From: Mycobacterium sp. 3519A | GTDB lineage: Bacteria; Actinomycetota; Actinomycetes; Mycobacteriales; Mycobacteriaceae | Direction of reading: 5' to 3' | DNA: 64,000 bases | NCBI RefSeq assembly: GCF_900240945.1 | Contig: NZ_OESG01000013.1 | Location: 1,526,887-1,590,886 of the forward strand | Shown: one piece after another, positions 1 through 64,000 of the stretch | Position numbering within the stretch: position 1 is the stretch's first letter | Layout of the letters: each line of letters begins with the position of its first letter | The notes under the pieces: model-generated | The model's database searches: none | What the model was told of the DNA's origin: nothing | What the model saw: only the letters and a program-made list of their open reading frames with translations | Program-made: the position numbers and the translations under genes

Positions 1-88
1 TCAGCCCGAAGTCGAGCCAGCCGCCGAACACGTCGTCGGCGTTGGCGGTGCTCTCGCCGTGCCGGAGCAGCACCAGAACGCGGCTCAT
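1..88 (-). CDS. Phosphoglycerate-mutase-family protein (5' end only)
   Basis: Only the first 29 codons lie in the window, running off the left edge on the minus strand. The visible N-terminus begins MSRVLVLLRHGESTAN and contains the RHGE signature of the histidine phosphatase/phosphoglycerate mutase superfamily, with the phospho-accepting His at residue 10. The following FGGWLD resembles the FTGWVD of cofactor-dependent phosphoglycerate mutases. Its ATG overlaps the TGA of the upstream rpiB-like gene (ATGA), so the two are translationally coupled. A sugar-phosphate role is inferred from family and partner; the exact substrate cannot be read from this fragment. Confidence 0.75.
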   Translation of the reverse strand, partial: MSRVLVLLRHGESTANADDVFGGWLDFGL

Positions 89-540
89 ACCAGTGATTCC
101 CCTCGTTCGAGTGCGCTGATCTGATCCACCCGCAACTGGTGGCGGCCGCCTTTGAACGCGGTGGTGAGCCACACCTGCAGGATGCGCTCGGCCAGGTCGG
201 GGGCGACCACCTTGGCGCCCATCACCAGGACGTTGGCGTCGTTGTGGGCCCGCGCGATCTCGGCGGTGAAGACGCAGTGACACAGGGCGGCCCGCACGCC
301 GGCAATTTTGTTCGCCGCGATCTGTTCACCGCAGCCGCTGCCGCCGAGGATCACGCCGAAGTCGTCGTCGCCGCCGACCACTCGGGATCCGACGTCCGCG
401 CACAGCGGTGGGTAGTCGGCGATCTCGCCGGCGTCGTGTACTCCGCGATCGTCGACCTGGTGCCCGCGTTCGCGCAGCCACGCCGCAAGGCGCGACTTCA
501 TCGATACGGCGTTGTGGTCGGCGGCGATCGCGATGCGCAT
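85..540 (-). CDS. rpiB: RpiB/LacAB-family sugar-phosphate isomerase
   Basis: A 151-residue protein of normal length for RpiB, which interconverts aldose and ketose phosphates such as ribose 5-phosphate and ribulose 5-phosphate in the cytosol. The N-terminal IAADHN and the loop GGSGCGEQIAANK (residues 66-78) are family signatures. The GEQ form is the mycobacterial type, in which a Glu (here Glu72) rather than a Cys is the presumed base. It is coupled to a phosphoglycerate-mutase-like gene and diverges from the ferredoxin gene across a region with two perfect ATGGT-N3-ACCAT sites. Other members of the family isomerise four-carbon sugar phosphates, so ribose is not certain. Confidence 0.85.
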   Translation of the reverse strand: MRIAIAADHNAVSMKSRLAAWLRERGHQVDDRGVHDAGEIADYPPLCADVGSRVVGGDDDFGVILGGSGCGEQIAANKIAGVRAALCHCVFTAEIARAHNDANVLVMGAKVVAPDLAERILQVWLTTAFKGGRHQLRVDQISALERGESLV

Positions 541-580
541 GTGTCGGTCCTAGAGGTCGCAACATCCAAGCAGTGGCCTT

Positions 581-593
581 ATGGTAACACCAT
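581..593. promoter_or_regulatory. GntR/FadR-type operator, perfect (ATGGT-AAC-ACCAT)
   Basis: Perfect 5-3-5 inverted repeat ATGGTAACACCAT, extended outward by GGCC on both sides with one offset base. It lies 41 bp upstream of the rpiB-like start in the rpiB/ferredoxin divergent promoter. It matches the TGGT-N3-ACCA operator core known for FadR-subfamily regulators. Presumed target of the regulator at 33663-34403. Confidence 0.75.
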
Positions 594-631
594 AGGCCTT
601 GAGCTACCCGTCCGTCGTCAGCTAAGGTAGA

Positions 632-644
632 ATGGTTAGACCAT
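632..644. promoter_or_regulatory. GntR/FadR-type operator, perfect (ATGGT-TAG-ACCAT)
   Basis: Second perfect 13-bp inverted repeat in the same intergenic region, ending 22 bp before the ferredoxin ATG, where it could overlap the transcription start and block the plus-strand promoter. With the site at 581-593 it makes this the only double-site promoter of the cluster. Confidence 0.75.
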
Positions 645-665
645 CACTTCAGTCCTGGAGATTGC

Positions 666-986
666 ATGCCGAAGGTCGTCTTCATCACCCTCGACGGTGC
701 CCAGCGCGTCGTCGACGCCAATGCCGGTGAGTCGGTCATGTCCGTCGCCGTGCGCAACGGTATCCCCGGCATCATCGGCGAATGCGGGGGCAACTGCAGT
801 TGCGCCACCTGCCACGTCTACGTCGACGACGAGTTCGCGTCGAGAGTCGGTGGCGCGAAGGACATGGAGGACGACCTTCTCGACCTCGGCGTCGCGGACC
901 GACGGCAGACCAGCAGGCTGTCCTGCCAGATCGCGGTAACCGACGCGCTCGACGGCCTCACCGTCCACGTGCCCGCGGAGCAGTGA
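666..986 (+). CDS. [2Fe-2S] ferredoxin, adrenodoxin/putidaredoxin type
   Basis: A 106-residue electron carrier. The four cluster ligands are visible as C40-x5-C46-x2-C49 and C87; C44 is an extra cysteine inside the loop (ECGGNCSCATC). Spacing and length match the adrenodoxin/putidaredoxin/rhodocoxin class that passes electrons from an FAD reductase to a P450 or Rieske oxygenase. It sits 2 bp upstream of a matching reductase. The Rieske oxygenase at 30195-31481 has no reductase domain and is under the same kind of operator, so it is the likely acceptor. The cyp136 P450 at 36808-38289 is a less likely alternative. Confidence 0.92.
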   Translation: MPKVVFITLDGAQRVVDANAGESVMSVAVRNGIPGIIGECGGNCSCATCHVYVDDEFASRVGGAKDMEDDLLDLGVADRRQTSRLSCQIAVTDALDGLTVHVPAEQ

Positions 987-988
987 CG

Positions 989-2242
989 ATGCCGGCGGGC
1001 ACCCTGATCATCGGGGCCAGTCAAGCGGGGCTGCAATTGGCGGTGTCGCTGCGCGATGCGGGTTCGACCGACCCGATCACCCTCGTCGGCGCCGAACCGT
1101 ACGCGCCGTATCAACGGCCGCCGTTGTCGAAGGCCTATCTGCACGGCAACACCGAACTCGAGCAGCTGTGGCTGCGGGCCCCGGAGGTGCTTGCCGGGCA
1201 AGGCATCACGTTGATCACCGGCGAACGCGTCGAGAAGGTCGATCTGTACGCCGGTGGCCCACCGGGAACGGCGAGGACCGCCAGCGGGCGAGTACTCGAC
1301 TTCGATCGGCTGGCGCTGACGGTCGGCGCGCGACCGCGGCAACTGACCGTGCCCGGTGCCAATCTCGACGGCGTCACCTATCTGCGCACCGCCGACGACG
1401 CGACGGTGCTGCGTGCGCTGCAGTCCGACGCCGAGTCGGTGGTGGTGATCGGCGGCGGCTTCATCGGACTCGAGGCCGCCGCGGTCGCCCGCACGCAGGG
1501 GAAGACGGTGACCGTCGTCGAGGCGGCCGACCGGCTGATCGGTCGCGCGGTGGCGCCAGTGGTGTCGGAGTTCTACCGCGACGCCCACATCGGCCGCGGC
1601 GTCGACGTCCGGATCGGCACGAAGGTGATTTCCCTTGGCGGCAAGCACAACCGGGTGCAGGTCGTCACGCTGGCCGACGGCAGCCAGATCCCCGCGGATC
1701 TGGTGATCGTCGGCATCGGCGTCGAACCGTGCACCGAACTGGCGCACCAACTCGGGCTCGCGTCCGCGGGCGGCATCGTCGTGGACAGGTTCGCCCGCAC
1801 GAGCAATCCCACCGTGGTCGCCGCGGGCGACTGCACGGTACAGCCCCACCCACTCACCGGCGAGGGCCGGGTGCGGCTGGAATCGGTGCAGAACGCGATC
1901 AGTCAGGCCAAGACCGCGGCGGCGACCCTGATTGGCCAACGGGTACCGAACGAGGCCGTGCCGTGGTTCTGGTCGGACCAGTACGACCTCAAACTTCAAA
2001 TCGCAGGCCTGTCAGCGGGACACGACGAGTACGTGGTGCGCGGCGACATCGCAGGCGAGTCCTTCTCGGTGCTGTACTACCGCGACGGCGCGCTCCTGGC
2101 GGTGGACGCCGTCAACATGCCGGGTGACTACATGGCGGTCCGCAAGGCGCTCAGCGTGGGCGCGACCATACATGCCGGCGCCGCGGCGGACAGCACGGTC
2201 GCGCTGCGTGAACTGATCGTTCCGCAGGCGATCGGCGCCTAG
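989..2242 (+). CDS. FAD-dependent ferredoxin reductase
   Basis: A 417-residue pyridine-nucleotide:ferredoxin oxidoreductase of the putidaredoxin/rhodocoxin reductase family, moving electrons from NAD(P)H through FAD to the adjacent ferredoxin. Seen: an N-terminal FAD dinucleotide motif (IIGASQAG, residues 7-14), a second nucleotide motif GGGFIGLE (155-162) and the C-terminal FAD signature AAGDC with Asp281. The ATG at 989 is chosen because it follows the ferredoxin stop by 2 bp; the same frame is open further upstream, but that would overlap the ferredoxin. Together the pair forms the electron-transfer chain of a three-component oxygenase. Confidence 0.92.
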   Translation: MPAGTLIIGASQAGLQLAVSLRDAGSTDPITLVGAEPYAPYQRPPLSKAYLHGNTELEQLWLRAPEVLAGQGITLITGERVEKVDLYAGGPPGTARTASGRVLDFDRLALTVGARPRQLTVPGANLDGVTYLRTADDATVLRALQSDAESVVVIGGGFIGLEAAAVARTQGKTVTVVEAADRLIGRAVAPVVSEFYRDAHIGRGVDVRIGTKVISLGGKHNRVQVVTLADGSQIPADLVIVGIGVEPCTELAHQLGLASAGGIVVDRFARTSNPTVVAAGDCTVQPHPLTGEGRVRLESVQNAISQAKTAAATLIGQRVPNEAVPWFWSDQYDLKLQIAGLSAGHDEYVVRGDIAGESFSVLYYRDGALLAVDAVNMPGDYMAVRKALSVGATIHAGAAADSTVALRELIVPQAIGA

Positions 2243-2247
2243 CCGGC

Positions 2248-2308
2248 GCGAGGCTGTAGTTACCGCGAGGAAGTGCGAGTGAGTCGCACGCTAACTACAG
2301 CCTCGCGG
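2248..2308. terminator. Bidirectional hairpin terminator
   Basis: A perfect 16-bp inverted repeat (arms 2248-2263 and 2293-2308, CGCGAGGCTGTAGTTA and its complement) encloses a smaller perfect hairpin (GTGCGA/TCGCAC, 2274-2279 and 2285-2290). It lies between the convergent stops of the reductase and the minus-strand gene ending at 2310. There is no clear T-tract, as is usual for mycobacterial intrinsic terminators. Confidence 0.75.
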
Positions 2309-2309
2309 A

Positions 2310-3221
2310 TCACTCGACGTCGGCGAACATCTCGTCGAGGTGGACGGGACGGGTCAAGATCCGTTGCGCCATGGCGAATTCCATCAACTGCTCGAGCATC
2401 GGGCGGTTCGCTTCGACGCCGTAGGGCAGCGGATCGGCTCCGGTCAGTTGCAGCACCGGCGAAAGCACGCGATCGGTGACGACGCCGTCGCGCAACTGGG
2501 CGACGTAGCGTTGTTTGGCCTCGCTAAACGCGTCGAACACCGCGCGCGCCACCTTCGGATAGCGCTGCAGCACGGAGTCTTTCACCACGATCAGATGGTT
2601 GATCGGGTAGAAGGCGCGCTCACGCAGGGCGCGGATGGCGGCGTCGTCCGGGTCTGGAATCAGCGGTGCGACGTCGGGGTGCTGCACGTCGACACCGATC
2701 ACGGCGTCGATCTCGTTGTTGATCAGCATGTCCGCGAGGTCGCCGGTGGCCGGTTCCACGTTGGCGGGCGGCACGTACGACGCCACATGCTCGTCGCCGG
2801 ACAGCACCCACCGCACACTCTGCAGGTCGACGCCGAACTCGCTGGCGAGGATGCCGCGGGCCCAGACGCCGGTGGTCACGGTGTAACCCCGGTTGACCCC
2901 GACGCGGCGACCCTCGAGGTCCTTCGGGTCGCGGATGCCCGACTTGGTGTTGTACCGGATCGCGCCGTGGTGGAAGCCTCGCACCAGGAAGATCGGCAGC
3001 GCCGTGAACGCGACGCCGTGCTCACGCGCGGTCAGATAGGTGGTCAGCGCCATCTCGCTGACGTCGAATTCCAGCGAGCGCACCATCCGGCGAAACCCCT
3101 TGACCAACACCGGAATCTCCTCGAAGGCAAACGAGAAGCCCGTCGGGGTCACCGAGCCGTCCTTGAGCGCCTGGTTGGCCCCCTGGGTTCGGGTGACTGT
3201 GGTCAACACAGGTTCAGCCAT
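2310..3221 (-). CDS. 4,5-dihydroxyphthalate decarboxylase-like protein (divergent copy)
   Basis: A 303-residue protein without signal peptide, related in layout to the Pht5 4,5-dihydroxyphthalate decarboxylase family, which has a periplasmic-binding-protein-like fold. The family pattern is visible as ALKDGSV near the N-terminus, EFDVSEMALTTYL, LPIFLVRGF and DLEGRRVGV. The N-terminal GDYDRTRAL signature seen in the copy at 6148-7134 is replaced, so substrate or chemistry may differ. The ATG at 3221 has a good ribosome site (GGAGGG). It diverges from the alcohol dehydrogenase gene across a weak operator. It could equally be a cytosolic or unlinked solute-binding-fold protein; a decarboxylase role is inferred from family and neighbours. 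Confidence 0.75.
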   Translation of the reverse strand: MAEPVLTTVTRTQGANQALKDGSVTPTGFSFAFEEIPVLVKGFRRMVRSLEFDVSEMALTTYLTAREHGVAFTALPIFLVRGFHHGAIRYNTKSGIRDPKDLEGRRVGVNRGYTVTTGVWARGILASEFGVDLQSVRWVLSGDEHVASYVPPANVEPATGDLADMLINNEIDAVIGVDVQHPDVAPLIPDPDDAAIRALRERAFYPINHLIVVKDSVLQRYPKVARAVFDAFSEAKQRYVAQLRDGVVTDRVLSPVLQLTGADPLPYGVEANRPMLEQLMEFAMAQRILTRPVHLDEMFADVE

Positions 3222-3265
3222 CGTTGGCCCTCCGTCCCTGGTCGTCGCGACCGCGGTTTGGTACA

Positions 3266-3278
3266 TTGGCATGACCAT
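3266..3278. promoter_or_regulatory. Degenerate GntR-type operator (TTGGC-ATG-ACCAT)
   Basis: One perfect half (ACCAT) and a 3/5 second half, placed between the divergent genes starting at 3221 (minus) and 3308 (plus). An overlapping longer inverted repeat TGGCAT/ATGCCA (3267-3272 and 3280-3285) also spans it. Position fits the regulon but the match is weak. Confidence 0.45.
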
Positions 3279-3307
3279 AATGCCATACGGGCCGACGAAG
3301 GAGACAG

Positions 3308-4432
3308 ATGGCACCGAGTGTTCTGGCCGCCGTGCGGGTCGCCCCCAGCACCACCGAAATCAGAGAGCTCCCGATGCCCGAGCTGTCCGACGATTCCGCC
3401 TTGCTCAAGGTCGAGGTCGCCGGCATCTGCGGCACCGATGTGAAGATGTACGCCAAACCGCCCTTCGACGATCCGGTGATCATGGGTCACGAGAACGTCG
3501 GCACCATCGCGGCGGCGGGGGAGAAGTTCAAGCAACTGCACGGCGTCACCGAAGGCGACCGCGTCTTCGTCGAGCACTATGTGGGCTGCTACAACTGCGA
3601 ATGGTGCCGCATCGGTGAATACCGGCACTGTGAGGCCACCGACTGGCGCACGAACGCCGATGCCCGCCGGTACGGCTACACCTCGGCGGAGAACCCCGGC
3701 ACGCTGTGGGGCGGCTTCTCCGAATACATGTACCTGCCGTGGAACGCCGTGCTGCACAAGGTTCCGGACAGGGTGAGCGCCGAACTGGCCGGCCTGGTGA
3801 CCCCGCTGTCGAACGGCATCGAATGGGCGCTGCTGGCCGCGGGTGTCGGGTACGCCGACACGGTGCTGATCCAGGGGCCCGGTCAGCAAGGCCTCTCACA
3901 GGTGGTGGCCTGCAAGCAGGCGGGCGCGTCGAAGATCATTCTGACCGGCACGACGCGCGACAAGGCACGCCTCGACCTCGCCCTCGAACTCGGCGCCGAC
4001 GACGTGATCGACATCGAGCAGGTCGACCCGCGCGAGGCCGTCATGGATCTCACCGGCGGCCGCGGCGTCGACTTCGTGCTGGACTGCACCTCGCGTGCCG
4101 GTGTCGGGCCGGTGCTGCTCGGCATCGATGTGCTCAAGCGCCGCGAGGGCACACTGCTGATCCAAGGTGAGCTGGCGGCGTTCCCCGACTTTCCGATCAA
4201 GCTGCTCACCGAGAAGGCGATCACCATCAAGAGCGCCCGCGGACACAGCTACCGCGCCTGCGAATTGGCGTTGCAGCAACTGGATTCGGGCCGCTTCCCG
4301 CTCGAGCGGCTGTCCACACATCAGTTCGGCCTCGACCAGGTGGACCGTGCGATCCGCGCGCTCGCCGGTGACACCGCAGACGAGGACGTCATCCACATTT
4401 CGCTGATGCCATGGCTGGGGAAGGACAAGTGA
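3308..4432 (+). CDS. Zinc-dependent medium-chain alcohol dehydrogenase
   Basis: A 374-residue MDR-family NAD(P)-dependent dehydrogenase. Catalytic zinc residues C41 (GICGTD) and H61-E62 (MGHEN) are present, and the structural zinc loop has C94, C97, C100 and C108. The Rossmann segment begins near residue 190 (LIQGPGQQG). It heads a tightly packed operon with ligK, ligJ and a decarboxylase-like gene, with a GTGA overlap to ligK. It probably oxidises a hydroxyl or diol intermediate of the aromatic pathway, possibly the cis-dihydrodiol made by the Rieske oxygenase or the step before LigJ. The exact substrate is not visible. Confidence 0.88.
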
Positions 4433-5127
4433 GCACGCCGACCGTCGTCCGCAATCCACCCCGACCCGACCCCGACGTCCGTGACGCCCTCGGCCAGTAC
4501 GGGGTGGCCACGATCCACGAGGCGCAGGGCCGCACCGGTCTGGTCGCGCCGTACATGACGCCCATCTACACCGGAGCCAGGGTGTGCGGAAGCGCCGTCA
4601 CAGTCAGCCTGCCGCCCGACGACAACTGGATGATCCATGTCGCCGTGGAACAGTGTCAGCCAGGCGACGTCCTGGTGGTCGCACCCGAATCACCCTCGGA
4701 ATACGGTTATTTCGGTGAGTTGCTGGCAACGACGTTGGCGGCTCGCGGGGTGCGCGGCCTGGTGATCGACGCCGGCTGTCGCGATATCGCCGAGTTGACG
4801 GAGATGAAGTTCCCGGTGTGGTCCAAGTGCGTATCCGCGCAGGGCACGGTCAAGAAGCGCCTCGGCTCGGTGAACATCCCGGTAACGTGCGCAGGCGCCG
4901 CGGTCGAACCCGGCGACGTGATCATCGGCGACGACGACGGCGTGGTGGTGGTGCCGCGCGCGAAAGCCGCCGAGGTGCTGGCAGCGGCCAAGGCCAGAGA
5001 GGAGAAGGAGGCGCGTTCGCGCGAGCGCTATCAGCGCGGCGAGCTGTTCCTCGACATCAACGACATGCGAGGCGAACTCGAACGTCTCGGCCTTCGCTAC
5101 GTCGACTACGAGCAGGCGTCGCAATGA
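4429..5127 (+). CDS. ligK: LigK-type 4-carboxy-4-hydroxy-2-oxoadipate aldolase (RraA superfamily)
   Basis: A 232-residue protein of the RraA-like class II aldolase superfamily. Family members (LigK/ProA/GalC) split 4-carboxy-4-hydroxy-2-oxoadipate into pyruvate and oxaloacetate, the last step of protocatechuate or gallate meta-cleavage. The signature GELLATT (96-102) followed by the metal-site segment DAGCRD (114-119) is present, with conserved R118 and D119. The GTG at 4429 is chosen because it overlaps the dehydrogenase stop (GTGA) and gives the usual family length. The next gene is ligJ, the enzyme that makes the LigK substrate, which strengthens the assignment. Regulatory RraA proteins are the alternative but lack this context. 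Confidence 0.88.
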
Positions 5128-6143
5128 TCATCGACGTCCACGGCCACTACACAACGGCGCCTGCCGAACAGCAGCGGTTCCGCACCGATCAGCTCGCCGC
5201 GTTGGAGGACCCGTCGCTGCCACCGCCCGCCCCGGCGCGGATCACCGACGACGAGATCCGCGAAAGCATCGAGCGCAACCAACTGCGGCTGCTGCGTGAG
5301 CGCGGTGGAGATCTGATGCTGTTCTCGCCGAAGGCTTCCGGCATGGAGCACCACGTCACCGACCAGGCGACCGCCGTCGAGTGGGCCAGGGCGTCCAACG
5401 ACCTCGTGCACCGGGTCGCCGAACTGTTCCCCGACTCCTTCGTCCCGGTGGCGCAGCTGCCGCAGACCCCCGACGGGGACCTCGGGCCTGTGGTCGACGA
5501 ATTGCGGCGCTGTGTCGAGGAACTCGGCTTCGTCGGATGCAACGTCAATCCCGATCCCTCGGCCGGTTACTGGGCCACGCCGCCGATGACCGACGAGTAC
5601 TGGTATCCGCTGTACGAGGCGATGGTGGAGCTCGAAGTGCCCGCCATGGTGCACGTCTCGACGTCGTGCAACCCCAACTTCCACACCCTCGGTGCGCACT
5701 ACCTCAATGCCGACACCAGTGTCTTCATGCAATTCGTCCTGGCGGACCTCTTCGTGAAGTATCCGAGTTTGACCTTCGTCATTCCGCACGGGGGCGGGGC
5801 GGTGCCGTACCACTGGGGCAGGTACCGCGGGCTGGCGGAGCGGCTGGGCAGACCCGACCCCGCCGAGCTGCTACGCAACGTGTACTTCGACACCTGCGTC
5901 TACCACCAACCCGGAATCGATTTGCTGGCCAACGTGATTCCGGCGGAGAACATCCTGTTCGCCTCCGAGATGCTCGGCGCGGTACGAGGTGCCGACCCGG
6001 AGACCGGGGTGGCATGGGACGACACTTTGGTCTACGTCGAGAACCTCGCGCTGACGGACATCAACCGGCAAGCGATCGTCGAATTGAATGCCCGCCGCGC
6101 ATACCCGCGTCTGCATCGGCGGCTCGCCGCCGCAGGAAGGTGA
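5124..6143 (+). CDS. ligJ: LigJ-type 4-oxalomesaconate hydratase (amidohydrolase superfamily)
   Basis: A 339-residue metal-dependent hydratase. LigJ adds water to 4-oxalomesaconate, giving the substrate of LigK. Metal-site residues are visible: H6 and H8 (DVHGH), H177 (MVHVS), H222 ([11 protein letters not shown]) and E282 (FASEM) at the position where LigJ has a glutamate. Long blocks such as [11 protein letters not shown] and [15 protein letters not shown] are typical of LigJ rather than of the related ACMSD decarboxylases. The ATG overlaps the ligK stop. The LigJ-LigK pair implies that the cluster ends in the protocatechuate 4,5-cleavage lower pathway or a close variant, though no LigAB ring-cleavage genes occur here. 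Confidence 0.92.
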
Positions 6144-6147
6144 GTGG

Positions 6148-7134
6148 ATGTCCAATCTGCATCTGACGTTCGCGTGCGGTGACTACGACCGCACCCGCGC
6201 GCTCGAGGACGGCAGCGTGCGTGCCGACGGCATCGACCTCACCTATCTTCGGCTGCCGGTGGAGGAGACGTTCTTCCGGATGCTGCGGCACCGCGAATTC
6301 GACGTCGCGGAGATGTCGCTGTCCACCTATGTCGCGACGCTGGACCGCGACGCGCGCCCGTTCGTCGCGCTTCCGGTGTTCACCTCGCGGATGTTCCGCC
6401 ACGGCGGGGTGTACATCAACGCCGACGCCGGCATCTCGGTGCCATCGGACCTGCGCGGTAAGCGGGTGGCCTCCCCGGAGTTCCAGTTGACGGCGGGCGT
6501 GTGGATCAGAGGCATCCTCGCCGAACACCACGGCGTGCCAATCGATTCGGTCACCTACTTCACCGGCGGACAGGAGACACCGGGGCGTATCGAGAAGGGC
6601 AAGGTGGACACCGGACTCGACATCCGCCCGATACCGACAGGTGCCACACTTGCCAGGATGCTCGCCGACGGGGAGATCGACGCGTTGTACACGCCGCGGG
6701 TGCCCAGTCCGTTCCGCGACGGTGACAAGCGGGTCAAGCGGTTGTTCGAGGACGTGGTCGCCGTCGAGAGAGAGTACTTCGCGGCGACGCGGATCTTCCC
6801 GATCATGCACGTCGTCGTGCTCCGCGCCGAACTCTACGAACGGCATCGGTGGATCGCCCAGTCGCTGTACAAGGCGTGCCTGCGGGCGCGCGATCTGGCC
6901 TACGAACGCATCTACGATTCGTCGGCACTGCGGTTCATGGAGCCATGGCTGATCCAGCATCTCGAGGAGTCGCGCGAGTTGCTGGGCCGCGACTACTGGT
7001 CCTACGGCCTTGCTGACAACGAACACGTGCTCGACGCGTTCCTCGGCTATCACCACGCGCAAGGACTGTCCCGCAACCGGTATGAGCCCGCCGACCTGTT
7101 CGCACCGGAGACGACGGAAGCGTTCGTCATCTGA
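6148..7134 (+). CDS. 4,5-dihydroxyphthalate decarboxylase-like protein
   Basis: A 328-residue protein with the full Pht5-family N-terminal pattern FACGDYDRTRALEDGSV, then EFDVAEMSLSTY, LPVFTSRMFRHGG and LRGKRVASPEFQLTAGVW. Pht5 converts 4,5-dihydroxyphthalate to protocatechuate; the fold is that of periplasmic binding proteins, but there is no signal peptide, so it acts in the cytosol. The ATG at 6148, 4 bp after ligJ and preceded by AGGAAGG, is the best start. Its position after ligJ fits a decarboxylation that feeds the meta-cleavage route. A diverged paralogue lies at 2310-3221. Automated annotation may call both ABC solute-binding proteins. Confidence 0.85.
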   Translation: MSNLHLTFACGDYDRTRALEDGSVRADGIDLTYLRLPVEETFFRMLRHREFDVAEMSLSTYVATLDRDARPFVALPVFTSRMFRHGGVYINADAGISVPSDLRGKRVASPEFQLTAGVWIRGILAEHHGVPIDSVTYFTGGQETPGRIEKGKVDTGLDIRPIPTGATLARMLADGEIDALYTPRVPSPFRDGDKRVKRLFEDVVAVEREYFAATRIFPIMHVVVLRAELYERHRWIAQSLYKACLRARDLAYERIYDSSALRFMEPWLIQHLEESRELLGRDYWSYGLADNEHVLDAFLGYHHAQGLSRNRYEPADLFAPETTEAFVI

Positions 7135-7251
7135 TGCGTTCGACCGCCGAACGTGAACTTGTGCGCGAAAAACTCGCCAAATTTCGAGCGGTAACGAACG
7201 TTCGCGCGGAAAGGGTGGGCGAAAAACGGGGGGTTCACAGGAACGCGCCGG

Positions 7252-7283
7252 CATGATAGAAATCACACTGATGGTCTGAATGT
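7252..7283 (+). promoter_or_regulatory. Composite promoter module: CRP-like site plus GntR half-site (copy 1)
   Basis: CATGATAGAAATCACA (7252-7267) holds a perfect TGAT-N4-ATCA palindrome and a perfect TCACA half of the mycobacterial CRP consensus TGTGA-N6-TCACA. Three bases further is ATGGT (7271-7275), the left half of the cluster operator; the right half is not conserved here. The same arrangement precedes the solute-binding genes at 14547 and 25299. It lies 38 bp upstream of the GTG at 7321. The rest of the 7135-7320 gap shows no gene. Confidence 0.6.
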
Positions 7284-7320
7284 CAGTCCATTCACAGTGG
7301 CAGATCATGAGGAGTGAGCC

Positions 7321-8427
7321 GTGAGAATCCGTTCGGCTAGCTATGTAGTGGTGGCTCTGGTGTTGCTCCTGACCGCGGCGTGCGGTAGCAGCCCGACCGC
7401 GTCCAACACCGGTTCCGCGCCGGCGGGCGCGACCGCGGCGCAACAGGTCTACGACCAGATCAACGGGCTGACCGGGGAGGAGCGCAGCAAGACGCTGCTC
7501 GACCTCGCCAAGAAGGACGGCACGCTGTCGCTGTACACGTCGAACACCGATATGGACGACGTCGTAAAGGCCTTCGAGGACAAGTACGGGCTGAAAGTCG
7601 AAACGTACCGGGCGAATTCGGAGACGGTGCTGCAGCGTGTGCTACAGGAGGCCAGCGCAAACTATCAGGGCGCGGACCTGGTGGAGACCAATGCAGGTGA
7701 GCTCAACGCCATGCAGCAACGGCAGCTGCTCTACCCGTACAAGGGCGAACTGCGGGACAAGGTCCGGCCGGAGGGCCGCAAGGACGGCTGGACGGCGGAC
7801 CGCTTCAATGCGTTCGTGATCGGCTGGAACACCGCCAAGGTGCCTGCGGGCACGGAACCACAGTCGCTGCGCGACCTGACGGCACCGCAGTGGAAGGGCC
7901 GCATCGGCCTGGAACTCGGTGACGTGGACTGGTTCGCCGCGATGTACGAGTTCTACAAGTCGCAGGGCCAGTCCGACGACCAGATCATGAGCTTCTTCCA
8001 CCAGCTGGGCGCGAATGCCAAGATCGCCAAGGGCCACACTGTGATGGGCGAACTGCTGGCCGCTGGCCAGTTCGACGTCGCGGTGTCGATCTACTCGCAC
8101 ACCGTCGACAACGCCGCCGAGAAGGGCGCGCCGGTGACTTGGCGAAAGGACGGCAAGCCGGTGCAACCGGTGGTGCTGCGGCCCAACGGCGCCGGTTTGA
8201 TGAAGTCGGCCAAGCATCCCGCCGCTGCGCTGCTGTTCTTCGACTTCCTGCTGACCGACGGACAGAAGGCCATCGCCGGGGCGAACCGAATCGGTGCGAT
8301 CCCGACTGCCGAGGACCCGCTGGCCGGCGTACAGACGGTCACCACGCCCGAAGAGGAACTGCTCAACAACGCCCAGAAGTGGAGTGACACGTACAAGAGC
8401 GTGACCGACGCGGGCGGCAAGACGTAA
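7321..8427 (+). CDS. Lipoprotein solute-binding protein of ABC importer (copy 1)
   Basis: A 368-residue extracellular binding protein (family 1, AfuA/FbpA-like). The N-terminus is a lipoprotein signal with lipobox LTAAC, so it is tethered outside the membrane after cleavage before the Cys. The mature part carries SLYTSNTDMDDVVKAFEDK, then SETVLQRVLQEA and GHTVMGELLAAGQFDVA, segments shared with three other paralogues in the window. No permease is next to it; the only permease and ATPase of the cluster are at 15696-18632. Start GTG with GGAGTGAGCC before it. Ligand unknown; FbpA-like proteins bind metals, phosphates or organic acids, and an aromatic carboxylate is the inference here. Confidence 0.88.
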   Translation: MRIRSASYVVVALVLLLTAACGSSPTASNTGSAPAGATAAQQVYDQINGLTGEERSKTLLDLAKKDGTLSLYTSNTDMDDVVKAFEDKYGLKVETYRANSETVLQRVLQEASANYQGADLVETNAGELNAMQQRQLLYPYKGELRDKVRPEGRKDGWTADRFNAFVIGWNTAKVPAGTEPQSLRDLTAPQWKGRIGLELGDVDWFAAMYEFYKSQGQSDDQIMSFFHQLGANAKIAKGHTVMGELLAAGQFDVAVSIYSHTVDNAAEKGAPVTWRKDGKPVQPVVLRPNGAGLMKSAKHPAAALLFFDFLLTDGQKAIAGANRIGAIPTAEDPLAGVQTVTTPEEELLNNAQKWSDTYKSVTDAGGKT

Positions 8428-8469
8428 CTCGCGAAAACGCAAGGGCAACACCACAACGGAAAGGTTGAC

Positions 8470-9537
8470 GTGACCACGCATACCACCACGAAGGTCTCGC
8501 ACTATCACGTGCAGAAGAAGCGACGGGCCGACTTCATCGAGGAGTGGCGCAGCTACCAGAAGACGGTTGTCGCCCTCGAAGACGTGACCATGGTCGAGAC
8601 CGAGCGGGGGACCCGCATCGGTGTGTATGTCGGTGCCGACGGCGATCGGCCGACCCGCTCGATGGACGCCCTCGCCCACGAGTTCGACCCCGGCGTGGTG
8701 TCCACCATCCATCGGCATTCGTGGGACGCCATGGTCCTGGTGGTGGCAGGTCACGGCTGGACCGAGATCGACGGTCAGCGAATCGACTGGGGCCCAGGCG
8801 ATTCGCTGCACATACCCGCGTGGGCCTGGCACCGGTCCGGCAACGACGGGGACGTCACCGCGCGTTACCTGACGTTCTCCAGCGAGCCGCTGCTGGAGAC
8901 GATGGGCATGTCGGTCATCGAGGACGCCGGACACACGCCGGTCAGCGAATTGCCGGGCCGGCCGGCCTATTCCGCGGAGGTCACTGGCGACGACCCGTAC
9001 GCCCGGCGGATCCGCAGGCTGGCCCGCGATCAGCGGGCCCGCCGCTCGGGACGGCTGCATACCGACTGGGACGAACTCGAGTTGCTGCCCACCCCGCGCG
9101 GCACCCGCACGACGTTCCTGCTCGACCGCGCGAACGGCTATCAAGCGTCGGGCATCTCGATGGCGATGTTCGAAATCGGGCCCGGCCGCGGCCAGTCGAT
9201 GCACCGGCATGCCGGTGAGGCGTGGCTGTACGTCCTCGAAGGCGCCGGCCACAGCTATCTCGGCACCGAACCCGAAGGCGGCACGGACTACCCGTGGAAG
9301 AAGGGCGACCTCATAGTCGTCGACCACTTCCTGTGGCACCAGCACTTCAACGATGATCCGGAGAAGACCGCGAAAGTCGTGCGGATCCACATGTTCGACA
9401 GCCTGCTCGACACCATGCGGGTGCTGATGGATCCAATGGTGCTCTTCGAGGAGCCGCCGGAGCACATCAGGGATGCGCAAGCCGGTGACATCAGCACCGT
9501 CGACTGGCCGGAGGTGAGGCGGCCGACATGGCCGTGA
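8470..9537 (+). CDS. Bicupin protein 1 (candidate dioxygenase)
   Basis: A 355-residue protein with two cupin domains. In domain 1 the metal pattern is H81-x-H83 with H121; the usual Glu is replaced by WDA. In domain 2, H245-x-H247, E250 and H290/H292 form a complete cupin metal site. Bicupins of this size include gentisate-type and 1-hydroxy-2-naphthoate ring-cleavage dioxygenases, but key gentisate dioxygenase signatures are not recognisable, so this is a candidate only. GTG start with GGAAAGG upstream. It follows the solute-binding protein by 42 bp and overlaps the downstream AAA ATPase by 10 bp, suggesting co-expression and perhaps physical partnership with that ATPase. Confidence 0.8.
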   Translation: MTTHTTTKVSHYHVQKKRRADFIEEWRSYQKTVVALEDVTMVETERGTRIGVYVGADGDRPTRSMDALAHEFDPGVVSTIHRHSWDAMVLVVAGHGWTEIDGQRIDWGPGDSLHIPAWAWHRSGNDGDVTARYLTFSSEPLLETMGMSVIEDAGHTPVSELPGRPAYSAEVTGDDPYARRIRRLARDQRARRSGRLHTDWDELELLPTPRGTRTTFLLDRANGYQASGISMAMFEIGPGRGQSMHRHAGEAWLYVLEGAGHSYLGTEPEGGTDYPWKKGDLIVVDHFLWHQHFNDDPEKTAKVVRIHMFDSLLDTMRVLMDPMVLFEEPPEHIRDAQAGDISTVDWPEVRRPTWP

Positions 9538-10430
9538 CGCCAAAAGCGCTGCCGCCCGGGGTGTTGTCCGTCCACGTGCTGCCCGCCGATCATCACGACG
9601 GGCCGTGGGACCACATCCTCACCGCACCTGGTGTGAAGGAGCGCTTGCTCAACCACGCGCTGCTGACGCTGCTGCATGGGCCCGCACTGGCCACCCTGGC
9701 CGGGCTGCCACACGGTCTGATCATCCTGTCCGGTCCGCCGGGTACCGGTAAGACGACGTTGGCCCGCGGGCTCGCGCAGATGGCGGCGCGGTCGGTGGCA
9801 CCGCGCGGTGCGACGACGTACGTCGAGATCGACCCACACGCCTTTCCCAGCGAGCTGTTGGGCGAAAGTCAGCGCAATATCACGCAATTGATGACGGACA
9901 CGATTCCGGAGCTCGCGGCGCGGCGCCCGCATACGATCGTGCTCATCGACGAGGTGGAGAGCTTCGCGGTGCGCCGGTCGGCCGCGTCGTTCGGCGCCAA
10001 CCCGGTCGACGTGCATCGCGCCACCGATGCGCTGCTGGCCGGGATCGACGCCGTCGCCGCCGATCTGCCGCGAGTGTTGTTCGTCGCGACGACCAATTTC
10101 ACCGACGCCGTCGACGAGGCGTTTCTGTCGCGCGCGGATCTGGTGCTGCGGCTGTCGCTGCCGGACACCACGACGATCGGGCAGATCATTCGGCACAGCC
10201 TGCAGGAGCTGGCGGTGCTGTGGCCGGGAGTGCGCCCGCTGGCCAACGACGACGGTCTGCACGCCAAGCTCGCCGACGCGTGCGCGGGTCTGGACGGGCG
10301 CCGGGTGCGCAAGCTGATGCTGTCGGCGTTGGCGCTGCGCCAGGAGGTCACGCGCGACCCGAACGAGCTCGCCGCGGACGACTTGCTCACCGCGGTCGAA
10401 TACCTCACGACGGAGTCCGTCGACGCCTGA
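9528..10430 (+). CDS. TRIP13/Pch2-like AAA+ ATPase
   Basis: A 300-residue single-domain AAA+ protein. Walker A GPPGTGKT (69-76), Walker B with IVLIDEVES (137-145), sensor-1 ATTN (187-190) and the SRAD arginine motif (R202) are all present. The form LIDEVES followed by DALLAGID resembles eukaryotic Pch2/TRIP13 and the Trip13-like ATPases of bacterial CBASS systems, which remodel HORMA-domain partners. No HORMA, cyclase or nuclease gene is present here; instead it overlaps a bicupin gene and lies between two solute-binding genes. There is no TRIP13-like N-terminal substrate domain beyond about 60 residues. Its client is unknown; an enzyme-remodelling or metal-loading role for the bicupin is speculation. 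Confidence 0.82.
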   Translation: MAVTPKALPPGVLSVHVLPADHHDGPWDHILTAPGVKERLLNHALLTLLHGPALATLAGLPHGLIILSGPPGTGKTTLARGLAQMAARSVAPRGATTYVEIDPHAFPSELLGESQRNITQLMTDTIPELAARRPHTIVLIDEVESFAVRRSAASFGANPVDVHRATDALLAGIDAVAADLPRVLFVATTNFTDAVDEAFLSRADLVLRLSLPDTTTIGQIIRHSLQELAVLWPGVRPLANDDGLHAKLADACAGLDGRRVRKLMLSALALRQEVTRDPNELAADDLLTAVEYLTTESVDA

Positions 10431-10449
10431 GTCAGGAAGGAACGAGCCG

Positions 10450-11553
10450 ATGGGCCTTCGACATCGACCTGCACGGGGGATGGCGGTGGTTGCCATCGGT
10501 CTGGCGGCCACGCTGATCGCGGCATGTGGCGCACCGCCCCACTCCGGGTCTGACGATCGCCAGGCGGCGCCGACCACGAGCAAGCCGTGGGACGGGCTTA
10601 CCGGGACGCAACGCGAAGACGCGCTCGTCGCGGCCGCGAAGGCCGAAGGCGAACTGACCGTGTACTCGGCGTTCAACGACGAGCAGGCGATGGCCGACGC
10701 GTTCACGAAGAAGTACGGCATCAAAGTCAACGTCTACAACGCGAACTCCGAGACCGTCCTGCAACGCGTCGTACAGGAGGCCACCGCGCACAAGCTGACC
10801 AACGATGTGCTGGTGGCGCCGGCCACCGATATGACGGCGGTGGAATCCAAGGGCCTGCTTGGTGATTACCGCTCGCCATACCGCGATGCGATGCCCGACG
10901 CGGGCAAGTCGACGGGATGGACCGGAGTGCGGCGGCTGGCGTTCGTTGCCGGCTACAACACCGGAAAGCTGACGGCCACCGATCTGCCCGCTGATTACGC
11001 CGGTTTCGCCGATCCGAAGTGGAACGGTCGAATCAGCATGGAGTACAGCGATATCGACTGGTACGCGACCGTGCGACGGTATTACCAGCAGCGGGGCATG
11101 TCGGACGACGACATCTCGACGATGTTCCGAAAGATCGCGGCGAACTCCAAGACCGCCAAAGGCCATACGGTGCAGGCCGAACTGCTGGCCGCGGGCCAGT
11201 TCGACGTGGCGCTGTCGGTATACACGCAGTCGGTCAACCGACTCGTCGACAAGGGCGCGCAGGTGGCCTTCGGTGAGGGCACCGGCCACATCGTCTCCCC
11301 GGTGGTGGTCAGATACGACGCAGGCGGCGTGATGGGCGGCACCGACAATCCCGCCGGGGCGGCGCTGTATCTGGACTTTCAACTCGGGCCTGACGGTGCC
11401 GCGGTCGACCAGCAGTTGCGCGCGCTGCCGCCACTGCCAACGGCGCACGATCCGTTGGCCGGCGCGCAGGTAATCGATCTGGACGTCGCCGACTTGGTGG
11501 CAAACCGCGCCAAGATCGCCGACGAGTACAACCAGTTGGTAACGGGATCCTGA
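10450..11553 (+). CDS. Lipoprotein solute-binding protein of ABC importer (copy 2)
   Basis: A 367-residue binding lipoprotein with signal segment MAVVAIGLAATLIAAC and lipobox IAAC. It shares with the other three copies the segments ELTVYSAFNDEQAMADAFTKKYG, in part, ANSETVLQRVVQEA and GHTVQAELLAAGQFDVA. The ATG at 10450 has AGGAAGGAACGAG before it. It lies 19 bp after the AAA ATPase and before a dienelactone-hydrolase gene, in the same operon as copy 1. No permease is adjacent. This copy has VAPATDMTAV where the others have VETN or VETD, a possible ligand-site difference. Confidence 0.87.
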   Translation: MGLRHRPARGMAVVAIGLAATLIAACGAPPHSGSDDRQAAPTTSKPWDGLTGTQREDALVAAAKAEGELTVYSAFNDEQAMADAFTKKYGIKVNVYNANSETVLQRVVQEATAHKLTNDVLVAPATDMTAVESKGLLGDYRSPYRDAMPDAGKSTGWTGVRRLAFVAGYNTGKLTATDLPADYAGFADPKWNGRISMEYSDIDWYATVRRYYQQRGMSDDDISTMFRKIAANSKTAKGHTVQAELLAAGQFDVALSVYTQSVNRLVDKGAQVAFGEGTGHIVSPVVVRYDAGGVMGGTDNPAGAALYLDFQLGPDGAAVDQQLRALPPLPTAHDPLAGAQVIDLDVADLVANRAKIADEYNQLVTGS

Positions 11554-11591
11554 GCAGGACAAGATGATCCGGTGAAAGAGGAACACAGCAT

Positions 11592-12452
11592 ATGTGTGTA
11601 GAGCCGAAAGGTGTCCCGCCCCTGCGCACCGCCGACGTGCGCGGGCCGAGTGATCGAATCCCGCCGGGCGAGCTGACCCGGTTGGGGTCGGACTCCTACG
11701 GTTGGGTGGCCATCCCCAACGACGTCGATGCGGCGCTGCCGATCGTCGTCATTTGCCATGAGCGCTACGGCGTCGTGCGCCACACCGTCGAACTCACCGA
11801 GAAGTTCGCAGGTGCCGGATTCGCCTCGGTGGCACCGGATTTCTTTGCCGACATGGACCTGTCCGGTGAACACGAGCGACTGCCCGACATCAGTGACGCC
11901 GCAGCGCTGCGTCACCTCGACGCGGCGGCGTCATACGTCCGCGGCCTCGATCCCCGTCTCAGCGGGACACCCATCGCCGTCGTCGGAATCTGTCGAACCG
12001 GCAGCTACGGGATCGTCGCCGACGCAGCTCGCGACGACGTCGCCGCCGCGGTGCTGCTCTACGGCGGCGCGCAACCACGGGAGTACGAGATCGGCGAACT
12101 GCGCACGACGCCGTATGTGGAGCTGATCAAGGCCGGTACAGCGCCGGTGCTGGGGATCTGGGGAGAAAAGGACCACACCATGTCCGTCGAGCACGTCCGG
12201 CGGTTGCGTGACGATCTCGAAGACGCCCGGCGCAGTTACGACTTCGCGCTGTACCAGGACCTGCCGCACGGCTGGCTCAACGACACGATGCCCGGCCGGT
12301 TCCGCGCGGAGCAGGCCCGCGAAACCTTCGAGCTGATGGTGTCGTGGCTGCGAACGGTCACCTCGAAGCAGCAATCAGGGCAGGTGCGCTGGCGCTTCAC
12401 GTCGACCATCGCCGACGATTACGACTTCGCCAGCAACACGCGTCAACACTGA
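11592..12452 (+). CDS. Dienelactone hydrolase family protein
   Basis: A 286-residue alpha/beta hydrolase of the DLH family. The catalytic triad can be placed as C134 (VGICRTG), D194 (EKDHT) and H226 (DLPHGW), with the regulatory Glu57 in CHERYG as in carboxymethylenebutenolidase. DLH enzymes open dienelactones formed in aromatic ring-cleavage pathways. It follows a solute-binding gene and precedes an isochorismatase-like gene with 30 bp between. The C-terminal 25 residues after the catalytic domain are polar and probably flexible. A lactone from the bicupin step is a reasonable but unproven substrate. Confidence 0.88.
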   Translation: MCVEPKGVPPLRTADVRGPSDRIPPGELTRLGSDSYGWVAIPNDVDAALPIVVICHERYGVVRHTVELTEKFAGAGFASVAPDFFADMDLSGEHERLPDISDAAALRHLDAAASYVRGLDPRLSGTPIAVVGICRTGSYGIVADAARDDVAAAVLLYGGAQPREYEIGELRTTPYVELIKAGTAPVLGIWGEKDHTMSVEHVRRLRDDLEDARRSYDFALYQDLPHGWLNDTMPGRFRAEQARETFELMVSWLRTVTSKQQSGQVRWRFTSTIADDYDFASNTRQH

Positions 12453-12482
12453 GTTCACAACATGTTTGGAGTTCGATAGCCA

Positions 12483-13112
12483 ATGATTCACTACGATTAC
12501 CGCGCCACCGGTCTTGTCGTGTTCGACATGCTGGAGGCCTACCGAGAGCCCATCGAGGCCGCCGGGTCCATCGGCCCGACGAAGCGGTTGATCGAGGCGT
12601 GCCGCACGGTTGGGGTGCCGATCTTCTACGCCCGTGCCGACCATCGCGCGGACGGCGCCGATTTCGCCCGAACCATCGCCGACACCGACAGCCACTTCCG
12701 GCCGTGGGGGCCGGACAACCCGTACCAACCGTTGCCTGCGCACGCCTCGGGGTCACCGGCGCTGTCGGTGCTGGCCGAGATCGCGCCGCAACCGGGGGAC
12801 TACGACGTGCCCAAGCACCGTTGGTCGGCGTTTCACGGAACGCATCTGGAACTCTCGCTGCGCAGCCGCGACATCGACACGATCCTGCTCGTTGGTGGCT
12901 CGGTGCACGTCGGCATCGCGTCCACCGCGTACGACGCCCGCGATATGGATTTCCAGATCACCATCATCCCGGAGTGCTGTCACGGTTTCGCCGAGCAGCG
13001 GACCTTCTTCATGGAGAAGGTGTTCCCCAGGATGTGCAATGTGCGCCCGCTCGAGGACGTGATCGCCGGGCTGACGCCCGCGGTGCCTAGTGTGGCTGGA
13101 CATCGGTTGTGA
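12483..13112 (+). CDS. Isochorismatase-fold protein lacking the catalytic cysteine
   Basis: A 209-residue member of the cysteine hydrolase (isochorismatase/nicotinamidase) fold. The family Asp (D15 in VVFDML) and Lys (K111 in VPKHRWSAFHG) are in place. The nucleophile position, normally Cys in the block G-x-x-T-x-x-C-V-x-x-T-A, aligns with Gly144 in GGSVHVGIASTAYDA, so the usual hydrolase chemistry should be absent. It is the last gene of the operon 7321-13112. It may be a non-catalytic or changed-function member; N-carbamoylsarcosine amidase-type activity is unlikely without the Cys. The stretch to the next gene carries a perfect operator. Confidence 0.85.
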   Translation: MIHYDYRATGLVVFDMLEAYREPIEAAGSIGPTKRLIEACRTVGVPIFYARADHRADGADFARTIADTDSHFRPWGPDNPYQPLPAHASGSPALSVLAEIAPQPGDYDVPKHRWSAFHGTHLELSLRSRDIDTILLVGGSVHVGIASTAYDARDMDFQITIIPECCHGFAEQRTFFMEKVFPRMCNVRPLEDVIAGLTPAVPSVAGHRL

Positions 13113-13129
13113 CGCCGCTTACCATGCTA

Positions 13130-13142
13130 ATGGTAAAACCAT
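13130..13142. promoter_or_regulatory. GntR/FadR-type operator, perfect (ATGGT-AAA-ACCAT)
   Basis: Perfect 5-3-5 inverted repeat, 33 bp upstream of the bicupin 2 start at 13176 and 18 bp after the previous stop. It suggests that bicupin 2 has its own promoter controlled with the rest of the cluster. Confidence 0.75.
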
Positions 13143-13175
13143 TCTACAGTTGAAGGTTCGTCGAAGGAGAACAGT

Positions 13176-14204
13176 ATGGGGAAGAAGGGCCGCGTATTCG
13201 TCCGCGGACTGACCTCGCAGACCTATGGGCTCGGTGAATTCCGGCGCCAGCAACTGGAGGTCGAGCGGGTTCGCGACGATGCGTTCGTCGTCGACGACGC
13301 CAAGGTCGCCCACTCCGGAGACAGCGAACAATCACGGACCTGGTGGCGAATCGGCCCCGGTGACGAGGATTTCCTCACCCAGACCATCCAGGTTCACTTC
13401 GTGGAGCTTCCGCCGCAGTCGTCCAACCACGGCCACGGCCACCAGAACGAAGCGGCGTTCTACATCCTCGAAGGCCGCGGCTACGAGATCCACGACGACC
13501 AGCGCTACGACTGGGCCAAGGACGATCTGGTCTACGTGCACACCGACTCGGTGCACCGGCACTTCAACCCGTATGACGAGAAGGCGCTTGCCCTGGTCGT
13601 CAAGGCGAAGTGCACCTGGATGTTCATGGGCCTGATCCAGCAGGGCCGCAGCGGGCCGGTCGACAACGAGGCCGCGTTCGGGCCGCGCGAGGACTGGTCG
13701 CGGATCTGGACTCCTGGCGTGCTGGATCGCAAGAAGGTGATCAGCCCGGCGGACACGGTCTGGGAGCAGACCCCGTTGGGGCGGGTGCGGACCATCGCCT
13801 CGCCGGAGCGCACCGACGGCAGGATCTTCAGCATCGACGCCTTCGAACTCGAGATCGAGGCCGGTGGCCACTCCGGCAAGTACTGGAAGATGGCCGACGA
13901 GGTGTACTACGTGCTGTCCGGCGGCGGTTATGCGCTGCAGTGGGAGGTCGAGGCGGAGATCGCCGAGAAGTACTACGCGCGTATCGCTTTGGAGCCGAAG
14001 CGGTATGAGATCAAGCAGGGCGACACCCTGTACGTGCCGCAGAACCACGTGTGCCAGCTCTTCGCGGCAGACGGCACGCCGCTGCGGCTGTTCAACGCGC
14101 AGAACCGGGTGTTCAAGCACCTCGGCTACGACAACACGCACTTCTTCGAGCCCGCCTCTGCCGCTGACAAGCCGGCAGGCGAATTGGCGGACGCGACGGC
14201 CTGA
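13176..14204 (+). CDS. Bicupin protein 2
   Basis: A 342-residue two-domain cupin. Domain 1 holds a histidine-rich site NHGHGHQNE (H85, H87, H89, E92) with H127 and H129 (SVHRHFNP), a full metal-binding set. In domain 2 the region GGHSGKYWKMADE keeps one His (H208) and a Glu but lacks the second His, so only the first domain looks fully metal-competent. Strong ribosome site AAGGAGAA. It is a single-gene unit between a perfect operator and a terminator hairpin. Related bicupins are often unassigned; ring cleavage or decarboxylation of an aromatic intermediate is inferred from context. Confidence 0.8.
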   Translation: MGKKGRVFVRGLTSQTYGLGEFRRQQLEVERVRDDAFVVDDAKVAHSGDSEQSRTWWRIGPGDEDFLTQTIQVHFVELPPQSSNHGHGHQNEAAFYILEGRGYEIHDDQRYDWAKDDLVYVHTDSVHRHFNPYDEKALALVVKAKCTWMFMGLIQQGRSGPVDNEAAFGPREDWSRIWTPGVLDRKKVISPADTVWEQTPLGRVRTIASPERTDGRIFSIDAFELEIEAGGHSGKYWKMADEVYYVLSGGGYALQWEVEAEIAEKYYARIALEPKRYEIKQGDTLYVPQNHVCQLFAADGTPLRLFNAQNRVFKHLGYDNTHFFEPASAADKPAGELADATA

Positions 14205-14236
14205 CCCCAGGCCTGATCCCCAGCTCGACCCGAGAC

Positions 14237-14276
14237 TTCGGTCCGGCGGCTTGCCCTCACCGGCCGCCGGACCGAA
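14237..14276 (+). terminator. Hairpin terminator after bicupin 2
   Basis: Perfect 14-bp stem (TTCGGTCCGGCGGC at 14237-14250 with its complement at 14263-14276) and a 12-nt loop, 33 bp after the bicupin 2 stop. There is no T-tract. It separates the bicupin unit from the importer operon. The rest of the 14205-14546 gap holds the promoter module described separately and no gene. Confidence 0.7.
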
Positions 14277-14397
14277 CTCCAACGCGCTGGTCGCCCTTGG
14301 GCGGCACAGTGCGTTTTCTGCTATCCAGAATTTGGTGGATATTTCTGTTCGTGCAGCAGACAATATTTCGGTGAAGGACTTCACAGGAGCCTTCTAA

Positions 14398-14429
14398 CAT
14401 GATAGGAATCACACTAATGGTCATACAAT
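14398..14429 (+). promoter_or_regulatory. Composite promoter module: CRP-like site plus GntR operator (copy 2)
   Basis: CATGATAGGAATCACA (14398-14413), with TGAT-N4-ATCA inside, is followed after 3 bp by ATGGT-CAT-ACAAT (14417-14429), a 9/10 match to the cluster operator. The whole block is nearly identical to 7252-7275 upstream of copy 1 of the solute-binding genes. It lies about 118 bp upstream of the solute-binding gene at 14547, the first gene of the importer operon. Confidence 0.65.
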
Positions 14430-14546
14430 AAGTCCAGAGATTGCCGAAGACCCATCAGCCCAAAGCTCAGCGATCGACAGGCCGTCAACGGGGCCAGAAT
14501 CCGGCGCAGGCGCCGGCGGACATTGAACAGTGAGGACTCGAGGCAC

Positions 14547-15653
14547 ATGACATTTCGACACGGTCATCTGGTGGCGGCCGTAGGCCTGACGCTGGCCCTT
14601 GTCTCATGCGGAGCGCCGCCGACCGCGCCGCCAAGCGGGTCGGGGCAGAACAACGGCGCCTCGAAATTCCAGCAGTACGAAGGCCTCAAGGGGCAGCAAC
14701 GCCGCGACACCTTGCTCAAGGATGCGAAGGCCGAAGGCGAAGTGTCGGTGTACACGTCGATGACGAGTGACGTTGCCAACGCGGTCACGAAGGCGTTCTC
14801 CGACCAGACCGGCGTCAAGGTCAACCTGTACCGCGCCGACTCGGAAACCGTGCTGCAACGCATCCTGCAGGAGGCCAGGGCCAACCACGCAGGCGCCGAC
14901 GTCGTCGAAACCGACGCGCTGGAGATGGCGTCGCTGGGTAAGGAGCAACTGGTGGAGCCCTACACCGGCGAACGTCGCGACCTGGTGGGCCAGGAGGGCA
15001 AGTTCGACAACTGGACGGCCGACCGTTACAACCTGTTCGCCCCCAGCTGGAACACTACGAAAGTGCCCGCGGGCGACCAGCCGAAGTCGTGGGAAGACCT
15101 GGCCAGCCCGAAGTGGGACGGTGCGCTCGCGATGGAGCTCAACGACTACGACTGGTATCTGACGCTCTACGAGTACTGGCAGCAACACGGTAAGAGCGAC
15201 GCTGACATCGACAAGATCTTCGCCGATATGGCCAATGGCGCGAAGGTGGTCAAGGGCCACACCGTGATGGGCGAAATGCTTTCGGCCGGACAGTATTCGG
15301 TGGCCGCGTCAAACTACAGCTACATCGTGCAGAAGGCGGTGAACAAGGGCGCGCCGGTGGCCTACCAACCGTTCGTGCAACCGGTGATCGCCCGTCCGCA
15401 GGGTGCCGCCCCGCTGAAATCCGCCCCGCATCCCGCCGCTGCATTGCTTTTCCAGGACTGGCTGTTCACCGAGGGCCAGCAAGTGTTCGTCGATCAGGGC
15501 CTGACCCCGTCGATCGAGCCGGCGAACCTGAAGGACCCGTTGGAAGGCATCGAGGTCATTCCCGTCGACGTCAAACAGCTTCTGGACAAGCAGAAGGAGT
15601 GGAGCGACCGCTACGAGGCCCTGCTGTCCCGAAGCGACAAGATCGGCGGCTGA
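14547..15653 (+). CDS. Lipoprotein solute-binding protein of ABC importer (copy 3, with transporter)
   Basis: A 368-residue binding lipoprotein, signal LVAAVGLTLALVSC with lipobox LVSC. It carries the shared segments EVSVYTSMTSDVANAV, SETVLQRILQEARANH and GHTVMGEMLSAGQYSVA. It is the copy directly upstream of the only permease and ATPase, so it is the cognate binding protein. The ATG at 14547 (MTFRHGH) is preferred; an in-frame TTG at 14523 would add eight residues before the signal peptide. The other three copies probably dock onto the same permease with other ligands. Confidence 0.88.
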   Translation: MTFRHGHLVAAVGLTLALVSCGAPPTAPPSGSGQNNGASKFQQYEGLKGQQRRDTLLKDAKAEGEVSVYTSMTSDVANAVTKAFSDQTGVKVNLYRADSETVLQRILQEARANHAGADVVETDALEMASLGKEQLVEPYTGERRDLVGQEGKFDNWTADRYNLFAPSWNTTKVPAGDQPKSWEDLASPKWDGALAMELNDYDWYLTLYEYWQQHGKSDADIDKIFADMANGAKVVKGHTVMGEMLSAGQYSVAASNYSYIVQKAVNKGAPVAYQPFVQPVIARPQGAAPLKSAPHPAAALLFQDWLFTEGQQVFVDQGLTPSIEPANLKDPLEGIEVIPVDVKQLLDKQKEWSDRYEALLSRSDKIGG

Positions 15654-15695
15654 GCGCCGCCCGACCCGGCCAGCCCGACGCATTGAGGTGAATAC

Positions 15696-17447
15696 ATGAC
15701 GACTGCCACACCGACTCGGCCGGCCGCCCCGGCACCCTCGGTCGGTCCCGTGCCGACCGAGCCCGGCCGCTGGCGGCGCTTCCTGCCCAACACGAAGTTC
15801 CTGACTCTCGGCGTGGTGACACTCGTCATCGCATATCTGGCGCTCGTGCCGCTGTACTACCTGTTCTGGGGAACGTTCTTCGACGCAACGGGGTTCACGT
15901 TCTCGGGTTTCGAACGCGCATACGGCAACCACCAGATCTTCGACCTGGTCGGCAACTCCTTGTTGTTCGCAGTGGGGGCGGCGGCGGTGTCGCTGGTGCT
16001 CGGCACCGGGCTGGCGTATCTGAACGTTCGCACCGACGTACCGTTCAAGGCGCTGTTCTTCGCGGCATCGATCATCCCCCTGGTGATACCGGGCATCCTC
16101 TACACGATCGCGTGGATCCTGTTGGGCAGCCCCGATATTGGACTGATCAACCACTACCTGGAGCCGGTTTTCGGGCGCGCGGTGATCGACGTGTTCAGCA
16201 TCTGGGGGATGATCTGGGTCGAGGGCCTGCAACTGTCGCCGATCGTCTTCCTGCTCATGGTCGCCTCGTTCCGCTCGATGGACCCGTCACTTGAAGAGTC
16301 GGCGTTGATGTCGGGCGCAGGCCGGTGGACCGTCTTCCGTAAGGTCACCGTGCCGCTGGCCCGCCCCGCGATCGTGGCCGCGATCCTGATCATGGTGGTG
16401 CGCAGCCTGGAGAGCTTCGAGGTGCCGGCACTGTTGGGTCTGCAGAATGGCACCTATGTGTTCACCAGCCGGATCTATTTCGTGCTGCGGGATTATCCGC
16501 CGGACCTGTCGGCGGCGGGCGCATTGGCGATCGGCCTGCTGATCATCGCCGTGCTCGGCGTCGCGATCTCCAACTTCGCCGGACGCGCCAGCAAGAACTA
16601 CCAGACGGTGACGGGCAAGGGATTTCGGCCCCGGCCAATGGAACTCGGCAAGTGGCGGCCGGTGGCAGGCGTGCTGATCGTCGGCTATTTCCTACTGACC
16701 GTCATCGCGCCGCTGCTGGTGCTGCTGTACACCTCGCTGCTGAAGTTCTACGCGCCGCCGTCGAAGGACACGTTCAAGTCCATGACGCTGGAGAACTACC
16801 GGGCGCTGGCACACACCGCGGACGCCGTCACGGCGCTGAAGAACTCGCTGATCCTCGGGCTGTCGTCGGCGACGCTGGTGATGGCGGTGATGGCGGTGGC
16901 CGCGTGGATCGTGGTGCGCTCGAAGATCCGCGGTCGAAAGATCTTGGACGGGTTGGCTTTCATGCCGCTGGTGGTGCCCGGCCTCGTGATGGGTCTTGCG
17001 CTGAGCTTCGTCTACCTGCGCAGCCCCATCCCGATCTACGGAACGCTGTTCATCCTGCTGATCTCCTACTGCACCCGGTACCTGCCGTACGGCATGCGGT
17101 ACTCGGTGACCTCGATGCAGCAGATCTCCAACGAACTGGAGGAGTCGGCGATGGTGAACGGCGCCAGTTGGTGGCAGACGTTCCGCCGGGTGCTGCTTCC
17201 GCTGCTGATGCCGGGACTGGTTGCGGGCTGGATCTACATCCTCGTCGTTTCGTTCCGCGAGCTGTCCAGTTCAATCCTGTTGTACAGCCCAGGAAACGAA
17301 GTGCTGTCCATCCTGATCTTCGAGCAGTTCGAGAACGGCCAATTCACCGTCTTGTCCGCGCTCGGTGTCGTCATGGTGCTGACGCTGGTCGTGTTGGTCA
17401 CCGTCGCTTACAAGCTCGGGGCCAAGGTCGGCCTCAAGCAGGATTGA
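15696..17447 (+). CDS. ABC importer permease, two fused transmembrane domains
   Basis: A 583-residue inner-membrane permease with about twelve helices in two homologous halves, the arrangement of FbpB/ThiP-type permeases. Each half carries an EAA-type loop for ATPase contact: near residues 195-215 (DPSLEESALMSGAGRW) and 475-495 (SNELEESAMVNGASWW). The cytosolic N-terminal 30 residues are proline-rich. Strong ribosome site GAGGTG. The fused form needs only one gene and one ATPase, which follows 24 bp later. Metal, thiamine or organic-acid import is known for the family; the ligand here is inferred to be the substrate of the catabolic cluster. Confidence 0.92.
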   Translation: MTTATPTRPAAPAPSVGPVPTEPGRWRRFLPNTKFLTLGVVTLVIAYLALVPLYYLFWGTFFDATGFTFSGFERAYGNHQIFDLVGNSLLFAVGAAAVSLVLGTGLAYLNVRTDVPFKALFFAASIIPLVIPGILYTIAWILLGSPDIGLINHYLEPVFGRAVIDVFSIWGMIWVEGLQLSPIVFLLMVASFRSMDPSLEESALMSGAGRWTVFRKVTVPLARPAIVAAILIMVVRSLESFEVPALLGLQNGTYVFTSRIYFVLRDYPPDLSAAGALAIGLLIIAVLGVAISNFAGRASKNYQTVTGKGFRPRPMELGKWRPVAGVLIVGYFLLTVIAPLLVLLYTSLLKFYAPPSKDTFKSMTLENYRALAHTADAVTALKNSLILGLSSATLVMAVMAVAAWIVVRSKIRGRKILDGLAFMPLVVPGLVMGLALSFVYLRSPIPIYGTLFILLISYCTRYLPYGMRYSVTSMQQISNELEESAMVNGASWWQTFRRVLLPLLMPGLVAGWIYILVVSFRELSSSILLYSPGNEVLSILIFEQFENGQFTVLSALGVVMVLTLVVLVTVAYKLGAKVGLKQD

Positions 17448-17471
17448 TCTGGTTGGAAAGGAACTACCGAC

Positions 17472-18632
17472 GTGCTCGAAGTCCAGAACTTGGTCAAGAC
17501 GTTCGACGGTGAACGGCAGAAACGCCGGACCCGCGGGTCGGCCCCCGCCACCAACGCGGAGCCGGCAAGGGTTTTCGCTGTCAACGACGTCAGCTTCAAG
17601 GTCGAACCCGGTGAGTTGTTCACCCTGCTTGGGCCGTCGGGTTGCGGCAAGTCGACGACGCTGCGGTCCATCGCAGGCCTCGAACAACCGGATGCCGGCG
17701 TCGTCTCGGTGGGCGGCAACGTGTTGTTCGCGGCGGGTGCGGTGACACAGAAGCGGGTGAATGTGCCTGCCAACAAGCGCGGACTGGGAATGGTCTTCCA
17801 GTCGTACGCGATCTGGCCGCACATGAGCGTCTTCGAGAATGTCGCCTTCCCACTGCGGGTGCGGCCGCGGCGGCAGCGTCCCGCCAAGCGCGAGATCACC
17901 GAACGCGTGGAACGGGTGCTCGAGACCATGGAACTGCTGCAGTACGCCGACCGGCATGCCACCAAGTTGTCCGGTGGACAGCAGCAGCGGCTCGCGTTGG
18001 CGCGTGCGATCGTGATCGAGCCGTCGCTACTGCTGCTCGACGAGCCGTTGTCCAACCTGGACGCCAAACTCCGTGAGTCGCTTCGCTTCGAACTCAAACG
18101 ACTGCAGCGCGAACTCGGCATCACGTCGATCTACGTCACCCACGACCAGATCGAGGCCCTGTCGCTGTCGTCGAGCATCGCCGTGATGAAGGCCGGCGAG
18201 GTGGTGCAGCTGGGCAAGCCGCGCGCCATCTACGAGAACCCGCAGAGCAAGTTCGTCGCGGAGTTCATCGGGACGTCGAACTTCATCGACGGCACCGTCG
18301 CGTCGCGAAGCGGTGACCGGCACGTCGTCGAGACGCGCGACGGCCGCCTGACACTCGAGTCGGGTGCGCACGTCGAACCGGGAACCGAGGTGGTGGTGTC
18401 CATCCGGCCGGAGGCGGTCATGCTGACCACCGACCATCCGGCAGGCGCGGAGAACGTGTGGGAAGGCAACGTCACCACCCGCGCGTTCCTCGGCGATGCG
18501 GTCGACCACGTGGTGGCTGTCGGCAAGCACGAGATCCGCGCGCGCTGCCTGCCGCACATCTCGCACGCGCCGGGAACGACGGTGTATCTGGACATGCAGC
18601 CAGGCAAGCTGTCGCTCGTCCCCGTCGACTGA
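17472..18632 (+). CDS. ABC importer ATPase (FbpC/PotA type)
   Basis: A 386-residue ATPase. Walker A GPSGCGKST, Q-loop FQSYAIWPHMSV, signature LSGGQQQRLALARA, Walker B LLLLDEPLSNLDAKLR and the H-loop VTHDQ are all visible, followed by a C-terminal TOBE-like domain of about 110 residues. A short insertion of charged residues (RQKRRTRGSAPATN) lies between the first two strands near residues 15-30. GTG start after GGAAAGGAAC. It energises the permease encoded immediately upstream and presumably serves all four solute-binding proteins of the cluster. Confidence 0.93.
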   Translation: MLEVQNLVKTFDGERQKRRTRGSAPATNAEPARVFAVNDVSFKVEPGELFTLLGPSGCGKSTTLRSIAGLEQPDAGVVSVGGNVLFAAGAVTQKRVNVPANKRGLGMVFQSYAIWPHMSVFENVAFPLRVRPRRQRPAKREITERVERVLETMELLQYADRHATKLSGGQQQRLALARAIVIEPSLLLLDEPLSNLDAKLRESLRFELKRLQRELGITSIYVTHDQIEALSLSSSIAVMKAGEVVQLGKPRAIYENPQSKFVAEFIGTSNFIDGTVASRSGDRHVVETRDGRLTLESGAHVEPGTEVVVSIRPEAVMLTTDHPAGAENVWEGNVTTRAFLGDAVDHVVAVGKHEIRARCLPHISHAPGTTVYLDMQPGKLSLVPVD

Positions 18633-18640
18633 CCGCGAGT

Positions 18641-19882
18641 ATGCGTGTTGCGGAAGTACTGAAAAACCGCGATTTCAACCTCTACTGGGCGGGCGTGGTG
18701 TTCTCCCAGATCGGCACCAGGGGGACCGTCGCGGCGAACCTCTACCACGTCTACCAACTGACCGGATCGGTCACCCAGACCGGGTTGGTCGGTGCCGCAC
18801 AGGCCGTCGCGCTTCTGGTCTTGAGCCCGCTCGGCGGCGTGTTCGCCGACCGGTGGGACCGCCGCAGGCTGCTGCAGTGGTCCCAGGCGGTGGCGATGGT
18901 GGTGGCCGGCGGCCTCGCGGCGCTGACGCTCACCGGCCACATCGTGGCATGGCAGGTGTTGGTGTCTGTCGTGTTGACCACCGCCGCAGCGACTTTCGAC
19001 CAGCCGGCCAGGCAGGCGCTGATCCCTGCGCTGGTGCCGCGCACACAGTTGCCGCAGGCGTTTGCGTTGCTCAATCCGTCGCGCGAGATCGCGGTGCTGC
19101 TGGGTCCCGCCCTGGCGGGCATCTTCATCGGCATGGCAGGCCCGGGCCTGATGTACGCGGTCGATGCGGGCACCTACGCGGTGCTGGTCGTCATCCTGCA
19201 GGTGCTGCGCGTCGCGAAACTCGAAGGAGCCGGATCGCATACCTCGGTGTGGTGGCAACTGGTCGAGGGTGCGCGATTCGTCAAGGGCCGCAAAATCATC
19301 TGGATGCTGATGTCGCTGGACCTTTCGGCGACGCTGTTCGGCGCGTACCGCGTCGTACTGCCAGCGTTGTGCGCCACGGTCTTTCATGTGGGTCCGCAGG
19401 GCTACGGTGCGCTGTCCGCCGCCCCGTCGGCGGGCGCACTGCTCGCCACGTACACGGTGTTCCGAGTGGTCGACAGGACGCAGCGGCTGGGCAGGGTGCT
19501 GCTGGTGTCGACGGTGCTGTACGGACTCTCCAATGTCGCGCTGGCACAGGCGCACCTGTTTGTGATCGCCGTCGCGGCGGGCCTGATGATCGGAGCCTTC
19601 GACGCGATGGCCACCACGATCCGCCATGCCGCCGTGCAACTCGAGACGCCCGACGAATTGCGCGGAAGGGTTTCGGCGATCTATCAGATGTCCTCGCGCG
19701 GCGGTCCGGCCCTCGGCGACACACTTGTCGGCGCGGTAGCAGGTGCACTCGGCCCCGTGACGGCGCTGACCGTCGGCGGCGCGCTCGCGGCGGTCTATGC
19801 GGGCGTCTTCGTCGCAAGGCCGAACCCGGTTCGCGCGTACCAGGGCGTCAACCAAGACGAGGACGCGACCGTGCCGACCTGA
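18641..19882 (+). CDS. MFS transporter (EntS/DHA3-like)
   Basis: A 413-residue major-facilitator protein with about twelve membrane helices. The N-terminus FNLYWAGVVFSQIGT and the loop GGVFADRWDRRRLL are typical of the EntS/MefA-like branch, mostly exporters. The ATG at 18641 is 9 bp after the ATPase stop; longer in-frame starts would overlap the ATPase. As last gene of the importer operon it may export a pathway intermediate or end-product, or add a second uptake route. Direction of transport cannot be told from sequence. Confidence 0.85.
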   Translation: MRVAEVLKNRDFNLYWAGVVFSQIGTRGTVAANLYHVYQLTGSVTQTGLVGAAQAVALLVLSPLGGVFADRWDRRRLLQWSQAVAMVVAGGLAALTLTGHIVAWQVLVSVVLTTAAATFDQPARQALIPALVPRTQLPQAFALLNPSREIAVLLGPALAGIFIGMAGPGLMYAVDAGTYAVLVVILQVLRVAKLEGAGSHTSVWWQLVEGARFVKGRKIIWMLMSLDLSATLFGAYRVVLPALCATVFHVGPQGYGALSAAPSAGALLATYTVFRVVDRTQRLGRVLLVSTVLYGLSNVALAQAHLFVIAVAAGLMIGAFDAMATTIRHAAVQLETPDELRGRVSAIYQMSSRGGPALGDTLVGAVAGALGPVTALTVGGALAAVYAGVFVARPNPVRAYQGVNQDEDATVPT

Positions 19883-19899
19883 CCTTGACACTCACCCAA

Positions 19900-19912
19900 T
19901 TGGTAATACCAT
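19900..19912. promoter_or_regulatory. GntR/FadR-type operator (TTGGT-AAT-ACCAT)
   Basis: A 9/10 match to the cluster operator, within a longer inverted repeat AATTGGTAATACCATTA, 28 bp upstream of the bicupin 3 start at 19941. It marks a separate promoter for the bicupin 3-EutA-aldolase operon. Confidence 0.72.
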
Positions 19913-19940
19913 TAGGTCAAACTGCTTATGGAGGATGCAC

Positions 19941-21086
19941 GTGGCCAAAGACGCAATCGTTTCCGACGCTCTGGCGAAAAAGTTCGCCACCGAAAAGGAT
20001 TCGCCCTACGTGCGATGGGTTCGCGACGAGGGCCTCGACATCATCAGCGCCCACTACGTCCCCGACCTCAACACCGTTGAGCTGAAGCCGTGGGCACGCC
20101 GCGGCGGGCGCGGAGTCTTCATCAACCACGAAGCCTCGCGCACCTCCAACGACTGCTACGTGTGCGAGATCCCGGCAGGTCGCGAACTGGCACCGCAGCG
20201 GCAGCTGTTCGAAGAGATGATCCTGGTGCTGTCCGGTCACGGCTCCACGTCGGTGTGGAACGACGCCGGAGCGAAGGTGACCTTCGAGTGGGGGCCCGGC
20301 GCGATGTTCGCGATTCCGCTCAACACCTGGCACCAACACTTCAACGGGTCCGGCACCACCGCTGCCCGGTTCGTGTCGTCGACCAACCTGCCTCCGGTGA
20401 TCAACCTCTACGACGAAGCCGACTTCGTGTTCAACACCGCACACGACTTCGTCGGGCGATTCGCCGGTGAGCCGGACTATTTCGCACCGAAGGACGAGCA
20501 AGACGGTCTGCTGCTGAAGACCAACTTCGTGGCCAACACCATTGACCTGCCGTTGATTTCGGCCAAGGAACGCGGCGCCGGCGGCGGACACATCCGCTTC
20601 TCGATGGCCAAGGGGTCGATGAACAGCCACATCTCGCAGTTCGGCACCGCCACCTACAAGAAGGGCCACCGGCACGGACCCGGTGCCCACGTGATCATTC
20701 TGAGCGGCCAGGGTTTCTCGCTGATGTGGCCGGAGGGCGAAGAGCCCCGTCGCTACGACTGGCAGCCGGGCACGCTGATCGTGCCGCCGAACATGTGGTT
20801 CCATCAGCACTTCAACACGGGCGCAACGCCCGCGCGCTACCTCGCCTTCAAGCACGAGGTGGTGTCGGTGCGCAACGCGCAAGGGGTTCCGAAGGCGTGG
20901 ATAAGCCAGCGCATCGGCGGCGATCAGATCGATTACGCCGACGAGTCGCCGGTCGTCCGCGACACATTCGCCAAGGCGCTCGCGGAGAACGGCCTGGTGC
21001 CGAAGATGGATGAGGCCTACGCCGCCGAACTGGCCGATCTGCCGCCGAAGCCGGGCGAGCAGGTGCCGGTGGCGTCGCCGGCATGA
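19941..21086 (+). CDS. Bicupin protein 3
   Basis: A 381-residue two-domain cupin. In domain 1 the canonical His pair is replaced by Q86-R-Q88 (APQRQLFEEM), with E91/E92 and H131 kept. Domain 2 has a His-rich site GHRHGPGAH (H243, H245, H250) with H288 and H290 (WFHQHFN) and is probably the metal-binding catalytic half. GTG at 19941 is chosen because GGAGG lies six bases before it; an in-frame ATG at 19935 overlaps that ribosome site. Its stop overlaps the EutA-like start. Ring-cleavage or another oxygenase role is inferred only from fold and context. Confidence 0.8.
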   Translation: MAKDAIVSDALAKKFATEKDSPYVRWVRDEGLDIISAHYVPDLNTVELKPWARRGGRGVFINHEASRTSNDCYVCEIPAGRELAPQRQLFEEMILVLSGHGSTSVWNDAGAKVTFEWGPGAMFAIPLNTWHQHFNGSGTTAARFVSSTNLPPVINLYDEADFVFNTAHDFVGRFAGEPDYFAPKDEQDGLLLKTNFVANTIDLPLISAKERGAGGGHIRFSMAKGSMNSHISQFGTATYKKGHRHGPGAHVIILSGQGFSLMWPEGEEPRRYDWQPGTLIVPPNMWFHQHFNTGATPARYLAFKHEVVSVRNAQGVPKAWISQRIGGDQIDYADESPVVRDTFAKALAENGLVPKMDEAYAAELADLPPKPGEQVPVASPA

Positions 21087-22603
21087 CCCACGATCCCGAC
21101 CACGAACACGACGAACCCGATCTGTCGCTCGCCGACAACCCGATCTGGCAGCAGGACAACGTCACTCTGCACAGCGTCGGCATCGACATCGGCAGTTCGG
21201 GCACGCAGGTGGTGTTCTCGAGGCTGGCGCTGCGCAGACGCGGCGAGGACCTCACCAGCCGGTACGTCGTGGTGTCGAGGGACACCCTGTTCGAGTCGGA
21301 ATTGGAGTTGACGCCGTACACCGACGATCTGCAGATCGACGCGGCGGCGCTGGGTCGCATGCTCGACGCGGCCTACGACGGAGCGGGACGACAACCGGAG
21401 GACGTCGACACCGGCGTGGTGATCCTGACCGGCGAGGCGCTACGCCGCCGTAATGCGGAACGGATCGCAGCGGTGGTCGCCGAGCGGGCGGGTGACCTGG
21501 TGTGCGCGACGGCCGGCCACCACATGGAGGCCATGCTCGCGGCGTACGGGTCAGGTGCGGTGCGCGCCTCGCATGACGGCTGGGAGCGCATCCTGAACAT
21601 CGACATAGGCGGCGGCACAACCAAGCTCGCGATCACCGATCGCGGACGGGTACTTGCCACCGCCGCCATCCATGTCGGCGGGCGGCTGATCGCGGTCGAC
21701 GGTGACACCGTCACGCGCATCGAACCGGGCGGTCGCAGGCACGCCGCCGCGGTCGGCCTCGATCTCGATCTCGGCAGCCGGGTGTCGTCGGCCGACCTGG
21801 ACGCGATCGCCTCCGAAATGGCCGACCAGGTCATCGCGGCGGTGCGGGGCGAGCCGTCGGCGGGGCCGCTGTTCCTGACCGACCCCATCGCGGTGCAGGG
21901 CGTGGATGGCATCATCTTCTCCGGCGGAGTCGCGGAGTATGTGTACCACACCGAGACAAGGGATTTCGGTGACCTGGGCCGTCGGCTAGGGCTGGCGCTC
22001 GCCGAGCGCACCGACGAACTGCCCGCGCCCGTGCTGGTCGCGGCGCAACGTATTCGCGCGACAGTGCTCGGCGCGTCGGAGTACACCGTTCAACTCAGCG
22101 GGATCACCAGCTTCATCCCGGCGCCGGACAGCACGCTGCCGAGACGCAACCTGCAAGTGGCGCGGCCGGAATATACACTCGGCGAGGTGGTCGACCGCGA
22201 CGCGGTGGCGTCGGCGATCGAACATCATCTGTCGATGTTCGGCCTGCACGACGCGGCGGCCGATGTGGCGCTGGCGCTGCGCTGGACCGGTACGCCGAAC
22301 TACCGCCGGTTGCGTTCGTTCGCCGAAGGTGTGGTGGCGGGACTGCGCTGGCGGATGGCCAACGGGCACCCGGTCTATCTGATGATCGACGGTGATATCG
22401 CGCTTACCCTCGGCACTATCCTGCATGACGAGCTCGAGGTATCCAACGATCTGCTCATCCTCGACGGAATCGATTTACGTGACTTCGATTTCGTCGATCT
22501 GGGTCGGATACGGCATCCGTCGAACACTGTGCCGGTGACCATCAAATCGCTGGTGTTCTCGGCAAGCGAGAATCCGGCGGACCGGGCTGCCGTACTGACA
22601 TGA
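21083..22603 (+). CDS. EutA-like reactivating factor (ASKHA fold)
   Basis: A 506-residue protein resembling EutA, the ATP-dependent reactivase of adenosylcobalamin ethanolamine ammonia-lyase. Phosphate loops of the actin/Hsp70 fold are visible as GIDIGSSGTQVVFSRL near residue 33 and NIDIGGGTTKLAI near 173, and the adenosine-type motif IFSGGVAEYV near 276. There are no eutBC genes, microcompartment genes or B12 enzymes in the window. It is coupled by ATGA overlaps to bicupin 3 upstream and the class II aldolase downstream, so the client is probably one of these. The first 25 residues are an acidic, His-containing extension. Confidence 0.85.
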   Translation: MTHDPDHEHDEPDLSLADNPIWQQDNVTLHSVGIDIGSSGTQVVFSRLALRRRGEDLTSRYVVVSRDTLFESELELTPYTDDLQIDAAALGRMLDAAYDGAGRQPEDVDTGVVILTGEALRRRNAERIAAVVAERAGDLVCATAGHHMEAMLAAYGSGAVRASHDGWERILNIDIGGGTTKLAITDRGRVLATAAIHVGGRLIAVDGDTVTRIEPGGRRHAAAVGLDLDLGSRVSSADLDAIASEMADQVIAAVRGEPSAGPLFLTDPIAVQGVDGIIFSGGVAEYVYHTETRDFGDLGRRLGLALAERTDELPAPVLVAAQRIRATVLGASEYTVQLSGITSFIPAPDSTLPRRNLQVARPEYTLGEVVDRDAVASAIEHHLSMFGLHDAAADVALALRWTGTPNYRRLRSFAEGVVAGLRWRMANGHPVYLMIDGDIALTLGTILHDELEVSNDLLILDGIDLRDFDFVDLGRIRHPSNTVPVTIKSLVFSASENPADRAAVLT

Positions 22604-23316
22604 GCGATTTGTCAACCACCGTCGCCACGGCCTGCCGCATCCTGGCCCAGCAGGGATTGGCCGCCGATGTCCTCGGCCACGTCAGCGTCCGGTTGGACGA
22701 GGACCGAATCCTGTTGCGCTGCCGCGGTCCTCGGGATCGGGGGCTGTTGTTCACCGAAACCGACGACGTTCGCGTCGTCGACCTGAACGGCCGTGGCGAG
22801 CTCGACGGCGGGTACGCGGTGCCCAACGAGTTCCACATCCACACCGAACTCTTCCGGGCCAGGCCCGACGTGCAGGCAGTGGTGCACGCCCACCCACGTG
22901 AGGTGATGGTCGCCGACCTGGCCGGGATCGGACTGCGACAGGTGTTCGGCGCCTACAACATTCCGGCGTCCCGACTGGCGCATGACGGCATCCCGGTGTA
23001 CCCGCGCTCGGTGCTGGTCCGCACGCCCGAGCTGGGCAGGGCTGTCGCGGCGGCCGTTGGCAGCGCCACGGTGTGCCTGTTACGCGGACACGGCATCGTG
23101 ACCGTGGGGGAGTCGGTGGAGCAGGCGACGTTGCGCGCCCTCGACCTCGTCGAGTTGGCCCGCATCACGACCGAGGTGGCAGTGCTCGGCGGTCGCCCTG
23201 CGGTGCTATCCGAGGACGACCGCCGCGAGCTGCCCGATCTGGGCTCGGTGTTCAACGACTTGTCGCGCTGGCGGCACTACGCCGGCCGGCTGGAAGTCGC
23301 CGGGCTGTCGCTATAA
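22600..23316 (+). CDS. Class II aldolase/adducin family protein (possible aromatic decarboxylase)
   Basis: A 238-residue FucA-like metal-dependent lyase. Zinc ligands are visible in VVHAHPREV (the two His) and in LLRGHGIVTVG (third His), with FHIHTELFRARPDV before them. Sugar-phosphate aldolases share this fold, but so does PhtC, the 3,4-dihydroxyphthalate 2-decarboxylase of actinobacterial phthalate pathways. In this aromatic cluster a decarboxylase role is as likely as an aldol cleavage. ATGA overlap with the EutA-like gene; its stop overlaps by 6 bp the convergent stop of the next gene. Confidence 0.85.
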   Translation: MSDLSTTVATACRILAQQGLAADVLGHVSVRLDEDRILLRCRGPRDRGLLFTETDDVRVVDLNGRGELDGGYAVPNEFHIHTELFRARPDVQAVVHAHPREVMVADLAGIGLRQVFGAYNIPASRLAHDGIPVYPRSVLVRTPELGRAVAAAVGSATVCLLRGHGIVTVGESVEQATLRALDLVELARITTEVAVLGGRPAVLSEDDRRELPDLGSVFNDLSRWRHYAGRLEVAGLSL

Positions 23317-24165
23317 CCCGCCGTCGGCCTTGGCCAGCGGCGCGACCCGGCGGCCCAGATAGCTGCATTCCGGCCCGTACAACAAATCGGCGACATCCGC
23401 TGCGGTCAGCGTCTTGATCAGCTGGTCGATCTGACCGGTCAGCGGCAATACCAGTCCGCCGTTCTGGGCGAGGTCGAGGACGAAATCCATGTCCTTCTCC
23501 TGCCACGTGAACCGGGTGCTGTCCCACCGGCGCAGTGTGCCGTTGTCGCCTGGACACTTCAGCAGGACCTCGCGCATACGCTGCGCGTCGACGCCGTATC
23601 GCTTTGCGATGGCCAGCGTTTCGAAGTTCGCGACGCAGTGCACCCAGTGCAGCAGGTTGTTGCAGGTCTTGGCGAGTTGGCCTGCGCCGAGCGGTCCGAC
23701 ATGTTCGACGCCCCGGCTGTAGCTCATCATCACCGGTCGCGCCCGCTCCACATCGGCGGCGTCACCGCCGCACAGCGACAGCAGGTTGCCGTCTTTGGCG
23801 CCCTGCGCGCCGAACACCACCGGTGCGTCGATCAGCCGGATCTCCTTCGGCTTGAAGATCGCGGCCAGCCGCTGCATGAAGTCCAGACTGTGTGTGCCCG
23901 CGACGACGACGAGTTGACCTGCCTTGCCGTGCAGCGTCAATTCCTCTGCGACGGATTCCATCTGGTCGTCGGTGCGCAGGCATGCGACGACGATGTCGCT
24001 ACTGGTCGCCAGTTCGGCGAGGCCGGACGCCGGAGTCGCACCTGCGGCGGCGGCCGTCGCCAACCGGTCGGCGTCGATGTCGTAGGCGATCACGTCGAAG
24101 CCGTTGGCGACCATGTGGCCCGCCATCGGCTGCCCCATATCGCCGACGCCGATGATTCCGATCAT
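23311..24165 (-). CDS. 3-hydroxyisobutyrate dehydrogenase-family oxidoreductase
   Basis: A 284-residue beta-hydroxyacid dehydrogenase. N-terminal dinucleotide motif IGVGDMGQPMAGHM and the catalytic Lys166 in GAGQLAKTCNN are present, and length is typical. Enzymes of this family oxidise 3-hydroxy acids or reduce semialdehydes; the LigC-like hydroxymuconic semialdehyde step is carried out by a different family, so this one may act on a branched intermediate. It is downstream of a solute-binding gene (39 bp) in the only minus-strand operon in the middle of the cluster. Confidence 0.88.
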   Translation of the reverse strand: MIGIIGVGDMGQPMAGHMVANGFDVIAYDIDADRLATAAAAGATPASGLAELATSSDIVVACLRTDDQMESVAEELTLHGKAGQLVVVAGTHSLDFMQRLAAIFKPKEIRLIDAPVVFGAQGAKDGNLLSLCGGDAADVERARPVMMSYSRGVEHVGPLGAGQLAKTCNNLLHWVHCVANFETLAIAKRYGVDAQRMREVLLKCPGDNGTLRRWDSTRFTWQEKDMDFVLDLAQNGGLVLPLTGQIDQLIKTLTAADVADLLYGPECSYLGRRVAPLAKADGGL

Positions 24166-24204
24166 GTAGCTGCCTTTCTGATTTGTGTCTCGTTGTGACG
24201 GGCG

Positions 24205-25299
24205 CTATTTGGCGGCGCCCTGCACCAATCGGGTGTAGCGGTCGTTCCATTTGTTGGCCTGATCGAGATAGGCGGGCACGTCGACGGTCACGGTCTCCAC
24301 GCCCTGCAGCGGGTCGTGGTCCGTGACGACTGAGCCCAGCTGATGGCTGTCTGCGATGATCTGCTGACCTTCCGGTGAGAGCAGGAAGTCCATGAACAGC
24401 ACGGCCGCCGCGGGATGCGGTGCGTTTGCGATCACGCCCGCACCGTTGGGACGCAAGACGACCGGTTGGATCGGCTTGCCCGACGGCAGCTTCCATGCGA
24501 TGGGCGCGCCGTCGTCCGCCGCGGTGTCGACGTTGTGCGAGTACGCCGACGTCGTCACGTCGAACTGTCCGGCGCCGAGCAACTGCACCTGGGTGGTGTG
24601 CCCGTTGACCACCTTCGCGTTCGCCGCGATCGCCGCGAACATCTTGTCGACGTCGGCTTGCGGCATCCCCTTCTGCCGGTAGTACTGGTACATGGTGGCG
24701 TACCAGTCGTTGTCACCGACTTCGAGGCTCACCTTGCCTTTCCACGCCGGATCGGCAAGCGCCTGCACCGATGCAGGCTGCTGGCCATCGTGAACCTTGT
24801 TGGTGTTCCACGCGATCACGAACATGTTGAAGCGCGTCGCGGTCCACTTGTCGAACCTGCCTTCGGGCCGCACCTTCTCGCTCAGCGCACTCTGGTACGG
24901 ATACAACGCGCCGTCACGACTCAGGCCGGTCAGCTCGGTGCCGTTGGTCTCGACGATGTCGGCGCCCTGGTGATTGGCCTTGGTCTCCTGCCCCACGCGC
25001 TGCAGGATCGACTCCGAGGTGGCCTGATAGACCTTAACGGGGATGCCGAACTTGGCGGTGAACGCGTCGACGAACTTCTGCAGCGACACGTTCGAGGTGT
25101 ACAGCGACAGTTCGCCTTCCTCCTTGGCCATCTTCACCACGGCGTCGTCGAATTGCGCCCTGGTCGGCGAATTGAACTGGTCGTAAACCTTGGCCGCCTC
25201 CGTGCTGTGCGGCGGACTCCCGTCGGAGGCCGAGGGATTGCTGCCGCACGCCGCTAGCAGGCAGGCCATCGTGACAAGCGCGAGAACGGTCCGGAACAT
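24205..25299 (-). CDS. Lipoprotein solute-binding protein of ABC importer (copy 4)
   Basis: A 364-residue binding lipoprotein; signal MFRTVLALVTMACLLAAC with lipobox LLAAC. It shares ELSLYTSNVSLQKFVDAF, SESILQRVGQETKANH, ADIVETNGTEL and GHTTQVQLLGAGQFDV with the other three copies. The ATG at 25299 follows GGAGGCGCTCG. It is separated from the transporter genes by about 6 kb and lies on the opposite strand, but its promoter has the same composite module as copies 1 and 3, so it is expected to be co-expressed with the permease. Ligand unknown. Confidence 0.88.
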   Translation of the reverse strand: MFRTVLALVTMACLLAACGSNPSASDGSPPHSTEAAKVYDQFNSPTRAQFDDAVVKMAKEEGELSLYTSNVSLQKFVDAFTAKFGIPVKVYQATSESILQRVGQETKANHQGADIVETNGTELTGLSRDGALYPYQSALSEKVRPEGRFDKWTATRFNMFVIAWNTNKVHDGQQPASVQALADPAWKGKVSLEVGDNDWYATMYQYYRQKGMPQADVDKMFAAIAANAKVVNGHTTQVQLLGAGQFDVTTSAYSHNVDTAADDGAPIAWKLPSGKPIQPVVLRPNGAGVIANAPHPAAAVLFMDFLLSPEGQQIIADSHQLGSVVTDHDPLQGVETVTVDVPAYLDQANKWNDRYTRLVQGAAK

Positions 25300-25352
25300 C
25301 GAGCGCCTCCCGTCTGGAATGCCGCCCGTGGCAGCACTGCGGTGTGGGCCAT

Positions 25353-25383
25353 ACGGTAATACCATTATGTGATTGCTATCACG
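25353..25383 (-). promoter_or_regulatory. Composite promoter module: CRP-like site plus GntR operator (copy 3)
   Basis: Read on the minus strand, CGTGATAGCAATCACA (25383-25368) matches TGTGA-N6-TCACA at 9 of 10 positions, followed after 2 bp by ATGGT-ATT-ACCGT (25365-25353), a 9/10 operator match. This is the best CRP-like copy of the three. It lies 54 bp upstream of the solute-binding gene and also within the divergent promoter region of the SDR-hyuA-hyuB operon. Confidence 0.68.
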
Positions 25384-25486
25384 TCCATGCCGCTCGAACA
25401 AGGCTTCGTTGACATTGGACTAACTAAAAAATAAATTGCCCATTAGGTGTCCTGAGTCACAGCGCTGATCGAGAAGGGATCCTGAA

Positions 25487-26242
25487 ATGTCTACTCGCAA
25501 GGTCGCAATCGTCACCGGAGCGGGACGAAACATCGGGCGCGACATCGCATTGGCGCTGGGGGAGCACGGCATCGCGGTGGCCGTTGTCGACCGCGACGCC
25601 GGCCTCGCGAAAGAGGTCGCCGACGAACTCGTCGGCCTGCATGGTGACGGTTCCGCGGTGCCCGTCGCGTGCGACGTGACCGACGAGGCACAGGTGGTAT
25701 CGATGGTGGCCGAAGCCGCCGAAAGCCTTGGCGGAGTGCACTATCTGGTCAACAATGTGGCCGCGACCGATCGGGGCGCCACCGTGCTCGACCTGTCGCT
25801 GCCCGAGTGGAACACGATCTTCGAAATCTGTGTCACCAGCACCTTCCTGTGCACGAAATGGGCCGCGCGGCGGATGGTCGATCAGAAGTCGGGCGGGGCG
25901 ATCGTGAACATCGGTTCGACGTCGGGCTACTACGGCCGGGCCAACGCGCTGGCATACCCGATGGCAAAGAGCGCCCTGTTCGGGTTGACCAAATCGATGG
26001 CGATCCAGCTTGGCCCACATGGCATCAGGGTCAATCTGGTGGCGCCCAACCGGGCGGGCTCACCGGTCGGACAGAGCGAAATCAACCCTGCGCGTAAGAC
26101 TCCCAACCTGATCGGCAGGGCCGCCGAACCCGCCGATGTGGCGCGGGTGGTTCGCTTCCTGCTCTCGGACGAGGCCGGTTTCGTCACAGGAGCCGACCTG
26201 CTGGTCGACGGTGGCGCGCTGCTCGTCGGCACCGGAAACTGA
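25487..26242 (+). CDS. SDR-family dehydrogenase
   Basis: A 251-residue short-chain dehydrogenase/reductase. Cofactor motif TGAGRNIG (10-17), NNVA, and catalytic S144, Y157 and K161 (YPMAK) are present; the C-terminal VTGADLLVDGGALL is standard for classical SDRs. An acidic residue (D35 in VVDRD) after the second strand favours NAD(H). Ribosome site AAGGGATCC. It starts the operon with hyuA and hyuB, 11 bp before hyuA. It may oxidise a dihydrodiol or hydroxy intermediate; the substrate cannot be read. Confidence 0.88.
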   Translation: MSTRKVAIVTGAGRNIGRDIALALGEHGIAVAVVDRDAGLAKEVADELVGLHGDGSAVPVACDVTDEAQVVSMVAEAAESLGGVHYLVNNVAATDRGATVLDLSLPEWNTIFEICVTSTFLCTKWAARRMVDQKSGGAIVNIGSTSGYYGRANALAYPMAKSALFGLTKSMAIQLGPHGIRVNLVAPNRAGSPVGQSEINPARKTPNLIGRAAEPADVARVVRFLLSDEAGFVTGADLLVDGGALLVGTGN

Positions 26243-26253
26243 GCGGACACATC

Positions 26254-28338
26254 GTGACTCGACAAGCGCGGTACCGGGTGGCCACCGACACCGGCGGCAC
26301 ATTCACCGACTTCGTCATATACGACGCGCAGCGCAACGACTACCACATCATGAAAGTGCCGTCGACACCGGACGATCCGTCCCGCGCGGTGGTCAACGGT
26401 TTGGCGACGATGCGCAAGCGCGGCATTGCGCCCGAGCGCGTCGAGGTGTTCATGCACGGCACCACGGTCGGCACCAACGCGCTGCTCGAGGAACGTGGAG
26501 CCAAGGCCGGGCTCGCGATCACCCGGGGCTTCCGCGGCGTGTACGAGACGATGGAGCAGAGCAGACCGTACGGGCCCGCCGTCTTCGACCTCGGTTATAC
26601 CAAACCCGCGATGCTGACCCCGCAGTCGCGAACGGTCGAATTGGCCGAGCGGGTGTCGTTCGACGGAGAGGTGAGCCGACCGCTGGCCGAGGAAGACATT
26701 CAGGCGGCGATCGTCGAACTCGAAGCCGCCGACGTGGAATCCGTCGCAGTGTGCTTCCTGTTCTCGTTCATGCACCCCGACCACGAGCAGCGGTTCGCCG
26801 ACGCCGTACGCTTGGCGCATCCGGAGTGGTTCGTCACCACATCCAGCGACCTGCTGCCGCAGATGCGCGAGTACTACCGGTTGAGCACCACGGTGATCAA
26901 CGCATACGTGTCACCTGTGCTGGCCCGGTACGTGGCTCGGCTCTCCGATGAGCTCGACAAGCTCCAGGTGGCCCCCGGCCGGCGGTTCACCATGCAGTCC
27001 AACGGGGGATCGGCCCCGTTCGCGAAGACCGGCGAACGCGGCGTGTCGACCATTTTGTCCGGCCCGGCGGGTGGAGTGACCGCCGCCATCGGCCTCGGCA
27101 GGCTCACCAGTGCCGACAACATCATCACCTTCGACATGGGTGGCACGAGTTGCGATGTCGCGCTGATCCGCGGCGGTAGCGCACTGGTCAGCGACCACAA
27201 CACCGTCGACGGCCGACACCTCGCGGTGCCCATGCTGGATATCAACACCGTCAGCGCGGGCGGGGGCACGATCGCCCGCGTCGACGCTGGCGGCGGTCTG
27301 CGGGTTGGGCCGCGCAGCGCGGGCGCGGTACCTGGGCCCGCGGCGTACGGCAACGGCGGCACCGAGGCCACGGTCACTGACGCAGACGTCGTGCTCGGCT
27401 ATCTGAACCCCGACTGGCTGCTCGACGGCGATCTGCGAGTCGATTCGGCCGCGGCGCACCGCGTGATCGACCGACTGGCGCAGGGTCTCGGTGTGGATCC
27501 GCTACGCGCGGCCGACGGCATAGTGCGCGTGGTCAACATCAAGATGGCGGAAGCGATCCGGGCGATCTCGACCGAGCGCGGGTTCGATCTGCGCGACTTC
27601 TGCCTCGTCCCTTTCGGCGGAGCGGGGCCGCTGCACGCCTGCCAGATCGCGATCGACCTCGGCATCCCCACCGTGCTGGTACCACCGGCGCCGGGCGCCA
27701 CGTCGGCACTCGGGTTGCTGATGTCCGACGTCAAGCACGACTTCGTGCGCAGTCGGCTGTCGCCGCTGGCCGACCTGTCGGTCGGTGCCGCGAACCAGAT
27801 CTTCGGCGAGATGACCGCCGAGGCGCGCAAACAGCTTGCAGCCGAGGGCTTTCCGACCGACGCCGTGCGGCTGGAGTACTTCCTCGACCTGCGCTACGCC
27901 GGGCAGGGGTACGAAAATGCGGTGCCCGTCGACAAACTGCCGATCGCACCCGGTCACCTGGCCGGCTATCGTGACGCCTTCGACGAAGTGCATCGCCAGT
28001 TCCACGGCCACGCGGCACCCGATCAACCGGTCGAGGTGGTCAGTTATCGCACGGTCGCAACCGGATTGCTGCCCGATGTCACACTGAAGGAGATGACGGT
28101 CGTCGACACACCGGTCGAAGACGCCATCGTCGGCATCCGCGCCGCTTACTTCCCGTCCGCCTCGAAGGAACCGGTCGAAGTGGATGTCTACGCGCGCAGA
28201 CGATTACAACCGGGACACCGGTTCGACGGCCCGGCGATCGTCGAGCAGTACGACGCCACCACGGTGGTGTGCCCCGAGCAGACGGCGCGGGTCGACGAGT
28301 ACGGCAACCTGATCATCACACGCCCGGGGAGTCGATGA
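26254..28338 (+). CDS. hyuA: Hydantoinase A / oxoprolinase A-family protein
   Basis: A 694-residue ASKHA-fold subunit of the HyuA/HyuB family, which uses ATP to activate amide, lactam or ketone substrates (N-methylhydantoinase, 5-oxoprolinase, acetone or acetophenone carboxylases). The N-terminal phosphate loop TDTGGTFTDFV, HGTTVGTNALLE, the central FDMGGTSCDVALI and the C-terminal PFGGAGPLHA are clear. GTG start at 26254. Overlaps hyuB by ATGA. A carboxylase of the acetone type would need a further subunit not present here, so ATP-dependent lactam or imide hydrolysis is more likely. Confidence 0.9.
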   Translation: MTRQARYRVATDTGGTFTDFVIYDAQRNDYHIMKVPSTPDDPSRAVVNGLATMRKRGIAPERVEVFMHGTTVGTNALLEERGAKAGLAITRGFRGVYETMEQSRPYGPAVFDLGYTKPAMLTPQSRTVELAERVSFDGEVSRPLAEEDIQAAIVELEAADVESVAVCFLFSFMHPDHEQRFADAVRLAHPEWFVTTSSDLLPQMREYYRLSTTVINAYVSPVLARYVARLSDELDKLQVAPGRRFTMQSNGGSAPFAKTGERGVSTILSGPAGGVTAAIGLGRLTSADNIITFDMGGTSCDVALIRGGSALVSDHNTVDGRHLAVPMLDINTVSAGGGTIARVDAGGGLRVGPRSAGAVPGPAAYGNGGTEATVTDADVVLGYLNPDWLLDGDLRVDSAAAHRVIDRLAQGLGVDPLRAADGIVRVVNIKMAEAIRAISTERGFDLRDFCLVPFGGAGPLHACQIAIDLGIPTVLVPPAPGATSALGLLMSDVKHDFVRSRLSPLADLSVGAANQIFGEMTAEARKQLAAEGFPTDAVRLEYFLDLRYAGQGYENAVPVDKLPIAPGHLAGYRDAFDEVHRQFHGHAAPDQPVEVVSYRTVATGLLPDVTLKEMTVVDTPVEDAIVGIRAAYFPSASKEPVEVDVYARRRLQPGHRFDGPAIVEQYDATTVVCPEQTARVDEYGNLIITRPGSR

Positions 28339-30098
28339 TGAGCACGGTCGACGCGATCGAGATCGAAGTCATCAGCCAGAGCCTGGTCGGGGTCGTCCAG
28401 CAGATGCAGAACTCACTGTTCCGCACCGGATACTCGACCATCATCCGCGAGTCGCGTGACGCCAGTTGCGCCATCCTGGACACCGCAGGCCGGGTGGTCG
28501 CCCAGCACACCGTGCTCCCACTGCATCTCGGTGCGTTCCCCGCCTCGCTGGAAGCGGTGCTCGCGGCCTATCCGATCGACCAGATGCGCGACGGCGACGC
28601 GTTCATCGTCAACCACCCCTATTTCGGCGGCAGCCCGCACGCCAGCGACATGGCGGTGATCGCCCCGATCATGCTGGCGGGCAAGGTATTCGCGTTCAGC
28701 GGCAGCATCGCGCACAAGAGCGATATCGGGGGACTGGTACCAGGCACCAACTCCGGACAAGCCAAGGAGATCTTCCACGAAGGTCTGCTGCTGCCGCCGG
28801 TGCGCTACTGCACGGCATTCGAACCCAGCACCGAAATCGAGGCGATCCTGCAGGCCAACAGCCGCACACCGCGACTGGTCCTCGGCGACCTGCGCGGGCA
28901 GGTGGGCGCCGCCCGGCTCGCGACCGAAAGGATCCGCGGTCTGTGCGCCAAGTACGGCGCGCAGACCGTCGAGGCCGCGTCCGACGGGCTGCTCACCATG
29001 ACCGAGCGGCGGGTGCGCGCGGCGGTAACCGGCTGGCCCGACGGGGTGTACACAGGCAGTCGAACCTTGCACACCAAGGGAATCGAGAACGGCAGGCCCG
29101 TCACCATCAGGGTGGTCGTCACCATCGACGGCGATTCAATTCGCTTCGATTTCCGCCGCTCCGACGACCAGGTTTCCGGGCCGTACAACATCCGGCCGCC
29201 GTTGGTGCGGGCCGTCTGCTACTACGCGCTGAAGTGCCTCGTCGATCCAGATATCCCGGCCAACGGCGGTTTCGCCGCGGCGATCGACGCCGACTTCCGT
29301 CCCGGCTCCCTGCTCAGTCCGGAACTGCCCGCGCCGGTGAACACCTACATGACCGTTGCGGTGGCCACCGCAGATGCGCTGTTCGACGCGCTCGGCCAGG
29401 CGTTGCCAGCCGCCCGGATCGCCGAGAGCAGCAAGGGCACGAATGGGACGTTGTCCCATCTGATTTCGCGGCACGGCCAGCCGCAGGTGCAATACGAGTT
29501 GCCTGCAGGCGCCATCGGCGCCCGGCACGACAAAGACGGGGTGTCGGCGTCGAAGGCACACGTCGCCAACGGCACGCTGACGCCGATCGAAGTCGTCGAG
29601 AGCGAATTCCCGGTCCAACTCGAACGATTCGAGTTGGTGGTGGACTCGGGTGGGCCCGGCAGATACCGGGGCGGGTTGGGCTATGTGCGGGACTACCGCT
29701 TGCTCGGCGAGGCCCGGTTCAGCTCACGCACAGGCAAGGACCTGACGCCGCCCGCCGGGCGCGCGGGCGGCCTGCCCGGCGGCGGGTCGGCGATCCTTGT
29801 CAACCCGGGCCGTCCTGACGAGTATGAGGTGACGGTCGACGGCGGCCCAGTGGCGCTGCGGGCAGGCGATGTTCTTCGGTTAGCTCAGGCCGGTGGTGGC
29901 GGCTACGGCGACCCGTTGACGCGCCCGGTCGAGGACGTGCTGACCGACGTGCGCGAGGGTTATGTCAGCGCCGTGGCGGCCCGCTCAGACTATGGTGTCG
30001 CACTCGACATGGTCGACGGAGATATGCAGGTCAACGACGTCGAAACCCAACGGCTGCGCTTCAGCCCGACAGGGAGCCGGCCGGTTCCTATTGGCTGA
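28335..30098 (+). CDS. hyuB: Hydantoinase B / oxoprolinase B-family protein
   Basis: A 587-residue partner subunit of HyuA. Family blocks include FRTGYSTIIRESRDASCAI, DAFIVNHPYFGGSPHASDM, SSKGTNGTLSH and, at the C-terminus, AGGGGYGDPLTRPVEDVLTD. Start ATG at 28335, with another in-frame ATG at 28338; both overlap the hyuA stop. With HyuA it forms the hydrolase or carboxylase holoenzyme. The stop is followed 8 bp later by the operator of the Rieske operon. Confidence 0.9.
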   Translation: MMSTVDAIEIEVISQSLVGVVQQMQNSLFRTGYSTIIRESRDASCAILDTAGRVVAQHTVLPLHLGAFPASLEAVLAAYPIDQMRDGDAFIVNHPYFGGSPHASDMAVIAPIMLAGKVFAFSGSIAHKSDIGGLVPGTNSGQAKEIFHEGLLLPPVRYCTAFEPSTEIEAILQANSRTPRLVLGDLRGQVGAARLATERIRGLCAKYGAQTVEAASDGLLTMTERRVRAAVTGWPDGVYTGSRTLHTKGIENGRPVTIRVVVTIDGDSIRFDFRRSDDQVSGPYNIRPPLVRAVCYYALKCLVDPDIPANGGFAAAIDADFRPGSLLSPELPAPVNTYMTVAVATADALFDALGQALPAARIAESSKGTNGTLSHLISRHGQPQVQYELPAGAIGARHDKDGVSASKAHVANGTLTPIEVVESEFPVQLERFELVVDSGGPGRYRGGLGYVRDYRLLGEARFSSRTGKDLTPPAGRAGGLPGGGSAILVNPGRPDEYEVTVDGGPVALRAGDVLRLAQAGGGGYGDPLTRPVEDVLTDVREGYVSAVAARSDYGVALDMVDGDMQVNDVETQRLRFSPTGSRPVPIG

Positions 30099-30106
30099 GA
30101 AGTCTA

Positions 30107-30119
30107 ATGGTATTACAAT
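30107..30119. promoter_or_regulatory. GntR/FadR-type operator (ATGGT-ATT-ACAAT)
   Basis: A 9/10 match to the cluster operator, 75 bp upstream of the Rieske oxygenase start, in the short gap after hyuB. It links the oxygenase operon to the same regulator as the ferredoxin and reductase 30 kb away. Confidence 0.7.
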
Positions 30120-30194
30120 TATATTGATTGGCTTGATTGTCGACCGACGCCTTGCCGCATCCGGCGAGGACGAGGACAGCTGAGAGGGTGGACG

Positions 30195-31481
30195 GTGCTT
30201 AGGGCAGAGATCAATGAGCTTTTGACCCGTACAGGTCCGGGCACGCCGATGGGCGAGATGTTCCGGCAGTATTGGATTCCGGCGATGCTCGCCGAGGAGC
30301 TCCCCGAGAACGACTGCCCTCCGGTTCGGGTGAAACTGCTGAGCGAGCGGATGGTCGCATTCCGCGACAGCGACGGCCGGTACGGCTTGATCGACGAATT
30401 CTGCGCACACCGCGGCGCGTCACTGTGGTTCGGCCGCAACGAGGGCTCGGGTCTGCGCTGCCCTTACCATGGTTGGAAATACGACGTCACCGGTCAGGCC
30501 GTGGAGGTGCCATCGGAACCGGAGAACAGCAACTTCTGCGCGCACGTGAAGCTGACGTCGTACCCGTTGGTCAAGATCGGTGACGTGCTCTGGACGTACA
30601 TGGGCGATCCGGAGAAACAGCCACCGCTGCCGGAGTTCGAGTTCGCACTCGTCCCGCCCGAGCAGACCTACACGTCCAAGCGCTGGCAGGAATGCAACTG
30701 GCTGCAGGCGTTCGAGGGCGGCATCGACTCCAGCCATGTGTCGTTCCTGCACGCCGGCGGGCTGAAGAGCGACCCGTTGTTCAAGGGCGCCAAGGGCAAC
30801 GAGTACAACATGGGTGATCTCAAGCCCTACTTCGAGGTGGCCGACTTCGACGGTGGGCTGTTCGTCGGTGCCAGGCGCAACGCCGAGGACGACACCTACT
30901 ACTGGCGTATCACGCCGTGGGTGATGCCGTGCTTCACCATGGTGCCGCCCCGCGGGGATCACCCGATGCACGGCCACTTCTGGATCCCGATCGACGACGA
31001 GAACTGCTGGGCGTACTCGTTCGACTACCACCCGGTGCGTGCGTTGACCGCCTCCGAGGTGCAAGCGATGCGCGACGGCCACGGCGTGCACAGCGAGAAC
31101 ATTCCCGGCACCTATCGCCCGAAGGCCAACAAGGACAACGACTACCTGATCGATCGCGAAGCGCAGAAGCGCGGGGACACGTATTCCGGTGTGAAGGGCA
31201 TCGCGATGCAGGATGCGTCGCTGCAGGAGAGCATGGGTCCGATCGTCGACCGCACCAAGGAGATGCTGGTGTCGGCAGACACCGGCATCATCAAGGCCAG
31301 GCAGAAGCTGAAGAAGGCCGTCGAGGCGTTGCGGGACAACGGAACCACCCCTCCCGGTGTGGACCCGGCCCATCACAGGGTGCGGTCCGCCGCGGTGGTG
31401 TTGCCGCGGGACGCATCGTTCATCGAGGCCTGTCGCGAGGACCTGTCGGTACGCGAGGGCGTTCGGCAGTCGTCGGTATGA
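30195..31481 (+). CDS. Rieske aromatic-ring oxygenase, phthalate 4,5-dioxygenase type
   Basis: A 428-residue oxygenase alpha component. The Rieske cluster motif is C70-x-H72 with C89-x2-H92 (CAHRGASLWF and CPYHGW). The mononuclear iron site is in the block GGIDSSHVSFLH, with His181 and His186 and the bridging Asp178. The N-terminal TRTGPGTPMGEMFRQYWIP is characteristic of the phthalate 4,5-dioxygenase/LigXa subgroup. No reductase domain is present, so it needs the ferredoxin and reductase at 666-2242. GTG start after GAGAGGG. It is the probable entry step of the pathway, hydroxylating or demethylating an aromatic carboxylate. Confidence 0.92.
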   Translation: MLRAEINELLTRTGPGTPMGEMFRQYWIPAMLAEELPENDCPPVRVKLLSERMVAFRDSDGRYGLIDEFCAHRGASLWFGRNEGSGLRCPYHGWKYDVTGQAVEVPSEPENSNFCAHVKLTSYPLVKIGDVLWTYMGDPEKQPPLPEFEFALVPPEQTYTSKRWQECNWLQAFEGGIDSSHVSFLHAGGLKSDPLFKGAKGNEYNMGDLKPYFEVADFDGGLFVGARRNAEDDTYYWRITPWVMPCFTMVPPRGDHPMHGHFWIPIDDENCWAYSFDYHPVRALTASEVQAMRDGHGVHSENIPGTYRPKANKDNDYLIDREAQKRGDTYSGVKGIAMQDASLQESMGPIVDRTKEMLVSADTGIIKARQKLKKAVEALRDNGTTPPGVDPAHHRVRSAAVVLPRDASFIEACREDLSVREGVRQSSV

Positions 31482-31990
31482 CCGCGCGGCCGATCCTCGG
31501 CAGCAGTTGCGCCAGGGCGACCACGGCCGCCGAGATGCGCTACCGCATCGACCGGCCCATCCGCGGGCGCCAGGGCGCGCGCATCGTCGGACTGGACGCC
31601 GGTGCGGACGCAATCGTCACCCGCATCGCCGGTGAGCAGTGGGGACACGCGCGGTTCTTCTCACTGGCCGAGCCGGCTGGGCCGGTCGGCGACGCGGGTT
31701 CGGAATCGGTGGTGCTGCGGTCCGCCGACGGCGCGGTGTCCAGCCTGCTCGCCGAACTCGAAGACGCCGATGTGGTGATCATGGTGGCCACCACCGAAAG
31801 TGACACCGTGGCAGCCACCATCATCGGCGCGGCGTGCACCGTGCGCGGAATCATGACCGCAGGCTTGGTGATTGGCGAGCAGACGCTCGTCAGCGCCACG
31901 GTCGCGGCCATCCGCCCGCACGCACGCGTGCTGATGGTCAGTACCGACGAGCGCGACGTGATCGACGTGCTCACCGCTCTGCGGGCCTAG
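31478..31990 (+). CDS. Protein of unknown function between Rieske oxygenase and PanB-like gene
   Basis: A 170-residue protein I do not recognise. The start ATG overlaps the oxygenase stop (ATGA) and is in the frame that ends 8 bp before the PanB-like start. The sequence alternates predicted strands and helices: ARIVGLDAGADAIVTRI, a middle ELEDADVVIMVATTESD and RGIMTAGLVIG, which suggests a small Rossmann-like or tubulin-N-terminal-like alpha/beta fold, but no nucleotide motif such as GGGTGTG is present. No signal peptide or membrane helix. Tight coupling suggests it acts with the oxygenase or the PanB-like enzyme. Confidence 0.75.
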   Translation: MTARPILGSSCARATTAAEMRYRIDRPIRGRQGARIVGLDAGADAIVTRIAGEQWGHARFFSLAEPAGPVGDAGSESVVLRSADGAVSSLLAELEDADVVIMVATTESDTVAATIIGAACTVRGIMTAGLVIGEQTLVSATVAAIRPHARVLMVSTDERDVIDVLTALRA

Positions 31991-31998
31991 GAGGCGGC

Positions 31999-32820
31999 AT
32001 GACCGACAAGGTGCAACTGAGCGACCTGCAGGCGATGAAGCGCGCCGGCCGCAAGATCGTCGGCGTGGTCGCGTGGGATTACCAGATGGCGCGCATCGTG
32101 GACCGCGCTGGCGTCGATCTGGTCTCGGTGGGCGACACCGTCGGCGTCAACCTGTGGGGTCAGGCCAACCCGCTGGAGATCACCGTCGAACAGATGATGG
32201 TGGTCTGCCAGGCGGTGCGCCGAGGCGTCACACGTGCGCTGGTCAGCTGCGACTTCCCGTTCGGGCCTGTGCAGGAGGGCACGAAAAGCGCTGTGCGGGC
32301 GGCGATCCGGTTCGTCAAGGAAGCCGGCGTCGACATGGTCAAGCTCGACGGCGCGTCTGAACACCTGGACGCCGTTACCGCGGTGACGCGCGCAGGCATT
32401 CCGGTGTTCGCGCAGTTCGGCATCACCCCGCAGACGTCGCTGAAGTACGGCGTCACCTACAGCGCGACGCCGAAGCCCGGCGACGTGGTGCCTGACGAGA
32501 TGCTCGACGAGATCGTCGGCGAGGCAAAGCGTCTCGAGGACGCTGGAGCTGCGCTGCTGAACTTCACCAACTCCGGGCCGACCGTCGGCGCCGCTGTCGC
32601 CGAGGCCGTTTCGATACCCGTGGTGGGCGGGTTCGGCGGCGGGCCGTGGTTGGACGGCCGGATGCGGATGGTCACCGCCGCGATCGGCTACAGCGCCGAC
32701 GCGCTGGATTCACCGCCGGACACCTACGCCAACGTCGCGCAGATCGTGCACGACGCGATCACCGCGTACTCCAGCGACGTGCGGTCCGCGCGCCAGATCG
32801 CGGGCGGGCTGAAGCGATGA
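31999..32820 (+). CDS. PanB-like ketopantoate hydroxymethyltransferase-family protein
   Basis: A 273-residue TIM-barrel protein of the PanB family, whose founding member adds a hydroxymethyl group to 2-oxoisovalerate in pantothenate synthesis. Family features seen: LVSVGDTVGVNLWG for the metal-binding DS(V)G-type block, AVRRGVTRALVSCDFPFG, VKLDGA and FAQFGITPQ. Ribosome site GGAGGC. Its place inside a catabolic operon, coupled by ATGA to a hydrolase, argues against a housekeeping pantothenate role; the reverse aldol-type cleavage of a branched oxo acid is a possibility but only an inference. Confidence 0.82.
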   Translation: MTDKVQLSDLQAMKRAGRKIVGVVAWDYQMARIVDRAGVDLVSVGDTVGVNLWGQANPLEITVEQMMVVCQAVRRGVTRALVSCDFPFGPVQEGTKSAVRAAIRFVKEAGVDMVKLDGASEHLDAVTAVTRAGIPVFAQFGITPQTSLKYGVTYSATPKPGDVVPDEMLDEIVGEAKRLEDAGAALLNFTNSGPTVGAAVAEAVSIPVVGGFGGGPWLDGRMRMVTAAIGYSADALDSPPDTYANVAQIVHDAITAYSSDVRSARQIAGGLKR

Positions 32821-33677
32821 CCGCCGCCACGACCGTCGCCGACGGCATCGTGACCCGCTACGAGGAGGCGGGATCAGGTCCGCCGCTGCTGATGTTCTCA
32901 CCCGGCGGATTCAACGCCAGCATGGACAGCTGGGAGACCCACGGACTGTACCGCCGCACGCGCATGCTGGCACAGCTGCGCGAGCGGTTCACCTGCATCA
33001 CCTTCGACAAGCGGGAGGCGGGCCGCTCCGGCGGCCGGGTGGAACGGGTGAGCTGGACCGACTACGTCAACCAGGGCGTCGGGTTGCTCGACCACCTCGG
33101 CTACGGCCGGGTCCACATCATGGGTGCGTGTGTGGGTTGTTCCATCGCAACGCTTTTCGCGACGACGCACCGCGATCGGGTGGCGGGCATGGTGTTGTAC
33201 TCGCCCGCGGGCGGCCCGCAGTACCGCCGCAAACAGCACGCCCGGTTCACGGCCCATCTTGCCTACGTCGCCGAGCACGGGCTTGCCGGCGTGGTCGCGT
33301 TGGCGGGTGCGACGGAGGCGGGGTTCTCCGACGACGGGCGGGTCGGGCCGTGGGTGTCGGTGCTGCGTAGCGACCCGGACTTCGCCGCCCGCTACGCGCA
33401 GTTCGACGCGGGCCGATACCAGACGATCGTCGCGGGCATGAGCAGGCTGCTGTTCGACCGCGACACCGTGCCGGGTGCTGAGCCGGAAGACCTTCTGGCG
33501 TCAGACGTTCCGGCGCTGATCGTGCCGGGGGAGGACACCTCGCACGCGCCGTCTGCGGCGCGTTACCTGCAGGAGTGCCTGCCCGCCGCGCAGTACTGGG
33601 ACGTGCCGGTAGCCGAGCAGACCGCCGACACCGCGCCTGCGCGCGTCATCGACTTCCTTTCCTCACTTGCTCTTTGA
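32817..33677 (+). CDS. Alpha/beta hydrolase with cysteine at the nucleophile elbow
   Basis: A 286-residue alpha/beta-fold hydrolase. The oxyanion region (MFSPGGFN) and the acid and His regions (PGEDTSHAPS) are recognisable. The nucleophile elbow, normally G-x-S-x-G, reads IMGACVGCS, placing a Cys where Ser is usual; DNA at 33121-33145 confirms the TGT codon. Such cysteine variants occur in dienelactone hydrolases and a few others. It ends the Rieske operon, overlapping the convergent regulator stop by 15 bp. Possible role: C-C or ester hydrolysis of a ring-fission product. Confidence 0.85.
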   Translation: MTAATTVADGIVTRYEEAGSGPPLLMFSPGGFNASMDSWETHGLYRRTRMLAQLRERFTCITFDKREAGRSGGRVERVSWTDYVNQGVGLLDHLGYGRVHIMGACVGCSIATLFATTHRDRVAGMVLYSPAGGPQYRRKQHARFTAHLAYVAEHGLAGVVALAGATEAGFSDDGRVGPWVSVLRSDPDFAARYAQFDAGRYQTIVAGMSRLLFDRDTVPGAEPEDLLASDVPALIVPGEDTSHAPSAARYLQECLPAAQYWDVPVAEQTADTAPARVIDFLSSLAL

Positions 33678-34403
33678 GACATGCCGCGCGGTGCGGCCGA
33701 TGTGGGTGCGCATCACGGCGGTGGCCTTCTCGACATCGCGTTTCTTGATCGCAGCGACGAACTGACGGTGTTCGCGGTTGCCGCGGATACCCATTTCGGG
33801 GTGGTCGTCCTTGACGTGCTGCAGCGACCGCAGTGTCGGGCCGTGGAACGATTCGGCCAGCATGACGATCGCCGCGTTGTGACTGGCGCGGGCGACGCGG
33901 GTGTGGAACTCCGCCGACAGCGACATCGGATAGGACCCCTTCGCCGCCGCTTCGTCGCCGCGGTCACAGATCTCGATCAGATCCGCGATGTCTTCCTCGG
34001 TGGCCCGCTCGCACACCAGCGGGATGATGCCGAGTTCGAGGATCTGCCGCGCCTCGGTGACTTCCTTGTCGGTCAGTTCGGAGAGCGCAAGCAGGTCGAT
34101 GATGCCCTCGCTGAGGCGGGCGCTGGTGGGGGCGGTGACGAATGCGCCGCCGCGGGCGCCGACCTTGATGGTGACCATGCCGTTGGCCTCGAGTCCGCGC
34201 AAGGCCTCGCGCACCGTCACCCGGCTGACGCCGAACTTCTCGCCGAGTTCACGCTCGGCGGGCAACCGGTCGCCGGGTTTGAGCGAACCGTCGCGAATCA
34301 ACAGACGGATCTGGTCGACGATCATCTCGGAGGCCCGCCCCGGGTTCACCCGGCTGAAGAGGCCATCTGTTGTCGCCCTGGCCGCGCTTCCCTCTGTCGT
34401 CAT
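33663..34403 (-). CDS. FadR-subfamily GntR transcriptional regulator
   Basis: A 246-residue regulator with an N-terminal winged helix (LKPGDRLPAERELGEKFGVSRVTVREALRGLEANGMV) and a C-terminal FCD ligand domain with the metal-site pattern around SAEFHTRVARASHN. It is the only regulator gene inside the 34-kb catabolic cluster. FadR-type proteins bind TGGT-N3-ACCA, which is the core of the palindrome repeated across the cluster, so it is the presumed repressor or activator of the whole regulon. A degenerate copy lies 6 bp before its own ATG, suggesting autoregulation. The effector is probably the substrate or an intermediate. Confidence 0.92.
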   Translation of the reverse strand: MTTEGSAARATTDGLFSRVNPGRASEMIVDQIRLLIRDGSLKPGDRLPAERELGEKFGVSRVTVREALRGLEANGMVTIKVGARGGAFVTAPTSARLSEGIIDLLALSELTDKEVTEARQILELGIIPLVCERATEEDIADLIEICDRGDEAAAKGSYPMSLSAEFHTRVARASHNAAIVMLAESFHGPTLRSLQHVKDDHPEMGIRGNREHRQFVAAIKKRDVEKATAVMRTHIGRTARHVSKSK

Positions 34404-34409
34404 GGACCA

Positions 34410-34422
34410 ATGATAAAGCCAT
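34410..34422. promoter_or_regulatory. Probable autoregulatory operator (ATGAT-AAA-GCCAT)
   Basis: An 8/10 match to the cluster operator, just upstream of the GntR regulator ATG on the minus strand (ATGGC-TTT-ATCAT). The symmetric changes at the inner position of each half keep the palindrome. Confidence 0.55.
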
Positions 34423-34515
34423 CAGAGCAAATAGTGGGGACCTCGTATCGCCCGGCAGACGCAAACTCGCACAAATTCGCGCCGTTTGGGCGATTATGTG
34501 TCTGCTCGCCATCTC

Positions 34516-35331
34516 ATGATTACCCGTGACGGACTGCCGACCCCGCTGCGGCACGCCATCGACCAGACGTTGGCCGCCGAACGCCTGGAAGGCTGGCGGC
34601 CGACCGACGCGCATATCGACGCGCTGACGCGGTTGGCATGCGACGAGGTGTCCTTCGACGACTACCTCGCGGCCTACCGGGACCGGCACCCGAAGGCGGC
34701 GCGGCCGGCGCGGGACTACCGGCAGATCTTCCGGCGCAACCGGAGGTACTTGATTCCGGGAACCACGGTGCTGCGCAACAATTTCGAAGTCGACTCGCAG
34801 ACCGCGCTGGCCGAACTCGAATTCGTCGCCACCGCGGGCCGGATGATCGCCTGGCATCGGATGCTCGCCGACGGCGGCATCGGCATCGACGGTGTGAATG
34901 TCCGGGTCATTCACCAACACCTGTTCTCCGACGTCTACCCGTGGGCAGGCAACTACCGGGTGACCGAATTGCGGCACGGCGATTCGCTTTTCGCGTGGCA
35001 GTCGCACCTCGCGCGGCTGATGGCACTACTGGACGAAACCACCCGCGCGCTGGCGGCCAACGGCGCCGGACTCGAACCCGCCGGGCTGGCGTACCGGCTG
35101 GCCCGGCTCTACGCCGACTACAACCACATCCACCCGTTCCGCGAGGGCAACGGCAGGGCGGGCACGCTGCTGCTGCACACCATCGCGGCGCTGTGTGGCC
35201 GCACGCTCGATCTGACCGCGATCACCCGCGACGCCTGGTACGCGGCGTCGCGGGACAGCATGCCGCTTCGTCGTGACGGCAGGGCCAACCACCGTCCGTT
35301 CCTGCCGTTGTGCACCGGGGCGGTGCGCTAG
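34516..35331 (+). CDS. Fic-domain protein with N-terminal antitoxin-like segment
   Basis: A 271-residue Fic protein. Fic enzymes transfer AMP or other groups to protein side chains. The core motif reads HPFREGNGRAGT (206-217): catalytic His206 and the acidic Glu210 are intact, but the last Arg of the canonical HxFx(D/E)GNGRxxR is Thr217. FSDVYPWAGNYR is the usual flap. The first 60 residues (AIDQTLAAERLEGWRP, then DEVSFDDYLAAYRDRHP) resemble the VbhA antitoxin domain, with E25-G26 at the inhibitory-motif position, although the Ser/Thr four residues before is Ala21. It therefore may be a self-inhibited fusion. An in-frame TTG at 34486 would add ten residues. Confidence 0.85.
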   Translation: MITRDGLPTPLRHAIDQTLAAERLEGWRPTDAHIDALTRLACDEVSFDDYLAAYRDRHPKAARPARDYRQIFRRNRRYLIPGTTVLRNNFEVDSQTALAELEFVATAGRMIAWHRMLADGGIGIDGVNVRVIHQHLFSDVYPWAGNYRVTELRHGDSLFAWQSHLARLMALLDETTRALAANGAGLEPAGLAYRLARLYADYNHIHPFREGNGRAGTLLLHTIAALCGRTLDLTAITRDAWYAASRDSMPLRRDGRANHRPFLPLCTGAVR

Positions 35332-36041
35332 CAGGCGTCGCTGCGCGATCCACGCCGTGACAGCGGTGGCCGCACCCGCTTGTGCGCGGTCAGCAGCAGG
35401 TGATCTGCCCGCTCGCGGATGCCTGCAGGTACCTGCAATTCGGAGGTCAGATCGTGAAGGAGTTGGGTCGCCAGCGTGCGGAGTCTGGTGTTGGTCTCCT
35501 GTGAGCGCCACACCAGAATGTCGAACGCACGGTCCGCCGAGATGCCGTACGTCAGCATCAACGCGCCCTTGGCCTGTTCGATGATCGCCCGGTGCTCGGT
35601 GAAATCCGCTATCGCGTCCTCGACCATGCCGGCATCGTCGACATCGCTGAGATCCACATACAGGCCCTGGCTGCCGATCACGTTGCCCATGTCGTCGATC
35701 AGCCGTTCGCCGATCACCGCCACCGGATGGATGCGGCCGCGCGTGTCGACGATCCGGTGCCGACTGGAGAACGGCCGGCCCTCGCGCGTCATCGCCTCGA
35801 TGAGCCGCCGCACATGTTCGGCATCCTCCGGATGCTTGTGCGACATCACCAACGGGGTAGACGGTTGCACCTGTCCGGCCCGGTACCCGTGGATCTGCGC
35901 GACGGCGTCCGACCACTCCCAGCGATCCCCGGCGCGCAGATACCGAAACGAACCGACTCGTTCTCCCATCGGGATCATGTCGTCACGGTGACGAGGATTC
36001 TGACTGTTCAATAGTGGTCCCCCACCGTTTACGCAGGACAT
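35328..36041 (-). CDS. PAS-ANTAR regulator (RNA-binding antiterminator type)
   Basis: A 237-residue protein with a PAS fold in the first 130 residues (WEWSDAVAQIHGY, then HPEDAEHVRRLIEAM and GLYVDLSD) and an ANTAR domain (HRAIIEQAKGALMLTYGISADRAFDIL), the RNA-binding helix bundle that relieves transcription termination. Such proteins are frequent in mycobacteria and react to small-molecule or stress signals. The start is uncertain: an ATG at 35978 (MIPMGERV) would remove 21 residues of low-complexity sequence. Its stop overlaps the Fic stop by 3 bp. Targets are not visible. Confidence 0.85.
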   Translation of the reverse strand: MSCVNGGGPLLNSQNPRHRDDMIPMGERVGSFRYLRAGDRWEWSDAVAQIHGYRAGQVQPSTPLVMSHKHPEDAEHVRRLIEAMTREGRPFSSRHRIVDTRGRIHPVAVIGERLIDDMGNVIGSQGLYVDLSDVDDAGMVEDAIADFTEHRAIIEQAKGALMLTYGISADRAFDILVWRSQETNTRLRTLATQLLHDLTSELQVPAGIRERADHLLLTAHKRVRPPLSRRGSRSDAC

Positions 36042-36198
36042 CGCCCACCCTCCAGGGTCCTATGAGAATCCCACCGGTGATCACCCGGAGACAGCCGATA
36101 GGCGAACAATTGCTCAGGGTTTCGTCCCGAACGCGAAGGAAAAGCCGTTGCACAGGGTCGGCTCGACCGCCTAACATCGCGGACGTGCCAAGGCGACT

Positions 36199-36263
36199 CG
36201 TAGTAGCAACCCGCAGCGGGGTCTGATCCTGACCGACCCCTCGCTGTGGGTCGAGCTACTACG
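36199..36263. other. Long imperfect hairpin in divergent intergenic region
   Basis: Outer arms CGTAGTAGC (36199-36207) and GCTACTACG (36255-36263) pair perfectly, and the inner segments CCCGCAGCGGGGTC and GACCCCTCGCTGTGGG pair with few mismatches. The 65-nt element lies 36 bp before the gene at 36299 and 158 bp from the ANTAR gene start. It could be a structured 5' leader or a small RNA. An ANTAR target would have two adjacent small hairpins, which is not what is seen. Confidence 0.45.
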
Positions 36264-36298
36264 TCGGTCACTCAATTCGATCGAGAAGACCGGCACAC

Positions 36299-36790
36299 AT
36301 GACAATCTCTTCCTCAATCTCTTCGGCAACCAACTCGTTCGCGGCCCGGGTGACCGGCCTGCTGCCACGCGGCCTGCGCCAGGAGGCCGACACGATGACT
36401 TTCGAGGCGTTCCACAACGAGTACGCGTCCAGCCAGGGACCGCTGCGGCTCGGCAATTGGCACTGCACCGATGCCGAGCGGCCGTCGTCCCGGCTGGGCC
36501 CGCACCCCCGCCACTACCAAGCCACGCTGGCGGTCGGTGACCGCATCAGCACGTCGTCGGCCGCGGCCTACGGCCCGGTCGCGGCGCTGACCGAGATGCT
36601 CTACGAACGAGGCATCGCGGTGGAAATGACGGCGTTCCACCAAGTTCCGGCCGACGGGCACACCGCGACGTTCGTGCAGGGTTCCGACGGCGCCCGGTCC
36701 GAGTGGGCGATGGGTTGGTCCGACGATCCGACGCAGTCGGCGCTGCGCGCGGTCATCGCCTGCGCGAACCGCCTTCTGACGGACGCCTAG
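36299..36790 (+). CDS. Free-standing LeuA regulatory-domain-like protein
   Basis: A 163-residue protein resembling the C-terminal allosteric (leucine-binding, dimerising) domain of 2-isopropylmalate synthase. The block YQATLAVGDRIST followed by YGPVAALTEMLYERGI and the ending SALRAVIACANRLL match the order of that domain, while the catalytic TIM barrel is missing. The N-terminal 35 residues are Ser/Thr-rich. Small proteins of this kind occur in several mycobacteria; role unknown, perhaps binding an amino acid or related acid. The next gene is the convergent cyp136. Confidence 0.75.
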   Translation: MTISSSISSATNSFAARVTGLLPRGLRQEADTMTFEAFHNEYASSQGPLRLGNWHCTDAERPSSRLGPHPRHYQATLAVGDRISTSSAAAYGPVAALTEMLYERGIAVEMTAFHQVPADGHTATFVQGSDGARSEWAMGWSDDPTQSALRAVIACANRLLTDA

Positions 36791-36807
36791 TTTTTCCGCG
36801 CAGCCCG

Positions 36808-38289
36808 TCAGCGGATTGGGCGCAGCACGATCGGCATGCCGTCCAGCGGTACCGGCATCCCGCCGTAGTCGTAGCGCGGCTTGTAGCCCGGGTGCGGAAG
36901 CTCCAACCGGTACTGGCGCAAGAGGCGGTGCATGACGGTCTTGATCTCCAACTGACCGAAGACCATGCCGATGCATTTGTGCGCACCGCCGCCGAACGGC
37001 GCGAACGCGTACCGATGCTTCTTGTGCTCGGAGCGGGGTTCGGCGAAGCGCTCGGGATCGAACTTGTCCGGATTGGTCCACAGTTCGGGCAGGCGGTGGT
37101 TGAGCGACGGCCACGTCACCACATCGGTGCCTGCCGGGATGAAGTAGCCGAGCAGGTCGATGTCGCGCACCGCCCGCCGGAAGTTCATCGGCAGCGGCGT
37201 GACCATCCGCAACGCCTCGTTGATCACCAGGTCGTAGGTTTCCAGCTTCTCCAGCGCCTCGATGTCCAGCGGGCCGTCGCCGATCCGGGCCGACTCGTCG
37301 CGGCAGCGGTCCTGCCACTCCGGGTTGGCGGCCAGGTGGTAGGCCATGGTCGTCATCGTCGACGTCGACGTGTCGTGGGCCGCCATCATCAAGAAGATCA
37401 TGTGCGCGACGATGGCGTCGTCGCTGAACCGCTGGCCGTCCTCGTCTTCGGCCTGGCACAGCACGCTGAGCATGTCCGTGCGCTCGTGGCCGCGCGTCTC
37501 GGCGAGGCGGGCGGAGAAGTAATTCTCCAGCGTCTTACGGGCCTCGATGCCGCGCCACCAGGTCAGCGGCTTCACCGGCTTGCGGATGATCGCGTTGCCT
37601 GCCCGCGTGGTGGTGGTGAAGGCCTGGTTGATGGTGGTGACCAGTTCCTTGTCGGTGCCTGGCTCGTGGCCCATGAACACCACGGACGCGATGTCGAGGG
37701 TGAGTTCCTTGGCGGCCGGATGGAAGAGGAATCGCGAGTCGTTGGCAACCCAGTCGTTGCCCACCACATGGCTGGCCACCGAGTCGATGTGCTCGACATA
37801 GCCGGACAGCCGTGTGCGGGTGAACGCCTCCTGCATGATCCGGCGGTGGAACATGTGCTCGTCGAAGTCGAGCAGCATCAGGCCGCGGTCGAAGAATGGT
37901 CCGATGACGGGATCCCAGGCGCGCTGAGAGAACTCTTTGTTGCGGTTGGAGAAGACGGCCTGCGTGGCGTCGGGGCCAAGCGCGGCCACCGCGGAGAGCG
38001 CCGGCGAATGGTTGTAGTGGATCGGACCGTACTTGCGGTAGATCTCCAGTGCGTAGTCGGGTCCAAGGCGGAAGAACTCGATCAGGTGGCCGATGATCGG
38101 CAAACCCGAATCGCCGGTGACCGCCTTGAGGCCGCTGCCCGCGGGTGGCTGTGCCAGCGCGAACTGTTTGAATTCGTGCTTGCGGAGCCGCTTCTCGGCC
38201 AGACCCATGCCCGGGATCGTGACGGGCGTCGGCTTCAATCGGCGCTTGGCCTGGTCAAGCAGGTAATCCTTGGTGCTGATCGTCGCCAT
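36808..38289 (-). CDS. cyp136: Cytochrome P450, CYP136 type
   Basis: A 493-residue P450, the same length class as CYP136 of M. tuberculosis (Rv3059). The heme-binding loop FAPFGGGAHKCIGM with its Cys ligand, the I-helix AAHDTS, and ExxR in NEALRMVT are present. ATG at 38289 with CAGGAGAATC before it; the longer open frame upstream covers the tetR promoter. It diverges from a TetR gene across a perfect palindrome, and the same P450-TetR-SDR order occurs in M. tuberculosis, so this is core genome. Substrate unknown; the CYP136/CYP51-like branch suggests a sterol or terpenoid-like compound. Confidence 0.9.
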   Translation of the reverse strand: MATISTKDYLLDQAKRRLKPTPVTIPGMGLAEKRLRKHEFKQFALAQPPAGSGLKAVTGDSGLPIIGHLIEFFRLGPDYALEIYRKYGPIHYNHSPALSAVAALGPDATQAVFSNRNKEFSQRAWDPVIGPFFDRGLMLLDFDEHMFHRRIMQEAFTRTRLSGYVEHIDSVASHVVGNDWVANDSRFLFHPAAKELTLDIASVVFMGHEPGTDKELVTTINQAFTTTTRAGNAIIRKPVKPLTWWRGIEARKTLENYFSARLAETRGHERTDMLSVLCQAEDEDGQRFSDDAIVAHMIFLMMAAHDTSTSTMTTMAYHLAANPEWQDRCRDESARIGDGPLDIEALEKLETYDLVINEALRMVTPLPMNFRRAVRDIDLLGYFIPAGTDVVTWPSLNHRLPELWTNPDKFDPERFAEPRSEHKKHRYAFAPFGGGAHKCIGMVFGQLEIKTVMHRLLRQYRLELPHPGYKPRYDYGGMPVPLDGMPIVLRPIR

Positions 38290-38351
38290 GATTCTCCTGT
38301 CGGCAAAAAGACTGTGGCCGTTGTCACTCCGATCTTCATCCTGAATGGCAG

Positions 38352-38369
38352 ACTTGACGCATGTCAAGT
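38352..38369. promoter_or_regulatory. Probable TetR operator (ACTTGAC-N4-GTCAAGT)
   Basis: Perfect 7-4-7 palindrome centred between the divergent cyp136 (start 38289) and tetR (start 38408) genes. Its size and position fit a TetR dimer site controlling both genes. Confidence 0.7.
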
Positions 38370-38407
38370 TTGAATCCGGCGCGCCGCGGATGCGAAGGTC
38401 TAGGGCG

Positions 38408-39028
38408 ATGAGCGCCCAACCCGCCCCGCAGCAGGTCCGCCGCACCCGCGGCGACCGGCAACGTGAGGCGATCGTGACAGCCGTTCGCGAGCTACTGCAG
38501 GAGCGCTCGTTCGCCGATCTGTCGGTCAGCACGATCAGCGAACGGGCCGGTGTCGCCCGATCCGGCTTCTACTTCTACTTCGACTCCAAGTACGCGGTGC
38601 TCGCGGCGATCCTCGCCGACGCCGGCGAACTGCTCGACGAACTGACGCACCACTTCGCGCCGCGCGAGCCGGGGGAGACGCCCGCCGCGTTCGCAAAGCG
38701 CATGGTCGGGAGCGCGGCGGCGGTGTACGCCAACGACGATCCGGTGTTGTCGGCCTGCGAGGTCGCCCGCTATACCGACGCGCAGATCCGCGAGATGATG
38801 GACGACTTCTACGACAGCGTGATCGAGAAGCTCATCACCCTGCTCGAACAGGATCCCGACGCCCGCCCGATCTCCGACGACGTGCCCGCGCTGGTGCGCA
38901 CGATGGCCGCGGTGACGACGATGACGCTGACGCACGACAGCACCTTCATCGGCCGCGGTCAGGATCCGGCGCGCGCCATCGACATCGTGGAGCGACTGTG
39001 GCTCAGTGCGTTCTGGCCTGACCGGTAG
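38408..39028 (+). CDS. TetR-family regulator (divergent from cyp136)
   Basis: A 206-residue TetR protein. The N-terminal helix-turn-helix is clear (FADLSVSTISERAGVARSGFYFYFDSK); the C-terminal ligand domain is typical length. ATG at 38408 follows TCTAGGGCG; an in-frame upstream ATG would place the operator palindrome inside the gene. Matches the position of Rv3058c next to cyp136 (Rv3059). Likely represses cyp136 and itself through the palindrome at 38352-38369, and may also control the SDR gene starting 10 bp after its stop. Confidence 0.88.
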   Translation: MSAQPAPQQVRRTRGDRQREAIVTAVRELLQERSFADLSVSTISERAGVARSGFYFYFDSKYAVLAAILADAGELLDELTHHFAPREPGETPAAFAKRMVGSAAAVYANDDPVLSACEVARYTDAQIREMMDDFYDSVIEKLITLLEQDPDARPISDDVPALVRTMAAVTTMTLTHDSTFIGRGQDPARAIDIVERLWLSAFWPDR

Positions 39029-39038
39029 TCTCAGCGCC

Positions 39039-39905
39039 ATGGCTGGCGTCTTCCGGGAAAGCGGCTTTGCGGGTAAGCGTTGTTTCATCACCGGAGCCGC
39101 CAGCGGCATCGGCCGGGCGACTGCGCTGAAGCTGGCCGCCGAGGGTGCCGAGTTGTACCTCACCGACCGTGACGCCGAGGGCTTGGAGAAGACGGTCGCC
39201 GACGCACGGGCGCTTGGCGCCGAGGTGCCCGAGTACCGGGTCCTCGACATCGCAAGCTATGACGACGTAGCCGCCTTCGCTGACCACATTCACGCAAACC
39301 ACGCGCCGATGGACGTGGTGATGAACATCGCGGGCGTATCCGCTTGGGGCACAGTCGACAAGCTCACCCATCAGCACTGGAAGTCGATGATCGACATCAA
39401 CCTGATGGGGCCGATTCACGTCATCGAGGCGTTCATTCCGCCGATGCTGGCCGCGCGCACCGGCGGGCACCTGGTCAACGTGTCGTCGGCGGCCGGCCTG
39501 GTCGCATTGCCGTGGCATGCGGCCTACAGCGCGAGCAAGTACGGCCTGCGCGGGTTGTCCGAAGTGCTCCGCTTCGACCTGGCCCGATACGGCATCGGGG
39601 TGTCGGTGGTGGTGCCCGGCGCGGTGAAAACGCCTCTGGTGCAGACGGTTCAGATCGCAGGGGTGGATCGCGAAGACCCGAACGTCAAGCGGTGGACCGA
39701 CCGGTTCAGCGGGCACGCGGTGTCACCCGAACGCGCCGCCGACAAGATCCTCGCCGGCGTGCGTCGCAACCGCTTCCTGATCTACACCTCGGCGGACATC
39801 CGTGCGCTGTATCTGTTCAAGCGAACGGCGTGGTGGCCCTACAGCGTTGCGATGCGGCAGGCCAACGTGCTGTTCAGTCGTGCGCTGCGGCCATCCCGCG
39901 TCTAG
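39039..39905 (+). CDS. SDR-family dehydrogenase (Rv3057c-like)
   Basis: A 288-residue short-chain dehydrogenase. Cofactor motif TGAASGIG (18-25), NIAG (97-100) and the active-site YSASK with Y163 and K167 are present. The C-terminal extension (RNRFLIYTSADIRALYLF) is that of the longer SDRs that use lipid or hydrophobic substrates. ATG at 39039, 10 bp after tetR. The gene order with cyp136 and tetR is conserved, which suggests that it works with the P450 on the same substrate. Its stop overlaps the convergent ATPase gene. Confidence 0.88.
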   Translation: MAGVFRESGFAGKRCFITGAASGIGRATALKLAAEGAELYLTDRDAEGLEKTVADARALGAEVPEYRVLDIASYDDVAAFADHIHANHAPMDVVMNIAGVSAWGTVDKLTHQHWKSMIDINLMGPIHVIEAFIPPMLAARTGGHLVNVSSAAGLVALPWHAAYSASKYGLRGLSEVLRFDLARYGIGVSVVVPGAVKTPLVQTVQIAGVDREDPNVKRWTDRFSGHAVSPERAADKILAGVRRNRFLIYTSADIRALYLFKRTAWWPYSVAMRQANVLFSRALRPSRV

Positions 39906-41086
39906 CGCTTACCCCAGTCCCATGGCGGCGCGGTCAGCAGGCCAAGGCCTTTGACCCGCGTCTCACCGAGTTCCTTGTACAACTCGATCTCGACCACGCT
40001 GTCCCCGTCGGCGTCGGCGACCGGCACAGTGTTCAGGAACTCCAGCATCGCCCGCGAATGGGTGACCACCAGCACCTGCGTGTGCGCCGCCGCCGCGGCG
40101 ATCAGCGCGGCCAACGGCCGCACCAGATCCGGATGCAGTGAGGTCTCGGGCTCGTTGAGCACCATGAGAGAAGGCGGCTGTGGGCTCGACAACGCGGCGG
40201 CCCACAACAGGAAACGCAATGTGCCATCGGATAATTCGGCGGCGCGTAGCGGACGTAACATGCCGCGCTGCTGCAACTGCAGATCGAACAGCCCGTCGCG
40301 AACCGCCACCGACAGTGTGGCACCGTCGAACGCGTCGGCCACTGCGCGCGCGAGGTCGTCGAAGCCGGCCTCGATGATGGTCTGCACCGCAGCGGCCAGG
40401 TCGCTGCCGTCGTCGGAGAGCACGGGCGTGCGGGTGCCGACGTGGGGGTGGCGCGACGGCGCGGCCGCATCGACCCGGAAACCGTCGTAGAACCGCCAGC
40501 TGCGCAACCGGTGCCGGACGGCGGCGAGTTCGGGATGTGCGCCGGGGTGCGCGTATTCGGCGAGCACGCTGCGGTACGCGGGCAGCGACCGCGTCATCTC
40601 ATCGAAGCCCCTGCCGGATTCCGCACTGGCCTCCGCGTAGTCGCGGGTTCGGCGCACCAGTGTGGTGCTTGTTCGCATCACCGGACCGGCGAACACCGCT
40701 TCGCGCTTGATCTCGGGGTCGAGTGCGAACAACGATCTGTGCCCCGCCATCTGCGGCAGCCCGAGGTCCACCAGATAGCCGAAATCGTCTGAGGCGAAAC
40801 CGAGTTCGAGCGACACCGGGCCGGTGCGCGTCGTGCCCTCGACCCGTCCGGTCCGGCGCGCACCGCGCAGTTGCTCCGGGCCCGCCCACAACACCGACTC
40901 CAGGCCGCCTTCGCGGGCCAGCGAGCCGATCACCTCACCGCGGCCGCAGTCGGCGAGCAATCGCAACGCCCGGTACAGCGACGACTTCCCGGTGCCGTTG
41001 GCTCCGGTGATGACCGTCAGGCCGGAAAGCGGCAGCACGATCTCGCGCAGGGAGCGGTACCCGCGAATGGCGACCGTCTGCAGCAT
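39902..41086 (-). CDS. AAA-family ATPase, RecF/SMC-like (AAA_21 type)
   Basis: A 394-residue ATPase. N-terminal IRGYRSLREIVLPLSGLTV and Walker A TGANGTGKSS, then a signature-like ELSDGTLRFLLW and Walker B LMVLNEPETSLHPDLV, followed by VVTHSRAMLEFL. This head-only arrangement is found in OLD-like and other AAA_21 proteins, often in DNA repair or defence, but no TOPRIM nuclease partner is seen here. Note NEPE rather than DEPE in Walker B. It is 6 bp downstream of dinB on the same strand and may be co-transcribed with it. From memory this gene is not between the SDR and dinB homologues in M. tuberculosis. Confidence 0.85.
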   Translation of the reverse strand: MLQTVAIRGYRSLREIVLPLSGLTVITGANGTGKSSLYRALRLLADCGRGEVIGSLAREGGLESVLWAGPEQLRGARRTGRVEGTTRTGPVSLELGFASDDFGYLVDLGLPQMAGHRSLFALDPEIKREAVFAGPVMRTSTTLVRRTRDYAEASAESGRGFDEMTRSLPAYRSVLAEYAHPGAHPELAAVRHRLRSWRFYDGFRVDAAAPSRHPHVGTRTPVLSDDGSDLAAAVQTIIEAGFDDLARAVADAFDGATLSVAVRDGLFDLQLQQRGMLRPLRAAELSDGTLRFLLWAAALSSPQPPSLMVLNEPETSLHPDLVRPLAALIAAAAAHTQVLVVTHSRAMLEFLNTVPVADADGDSVVEIELYKELGETRVKGLGLLTAPPWDWGKR

Positions 41087-41092
41087 GGGTGT

Positions 41093-42133
41093 TCAGTACC
41101 CGCCTTCCGGGGCATCGAGTTCCAGTCGCACGCCGAGCAGTCGGACAGGCCGGTCGAGTTCGAACTGCGCCAGCAGTTCCTGCGCGGTCCGCTTGATCGG
41201 CTCGGCGTCGGTGGTCGGTGCGGGAAGCTTGCGGATCTTCGTCCTGGTGTAAAAGGTGTTGGTGCGCACGGTGACTGCGACCCGGGTGACGACACGGCCC
41301 TGTTCGACGATCTCATCGAGCGTCTGCTGCGCCAGATCGTCCACCGCGCAAGCCATTTCGGCGCGGTCGGTGAGATCCTGTGCAAAGGTGACGACGTGGC
41401 TGCGTGAGCGGGGGACCCACGGCTCGGCGCTGACGTTCGTGTCGCCGCCGCCCTTTGCCAGTAGCAGTATCCACAGTCCGGTGGTCGGCCCGAACGTCGA
41501 CGTCAGCAGCGTGGCATCGGTCGCGGCGAGGTCAGCGACGGTGGTGATGCCCAGTCCCGCAAGTTTTTTGGCGGTTTTCGGGCCGACGCCCCACAGCGCG
41601 TCGACCTCGCGGTCGCCCATCACCGCCATCCAGTTCTCATCGGTGAGTTGGTAGATTCCCGCGGGTTTGCCGAAGCCGGTGGCCACCTTCGCGCGCTGCT
41701 TGTTGTCACTGATGCCCACCGAACAGGACAACTCCGTCTGGCCGACGGCCTGCCGGATCTGTTCGGCCAGTCGCACCGGGTTCTCGACGTCGGCGCCGAC
41801 GTAGGCCTCGTCCCAGCCCCACACTTCGACGGGGTGGCCGAGGTCGCGCAGCAGGTTCATCACTTCTTCGGAGGCCTCGTCATAGGCCGCGGTGTCGAGC
41901 GGCAGAAACGTCGCGTCGGGGCACTTGCGGGCCGCGGTGCGAAGCGGCATACCCGCGTGCACGCCGAACGCACGGGCTGGGTACGACGCGCACGTGACCA
42001 CCTTGCGCGGTTCGTCGGGATCGCCGTTGCCGCCGACGATGATCGGCAGCCCGGCCAGTTCGGGCCTGCGACGCACCTCCACGGCGGCCTGGAACTGATC
42101 GAGGTCGACGTGCAGGATCCATCGAGGCGTCAT
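41093..42133 (-). CDS. dinB: DNA polymerase IV (DinB2/DinP type)
   Basis: A 346-residue Y-family translesion polymerase, the short form matching mycobacterial DinB2 (Rv3056). Catalytic acidic residues are in HVDLDQFQAAVE and GWDEAYVGAD. The thumb helix-hairpin-helix is seen as LWGVGPKTAKKLAGLGI. The protein ends shortly after the little-finger domain (RLLGVRLELDAPEGGY) with no obvious beta-clamp-binding peptide. ATG at 42133 overlaps the stop of the upstream tetR, so the two genes are coupled. Confidence 0.93.
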   Translation of the reverse strand: MTPRWILHVDLDQFQAAVEVRRRPELAGLPIIVGGNGDPDEPRKVVTCASYPARAFGVHAGMPLRTAARKCPDATFLPLDTAAYDEASEEVMNLLRDLGHPVEVWGWDEAYVGADVENPVRLAEQIRQAVGQTELSCSVGISDNKQRAKVATGFGKPAGIYQLTDENWMAVMGDREVDALWGVGPKTAKKLAGLGITTVADLAATDATLLTSTFGPTTGLWILLLAKGGGDTNVSAEPWVPRSRSHVVTFAQDLTDRAEMACAVDDLAQQTLDEIVEQGRVVTRVAVTVRTNTFYTRTKIRKLPAPTTDAEPIKRTAQELLAQFELDRPVRLLGVRLELDAPEGGY

Positions 42134-42738
42134 CGGCCGCAGAGCTTGCGCGCCACGCTTTCCCACGCGTCGCCCAGTTGGTCGAGCGTCCGGCCGCGTT
42201 CGTTCAATTGGAAATGCACATAGTCGACGTCGAGCAGGGCGTGCAGTGCGTACGCCTGGGCGTCGAGGTCGCCGGTGGTGCCTGCCTGTTCGAGCAAAAC
42301 CTGAATGTGCCGATGATGCAGCATCATCGGTTCGTTGAACCGCGTCAGCGGGTCGCGGTTGGCATCCGACAGCAGCGCCCGGTGGGCCACCACGAACCGC
42401 AACCGTTCCCGGCCGTAGGCAAGCAGCCGATCCAATGGGGGCGCACCGGGGCCCAGCGGCGGCGGCCCGAACAGGAAGGCCTGCTGCTGGGCCTTCTCGT
42501 CCTCGTCGAGCAGCACGATCATCAGACCGGCCCGGCTGCCGAAGCGCCGGAACAGCGTGCCCTTGCCGACGCCTGCCGCCGTGGCGATGTCATCGGTGGT
42601 GACCGCCTCGGCGCCGTGCTCGGCTATCAGGCGGCGAGCGGCGTCGAGCAGTAACGTTCGGTTGCGGGCAGCATCGCCCCGCTCCTGCGGCGCTTGATCG
42701 GTGACCGGCAACTCGCGCAGCGGGGGAGAAGCGGTCAT
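42130..42738 (-). CDS. TetR-family regulator (Rv3055-like)
   Basis: A 202-residue TetR protein with N-terminal helix-turn-helix (AVTTDDIATAAGVGKGTLFRRFGSRAGL). It starts the unit tetR-dinB, with an ATGA overlap. The same tetR-dinB neighbourhood occurs in M. tuberculosis (Rv3055-Rv3056). It diverges from the FMN reductase gene; the inverted repeat GGACCATGGTCC lies at 42771-42782 in that gap and could be its operator. Confidence 0.87.
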   Translation of the reverse strand: MTASPPLRELPVTDQAPQERGDAARNRTLLLDAARRLIAEHGAEAVTTDDIATAAGVGKGTLFRRFGSRAGLMIVLLDEDEKAQQQAFLFGPPPLGPGAPPLDRLLAYGRERLRFVVAHRALLSDANRDPLTRFNEPMMLHHRHIQVLLEQAGTTGDLDAQAYALHALLDVDYVHFQLNERGRTLDQLGDAWESVARKLCGR

Positions 42739-42770
42739 GTTTGCAGTTTAGTTCAGGCGGAATAAATCGG

Positions 42771-42782
42771 ACCATGGTCCGG
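42771..42782. promoter_or_regulatory. Palindrome GGACCATGGTCC in tetR/FMN-reductase divergent promoter
   Basis: Perfect 12-bp palindrome between the divergent genes starting at 42738 (minus) and 42827 (plus). Candidate operator of the TetR protein encoded at 42130-42738; no second copy was seen nearby. Confidence 0.5.
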
Positions 42783-42826
42783 TTGGCGCGTGCGATGATC
42801 TCCGAACTACCGAAGGGAACGTAGAG

Positions 42827-43369
42827 ATGTCCGACGCCAAGGTGTTGGTGCTGCTGGGAAGCCTGCGCGCCGCCTCGATCAACCGTCAGTTGGCCGAGCT
42901 CGCGACCGAATCCGCCCCCGATGGCGTGCACCTGCAGCTGTTCGACCGGCTTGGTGAGCTGCCGTTCTACAACGAGGACATCGACACCGAAGACGTTGCC
43001 GAGCCGGTGCAGGCGCTGCGCGCCGCGGCCGCTGACGCCGACGCGGCGCTCGTCGTCACCCCCGAATACAACGGCACCATCCCCGGTGTGCTGAAGAACG
43101 CGATCGACTGGCTGTCGCGGCCGTTCGGCAACGGCGCGCTGAAGGGCAAACCGGTCGCGGTGATCGGAACGGCGCATGGCCGCTACGGCGGCGTGTGGGC
43201 GCACGACGAGGCGCGTAAGTCGTTCGGCATCGCCGGTGTGCAGGTGGTGGAGGATCTCAAGCTGTCGGTGCAGACGACGGCGTTCGACGGCAGACATCCC
43301 AGGGAGAACGCTCAGATCGCCGCAAATCTGCGCGATGTCGTGGGGAAGCTGGCCGCCGAGGTCGGGTAG
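42827..43369 (+). CDS. NADPH-dependent FMN reductase (Rv3054c-like)
   Basis: A 180-residue flavodoxin-like reductase. FMN-binding GSLRAASINRQLAE and the signature TPEYNGTIPGVLKNAIDW are diagnostic of the FMN_red/ChrR family, which reduces FMN, quinones or chromate with NADPH. Ribosome site GAAGGGAAC. Conserved neighbour of tetR-dinB. It probably protects against quinone or oxidative stress, and being divergent from the TetR it may be its main target. Confidence 0.9.
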   Translation: MSDAKVLVLLGSLRAASINRQLAELATESAPDGVHLQLFDRLGELPFYNEDIDTEDVAEPVQALRAAAADADAALVVTPEYNGTIPGVLKNAIDWLSRPFGNGALKGKPVAVIGTAHGRYGGVWAHDEARKSFGIAGVQVVEDLKLSVQTTAFDGRHPRENAQIAANLRDVVGKLAAEVG

Positions 43370-43415
43370 TGCACTACTCGTGACGGCGCTGGTCCGCGCG
43401 CCGCAGCATTCGGGT

Positions 43416-43568
43416 ATGTGCGGATTCACTCGGACTCTGTCGCTGCTGGTGCTGACGGCGACGGCCGTCTCGGGCGTCGGCAGGGCCAAGCCGGCCCCGC
43501 CCGCCCGCGCCCCGCAGACCCTTCCGCCCGGTACCCGGATCTGTGAGCCCGCCAAGGCGCGCTGTTGA
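43416..43568 (+). CDS. Small putative secreted protein
   Basis: A 50-residue frame: a short charged start (MCGFTRT), a hydrophobic stretch LSLLVLTATAVSG that could be a signal peptide, then a proline/alanine-rich tail with the two last Cys in ICEPAKARC. An in-frame GTG at 43380 would add twelve residues. No family is recognised. It could be a real small exported peptide or an open frame by chance in high-GC DNA. Confidence 0.35.
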   Translation: MCGFTRTLSLLVLTATAVSGVGRAKPAPPARAPQTLPPGTRICEPAKARC

Positions 43569-43767
43569 TTTTCGCCTTTGCTGTTACGTCACCGTGACAG
43601 TTCGCGCCGCCGGGCCTGTCGGTGGTCGGTGGTAGACCAGGGTGAGCAGCCGCGACATGACCCGAATGTGACATGCGACACGCCGGGTCAAAAGCTGGCT
43701 GACAGCTTACGACCAGGGAATTTCAAAAATGTTATTCAGAACATCTTGTATCCCTTCGCAATGTCGG

Positions 43768-43783
43768 ACACTAGGTGTAGTGT
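43768..43783. promoter_or_regulatory. NrdR box upstream of nrdHIE
   Basis: The 16-bp inverted repeat ACACTAGGTGTAGTGT fits the NrdR-box consensus (ACAC-W-A-x4-T-W-GTGT type). NrdR is the ATP/dATP-sensing repressor of ribonucleotide reductase genes. It lies about 200 bp upstream of nrdH; a second box at the usual spacing (about 31 bp) is not clear. Confidence 0.75.
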
Positions 43784-43985
43784 TTCGAGCACCGACAGAC
43801 CCCCACCGGTACTTGTACCTTCCAGGGTCGGCCGGAGGCCAGAAGTCCGGCGGTGTCGGTTCCCAGACGCACCGGGCAGCAGCCCCGGACGCCTGGAATT
43901 TTGGGGGCCCGAGGGCCGCTGAATTTTCAGCGACAAGCAGTAACCGACCAGTTGCCAGTCCGTCCGCAGAGGAGCCGTACCGAAG
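43784..43985 (+). other. Long leader of nrdHIE with inverted repeats
   Basis: About 200 nt between the NrdR box and nrdH carry no gene. It contains GGTAC-TT-GTACC (43808-43819), the hairpin GCCGGA/TCCGGC (43831-43851) and a perfect 7-2-7 palindrome CGCTGAA-TT-TTCAGCG (43917-43932). A cobalamin riboswitch was considered but its conserved core was not found. The stretch 43569-43767 upstream of the box shows no gene or repeat. Confidence 0.45.
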
Positions 43986-44237
43986 ATGACGCAACCTTCG
44001 ATCACCGTGTACACCAAGCCCGCTTGCGTGCAGTGCAACGCCACCTACAAGGCGCTGGACAAGCAGGGCATCGCCTACGAGAAGGTTGACATCACCCTGG
44101 ACAGCGAGGCCCGCGACTACGTCATGGCGCTGGGCTACCTGCAGGCGCCCGTGGTGGTCGCAGGCAACGAGCACTGGTCGGGGTTCCGACCGGACCGCAT
44201 CAAGGCCCTGTCCGGGGCGGTCGCGGCGACGGCATAA
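43986..44237 (+). CDS. nrdH: Glutaredoxin-like NrdH redoxin
   Basis: An 83-residue NrdH protein, the electron donor of class Ib ribonucleotide reductase, reduced by thioredoxin reductase. The active site CVQC lies at residues 14-17 in [14 protein letters not shown], and the C-terminal block [12 protein letters not shown] is typical for NrdH. First gene of nrdHIE with a good ribosome site (GAGGAG). Regulation by NrdR is suggested by the box at 43768-43783. Confidence 0.95.
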
Positions 44238-44278
44238 AGAAGGGGTACTCCGAGAGGCGGAAAGGAGAGGACGTCGAG

Positions 44279-44728
44279 ATGACACCGTGCAACCTCGTCT
44301 ACTTCTCCAGCGTGTCGGAGAACACCCACCGCTTCGTCGAGAAGCTGGGATTGCCCGCCATCCGGATCCCGCTGCACGGACGCATCGAGGTCGATGAGCC
44401 GTACGTGCTGGTGCTGCCCACCTACGGCGGCGGGCGCGCCACCCCGGACATCAACGACGGCGGCTACGTGCCCAAGCAGGTCATCGCGTTTCTGAACAAC
44501 GAACACAACCGGTCGTTGATCCGCGGCGTCATCGCCGCGGGCAACAACAACTTCGGCGCCGAGTTCGCCTATGCGGGCAACGTGGTTTCCCGCAAGTGCG
44601 GCGTGCCGTATCTGTATCGCTTCGAACTCATGGGAACCCCCGACGACGTGGAAGCCGTCCGCGCGGGCTTGGAAGACTTTTGGAAGGACCAGACGTGCCA
44701 CCAACCGTCACAGCTGCAGAGCCTGTAA
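44279..44728 (+). CDS. nrdI: NrdI flavodoxin-like protein
   Basis: A 149-residue NrdI, the flavodoxin that supplies the oxidant for assembling the manganese-tyrosyl radical cofactor of NrdF. The FMN loop is [11 protein letters not shown] and the 50-loop YGGGRA is followed by [23 protein letters not shown] is a family block. Its end overlaps the nrdE start by 34 bp, normal for nrdHIE operons. Confidence 0.95.
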
Positions 44729-46866
44729 CGACCGACGCGCCGGGCGCGCTGCCAGGCGAGACGGACTACCACGCGCTCAACGCGATGCTGAATCTGTACG
44801 ACGCCGAGGGCAGGATTCAGTTCGAGAAGGACCGCGAGGCCGCGCATCAGTACTTCCTGCAACACGTCAACCAGAACACGGTCTTCTTCCACAACTACGA
44901 CGAGAAGCTGGATTACCTGATCCAGAAGGAGTACTACGAGCGCGAGGTGCTCGACCAGTACTCGCGTAACTTCGTCAAGACGCTGCTGGACCGGGCCTAT
45001 GCCAAGAAGTTCCGGTTCCCGACCTTCCTCGGCGCGTTCAAGTACTACACCAGCTACACGCTGAAGACCTTCGACGGCAAACGGTATCTGGAGCGGTTCG
45101 AGGACCGCGTCGTCATGGTGGCACTGACGCTGGCTGCGGGGGACACGTCGCTGGCGGAGAAGCTGGTTGACGAGATCATGGACGGTCGCTTCCAGCCGGC
45201 CACCCCGACGTTTTTGAACTCGGGCAAGAAGCAGCGCGGTGAGCCGGTGTCCTGCTTCCTGCTGCGCATCGAGGACAACATGGAGTCGATCGGACGCTCC
45301 ATCAACTCCGCGCTGCAGCTGTCCAAGCGCGGCGGCGGAGTTGCGTTGCTGCTGTCCAACATTCGCGAACACGGTGCGCCGATCAAGAACATCGAGAACC
45401 AGAGCTCCGGCGTCATCCCGATCATGAAGCTGCTTGAGGACTCGTTCTCCTACGCCAACCAGTTGGGCGCACGTCAGGGCGCAGGCGCGGTGTATCTGCA
45501 CGCGCACCATCCGGACATCTACCGCTTCCTGGACACCAAGCGGGAGAACGCAGACGAGAAGATCCGGATCAAGACGCTCTCGCTGGGCGTGGTGATCCCG
45601 GACATCACGTTCGAGTTGGCGAAGAAGAACGAGGACATGTACCTGTTCTCGCCGTACGACGTCGAGCGGGTGTACGGCGTTCCGTTCGCGGACATCTCGG
45701 TGACCGAGAAGTACTACGAGATGGTCGACGACGCACGGATCCGCAAGACGAAGATCAAGGCGCGCGAGTTCTTCCAGACGCTGGCCGAGTTGCAGTTCGA
45801 GTCGGGCTACCCGTACATCATGTTCGAGGACACGGTGAACCGGGCCAACCCGATCGACGGCAAGATCACCCACTCCAATCTGTGCTCGGAGATCCTGCAG
45901 GTGTCGACGCCGTCGGTGTTCAACGAGGATCTGAGCTATGCCCAGGTGGGCAAGGACATCTCGTGCAACCTCGGCTCGCTGAACATCGCCAAGACGATGG
46001 ATTCCCCGGACTTCGCGCAGACCATCGAGGTCGCCATCCGTGCGTTGACCGCGGTGAGCGATCAGACCCACATCTGGTCGGTGCCGTCGATCGAGCAGGG
46101 CAACAACGACTCTCACGCGATCGGGCTCGGGCAGATGAACCTGCACGGGTACCTGGCGCGTGAGCACATCTTCTACGGGTCCGAAGAGGGCATCGACTTC
46201 ACGAACATCTACTTCTACACGGTGCTGTATCACGCGCTGCGGGCGTCGAACAAGATCGCGATCGAGCGCGGCACACACTTCAAGGGCTTCGAGAAGTCGA
46301 AGTACGCGACGGGCGAGTTCTTCGACAAGTACACCGCACAGGTGTGGGAGCCGAAGACCGACAAGGTGAAGCAGTTGTTCGCCGATGCGGGCATTCGCAT
46401 TCCGACGCAAGAGGATTGGACTCGGCTGAAGGAGTCGGTGGGCAAGCACGGCATCTACAACCAGAACCTGCAGGCGGTTCCGCCGACGGGGTCGATCAGC
46501 TACATCAACCATTCGACCAGCTCGATCCACCCGATCGCGTCGAAGGTGGAGATCCGCAAGGAAGGCAAGATCGGGCGGGTGTACTACCCGGCGCCGTACA
46601 TGACCAACGACAACCTGGAGTACTACCAGGATGCCTACGAGATCGGCTACGAGAAGGTCATCGACACTTATGCCGCGGCGACGCAGCACGTCGATCAGGG
46701 TCTGAGCCTGACCCTGTTCTTCAAGGACACCGCGACCACCCGTGATGTGAACAAGGCGCAGATCTACGCTTGGCGCAAGGGAATCAAGACGCTGTACTAC
46801 ATCCGGTTGCGTCAGATGGCCCTCGAGGGCACTGAGGTGGAGGGTTGCGTCAGCTGCATGCTGTGA
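44695..46866 (+). CDS. nrdE: Ribonucleoside-diphosphate reductase alpha subunit, class Ib
   Basis: A 723-residue large subunit that reduces ribonucleoside diphosphates. Active-site blocks include [20 protein letters not shown] with its catalytic Cys, and the C-terminal redox pair in EGCVSCML. The N-terminal ATP-cone of class Ia is missing, as expected for NrdE. GTG at 44695 (then CCACCAACCG) gives the usual length and overlaps nrdI; no closer ATG fits. The small subunit nrdF is not found in the 17 kb downstream, consistent with mycobacteria where it lies separately. Confidence 0.95.
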
Positions 46867-46909
46867 GGCCGAGCTGACGTATCTCTAATTGCGAGGGAGG
46901 CTTTTAGTA

Positions 46910-47308
46910 ATGCCTGATCTTGAAAACAATCGTGAGAGCGTTGTGTTCCGACTAACCGTTCCCGATCTGCGAAAGCGTCTGCGGCTGGCTGGGTTTCGCG
47001 GCAGTGTGCGAGCGCTCAGTGCTATAGGCGAAGTGGCGCATGCGGATCTTCTCTGCGCCGCGCTCTTCTGCTCGCATCGTGGCCCCCACGAGGTCTTCAT
47101 CAATACAAACGTGACTTGCAACCATCATCACTTGACGGTCGATGTCATGGACCTCGTTAACGCTTTTGAAGAGGGGAACCTCGACCATGGATGGGACCGT
47201 AAACCTAACGGAGATGCGATGACCGGCATATTGACGCGCACTAACGCCGCTCGGGCTGGGATACCTCACAGCCAGTGGGCTTGTAACCCGTACCGCACGG
47301 GCAGTTGA
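46910..47308 (+). CDS. Hypothetical protein of less GC-rich island
   Basis: A 132-residue protein of unknown family. It has a hydrophilic start, a VRALSAIGEVAHADLL helix and the segment CNHHHLTVDVMDLV; no signal peptide or membrane helix. ATG at 46910 with GAGGGAGG nearby. Base use is visibly less GC-rich than its neighbours and codon choice is less biased, and it follows nrdE where the M. tuberculosis order has other genes. With the next gene it looks like acquired DNA. Confidence 0.6.
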   Translation: MPDLENNRESVVFRLTVPDLRKRLRLAGFRGSVRALSAIGEVAHADLLCAALFCSHRGPHEVFINTNVTCNHHHLTVDVMDLVNAFEEGNLDHGWDRKPNGDAMTGILTRTNAARAGIPHSQWACNPYRTGS

Positions 47309-47432
47309 GATACAGTCCCGCTGGAGCGAAGCTTCATCGGCAGCGACCCTGCGCTCGAGTTGGCCGCACGGCCGTGAGTGAAGGGGAAGCATTCCGGCGA
47401 ACGACTTGACCGCGCCGAATTATTTGAACGAC

Positions 47433-48509
47433 ATGTCGAAACAACCGGGCACAACTCGTGATCATCACGTGCCACAGATGTACCTCAAGCGGTTCGCGGT
47501 GCCCCGGGGCACTTCGTCTCGCATCATTGTGGCCGACGTCTGGGACGCAACCAAAAAATTCACCACCGATGTAAAGAATGTTGGAGTTGAAACGGGGTTC
47601 TATTGGGGAACGGACCAAGAAGGTATCCCCCACCACGATATGGAGAAGTTCCTAACGGCAATAGAAGCGCTCGCAGCGCGGGCATTTCGATTCGTCCTTG
47701 ATACGGGACGGTTGCCGGGCGAAGATGCTTTGCCGCCTTGGCCTTTACGCCGGGATCACCGCCGATCCCTGTCGTGGTGGATCGCTGCTCAGATTCTCAG
47801 GACGACTCGGCAACGGACTCGACTGGAACTTGGGTCTAGTTCATACATCGAGCCTCCTCGACACCTCGGCCGCGCGAATCGGCACATCAAGTTCATAGCG
47901 CAGTGGGTTGAGCCTCTGGCATCCGCCATATTTCACCGGCCGTGGGGAGTGGGTTTTAGTGATTTCTGCCTGCTCACTGGTGATGTTCCCGTCCTCGTGC
48001 TTAACGGCCAAGACGCTCATGACCAAGCGCTCGCTGCTGAATATTGGGACATTTACGTGCCTCTTGACCCACATAGATGCTTGTTCCTACCTGGAATACC
48101 GATACGTCAACTGTTCGCGCCATCGGTCGACCATCGTCTCAAACTGCACCCCGGCATTGGATTGGCTTTGAACAACGCAGTAGCGGATACCGCAGTGAAG
48201 CACATCTTTTGGCACCCCCAGCATGACCCGACTGCGCACCTTCACCTCCGCAGTCGCCGCTCTCTTGAAAAAGAGTTAGAAGCCGACTGGCTCCCGCGCT
48301 ATGTCGTGAGTTACGAAGTGTTGCCGGCAGGCTCTGGAGTCGAACGAAGATGGCTTGATCAGCATCCACCGGTGCGGACAAACGACGGAAGCCAGTGCGG
48401 AGACGGATCGAAACCTGAAATCACCGAGATAGTCCAGAGGATGTCAGGCCATCTTGATCAGGCTGAGGAAGTATTTCGCCAGCTGCAAGCTCAGCGTCCG
48501 GCACCTTGA
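47433..48509 (+). CDS. DUF4238-family protein
   Basis: A 358-residue protein with the N-terminal signature RDHHVPQMYLKRFA of DUF4238 (HHYVPQFYLRRF type), a family of unknown function often found in accessory or defence-rich regions. Other blocks: FLTAIEALAARAF, WWIAAQIL and FLLTGDVPVLV-like text (residues about 185-200). ATG at 47433 is used; TTG at 47406 would add nine residues. Neither has a strong ribosome site. It is less GC-rich than the chromosome average here. The 97 bp to the previous gene are empty. Confidence 0.75.
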   Translation: MSKQPGTTRDHHVPQMYLKRFAVPRGTSSRIIVADVWDATKKFTTDVKNVGVETGFYWGTDQEGIPHHDMEKFLTAIEALAARAFRFVLDTGRLPGEDALPPWPLRRDHRRSLSWWIAAQILRTTRQRTRLELGSSSYIEPPRHLGRANRHIKFIAQWVEPLASAIFHRPWGVGFSDFCLLTGDVPVLVLNGQDAHDQALAAEYWDIYVPLDPHRCLFLPGIPIRQLFAPSVDHRLKLHPGIGLALNNAVADTAVKHIFWHPQHDPTAHLHLRSRRSLEKELEADWLPRYVVSYEVLPAGSGVERRWLDQHPPVRTNDGSQCGDGSKPEITEIVQRMSGHLDQAEEVFRQLQAQRPAP

Positions 48510-48588
48510 ATTCGCATGTTTCCCTCGTTCGTCGCGCCGTCGCAAGTAAACCCGGCGCAACGTCAGGTGGCTAATTCTGACCCACGCT

Positions 48589-48656
48589 CCCGACGAGTGT
48601 GGGCTTGATACACGCAAAGCGGTCAGTATCCGTGCAAAATGTCCACACTCGCCAGT
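48589..48656. repeat. 68-bp mycobacterial intergenic palindromic repeat, copy A
   Basis: Aligns without gaps to 59990-60057. Shared parts include CCCGACGAGTGTGG at the left, ACACGC, AGCGG-x-CAGT, CCGTGCAA and GTCCACACTCG at the right. The ends form an inverted repeat (CGAGTGTGG with CCACACTCG). It lies between the convergent genes ending at 48509 and 48668 and may act as a two-way terminator. Confidence 0.7.
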
Positions 48657-48667
48657 CAGCCGAACCT

Positions 48668-49507
48668 TCACACGTGCGGTTTGAACGTATAGGTCTCGCC
48701 ATGCGCGAGGTAGACGAATTCGGTGCTGGCCGTTGAGGTCTGGGCGGCCTTCTTGAAGTCGTCGAGTCCCGACAGGAAGACCGAGAAGTCGTTGTAGTGG
48801 ATCGGGATGGCGGTCTTCGGTTTCGTGATCTCGACAGCCTTGACTCCCTGCTCGCCGGTCATCGTGACAACGGTGACCAGGAAAGTGGTGCCACCGGTGT
48901 GAACCAGACCGAGGTCGATGTCGGGGTACCGGCGCGGGATCTCCTCGAGGCTGTCGACGAGCATCGTGTCACCGGTGATGTAGAGCCGGTACAGCTGATC
49001 GGAGCCCCTGCTGAAGTCGAGCAGGTGCCCGTTGACGGGCATCAACAGCCCGTCGACTTCCTCCTCGGTGGCGTGCTTGGCCGGCATGGCGGTGATGGTC
49101 AACGTGGCGTCGCCCTTGTGCACCACGAGCGATTCCCAGGTGCCGAGGGCATGGCCCTGTTCGAAGCCGAGACCGCTGAGCTTCTCCACTGCGTCGGCCG
49201 TCGAGACGATCGGCAGGTTCTTGTCGAGCTCCTGCGCGGCGACGTCGTCGAAATGATCGCCGTGGTAGTGCGACAAGACGACCAGATCGATCGGCGGCAG
49301 GTCAGCGATCTGGCAGGCGGGCTCGACCTCGCGTCGAGCCCAGACGCCGTGACCGAGATAGACGTGTTCGCCCTTGTGGAGGAACGCGGGATCGGTCAGG
49401 ATCGTCAGTCCGCCGAACCGGATCAAGGTGGTGGCGTTACCGATGAAATACACCTCGCCCTGATCGAAATCCGCTGCTGCACTGCCTGTTAGCTCTAGAA
49501 CATTCAT
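48668..49507 (-). CDS. Metallo-beta-lactamase-fold hydrolase (UlaG-like)
   Basis: A 279-residue metal-dependent hydrolase. The metal motif is SHYHGDHFDD; other ligands lie in MPAKHAT, ITGDTML and AIPIHYND. The layout follows the UlaG/YtnP-like lactonase group (UPF0173 type). ATG at 49507 with AAGGAGAGCC before it. It is 32 bp downstream of the sulfite-oxidase-like gene on the same strand and probably co-transcribed. Substrate not known. Confidence 0.88.
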   Translation of the reverse strand: MNVLELTGSAAADFDQGEVYFIGNATTLIRFGGLTILTDPAFLHKGEHVYLGHGVWARREVEPACQIADLPPIDLVVLSHYHGDHFDDVAAQELDKNLPIVSTADAVEKLSGLGFEQGHALGTWESLVVHKGDATLTITAMPAKHATEEEVDGLLMPVNGHLLDFSRGSDQLYRLYITGDTMLVDSLEEIPRRYPDIDLGLVHTGGTTFLVTVVTMTGEQGVKAVEITKPKTAIPIHYNDFSVFLSGLDDFKKAAQTSTASTEFVYLAHGETYTFKPHV

Positions 49508-49539
49508 CTTCGGCTCTCCTTGAGGGTGGCGCGCGACCG

Positions 49540-50670
49540 TTACGCGTTTTCCGGTTCGGGATCGAGATGCCGCGACCCCGATGTGGTCCCGACGGTCAGT
49601 TCGATGCGGGCCCAGGCATGGTTGCCGTACCCGCGCGGATTCCACAACGAGGCCGCGGACTCCGGCTGAAGCAGGCCGGTGTCGTCCCAGGCCCGCGCGA
49701 TGACGCTCAATGGTCCGGGCTTCGCGTCCACGGTGAGCGACCAGGGCCGCCACGCCCACTGGCTTGGCGCGCGATGAAGGTTGGCCTGCTGCCAGCTTTG
49801 CCCGCCGTCAATGGAGACGTCGACTCGTGCGACGCTGTGGCCGTCGCTGGCGATCCCGTACCCCCGGATGGTCAGCGGACCGGGCGCGACCTGATCACCG
49901 TCGTCGGGAACCAGGATGTCGCAGTTGAGTTCGAGCGTGGACAGCGAAATACCCTCGCCCGGTCCCGCGGTATCGGCGTCCGCCTCGGGTGGCAGGATCC
50001 GGTAATCGAGGGCCTGAAAGTAGTTCTGCGACGGGATGGATTGCACCGTGATCGCGGTGACCCATTTGACGCTGCGGGCGCCGATGTATCCGGGGACGAC
50101 GACGCGCACAGGTCCGCCGTGGGCGCGCGGTAGCGCTTGGCCATTCATCTGCCAGGCCAGCAGCACCTCGTCGGACATCGCCTTCCGCAGCGGGATGGAG
50201 CCGCCAAAGGACTGCACGGGCCGGGCCTCCTGCGCGACGTCCGGCGCTTCGAACGCCACATGCAGGCCGTCATCGTGATGGACGCCGGCCGCACGCAGGA
50301 TGTCCGACAGCCGGACGCCGCGCCACTCGGCGGTGGAGATCGCACCGCGATCCCAGGGCGCCTTGCCGGGTATCGGCCGCACGCGCAGCAGCTCCGCGCG
50401 CCGGTTGCCCGCACACGCCAGCGTGGCTATCACCCAGTGTTGAGCAAATCGGGTGGTCAGGTCCTGGTAGTCCAAAGTCAGCGGCTTGTCGACCAGGCCG
50501 TCGACGGTCAGCTGCCACTCATCGATGGCGATGTCTGGAAAGGGGCCGTGATTGCGGCCGTAGAACGCGTCCACCGGAGTGATCTCACTGCTCGCCAACG
50601 CCGAGGGTGGCGGCTCGGCGTTGTACGGCAGTTGGCTGCGCACAATCATGTCGTCGCGCTTATTCCACAT
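49540..50670 (-). CDS. Sulfite-oxidase-family molybdopterin enzyme
   Basis: A 376-residue molybdenum-cofactor oxidoreductase of the SUOX fold. The Mo-ligating Cys is in LACAGNRRAELL, and cofactor contacts include HGGPVRVVVPGYIGARSVKW. The last 130 residues form the immunoglobulin-like dimerisation domain (VARVDVSIDGGQSW and WARIELTVG). No heme domain and no Tat signal are visible, so it is probably cytosolic. ATG at 50670 is preferred over a TTG twelve codons upstream. Substrate is not certain: sulfite or an S-/N-oxide. Confidence 0.88.
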   Translation of the reverse strand: MWNKRDDMIVRSQLPYNAEPPPSALASSEITPVDAFYGRNHGPFPDIAIDEWQLTVDGLVDKPLTLDYQDLTTRFAQHWVIATLACAGNRRAELLRVRPIPGKAPWDRGAISTAEWRGVRLSDILRAAGVHHDDGLHVAFEAPDVAQEARPVQSFGGSIPLRKAMSDEVLLAWQMNGQALPRAHGGPVRVVVPGYIGARSVKWVTAITVQSIPSQNYFQALDYRILPPEADADTAGPGEGISLSTLELNCDILVPDDGDQVAPGPLTIRGYGIASDGHSVARVDVSIDGGQSWQQANLHRAPSQWAWRPWSLTVDAKPGPLSVIARAWDDTGLLQPESAASLWNPRGYGNHAWARIELTVGTTSGSRHLDPEPENA

Positions 50671-50865
50671 CTGCGCACCCCGCGTCCGGAGTGCTTGCAA
50701 CCACAAGGAATTCGCTCAACATCGCGCACCGTGCCCGGCAGCTTGGTGGGAATTCCCCGCACCGCGCAGGGGAGGGGACGCGGTAGGCGGGCTTCCCACC
50801 ATTGCCGGAAATCGGGTGTTCATCTCGGAGGACCTTTCTTGTTTGTCGATCTGACGGTCGGACGG

Positions 50866-51516
50866 CTATTCAGGCCAGGAGCTGTTGAGGATGACGTCGA
50901 CGAAGTCGTCGGGGACGAAGGCTGGGTCGTAGTGCTGCAGTACGTCAGCGTTCATGACGCCAAAGGTGGTGTGCGGCCGGTGTTTTAGCCCATTGTTCAA
51001 GGCAGCGAGGAAGCTGCGTTTGAAATCCGGGCGCGGGTGCGCAGTGGTGATGGCTGCGATCGCGTCTGAAGAAAGCTGGTCGCGGCCGACGCCGACCACG
51101 TCGGTCTCGACGCCGGCCTTGACCAGAGCGATTTCGGGTTCCAGGAACTGCGTCACCCCGGGGGTGGTGTGCAACGCGATACTCAGCCACACCTTGTGGA
51201 CGGCAGCGCTGTCGACGCCGCGGTGCAGCAGGAAGTCCCGCGCCGCGTTGGCGCCGTCGACTTCGAAGCGCAGCATGGAGGAGCGGTAGCGCCGGGTGAG
51301 GCCGAAGTCGTGGAACATCGCCCCGGCGTAGAGCAGTTCGGCATCTGGCTGCAGGCCGAGGCGACGGGCCTGCAGCGCGGCGAACAGATACACCCTGCGG
51401 GAGTGGTCGAACAGCACGTCGTCTTCGGAGTTGCGAATGAACTCAGTCACTTCGCGCGCCAGTGCGGTGTCGGGGATCGCCACGCCTGCAATGGTTTGGG
51501 GCGACTGAGGGGCCAT
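50866..51516 (-). CDS. HD-domain protein, cyanamide-hydratase-like
   Basis: A 216-residue HD-domain metalloprotein. Metal residues H39 (DHSRRVYLFAA) and H69-D70 (GAMFHDFGLT) are visible, with the following block FEVDGANAARDFL that is typical of the cyanamide hydratase-like (Ddi2) subgroup. ATG at 51516 with AAGGAGAG upstream. It is divergent from a GlxA-type regulator, often linked to nitrile or isonitrile metabolism. The activity is inferred only from subgroup features. Confidence 0.82.
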   Translation of the reverse strand: MAPQSPQTIAGVAIPDTALAREVTEFIRNSEDDVLFDHSRRVYLFAALQARRLGLQPDAELLYAGAMFHDFGLTRRYRSSMLRFEVDGANAARDFLLHRGVDSAAVHKVWLSIALHTTPGVTQFLEPEIALVKAGVETDVVGVGRDQLSSDAIAAITTAHPRPDFKRSFLAALNNGLKHRPHTTFGVMNADVLQHYDPAFVPDDFVDVILNSSWPE

Positions 51517-51616
51517 GGTCAACTCTCCTTGGGTGGGGCTACATCTACAACTCTGTGCCGATTCAGCTTCACGGACCCACGGCTATTGGGACCTCTTGCC
51601 CTCAAAAAGGGACACA

Positions 51617-52642
51617 ATGGGATACGTGGTGCAAGCCGATGCGCGTTCGCGGGTAGTGGTGGTCGTCGTTTTCGACGGGGTGACGCTGTTGGACGTCGCG
51701 GGAGCGGCGGAAGTTTTCGCCGAAGCCAACCGCTTCGGCGCGGACTATCAGCTCAGGATCGCGTCGGTGGATGGCCGCGATGTGACGACGTCGATCGGAA
51801 CCCGGCTTGGTGTCACAGACAGCCTGTGGTCCATAGAAATTGCCGATACCGTGCTGGTCGCCGGCAGTGACAATCTGCCCGCGCGGGCGATCGATCCCAC
51901 GCTGGTCGCTGCCGTCAAAGCGGTGGCCGGTCGGACCCGGCGTCTGGCGTCCGTCTGCACGGGGTCGTTCATCCTCGCGCAGGCCGGTCTGCTGAATGGT
52001 CGGCGTGCCACGACGCACTGGCACGAAACCCGGATACTCGCCAGGGCCTTTCCCGAAATCACCGTCGAGCCAGACGCGATCTTCGTCCGTGACGGTGATG
52101 TCTTCACGTCGGCCGGGGTGTCGTCGGGGATTGACCTCGCGCTCGCTCTGGTCGAACAGGATTGCGGCACCGACCTCGTCCGCGACGTGGCCCGCTGGTT
52201 GGTCGTATATCTGAAACGCGCAGGGGGACAATCACAATTCTCGACGCTGGTCGAGGCAAGTCCGCCGCCACAGTCCGCGCTGCGGGCGATCACCGATGCG
52301 ATCGCGTGCGACCCTGCGGCGGACCACAGTGTGAAAAACCTTGCCGCGCGGGCATCTCTGAGCACGCGTCAGTTGACACGGTTGTTTCGATCCGAACTCG
52401 GAACAACCCCAGCCAGTTACGTCGAACTGGCCCGAATCGACGCCGCCCGCTCCGCGCTTGACGCAGGCCGCACCGTCTCTGAGACCGCGCATCTCGCAGG
52501 CTTCGGCAGCACCGAGAGCCTCCGGCGCGCATTCATCGCCCACCTCGGCCTCTCGCCAAGGGCCTATCGGGACAGATTCCGCACCGCCGCCCGCGACGGC
52601 GAGTCCGGCAGTCTGACGGAATCTGGGAACGAAACCGTCTGA
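51617..52642 (+). CDS. GlxA-type AraC-family regulator (DJ-1/PfpI plus HTH)
   Basis: A 341-residue regulator. N-terminal DJ-1/PfpI-like domain (VVVFDGVTLLDVAGAAEVF; elbow Cys in ASVCTGSFILA) and C-terminal AraC DNA-binding domain (NLAARASLSTRQLTRLF, then SETAHLAGFGSTESLRRAF and LGLSPRAYRDRF). It is divergent from the HD-domain gene across 100 bp and likely controls it. The elbow Cys is kept, but regulators of this class usually bind rather than hydrolyse ligands. Confidence 0.9.
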   Translation: MGYVVQADARSRVVVVVVFDGVTLLDVAGAAEVFAEANRFGADYQLRIASVDGRDVTTSIGTRLGVTDSLWSIEIADTVLVAGSDNLPARAIDPTLVAAVKAVAGRTRRLASVCTGSFILAQAGLLNGRRATTHWHETRILARAFPEITVEPDAIFVRDGDVFTSAGVSSGIDLALALVEQDCGTDLVRDVARWLVVYLKRAGGQSQFSTLVEASPPPQSALRAITDAIACDPAADHSVKNLAARASLSTRQLTRLFRSELGTTPASYVELARIDAARSALDAGRTVSETAHLAGFGSTESLRRAFIAHLGLSPRAYRDRFRTAARDGESGSLTESGNETV

Positions 52643-52662
52643 AGTGACCGAGATCTCGTCGA

Positions 52663-54198
52663 TTAGTTCTGCTGCTGGGTGCGGATGAGGTCCGCGGCGC
52701 GTTCGGCGATGCCGTAGACGGTTGCGGCGGTGTTGGCCGTGACTATCGAGGGCATCACCGAAGCGTCGGCCACCCGCAAGCTTGTAATGCCACGCACCCG
52801 CAACTGCGGATCGACGACAGCCATCTCGTCGCCGCCTATCCGGCACGTGCCCACGTAGTGGAAGTAGCACCGCAAGCTGAGCCGAAGGTATTCGTCCAAT
52901 GCGTCGTCGGCGTCGTCGACGTGCGGTCCTGGATGGACTTCTGTGCCGCGCCACGAACCAAGAGCAGCGCCTTCGCCGATTCGGCGGGCCAACCGTAGGC
53001 CCTCGCGCATGGTCGCGACATCACGCGCGTCGGCCAGGTAATTGGGGTCCACGTGCGGCAGCGTGTCGGCGTCTGGGCCTGCGAGCCGTACGTTGCCGCG
53101 GCTGTGCGGGTTGATGGCCGAGAACAGGATGGAGTAGCCATGCTCGGGTGTCGGCAGCGTCGGCACAGGCACCGGCAGGCTGTGGAGCACGAATTGCAGG
53201 TCGGGGCTGTCCATCTCGACGCTGGTGCGGATGAAACCCATTGCTTCACCCGATGCGTTGGCCGGAATCGACGGAACGGGCCGACTGGACTGGTAGGTCA
53301 CGGAAGCCAGCGGGTGGTCCTGCAGGTTGGCACCGACTCCGGGTAGCTCGAGCACGGGTTCCACACCCACTGCACGCAGGTGCTCGCTCGCGCCGATGCC
53401 GGACAACAGAAGCAACTGTGCCGACCCGATAGCTCCCGCCGCGAGCACGATTTCGCCGGTGCAGTCCACCGTTGCCGTGGTCGCACCGGCGCTGAACTCA
53501 ACACGGGCGGCACGTCCGTCGACCACCACCACACGGCGCACCAACGCGTCGGTTACCACCTCGAGGTTCGACCGCTCCGTTGCCGGGGCGAGGTATGCGT
53601 CGGCGGCGCTCTGGCGCGCACCGTTCACGATGTTGAAATCCGGCCAGCCGAAGCCGATTTCAAGACCACTGCTGAGGTCGCCGGCCCGTCGGCAACCGGC
53701 TTCGACGGCGGCCTCCACCGCGGCGGCGATCATCGGATTAGGGGTAGGCGGGGTGCCTACGATCAGCGGGCCGTCGACTCCGCGGACAGCCGGGTCACCG
53801 TTCGTGGCAGTCTCCGAGCGCCGGAAGTAAGGCAACAGATCGTCGAAGCCCCACCCCAGTGCGCCGCGTCGCGTCCACGCGTCGTAGCCGGCGTGGTGAC
53901 CGCGCACGAAGACGAGGCCGTTGATGCACGACGAACCACCAAGGCCACGACCGCGAGGTGTTGCGACTCGCGTACCGGTGAAGGCATTGACCGCACCACT
54001 GTCACCCCAGACAGCAACGCTTTCAAGCAATGACAACCACGCCGCAGGCACTGCCATGGCTTCCAATGGCTCTCGGGGGCCTGCCTCGATCAATAGGACA
54101 TGAACGGTCGGGTCTTCGGACAGCCGCGCTGCCAATACGCAACCCGCCGTTCCGCCGCCCACCACGATGTAGTCATAACTCTGCCGTGTCGGCTCCAC
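52663..54198 (-). CDS. GMC-family FAD oxidoreductase
   Basis: A 511-residue alcohol or choline dehydrogenase-like enzyme. FAD motif VVGGGTAGCVLAARLSE, GMC signature 1 GRGLGGSSCINGLVFVRG, signature 2 GAIGSAQLLLLSGIG, catalytic His in FHYVGTCRIGG and Asn in TANTAATVYGIAERAA. The GTG at 54198 (then GAGCCGACAC) gives a start close to the FAD strand; in-frame ATG at 54288 and a still longer frame exist, so the N-terminus is uncertain. Stands alone, convergent with the GlxA-type regulator. Confidence 0.88.
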   Translation of the reverse strand: MEPTRQSYDYIVVGGGTAGCVLAARLSEDPTVHVLLIEAGPREPLEAMAVPAAWLSLLESVAVWGDSGAVNAFTGTRVATPRGRGLGGSSCINGLVFVRGHHAGYDAWTRRGALGWGFDDLLPYFRRSETATNGDPAVRGVDGPLIVGTPPTPNPMIAAAVEAAVEAGCRRAGDLSSGLEIGFGWPDFNIVNGARQSAADAYLAPATERSNLEVVTDALVRRVVVVDGRAARVEFSAGATTATVDCTGEIVLAAGAIGSAQLLLLSGIGASEHLRAVGVEPVLELPGVGANLQDHPLASVTYQSSRPVPSIPANASGEAMGFIRTSVEMDSPDLQFVLHSLPVPVPTLPTPEHGYSILFSAINPHSRGNVRLAGPDADTLPHVDPNYLADARDVATMREGLRLARRIGEGAALGSWRGTEVHPGPHVDDADDALDEYLRLSLRCYFHYVGTCRIGGDEMAVVDPQLRVRGITSLRVADASVMPSIVTANTAATVYGIAERAADLIRTQQQN

Positions 54199-54715
54199 AG
54201 GAGGCGCTCCGTCTCTGATCGTTCGTGGCCCTGGTTTCCGGGCATATTTCACCTGTATGGAAGTAACGCGAATATGTCGGTACCCCATCTGTTGGGGACC
54301 GTGTTCCTCGTCACTGTTTCCGGCCAGCGACATGCCGTTGTCGATGGCGGAGCGCGGCCCTCATGGTTCGCTGGGCACCCTTGAATCGACCGCGGGTGGG
54401 TTCACGGATATCGCATGAAATGCAGTGATGGGCGGCGTGATTCGGTTCGATCGTCGGACCCGTGGGCTATCCGACAGGTCCTGTCGTGCCCCTTCGCGGT
54501 GGATCTGAAAGCGATGGGCGCCGCAGGGCTTTGACCGCCAATCGATGTTCGCAGCCGCCCCATTTTCGCGTTAGTCTCGGTAACGTGAAAGTCTCGGCCG
54601 CCGCCGTGCTCCGGACGTGCCGGGGAACCAGAAGATGCTTGCGCACACGACATTCCATGAGTCGGAGGGGTTCGTCCCTGCTCCGGCCTATCTCCCTTGA
54701 AAGAAGGACGTCCCC
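54199..54715. other. Non-coding divergent region between GMC and FAD-oxidase genes
   Basis: About 517 bp without a supported gene. One hairpin is visible: CGGT-A-CCCC with GGGGACCG (54277-54285 and 54293-54300). If the GMC protein begins at 54288 or further upstream, part of this region is coding. No known operator was recognised. Confidence 0.5.
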
Positions 54716-56116
54716 ATGTCTTTCAACGATTCGTCCCTTCCACCGGTACAGCGAGAGGAGGCCGACGCCCTCGCGGCGGCAGTGGCAGGCCAGGTTCTGC
54801 TGCCGGGTGACGCGGGATACGACGACGAACGCGCCGTCTTCAACCTGAATCACGAACTGGCGCCCGCGGTAATCGTGGTCGCACAGAACACCTCCGACGT
54901 CCAGGCGGCGGTCACGTTCGCGGCGGCACAACACCGGCCGGTCCTGGTGAAGACCACCGGCCACCAGATCGTCGGCACAGCGCGCGGCGCCGTGCTGATC
55001 ACGACGCACCGGATGAGTGAGGTCACCATCGACACCGTCCGTCGTACGGCCAGAGTTGGCGCCGGAACGATCTGGGCGGATGTGGTGCAGAAGGCGGCCG
55101 AAGTGGGGCTGGCACCGCTGAACGGGTCGAATCCCACGGTAGGGGTCATCGGGTACACCCTGGGCGGCGGTCTCAGCCCCACCCTTGGCCGCTCTCACGG
55201 GTACGCCGCAGATCACGTGCGCGCAGTCGACTTGGTGACCGCGGACGGCGAACTGCGGCATATCGACGCGGATTCGGACCTCGAATTGTTCTGGGCGCTG
55301 CGCGGCGGCAAGGGCAACTTCGGAGTCGTCACGGCGCTGGAATTCGACCTGTTCGCGGTGCCCCGCCTCTACGGTGGCGCGCTCTACTTCCCAGGGGAGC
55401 GCATGGCGGACGTCCTGCGAGTCTGGACCGCGTGGCACCCGACCACGCCGGAGACCATGATCTCTTCGTTCGCCGCGCTGCGCCTTCCGCCGCTGCCCGA
55501 AATACCCGAACCGCTGCGCGATGCGTTCACCGTGTCGCTACGGATCGCCTACACGGGAACGGTCGAGGATGGCGAACGGATGATTGCGCCGCTGCGGGCG
55601 ATAGGTCCGGCGGTCCTGGACACCGTCGCGGACATGCCGTACGCCGACGTCGCGTCGATCCACAGCGAGCCGACCGACCCATTGCCTTACTACGAGCGCA
55701 GCATCACGCTGCGGGAGTTCCCCGAGAAGGCACAGGACAAATTGGTCGATCTCGTCGGCGCGGACTCCGACACCACTCTGTGGATCGCCGAGCTGCGTGC
55801 CCTTGGCGGCGCCTGGGACCGGCAGCCGGCGGTGCCCAACGCGGTGGCGACAAGGGGGCTGCCGTACGTCCTGCTTGGCGTCGAAGTCGGTCCACTGTCA
55901 GAGGAGCAGCGGCTCAAAGAGTCGATCGCCGGGCTGCTCGACGGCATGGCGCCGTGGCAGGGCGACCGGCGGGTGGTCAACAACCTCGCCCCCGAAGAGG
56001 CGGCCGATGCCATCGCCATCTACGGGCCGCAACGCTATGCGCGGCTCGCCGCCGTCAAGAAGACGTACGACCCGACGAATATGTTCCGCCTCAACCACAA
56101 CGTCGTGCCCGCATAG
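54716..56116 (+). CDS. FAD-linked oxidase, berberine-bridge-enzyme type
   Basis: A 466-residue oxidase with the FAD_binding_4 domain (residues 30-200): KTTGHQIVG holds the His at the site used for covalent FAD attachment, NPTVGVIGYTLGGGLSPTLGRSHGYAADHV is the family core, and RGGKGNFGVV follows. The C-terminus ends with the BBE domain (YGPQRYARLAAVKKTYDPTNMFRLNHNV). Ribosome site AGAAAGAAGG. Such enzymes oxidise alcohols, sugars or amines with oxygen or other acceptors. No signal peptide is seen. Substrate not known. Confidence 0.88.
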   Translation: MSFNDSSLPPVQREEADALAAAVAGQVLLPGDAGYDDERAVFNLNHELAPAVIVVAQNTSDVQAAVTFAAAQHRPVLVKTTGHQIVGTARGAVLITTHRMSEVTIDTVRRTARVGAGTIWADVVQKAAEVGLAPLNGSNPTVGVIGYTLGGGLSPTLGRSHGYAADHVRAVDLVTADGELRHIDADSDLELFWALRGGKGNFGVVTALEFDLFAVPRLYGGALYFPGERMADVLRVWTAWHPTTPETMISSFAALRLPPLPEIPEPLRDAFTVSLRIAYTGTVEDGERMIAPLRAIGPAVLDTVADMPYADVASIHSEPTDPLPYYERSITLREFPEKAQDKLVDLVGADSDTTLWIAELRALGGAWDRQPAVPNAVATRGLPYVLLGVEVGPLSEEQRLKESIAGLLDGMAPWQGDRRVVNNLAPEEAADAIAIYGPQRYARLAAVKKTYDPTNMFRLNHNVVPA

Positions 56117-56153
56117 CTGTTTTCAGTTGCGGTACATACGGGTTGAGTCACGG

Positions 56154-56573
56154 GTGCTGCGGCATTGGATGGCCCTGGCGGCGGTGCTGGTCGTCGCGGT
56201 GGCGGGATTCGCGGTGTATCGGCTGAACGGGATTTTCGGCTCGAAGGACGTCACCTCTACCCCGAGCGGGGCGGCCAATGAGATTCACCCGTTCAACCCC
56301 AAGCATGTGGTGATGGAGGTGTTCGGTCCGCCGGGCGCGGTCGCGACCATCACGTATACCGATGTCAACGCCCAACCGCAGCGGGTCGACAATGCGACGC
56401 TGCCGTGGGCCTATGACACGACCACCACCCAGCCGGCGGTGTTCGTCAACGTGTCTGCCCAGGGCGACAGTGACTCGTTGGGCTGCCGGATCAAGATTGA
56501 CGACGTCGTCAAGGACGAGAGAACGGTCAACGCGTTGAACGCCTTCACTTACTGCTTGGACAAGTCCGGATGA
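56154..56573 (+). CDS. mmpS: MmpS-family accessory protein
   Basis: A 139-residue MmpS protein with one N-terminal membrane helix (MALAAVLVVAVAGFAVYRL) and a periplasmic beta domain (VVMEVFGPPGAVATITYTD, then LPWAYD and GCRIKIDDVVKDE). MmpS proteins assist MmpL exporters, for example in siderophore or glycolipid export. GTG at 56154 gives the standard length; an in-frame ATG at 56169 would cut into the start of the helix. It overlaps mmpL by ATGA. Confidence 0.92.
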   Translation: MLRHWMALAAVLVVAVAGFAVYRLNGIFGSKDVTSTPSGAANEIHPFNPKHVVMEVFGPPGAVATITYTDVNAQPQRVDNATLPWAYDTTTTQPAVFVNVSAQGDSDSLGCRIKIDDVVKDERTVNALNAFTYCLDKSG

Positions 56574-59392
56574 GCCGGTGGGTGCGCCGCCTGTGTGTGC
56601 CGATCGCGTTGTTCTGGCTGGCGATCGCGGCGATCACGAACGTGTTCGTGCCGCAGTTGGAGGTGGTCGGCGAAGAGCACAACGTGGCGCTCAGTTCGCC
56701 GAGTTCGCCGTCGCTGCAGGCATTTCAGCGGATCGGCAAGGTGTTCGGTGAGTTCGACTCCGACAGTGCGGCGATGGTGGTGCTCGAGGGTGACCAGCCG
56801 TTGGGGGCCGAGGCGCACCGCTACTACGACGAGTTGGTCAAGAGGTTCAACGAAGACACCAAACACGTTCAGCATGTGCAGGATTTCTGGGGTGATCCGC
56901 TGACTGCGGCGGGTTCGCAGAGCCCGGACGGTAAAGCCGCCTATGTGCAGGTGTTCTTGGCAGGCAATCAGGGTGAGGCGTTGTCGCTGGAGTCGGTGGA
57001 CGCGCTGCATCAGATCATCGCCAAAACACCTGCCCCACCGGGCATTCACGCCTACGTCGCCGGTTCGGCCGCGCAGATCGCCGACCAGTTCGAGATCGGC
57101 AACGCGAGTACTGTGCCGGTTACTCTGCTGACCGTCGCGGTGATCGCGGTGATGCTGCTGATCGTCTACCGATCCCCGGTGACGATGATCCTGGCGCTGA
57201 TCACGGTGCTGGTCGAGATGTCCGCCGCGCGCGGGATCGTCTCGTTTCTGGCGAACGTGGGACTCATTGGGCTGTCAACGTATTCGACGAACATCCTGAC
57301 ACTGTTGGTCATCGCCGCCAGCACCGACTACGTCATCTTCCTACTTGGCCGCTACCACGAGCAGCGCAACGAGGGGGTGGACCGACAGGCCGCGTTCCAC
57401 AGTATGTACCGGTCGACCTCACACGTGATCCTTGGTTCCGGTTTGACGATCGCGGGTGCGGCGTTCTGCTTGTACTTCACCCGGTTGCCGTACTTCCAGA
57501 GCCTCGGCATCCCGGCCGCGATCGGCGTGCTCGTGTCACTGGTGGCCTCCCTGACCCTTGCGCCGGCGGTGGTGGCGATAGGCAGCCGCTTCGGGCTGCT
57601 GGAGCCGAAACGCAAGACCGCCACGCGCACTTCCCGGCGGATCGGGACGGCGGTCGTGCGGTGGCCGGGACTGATTCTGGTCGGCACGCTGATGTTGGCG
57701 TTCATCGGACTGGCGGCGCTGTCGGGCTACACGGTGAGCTACGACATCGGCCAGTACATGCCGGCCAGTGCGCCGTCGAATGTGGGGTATGCCGCGGGGG
57801 AGCGGCATTTCTCGAAGGCGCGGTTGAATCCTGAATTGTTGATGATCGAGGCCGACCACGATCTGCGCAACCCGACCGACATGATCCTGTTGGAGCGGGT
57901 GGCCAAGGCGGTGTTCCACACCGACGGCATCGCCCAGGTGCAGTCGATCACCCGCCCACTCGGCACACCGCTGGACAACACCTCGATCCCGTTTCAGCTC
58001 AGCGCCAATAGTGCCGCGCAGATCAACAACCTGCCGTTCCAACAGGATCGGGCAACAGACCTGCTCAAGCAGGTTCAGGTCATCAACGACTCGATCGATG
58101 TCCTACGCCAGCAGTATGCCTTGCAGCAGCAGTCCAGCGCGATCACCCACGAGCAGAGTCAGGCGTTCGCCGACACGGTGGCCACTGCGCAAAACCTGCG
58201 CGACAAGATCGCTGACTTCGACGACTTCTTCCGGCCGCTGCGCAACTACTTCTATTGGGAGCCACACTGTTTCGACATCCCGGCGTGTTGGGCGCTGCGG
58301 TCGTTGTTCGACGCGCTCGACGGCATCAACGAGTTGACCGATCAACTGGCCAATGTCTCGGGCAGCATCGCCAAACTCGACGACTTACAGCCGAAGTTGC
58401 TGGCGCTGATTCCGCCACAGATCGCCAACCAGGAAACCAACCGCGACCTGACAATGACGAATCATGCCACGACGTCCGGGATCTACGGCCAGACCGCCAA
58501 GGCGCTGGAGAACTCCACCCAGTTGGGGGCGGCCTACAACGCCTCGAAGACCGATGATTCGTTCTACCTGCCGCCGGAGGCGTTCAGTAACCCGGAGTTC
58601 CTGCGCGGGTTGAAGCTGTTCTTGTCGCCGGATGGCAAGGCGGCACGGATGATCATCACCCACGACGTCGATCCCGCAACGTCCCAGGGCATTTCGCATA
58701 TCGATCCAATCAGGCACGCAGCCCAGGAAGCGGTCAAAGGCACGCCGTTGGCGGGGTCGAAGATCTACATCGGCGGCACTGCGTCGACGTACAAGGACAT
58801 CGCCGAGATGGCGCACTACGACCTGATGATCGCCGGCATCGCATCGCTGAGCCTGATCCTGCTGATCATGCTGTTCATCACCCGAAGCCTGATGGCGGCG
58901 TTGGTGATCGTCGGCACGGTGGCGCTGTCACTGGGCGCCTCCGTCGGCGTGTCGGTACTGGTCTGGCAATACCTCCTGGGTATCCAGTTGTATTGGGTGA
59001 TCCTGCCGTTGTCCATCATACTGCTGTTGGCGGTGGGCTCGGACTACAACCTGCTGCTGGTGTCCCGGTTCAAAGAAGAGATCCACGCAGGCATCAACAC
59101 CGGCATCATCCGGTCCATGGCGGGCACCGGGTCGGTGGTGACCGCGGCGGGACTGGTGTTCGCCGTCACCATGGCAGCTTTCATCTACAGCGATCTGCGG
59201 GCGCTCGGCCAGATCGGGACGACAATTGCGCTGGGCGTGCTGTTCGACACCCTGATCGTGCGGTCGTTCATGACACCGTCGATCGCCGCACTGCTGGGGC
59301 GGTGGTTCTGGTGGCCGCTACCGGTGCGCCAACGACCGACGCGAACGGTTACTCACCGCGGTCCACCACAAGCGGCGCGAGCATCTCGATGA
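56570..59392 (+). CDS. mmpL: MmpL-family RND transporter (MmpL4/MmpL5-like)
   Basis: A 940-residue inner-membrane exporter of the mycobacterial RND family, with twelve predicted helices and two large outer loops. The proton-relay Asp-Tyr pairs are AASTDYVIFLLGRYHEQR and AVGSDYNLLLVSRFKEE. The long coiled loop in the second periplasmic domain (QVINDSIDVLRQQYALQQQ) is typical of MmpL4/5-type proteins, which export siderophores and, in MmpL5, azoles and other drugs. The C-terminus overlaps the convergent tetR by 44 bp. Confidence 0.94.
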   Translation: MSRWVRRLCVPIALFWLAIAAITNVFVPQLEVVGEEHNVALSSPSSPSLQAFQRIGKVFGEFDSDSAAMVVLEGDQPLGAEAHRYYDELVKRFNEDTKHVQHVQDFWGDPLTAAGSQSPDGKAAYVQVFLAGNQGEALSLESVDALHQIIAKTPAPPGIHAYVAGSAAQIADQFEIGNASTVPVTLLTVAVIAVMLLIVYRSPVTMILALITVLVEMSAARGIVSFLANVGLIGLSTYSTNILTLLVIAASTDYVIFLLGRYHEQRNEGVDRQAAFHSMYRSTSHVILGSGLTIAGAAFCLYFTRLPYFQSLGIPAAIGVLVSLVASLTLAPAVVAIGSRFGLLEPKRKTATRTSRRIGTAVVRWPGLILVGTLMLAFIGLAALSGYTVSYDIGQYMPASAPSNVGYAAGERHFSKARLNPELLMIEADHDLRNPTDMILLERVAKAVFHTDGIAQVQSITRPLGTPLDNTSIPFQLSANSAAQINNLPFQQDRATDLLKQVQVINDSIDVLRQQYALQQQSSAITHEQSQAFADTVATAQNLRDKIADFDDFFRPLRNYFYWEPHCFDIPACWALRSLFDALDGINELTDQLANVSGSIAKLDDLQPKLLALIPPQIANQETNRDLTMTNHATTSGIYGQTAKALENSTQLGAAYNASKTDDSFYLPPEAFSNPEFLRGLKLFLSPDGKAARMIITHDVDPATSQGISHIDPIRHAAQEAVKGTPLAGSKIYIGGTASTYKDIAEMAHYDLMIAGIASLSLILLIMLFITRSLMAALVIVGTVALSLGASVGVSVLVWQYLLGIQLYWVILPLSIILLLAVGSDYNLLLVSRFKEEIHAGINTGIIRSMAGTGSVVTAAGLVFAVTMAAFIYSDLRALGQIGTTIALGVLFDTLIVRSFMTPSIAALLGRWFWWPLPVRQRPTRTVTHRGPPQAARASR

Positions 59393-59948
59393 GCGCCACC
59401 TTGGTCGCGCGCTTGCTGAGTCCCGAGTTGACCCGTAGCACCTCCCAGGTGTGCACGTCGCAGATGGCGACCAGTTGCGCCAGTCGGCGATTGCGCTCGG
59501 CTCTGGGCAGGCCGGCGAGAGTGTCGGAGAAAGCCTGCTCACACCATTTGCGGTGGCCCGTCCGGCCAGCGGCGAGGACATCGCGAACCGCCGGGGTGGT
59601 GGCCTCTTCGGCGAGCATCTTCAGCGTGAGTCGGCCTGAGAGTTCGTAGTTGTCAACCAGTTTGGCAACCACGTCGTCGAGGACATTGGGACGGACCCTG
59701 CCGCGGCGTTCGACCACTTCGGTGCCCAGTTCGGCGAACATGGCGGCGAACACCGCATCCTTGTCACCGAACCGGCGCAACACCGTTTGCGTCCGCACAC
59801 CGGAACGGTCGGCAATGTCGGCGAGGGTGATCTCAGCGAAGGGCCTGTCGGCGAACAGTTCCCACGCGGCTTGCAGTATCGCGGTGGCAGTACGCGCCGT
59901 GCTGACGGCGCGCGCGGTCATCCGGTACGGCCGCGTGGCTCCTTTCAT
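59349..59948 (-). CDS. TetR-family regulator next to mmpSL
   Basis: A 199-residue TetR protein. The helix-turn-helix is FAEITLADIADRSGVRTQTVLRRFGDKD. ATG at 59948 is chosen since the longer open frame upstream runs through the 68-bp repeat. Overlapping ends with mmpL suggest a functional link; TetR control of mmpS/mmpL pairs is known in mycobacteria, but no operator could be identified upstream of mmpS. Confidence 0.85.
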   Translation of the reverse strand: MKGATRPYRMTARAVSTARTATAILQAAWELFADRPFAEITLADIADRSGVRTQTVLRRFGDKDAVFAAMFAELGTEVVERRGRVRPNVLDDVVAKLVDNYELSGRLTLKMLAEEATTPAVRDVLAAGRTGHRKWCEQAFSDTLAGLPRAERNRRLAQLVAICDVHTWEVLRVNSGLSKRATKVALIEMLAPLVVDRGE

Positions 59949-59989
59949 ATAGGTGACCGTAACGCGAAAACGGGACCGACACGAACGCG

Positions 59990-60057
59990 CCCGACGAGTG
60001 TGGAGTCGGTACACGCGGAGCGGACAGTGACCGTGCAATGAGTCCACACTCGTCGGG
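59990..60057. repeat. 68-bp mycobacterial intergenic palindromic repeat, copy B
   Basis: Ends form a perfect 15-bp inverted repeat (CCCGACGAGTGTGGA at 59990-60004 with its complement at 60043-60057); the rest aligns gaplessly with 48589-48656. It lies between the minus-strand small secreted protein gene (ending 60064) and tetR (starting 59948), and may end transcription of the former. Confidence 0.75.
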
Positions 60058-60063
60058 GTCGCG

Positions 60064-60366
60064 CTAGCCCATCGCGAAGACGGGCAGGCGATCCACCCGC
60101 GTCAGCACCGAGTGCTTCGGCGGAACGCTGGGGCCGGGGCCGGCCTCCTCTAGCTTCGCCTCGTGGTCGATCCAGCATTCGCCGGTCCGTTCGTCGTAGT
60201 CGCCTCCGTAGAAGACGCAGCACACCCCGATGCCGTCGGTGTCCTGATGATCGGCGACGCATTCCCAGAAGTCGTCGCTCACCGGAGCGGCGGCCGCGTT
60301 CGCGGCGAGTCCGATGGCCAGGCCGCTCATCATCGCGGCGGCGACCAACGCTCCTCTGAAGTTCAT
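60064..60366 (-). CDS. Secreted four-cysteine protein B
   Basis: A 100-residue exported protein: signal peptide of about 27 residues ending in NAAAA, then a short domain with C36-x12-C49-C50-x2-YGG and C64. The same pattern is present in the upstream neighbour, so the two are tandem paralogues. The signal and paired cysteines imply a disulfide-bonded extracellular or periplasmic domain. The ATG overlaps the stop of the upstream paralogue (ATGA). The family is not recognised. Confidence 0.8.
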   Translation of the reverse strand: MNFRGALVAAAMMSGLAIGLAANAAAAPVSDDFWECVADHQDTDGIGVCCVFYGGDYDERTGECWIDHEAKLEEAGPGPSVPPKHSVLTRVDRLPVFAMG

Positions 60367-60728
60367 CGCGCTATTTCCGTGAGACGTCCCGGCGTCACCC
60401 TGGGACCCTTGGGCGGGGTGACCGGGCCCGGGTTGACCGTCAGATCGGGCAGGGCGGCGGCGTCGTCAGGGACGCTTCGGAGCGGCTTGGGCTGCTCGCC
60501 ACGATCCAAGCTGCACTCGTACAGGTACTGGCTGGGATCCCAGGTGCCGCCGTAGAGGATGCAGCACGTCTCCTGACCGACCTTGTCCGGATGCTCCGAA
60601 ACGCAATCCGCATAGTCACTCCACGGATTGTTGTTCGGTTGCGCCTGCGCGGCCGTCGCGAATCCGACGGCGAGTCCTGTGGCAAGGGTGGCTGAAACCA
60701 TCAGCCGCCGCATTGTGGTGGCGTTCAT
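60363..60728 (-). CDS. Secreted four-cysteine protein A
   Basis: A 121-residue exported protein: signal peptide to about residue 30 (ending TAAQAQP), then C42-x12-C55-C56-x2-YGG and C72, followed by a proline-rich tail (VNPGPVTPPKGPRV) that may be disordered. Paralogue of the downstream gene at 60064-60366, with which it is translationally coupled. No known catalytic motif. Probably a small cell-envelope protein restricted to mycobacteria; function unknown. Confidence 0.8.
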   Translation of the reverse strand: MNATTMRRLMVSATLATGLAVGFATAAQAQPNNNPWSDYADCVSEHPDKVGQETCCILYGGTWDPSQYLYECSLDRGEQPKPLRSVPDDAAALPDLTVNPGPVTPPKGPRVTPGRLTEIAR

Positions 60729-61133
60729 TGCTTTCTCTTTTCATGGGCGGGACCGCCTGTTTGCACTGCCGGCGGCCTGGTGCAGCCAATTTTCGGGAGA
60801 TGCACCGCTCGCCGGAACGGGGCGCGCGCCGCTACCGGTCGTCCACCGGTCGGGGAAACGACGCGAAACGTGAATAGGGGATTAGGGAGCCGACGAATGG
60901 CCTGTTGTTGTACGGAAAGCGAACTCGCCTGATGCGGTCAGCGACTCGATCAGGTTCGCCCGCCACCCGGCCGACATTTGCCTGCGGCCTGAAAGCTAAC
61001 AGTCAAAGGGTTAGACCAACGTTGCCTGCAGCGCGGCCGGCAACAGGAATTGCCGGAATATGCTTGCACGACAATAACTTTCGTGAATCACGTTGAGGTG
61101 TCAGCAGGTCTCCAACCGTGATACACCACTGGT
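60729..61133. other. Non-coding divergent promoter region
   Basis: About 405 bp between the secreted-protein operon (minus) and the MFS gene (plus). No gene is supported. A hairpin CCGGCAA/TTGCCGG (61037-61043 and 61050-61056) is visible about 80 bp before the MFS start, which might be an operator or leader structure. Confidence 0.5.
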
Positions 61134-62507
61134 GTGAATGCGCCATTTTTCAGTCGGGAACGAATCATCGCGCCACCAGGCTGGAGTCGCTGGTTGGTGC
61201 CGCCCGCCGCGTTGTCGATCCACCTGTCGATCGGCGCCGCGTACTCGTGGAGCGTGTTCAAGAAGCCACTGGAAGGCGCGCTGCACATCTCGGGCACCCT
61301 CAGCGCCCTCCCGTTCACCGTCGGCATCGTCATGCTCGGCCTTTCCGCCGCGGTCTTCGGGACCTGGGTGGACCGCAGAGGCCCGCGCGCCGCCATGTTC
61401 GTCGCGATGTGCTGCTTCTGCGGCGGGTGGCTGGTCGGCTCCGCCGGCCTGGCGCTGCACACGTACTGGTTGGTGCTGCTCGGCTACGGCCTACTGGGCG
61501 GAATCGGCTGGGGCATCGGGTACATCTCCCCGGTTTCGACCTTGATGAAGTGGTTCCCCGACAAGCCAGGGATGGCCACCGGGTTGGCGATCATGGGGTT
61601 CGGTGGTGGTGCGTTGATCGCGTCGCCGTGGTCGACGGCGATGCTCGGCCTGTTCGGCACCGCCGCGGCCGGCATCTCGAAAACCTTCCTGGTACACGGA
61701 TTGGTGTACGCGGTGTTCATGTCGCTGGGGTGGTTGTTGGTGCGGGTGCCGCGATCGGACTGGAAGCCACACGGATGGACACCGGCGCCCCCGACCGTGG
61801 GCACGATGGTCTCGGTCGGCCAGGTGTCGGCCAACAACGCGCTCAAGACGCCGCAGTTCTGGCTGCTGTGGGTGGTGTTGTGCTTCAACGTGACTGCGGG
61901 CATCGGCATCCTGGAGAAAGCGTCGCCGATCTATCAGGACTTCTTCCCCGGCGGTGCCGCCGCCGCCGCGCTCGCCGCCGCCGCTGCCGGTTATGTGGCC
62001 CTGCTGTCGCTGTCGAACATGTTGGGCCGCATCGGTTGGTCAAGCCTGTCCGATGTGATCGGCCGCAAGAACGCCTACCGGATGTACCTCGGCGTGGGTG
62101 CGCTGTTGTATCTCACGCTCACGGTGATGCAGAACTCGAACAAGGTCGTGTTCCTGATCGCCACCATGCTGATCCTGTCGTTCTACGGCGCCGGTTTCGC
62201 GACCGTTCCCGCTTACCTGCGCGACCTGTTCGGCACCTACCAGGTCGGCGCGATCCACGGACGCCTGCTGACGGCCTGGTCGGTGGCGGGCATTCTGGGG
62301 CCGATCATCGTCAACGCGATCGCCGACAGCCAGGAGGCCGCAGGCAAATCCGGTCCGGCGCTGTACACGCTGTCGTTCTCGATCATGATCGCGCTGCTGG
62401 TCGTCGGCCTGGTCTGCAACGAACTGATCAGGCCCGTCAACCAGAAGTGGCATGAGCCAACCGAATCCGTTGAACCCGACGTGGCAGTCGAGGAGGCATT
62501 GCGATGA
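61134..62507 (+). CDS. OFA-family MFS transporter (oxalate/formate antiporter type)
   Basis: A 457-residue major-facilitator protein. The N-terminal block AALSIHLSIGAAYSWSVFKKPLE and GWGIGYISPVSTLMKWFPDKPGMATGL are hallmarks of the oxalate:formate antiporter group; twelve helices are predicted, and DLFGTYQVGAIHGRLLTAWS lies in the second half. GTG start at 61134. It overlaps the small-subunit gene by ATGA. Substrates of the family include oxalate, formate, lactate and related monocarboxylates. Confidence 0.88.
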   Translation: MNAPFFSRERIIAPPGWSRWLVPPAALSIHLSIGAAYSWSVFKKPLEGALHISGTLSALPFTVGIVMLGLSAAVFGTWVDRRGPRAAMFVAMCCFCGGWLVGSAGLALHTYWLVLLGYGLLGGIGWGIGYISPVSTLMKWFPDKPGMATGLAIMGFGGGALIASPWSTAMLGLFGTAAAGISKTFLVHGLVYAVFMSLGWLLVRVPRSDWKPHGWTPAPPTVGTMVSVGQVSANNALKTPQFWLLWVVLCFNVTAGIGILEKASPIYQDFFPGGAAAAALAAAAAGYVALLSLSNMLGRIGWSSLSDVIGRKNAYRMYLGVGALLYLTLTVMQNSNKVVFLIATMLILSFYGAGFATVPAYLRDLFGTYQVGAIHGRLLTAWSVAGILGPIIVNAIADSQEAAGKSGPALYTLSFSIMIALLVVGLVCNELIRPVNQKWHEPTESVEPDVAVEEALR

Positions 62508-62647
62508 CCGAGGGTGAACTCCACGAATACCAGCCCACCGTGCCCAAGGTGTACATCGCCCTGGCGTGGGCGTGGGCTGGTATCCCGTTCCTCTACGGCG
62601 TCTATGAACTGCTGATCAAGGTCACGCAGCTGTTCAAGACGGGGTAA
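62504..62647 (+). CDS. MFS transporter small subunit (47 residues)
   Basis: A 47-residue membrane peptide beginning MTEGELHEYQPTVPKVYIA with one helix (ALAWAWAGIPFLYGVYELL) and a short basic tail. Its ATG overlaps the stop of the OFA-type transporter. Small single-helix partners are known next to OFA-family MFS genes in many bacteria, so this is probably a real subunit rather than chance. Confidence 0.75.
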   Translation: MTEGELHEYQPTVPKVYIALAWAWAGIPFLYGVYELLIKVTQLFKTG

Positions 62648-62690
62648 GCGCGCCACTCGGGTAGCCAGTTATGGCACGCGACAAGCGGGC

Positions 62691-63992
62691 GGTTTCACGC
62701 TGTGATTGCAACAGCGGGTGGTTTTGACGGGTTTGAGAGTAGTTCGTCGAGGGTTTCGGCTGGGGTCTTCCAGCTCAGGGTTTGCCGGGGCCGGTTGTTG
62801 AGCTTGGCGGCGACGTAGTCCAGATAGTCTGCCGGGAAGATCGACAAGTCGGTGCCTTTAGCAAAGTATTGGCGCAGCAGTCCGTTGGTGTTCTCGTTGG
62901 TCCCGCGCTGCCATGGTGAGTGCGGATCACAGAAGTAGATATCTAATTCCGTCGCTGCGGCGATAGCGGCGTGATTGGCCATCTCTTTGCCTTGATCCCA
63001 GGTCAGTGTCTTACGCAGAATCGCCGGCAGCTGAGCCATTTTCGCGACGATGGCCTCTTGCACTGCCAGGGCACCGTGGTCGTCAGGCAGATGCAGCAGC
63101 AGCACGAACCGAGTCATGCGTTCGACCACGGTGCCGATCGCCGAACCCGATGCGGTGCTACCCATGATCAGGTCACCTTCCCAGTGGCCGGGTACGGCAC
63201 GGTCTTCGACCTCCGGTGGACGCTCGCTGATGTTGACCATGTCGCGGATTTGCCCTCGGCGCTGGTTACCGCGTCGTTGAGGCTTGCGCAACGCCCGCCC
63301 AGTGCGTAGACATTTGTGCAGCTCACGGCGCAGATTTCCTTTACCCTGCACGTAGATCGACTGATAGATGGTCTCGTGGGACACCCGCATCTCCGCATCG
63401 TCGGGAAATTCGATCGGCAGCCGGTTGGCGATCTGTTGAGGACTGTGGTCGTCTAGCAGCCGATTCTGCACCTCAAGGTGCAACCGTTCATTGGTGGCCA
63501 GCTTGCGCGGTTTCGGGCGTCGAGCCCGCGCGTGAGCACGCGCCTGTGCGACGCCGGCCCGATACCTCGGCGTGGCATCCCAGCCGCCGTGCCGTTGCGC
63601 CCCGAACCGGTACCGCGAACGATATCGTCCACGGCAGAACGCGTTTCGGTCGATCTCACGCATGACCGTCGAGGCCGGGCGGCCCAGCCGCCTGCCGATC
63701 TGCCGAATGCTTTCCCCTCTGGCAATGCCGTCTTGAATTTCGTTACGTTCGTCTTCGCCCAGCCGCGACCACTTCCGCACACCGGTCTCATCAGGAAATT
63801 TGGGTCTCACCCCGCCAGCATCGGCAAACCAGCGCCAGCCGGTGCGCACCGACACACCGACTGCCTGCGCCGCCTCCACCACCGACGTGCCATCGCCGAC
63901 ATGACCCCAGAACTGACGACCAACACAGGCATAACGCGACGGACGCATCAACAACTCCTCAGCTAGGAGCCGTTGCAATCACCCCTTGAACC
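62691..63992 (-). mobile_element. IS30-family insertion sequence
   Basis: The transposase gene is bracketed by an imperfect inverted repeat of about 24 bp: GGTTTCACGCTGTGATTGCAAC (from 62691) and, on the other strand, GGTTCAAGGGGTGATTGCAAC (from 63992). The core GTGATTGCAAC is perfect at 62702-62712 and 63972-63982. No target duplication could be recognised; the right flank is only 8 bp before the window ends. It is inserted 43 bp after the MFS small-subunit gene. Confidence 0.75.
62695..63948 (-). CDS. IS30-family transposase
   Basis: A 417-residue transposase. The N-terminal helix-turn-helix region (LGEDERNEIQDGIARGESIRQIGRRLGRPASTVMREI) and the DDE catalytic core are clear: D in GHWEGDLIMG, D in TWDQGKEMANH and E in RGTNENTNGLLRQYF. 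ATG at 63948 with GAGGAGTTGTTG before it; a TTG ten codons upstream lies in the terminal repeat. The frame is full length, so the element is potentially active. Confidence 0.92.
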   Translation of the reverse strand: MRPSRYACVGRQFWGHVGDGTSVVEAAQAVGVSVRTGWRWFADAGGVRPKFPDETGVRKWSRLGEDERNEIQDGIARGESIRQIGRRLGRPASTVMREIDRNAFCRGRYRSRYRFGAQRHGGWDATPRYRAGVAQARAHARARRPKPRKLATNERLHLEVQNRLLDDHSPQQIANRLPIEFPDDAEMRVSHETIYQSIYVQGKGNLRRELHKCLRTGRALRKPQRRGNQRRGQIRDMVNISERPPEVEDRAVPGHWEGDLIMGSTASGSAIGTVVERMTRFVLLLHLPDDHGALAVQEAIVAKMAQLPAILRKTLTWDQGKEMANHAAIAAATELDIYFCDPHSPWQRGTNENTNGLLRQYFAKGTDLSIFPADYLDYVAAKLNNRPRQTLSWKTPAETLDELLSNPSKPPAVAITA

Positions 63993-64000
63993 TGAGCCGA

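Follow-up and report, generated by a model that had tools for sequence, protein, structure and literature searches.

Genes and predicted operators of the cluster

The stretch of DNA analysed here as a whole (64 kb, the window) contains a 34-kb gene cluster that probably serves the breakdown of an aromatic acid, and that ends with a gene for a GntR/FCD regulator (Table 1). The palindrome ATGGT-N3-ACCAT recurs in the promoter gaps of this cluster.

Table 1. Genes, predicted operators and neighbouring sequence features of the 34-kb cluster.
Feature	Position	Strand	Remarks
rpiB, LacAB/RpiB-family isomerase-type protein	85..540	-	
Predicted operator, perfect	581..593		ATGGTAACACCAT; 40 bp ahead of rpiB start
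Predicted operator, perfect	632..644		First base 34 bp ahead of fdx ATG; starts 3 bp past predicted -10 TAAGGT (623-628; -35 TTGAGC, N18)
fdx, [2Fe-2S] ferredoxin (Fer2)	666..986	+	
Ferredoxin-NAD reductase, HcaD/AndAa-like	989..2242	+	Under curated cut-offs
dhpd1	2310..3221	-	No Pfam hit; called a decarboxylase solely by relation
Predicted operator, 8/10	3266..3278		TTGGCATGACCAT; between dhpd1 (minus) and adh-ligK-ligJ-dhpd2 (plus)
adh, zinc alcohol dehydrogenase	3308..4432	+	
LigK, 4-carboxy-4-hydroxy-2-oxoadipate aldolase	4411..5127	+	Above curated cut-offs
Amidohydrolase (Amidohydro_2), putative LigJ	5124..6143	+	LigJ name from the initial annotation and position beside LigK
dhpd2, 4,5-dihydroxyphthalate decarboxylase-like	6148..7134	+	PDB 9jp7, E 1.2e-79
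Two CRP-like palindromes	7252..7296		Beside sbp1 operator remnant
Decayed operator or half-site	7271..7283		ATGGTCTGAATGT; upstream of sbp1
sbp1, solute-binding protein	7321..8427	+	
cupA, cupin, gentisate dioxygenase-like	8470..9537	+	Under cut-offs
AAA ATPase	9528..10430	+	Overlaps cupA
sbp2, dienelactone hydrolase-like (dlh), cysteine hydrolase-like	10450..13112	+	
Predicted operator, perfect	13130..13142		Upstream of cupB; 4 bp past predicted -10 TACCAT (13120-13125)
cupB, cupin	13176..14204	+	
Two CRP-like palindromes	14370..14413		Upstream of sbp3 operator
Predicted operator, 9/10	14417..14429		Upstream of sbp3-perm-atp-mfs; right part TACAAT is predicted -10
ABC importer sbp3-permease-ATPase and MFS protein	14523..19882	+	
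Predicted operator, 9/10	19900..19912		Upstream of cupC-eutA-phtC; right part is predicted -10 of TTGACA-N16-TACCAT
cupC, cupin	19941..21086	+	
EutA-family protein	21083..22603	+	PF06277 364.5 bits (cut-off 27)
PhtC family, 3,4-dihydroxyphthalate decarboxylase	22600..23316	+	Above curated cut-off
3-hydroxyisobutyrate dehydrogenase-like	23311..24165	-	Under curated cut-offs
sbp4, sdr, hyuA, hyuB segment	24205..30098		sbp4 24205-25299, minus; sdr-hyuA-hyuB plus
Predicted operator, 9/10	25353..25365		Between sbp4 (minus) and sdr-hyuA-hyuB (plus)
CRP-like palindrome	25368..25383		Beside sbp4 operator
Predicted operator, 9/10	30107..30119		Upstream of Rieske operon; right part is predicted -10 of TTGGCT-N17-TACAAT
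Rieske oxygenase (isophthalate-dioxygenase-like), u29, PanB-like, alpha/beta hydrolase	30195..33677	+	u29: no Pfam hit
GntR/FCD (FadR-subfamily) regulator, proposed cluster repressor	33663..34403	-	
8/10 match	34410..34422		ATGATAAAGCCAT; upstream of gntR; TATCAT, 6 nt, ATG

Relatives of dhpd1 are ~32% identical to the dhpd2 product. The EutA-family protein lies under the NCBIfam equivalog cut-off (300.1/598 bits), and a role in ethanolamine use was rejected since the genome holds no EutB match. The products of hyuA and hyuB are caprolactamase-like but miss the NCBIfam cut-offs for CapA and CapB (581.4/1000 and 245.2/1000 bits); in the stretches compared these two genes occur in this genome only, and sbp2 and dlh are shared, among the relatives compared, with G207 and G486 only.

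Occurrence and conservation of the palindrome

All sites listed in the initial annotation were recovered by a pattern search of the window. Allowing at most one mismatch, ATGGTNNNACCAT has seven matches in the 64 kb (three perfect, four at 9/10), while shuffled versions of the window contain 1.0 on average and 5 at the most, seven being reached in none of 100 shuffles. With two mismatches allowed there are 20 matches, 9 of which fall inside nine gaps (1,168 bp), a count that is partly circular because these gaps were delimited around the reported sites. Genome-wide (7.3 Mb; 7,306 kb) the perfect palindrome occurs three times, each time in the 34-kb cluster, and 7 of the 61 matches with at most one mismatch lie there as well, against ~0.25 expected (P ~1e-8), so that the sites are not equally frequent elsewhere; the backwards control pattern yields 1 perfect match and 17 at the one-mismatch limit. 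When extended to 16 bases, with up to three mismatches allowed, the palindrome matches the genome five times, always in the cluster, but its backwards control matches 13 times, so that in this extended test the location of the matches counts and not how many there are.

Of 396 congeneric genomes, 23 have the GntR/FCD gene, and the same 23 have the Rieske oxygenase gene. The same cluster is present in nine relatives, with most predicted operators kept in place: footprints of at least 8/10 are found upstream of fdx, dhpd1/adh, cupB (perfect throughout), sbp3, cupC and the Rieske gene in all ten full clusters, and 9 of the 10 have one at most 75 bp from rpiB, while shuffled promoters of the same genes reach 8/10 in ~3-5%. 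In the short clusters this level is attained for the Rieske gene in 9/9 and for fdx in 8/9. The dhpd1/adh site, which is perfect in G295, attains it in 3/3 scorable short clusters; of five dhpd1 promoters, two offered too little sequence for scoring, and for the other 4/9 the retrieved stretch showed no dhpd1. Outside both sets stand G211 and G445 (broken contigs) and G292 and G443 (Rieske gene and regulator apart), with Rieske-promoter scores of 9/10 in G211 and 8/10 in G292 and G443; the promoter of G445 is cut by the contig end. The Rieske-promoter site thereby reaches at least 8/10 in 22 of the 22 readable genomes among the 23. In 12 of the 23 genomes neither the surroundings of the regulator nor the cluster stretches contain a perfect site.

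While the observation behind the initial annotation is real, its interpretation is partly supported and mostly right, and its operators mostly stand, two entries do not. The site at 7271 attains at least 8/10 in 2 of the 10 full clusters only (8-9/10, in G218 and G486), which is why a full operator was rejected there in favour of a decayed one. The match upstream of gntR, equally poor in the full clusters (2/10), reaches 8/10 in no more than 3 of 19 clusters, this one among them, and shares bases with a predicted leaderless -10 that stops 6 nt before the gntR ATG; it is more likely a leaderless promoter than an operator, and self-control through it is unsupported in the 19 clusters scored. Conversely, rpiB also belongs to the predicted regulon. 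The operator at 25353 suits sbp4; control of the sdr-hyuA-hyuB operon by it is possible at most, and doubtful, because it sits 43 bp upstream of that operon's separate predicted -35 box.

CRP-like sites adjoin the predicted operators of the solute-binding-protein genes. A window-wide enrichment was rejected (13 matches versus 21 expected), what counts being where they lie and that they recur: TGTGA-N6-TCACA has six matches in the delimited gaps, tied with one of the other 149 patterns. A second, CRP-type input may act at the binding-protein promoters. The promoters of sbp1, sbp3 and sbp4 also have a longer similar stretch in common and may be duplicates.

The regulator and its distant orthologues

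As had been proposed, the gene at the cluster's end is of the FadR type, its product combining a GntR winged HTH (PF00392, 74.5 bits, cut-off 27) with an FCD effector domain (PF07729, 88 bits, cut-off 24.3). Conserved metal-site residues of FCD domains are an acidic residue plus three His; E117, H167, H212 and H234, which are candidates for this role, are invariant across 14 aligned orthologues. Sites of the TKGT-N3-ACMA type lie near the presumed target genes, in agreement with the operator logic invoked for the subfamily, for which PMC4494728 gives TKGT/ACMA boxes that are usually 3 nt apart; the sites at 3266 and 34410 deviate from this consensus.

The best 80 of 122 regulator-orthologue loci were kept, of which 65 are non-mycobacterial (54-68% identity). 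Around these, the neighbouring genes are reshuffled, and the palindrome (at most one mismatch) has 109 matches, 33 of them perfect, in 54 loci, the other 11 having none; it ranks first of 90 patterns, the best of the 89 controls having 44 matches and at most 2 perfect ones. Matches occur in 23 of 25 genera or higher groups (perfect ones in 11). Related species among the 65 loci are not independent, and without the 17 Streptomyces loci 81 matches remain, 14 perfect. Of all matches, 84 precede a cluster gene or the regulator by at most 300 bp (16 expected) and 0/109 fall inside a matched gene. In some other actinobacteria the sites precede the regulator gene itself: 15 of the 109 have it as their closest gene downstream.

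The association extends to loci with largely different gene sets. Fifteen loci with Rieske/PanB/Lig genes, and without cupin or importer, carry the regulator and 20 matches (control median 1), although the single perfect match equals the control maximum of 1; 22 loci of the opposite, cupin/importer type carry the regulator and 32 matches (control median 1), with one control pattern at 28. Both types share some non-regulator genes (phtC in 3/15 and 17/22; fdr and dhpd2 in few). At the 15 mycobacterial loci, cut at 10 kb, the palindrome has 18 matches, none perfect, and is tied second. The assignment of the sites to the local GntR/FCD gene thus draws support from its co-occurrence with the Rieske gene and from the motif at distant orthologues.

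Proposed regulation and comparison with known systems

On the basis of sequence, the palindromes are very probably operators of the cluster's own regulator, which would block most units of the cluster until an acid of the pathway binds its FCD domain. Bound to ATGGT-N3-ACCAT as a dimer, the protein would cover the -10 or the start of transcription in most units and stop their expression; binding of the acid, perhaps an aromatic dicarboxylate or ring-cleavage product, would lift the block, and the isomerase, electron-transfer, importer, decarboxylase, cupin, Rieske and LigJ/LigK units would be induced jointly. The proposal that one regulon joins the distant ferredoxin/reductase, importer, Rieske and LigJ/LigK genes is consistent with the sites and their conservation. 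A single repressor-type protein would thus most likely control the entire, largely uncharacterised pathway.

That the regulator instead activates these promoters, or acts both ways, is unlikely. The 25353 site does lie upstream of the predicted sdr promoter, as an activator site might, but at fdx, cupB, sbp3, cupC and the Rieske gene the predicted operators overlap or abut the predicted -10, the position expected of a repressor, which makes repression likely; the promoter boxes are consensus matches that are conserved only in part. Even less probable is that the sites serve another FadR-subfamily protein encoded elsewhere, with the local gene having other targets. Counting the local gene, 19 FCD genes of the genome pass the cut-off, TKGT/ACMA boxes are common to subfamily members (PMC4494728), the regulator's own promoter here lacks a good site, and every available cluster carries the local regulator, so that clusters do not separate local from other FCD proteins. 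Nevertheless, the closest of the other FCD genes precedes the window start by ~63 kb, the motif accompanies orthologues of the local gene across Actinobacteria even where other genes largely differ, and sites do occur upstream of the regulator, both among the distant loci and, at 8/10, in G292 and G443. Chance, base composition or duplicated promoter sequence is hardly credible: despite the similar sbp promoters and the commoner backwards control of the extended pattern, the genome-wide enrichment, the window shuffles, the retention of sites in diverged promoters, the distant-locus controls and the recurrence of the palindrome in other families speak against it.

The substrate of the pathway may be an isophthalate-like diacid, a reading suggested by the Rieske relative and the decarboxylase-type genes. 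The closest solved Rieske relative by sequence is the isophthalate dioxygenase of Comamonas testosteroni KF1 (PDB 9INA; PMC12445078), with similarity over the full length (E 2e-136, residues 3-418 of 428). The KF1 enzyme is described there as a two-component system with its own reductase, whereas the present cluster has a separate ferredoxin and reductase.

The regulator-adjacent system is also found in Amycolatopsis, Pseudonocardia, Streptomyces, Blastococcus, Nonomuraea and others, and the pairs cupA with the AAA protein and cupC with the EutA-family protein are recurrent. We tentatively suggest that palindrome and FCD regulator mark an undescribed, actinobacteria-wide aromatic-dicarboxylate regulon, in which cupin ring-cleavage enzymes with dedicated ATPases would form movable modules wired in by their own operator copies. 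Among the papers listed for operator, regulon, pathway and parts, with subscription journals, preprints and RegPrecise outside the search, none was recognised as describing the cluster or regulon. A testable operator, regulator and gene list are thereby at hand for this catabolic system: the operator sequence could lead to further pathway genes, the regulator could serve as a sensor once its ligand is known, and the cupin/ATPase pairs pose a concrete enzymological question.

The best-scoring solved relative of the regulator, PDB 2di3, is distant (E 1.7e-19) and has His residues aligned with H167, H212 and H234; the record itself says only GntR family, and we take it to be LldR/CGL2915 of Corynebacterium glutamicum, whose regulated genes and ligand presumably differ from those of the regulator described here. 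The latter lies under the NCBIfam cut-offs for LldR, PdhR and NanR (97.5/311, 96.8/330 and 120.2/260 bits), and also under that for FadR (37.6/249.2 bits). With LldR, PdhR and GlcC, as characterised in PMC4494728, it has the GntR HTH and FCD domain in common, and its palindrome, with a 3-nt spacer and an A/T-rich centre, resembles the operators given there; in contrast to these three, however, it seems to control an aromatic-acid-type cluster via some eight predicted operators.

Distribution of the proposed operator palindrome

A pattern scan of the window gave seven matches to ATGGTNNNACCAT with at most one mismatch (581-30119), which recovers every one of the seven best sites that the initial annotation had placed at 581, 632, 13130, 14417, 19900, 25353 and 30107; two lower-scoring sites (3266 and 34410, each 8/10 arm bases) and the half-site at 7271 are likewise present in the sequence. 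In the genome (7,306,349 bases, 14 contigs; counts are complete totals) all three perfect sites lie inside the cluster, as do seven of the 61 sites with at most one mismatch, where 0.25 would be expected from the remaining genome (P about 1e-8); the sites are concentrated in the cluster rather than spread evenly. The same pattern read backwards yielded a single perfect match genome-wide and, when one mismatch was tolerated, 17 matches. When up to three mismatches were allowed, CTAATGGTNNNACCATTAG matched five times in the genome, every time in the cluster (backwards control: 13). We regard a regulon under the local GntR/FCD regulator as a well supported computational prediction.

Conservation within and beyond the genus

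The regulator has an orthologue (E at most 1e-50) in 23 of 396 sampled congeneric genomes, and the Rieske oxygenase has one (E at most 1e-150) in exactly these 23. Ten of them, own genome included, carry one or more perfect sites no further than 30 kb from the regulator; in G211 a perfect site precedes cupB on a different contig from the regulator, and in the other 12 none was found near it. A perfect site anywhere is present at least once in 292 of the 396 genomes; it is the location that differs. Nine of the relatives compared have the full cluster and nine a shorter one, consisting of rieske-u29-panB-abh (u29 without Pfam hit, abh an alpha/beta hydrolase), gntR, fdx-fdr and, in some, dhpd1; six named short-type loci (L081-L086) continue with adh-ligK-ligJ.

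Promoters were scored in ten full and nine short clusters. A site of at least 8/10, a level that shuffled promoters attain in 1-5%, precedes fdx, dhpd1/adh, cupB, sbp3 (a solute-binding protein gene), cupC and rieske in 10/10 full clusters each, and rpiB in 9/10, unchanged when limited to the 75 bp before rpiB, which excludes borrowing of the adjacent fdx site. The short clusters carry it at rieske (9/9), fdx (8/9), dhpd1 (3/3 scorable) and gntR (1/9). Outside both sets, the Rieske promoter has a 9/10 site in G211 and 8/10 sites in G292 and G443 (first base 47 bp ahead of the start), and all 22 readable Rieske promoters contain one, that of G445 being cut off. The proposed sites at 7271 and 34410, real as sequences, are rarely kept: the sbp1 and gntR promoters reach 8/10 in only 2/10 full clusters each.

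A scan of named genomes with a regulator alignment provided 80 loci, the best of 122 stretches encoding relatives, namely 15 mycobacterial ones (overlapping with the genus genomes) and 65 others (54-68% identity), in which the cluster genes recur as reshuffled blocks. The 65 non-mycobacterial loci, which are not independent because the species are related, contain 109 matches to ATGGT-N3-ACCAT with at most one mismatch, 33 of them perfect, in 54 loci; the corresponding medians for 89 controls (half-site permutations, spacers 2-4) are 4 matches and 0 perfect ones, and the maxima 44 and 2. Of the 25 genera or higher groups represented, 23 have a match and 11 a perfect one, and 81 matches (14 perfect) remain without the 17 Streptomyces loci; for the mycobacterial loci, trimmed to 10 kb, the palindrome ranks joint second (18 matches, none perfect). 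Of the 109, 84 are located no more than 300 bp ahead of a cluster gene or the regulator gene (16 expected); matched genes themselves contain none.

Every available cluster contains the regulator, so the case for attributing the sites to it rests mainly on comparing loci by content. Rieske/PanB/Lig loci without cupin or importer (n = 15) have 20 matches, one of them perfect (highest control values 12 and 1), the opposite, cupin/importer type (n = 22) has 32, 19 perfect (28 and 2), and the remaining 28 have 57, 13 perfect (18 and 1). The regulator is common to all loci of both content sets; phtC is found in 3/15 and 17/22, respectively, and fdr and dhpd2 in a few.

Promoter architecture and a possible second input

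Cluster units, CRP-like palindromes and predicted promoters (reading frames from family searches; the regulator and five other proteins also compared with solved structures)
Feature	Position	Detail
LacAB/RpiB-family isomerase (rpiB)		unit; family search
Ferredoxin, reductase (fdx, fdr)		unit; family search
Two related proteins (dhpd1, dhpd2)		one close to 4,5-dihydroxyphthalate decarboxylase
Zinc alcohol dehydrogenase (adh), LigK, amidohydrolase		amidohydrolase LigJ by context
Binding protein, cupin A, AAA ATPase		one unit
Cupin B		unit
ABC importer, MFS protein		unit
Cupin C, EutA-family protein, PhtC-type decarboxylase		unit
Caprolactamase-like pair (hyuA/hyuB)		unit
Rieske oxygenase, PanB-like protein, alpha/beta hydrolase		unit
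GntR/FCD gene (gntR)	33663-34403	minus strand
CRP-like palindrome	7252-7296	two copies, beside sbp1 operator
CRP-like palindrome	14370-14413	two copies, beside sbp3 operator
CRP-like palindrome	25368-25383	beside sbp4 operator
cupC predicted promoter		TTGACA-N16-TACCAT; -10 within operator
rieske predicted promoter		TTGGCT-N17-TACAAT; -10 within operator
sbp3 predicted promoter		-10 TACAAT within operator; -35 poor
cupB predicted promoter		TGGACA-N17-TACCAT; ends 4 bp ahead of operator
fdx predicted promoter		TTGAGC-N18-TAAGGT; ends 3 bp ahead of operator

A regulator dimer bound at the predicted -10 boxes, which are only partially conserved among the clusters compared, would block initiation. 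The replacement of ACCAT by ACAAT at rieske and sbp3 may serve to create TACAAT, a better -10 box. At gntR, TATCAT stands 6 nt ahead of the ATG, suggestive of a leaderless start, which would explain the conserved stretch there with no need for an operator.

The TGTGA-N6-TCACA-like palindromes (CRP consensus from PMC4005916) also occur near cupB. One expression matched the sbp3 copy in 11/11 genomes and the sbp1 copy in 5/11, a changed form being visible by eye in the other six. They hint, as sequence motifs, at a second, carbon-status input at three solute-binding-protein promoters, which is only a lead because the palindromes are not enriched across the window.

The genes hyuA and hyuB, part of the segment at 24205-30098, were seen only in this genome among the stretches compared: within the flanks covered, neither turned up in the relatives' cluster stretches, nor did the 80 named loci contain a counterpart with at least 35% identity. 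In genus relatives, sbp4 and sdr match only apparent paralogues. The 25353 operator lies 53 bp ahead of the sbp4 start, and sdr has a separate predicted promoter (TTGACA-N17-TAAATT, from 25409). The similarity of the sbp4 promoter to the sbp1 and sbp3 promoters suggests that a duplicated promoter may have brought the segment into the regulon.

Gene content and known systems

Both cupA (pair at 8470-10430) and cupC (19941-22603) overlap their neighbours, the AAA and EutA-family genes, and cupin plus ATPase-type pairs are also seen in other actinobacteria; EutB was not found in the genome. The gene resembling PanB (ketopantoate hydroxymethyltransferase; 31987-32820) is usually near a Rieske oxygenase. 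Just past the cluster (34486-36041) lie a Fic-type and a PAS-ANTAR gene; G207 has both, and G285 has the Fic gene at 56%. Literature searches found no description of the pathway behind the predicted regulon. The Rieske oxygenase is closest to the Comamonas isophthalate dioxygenase (PDB 9INA; PMC12445078). FadR-subfamily operators consist, according to PMC4494728, of TKGT/ACMA boxes, usually spaced by 3 nt, in A/T-rich surroundings, and most of the cluster sites agree with these published operators.
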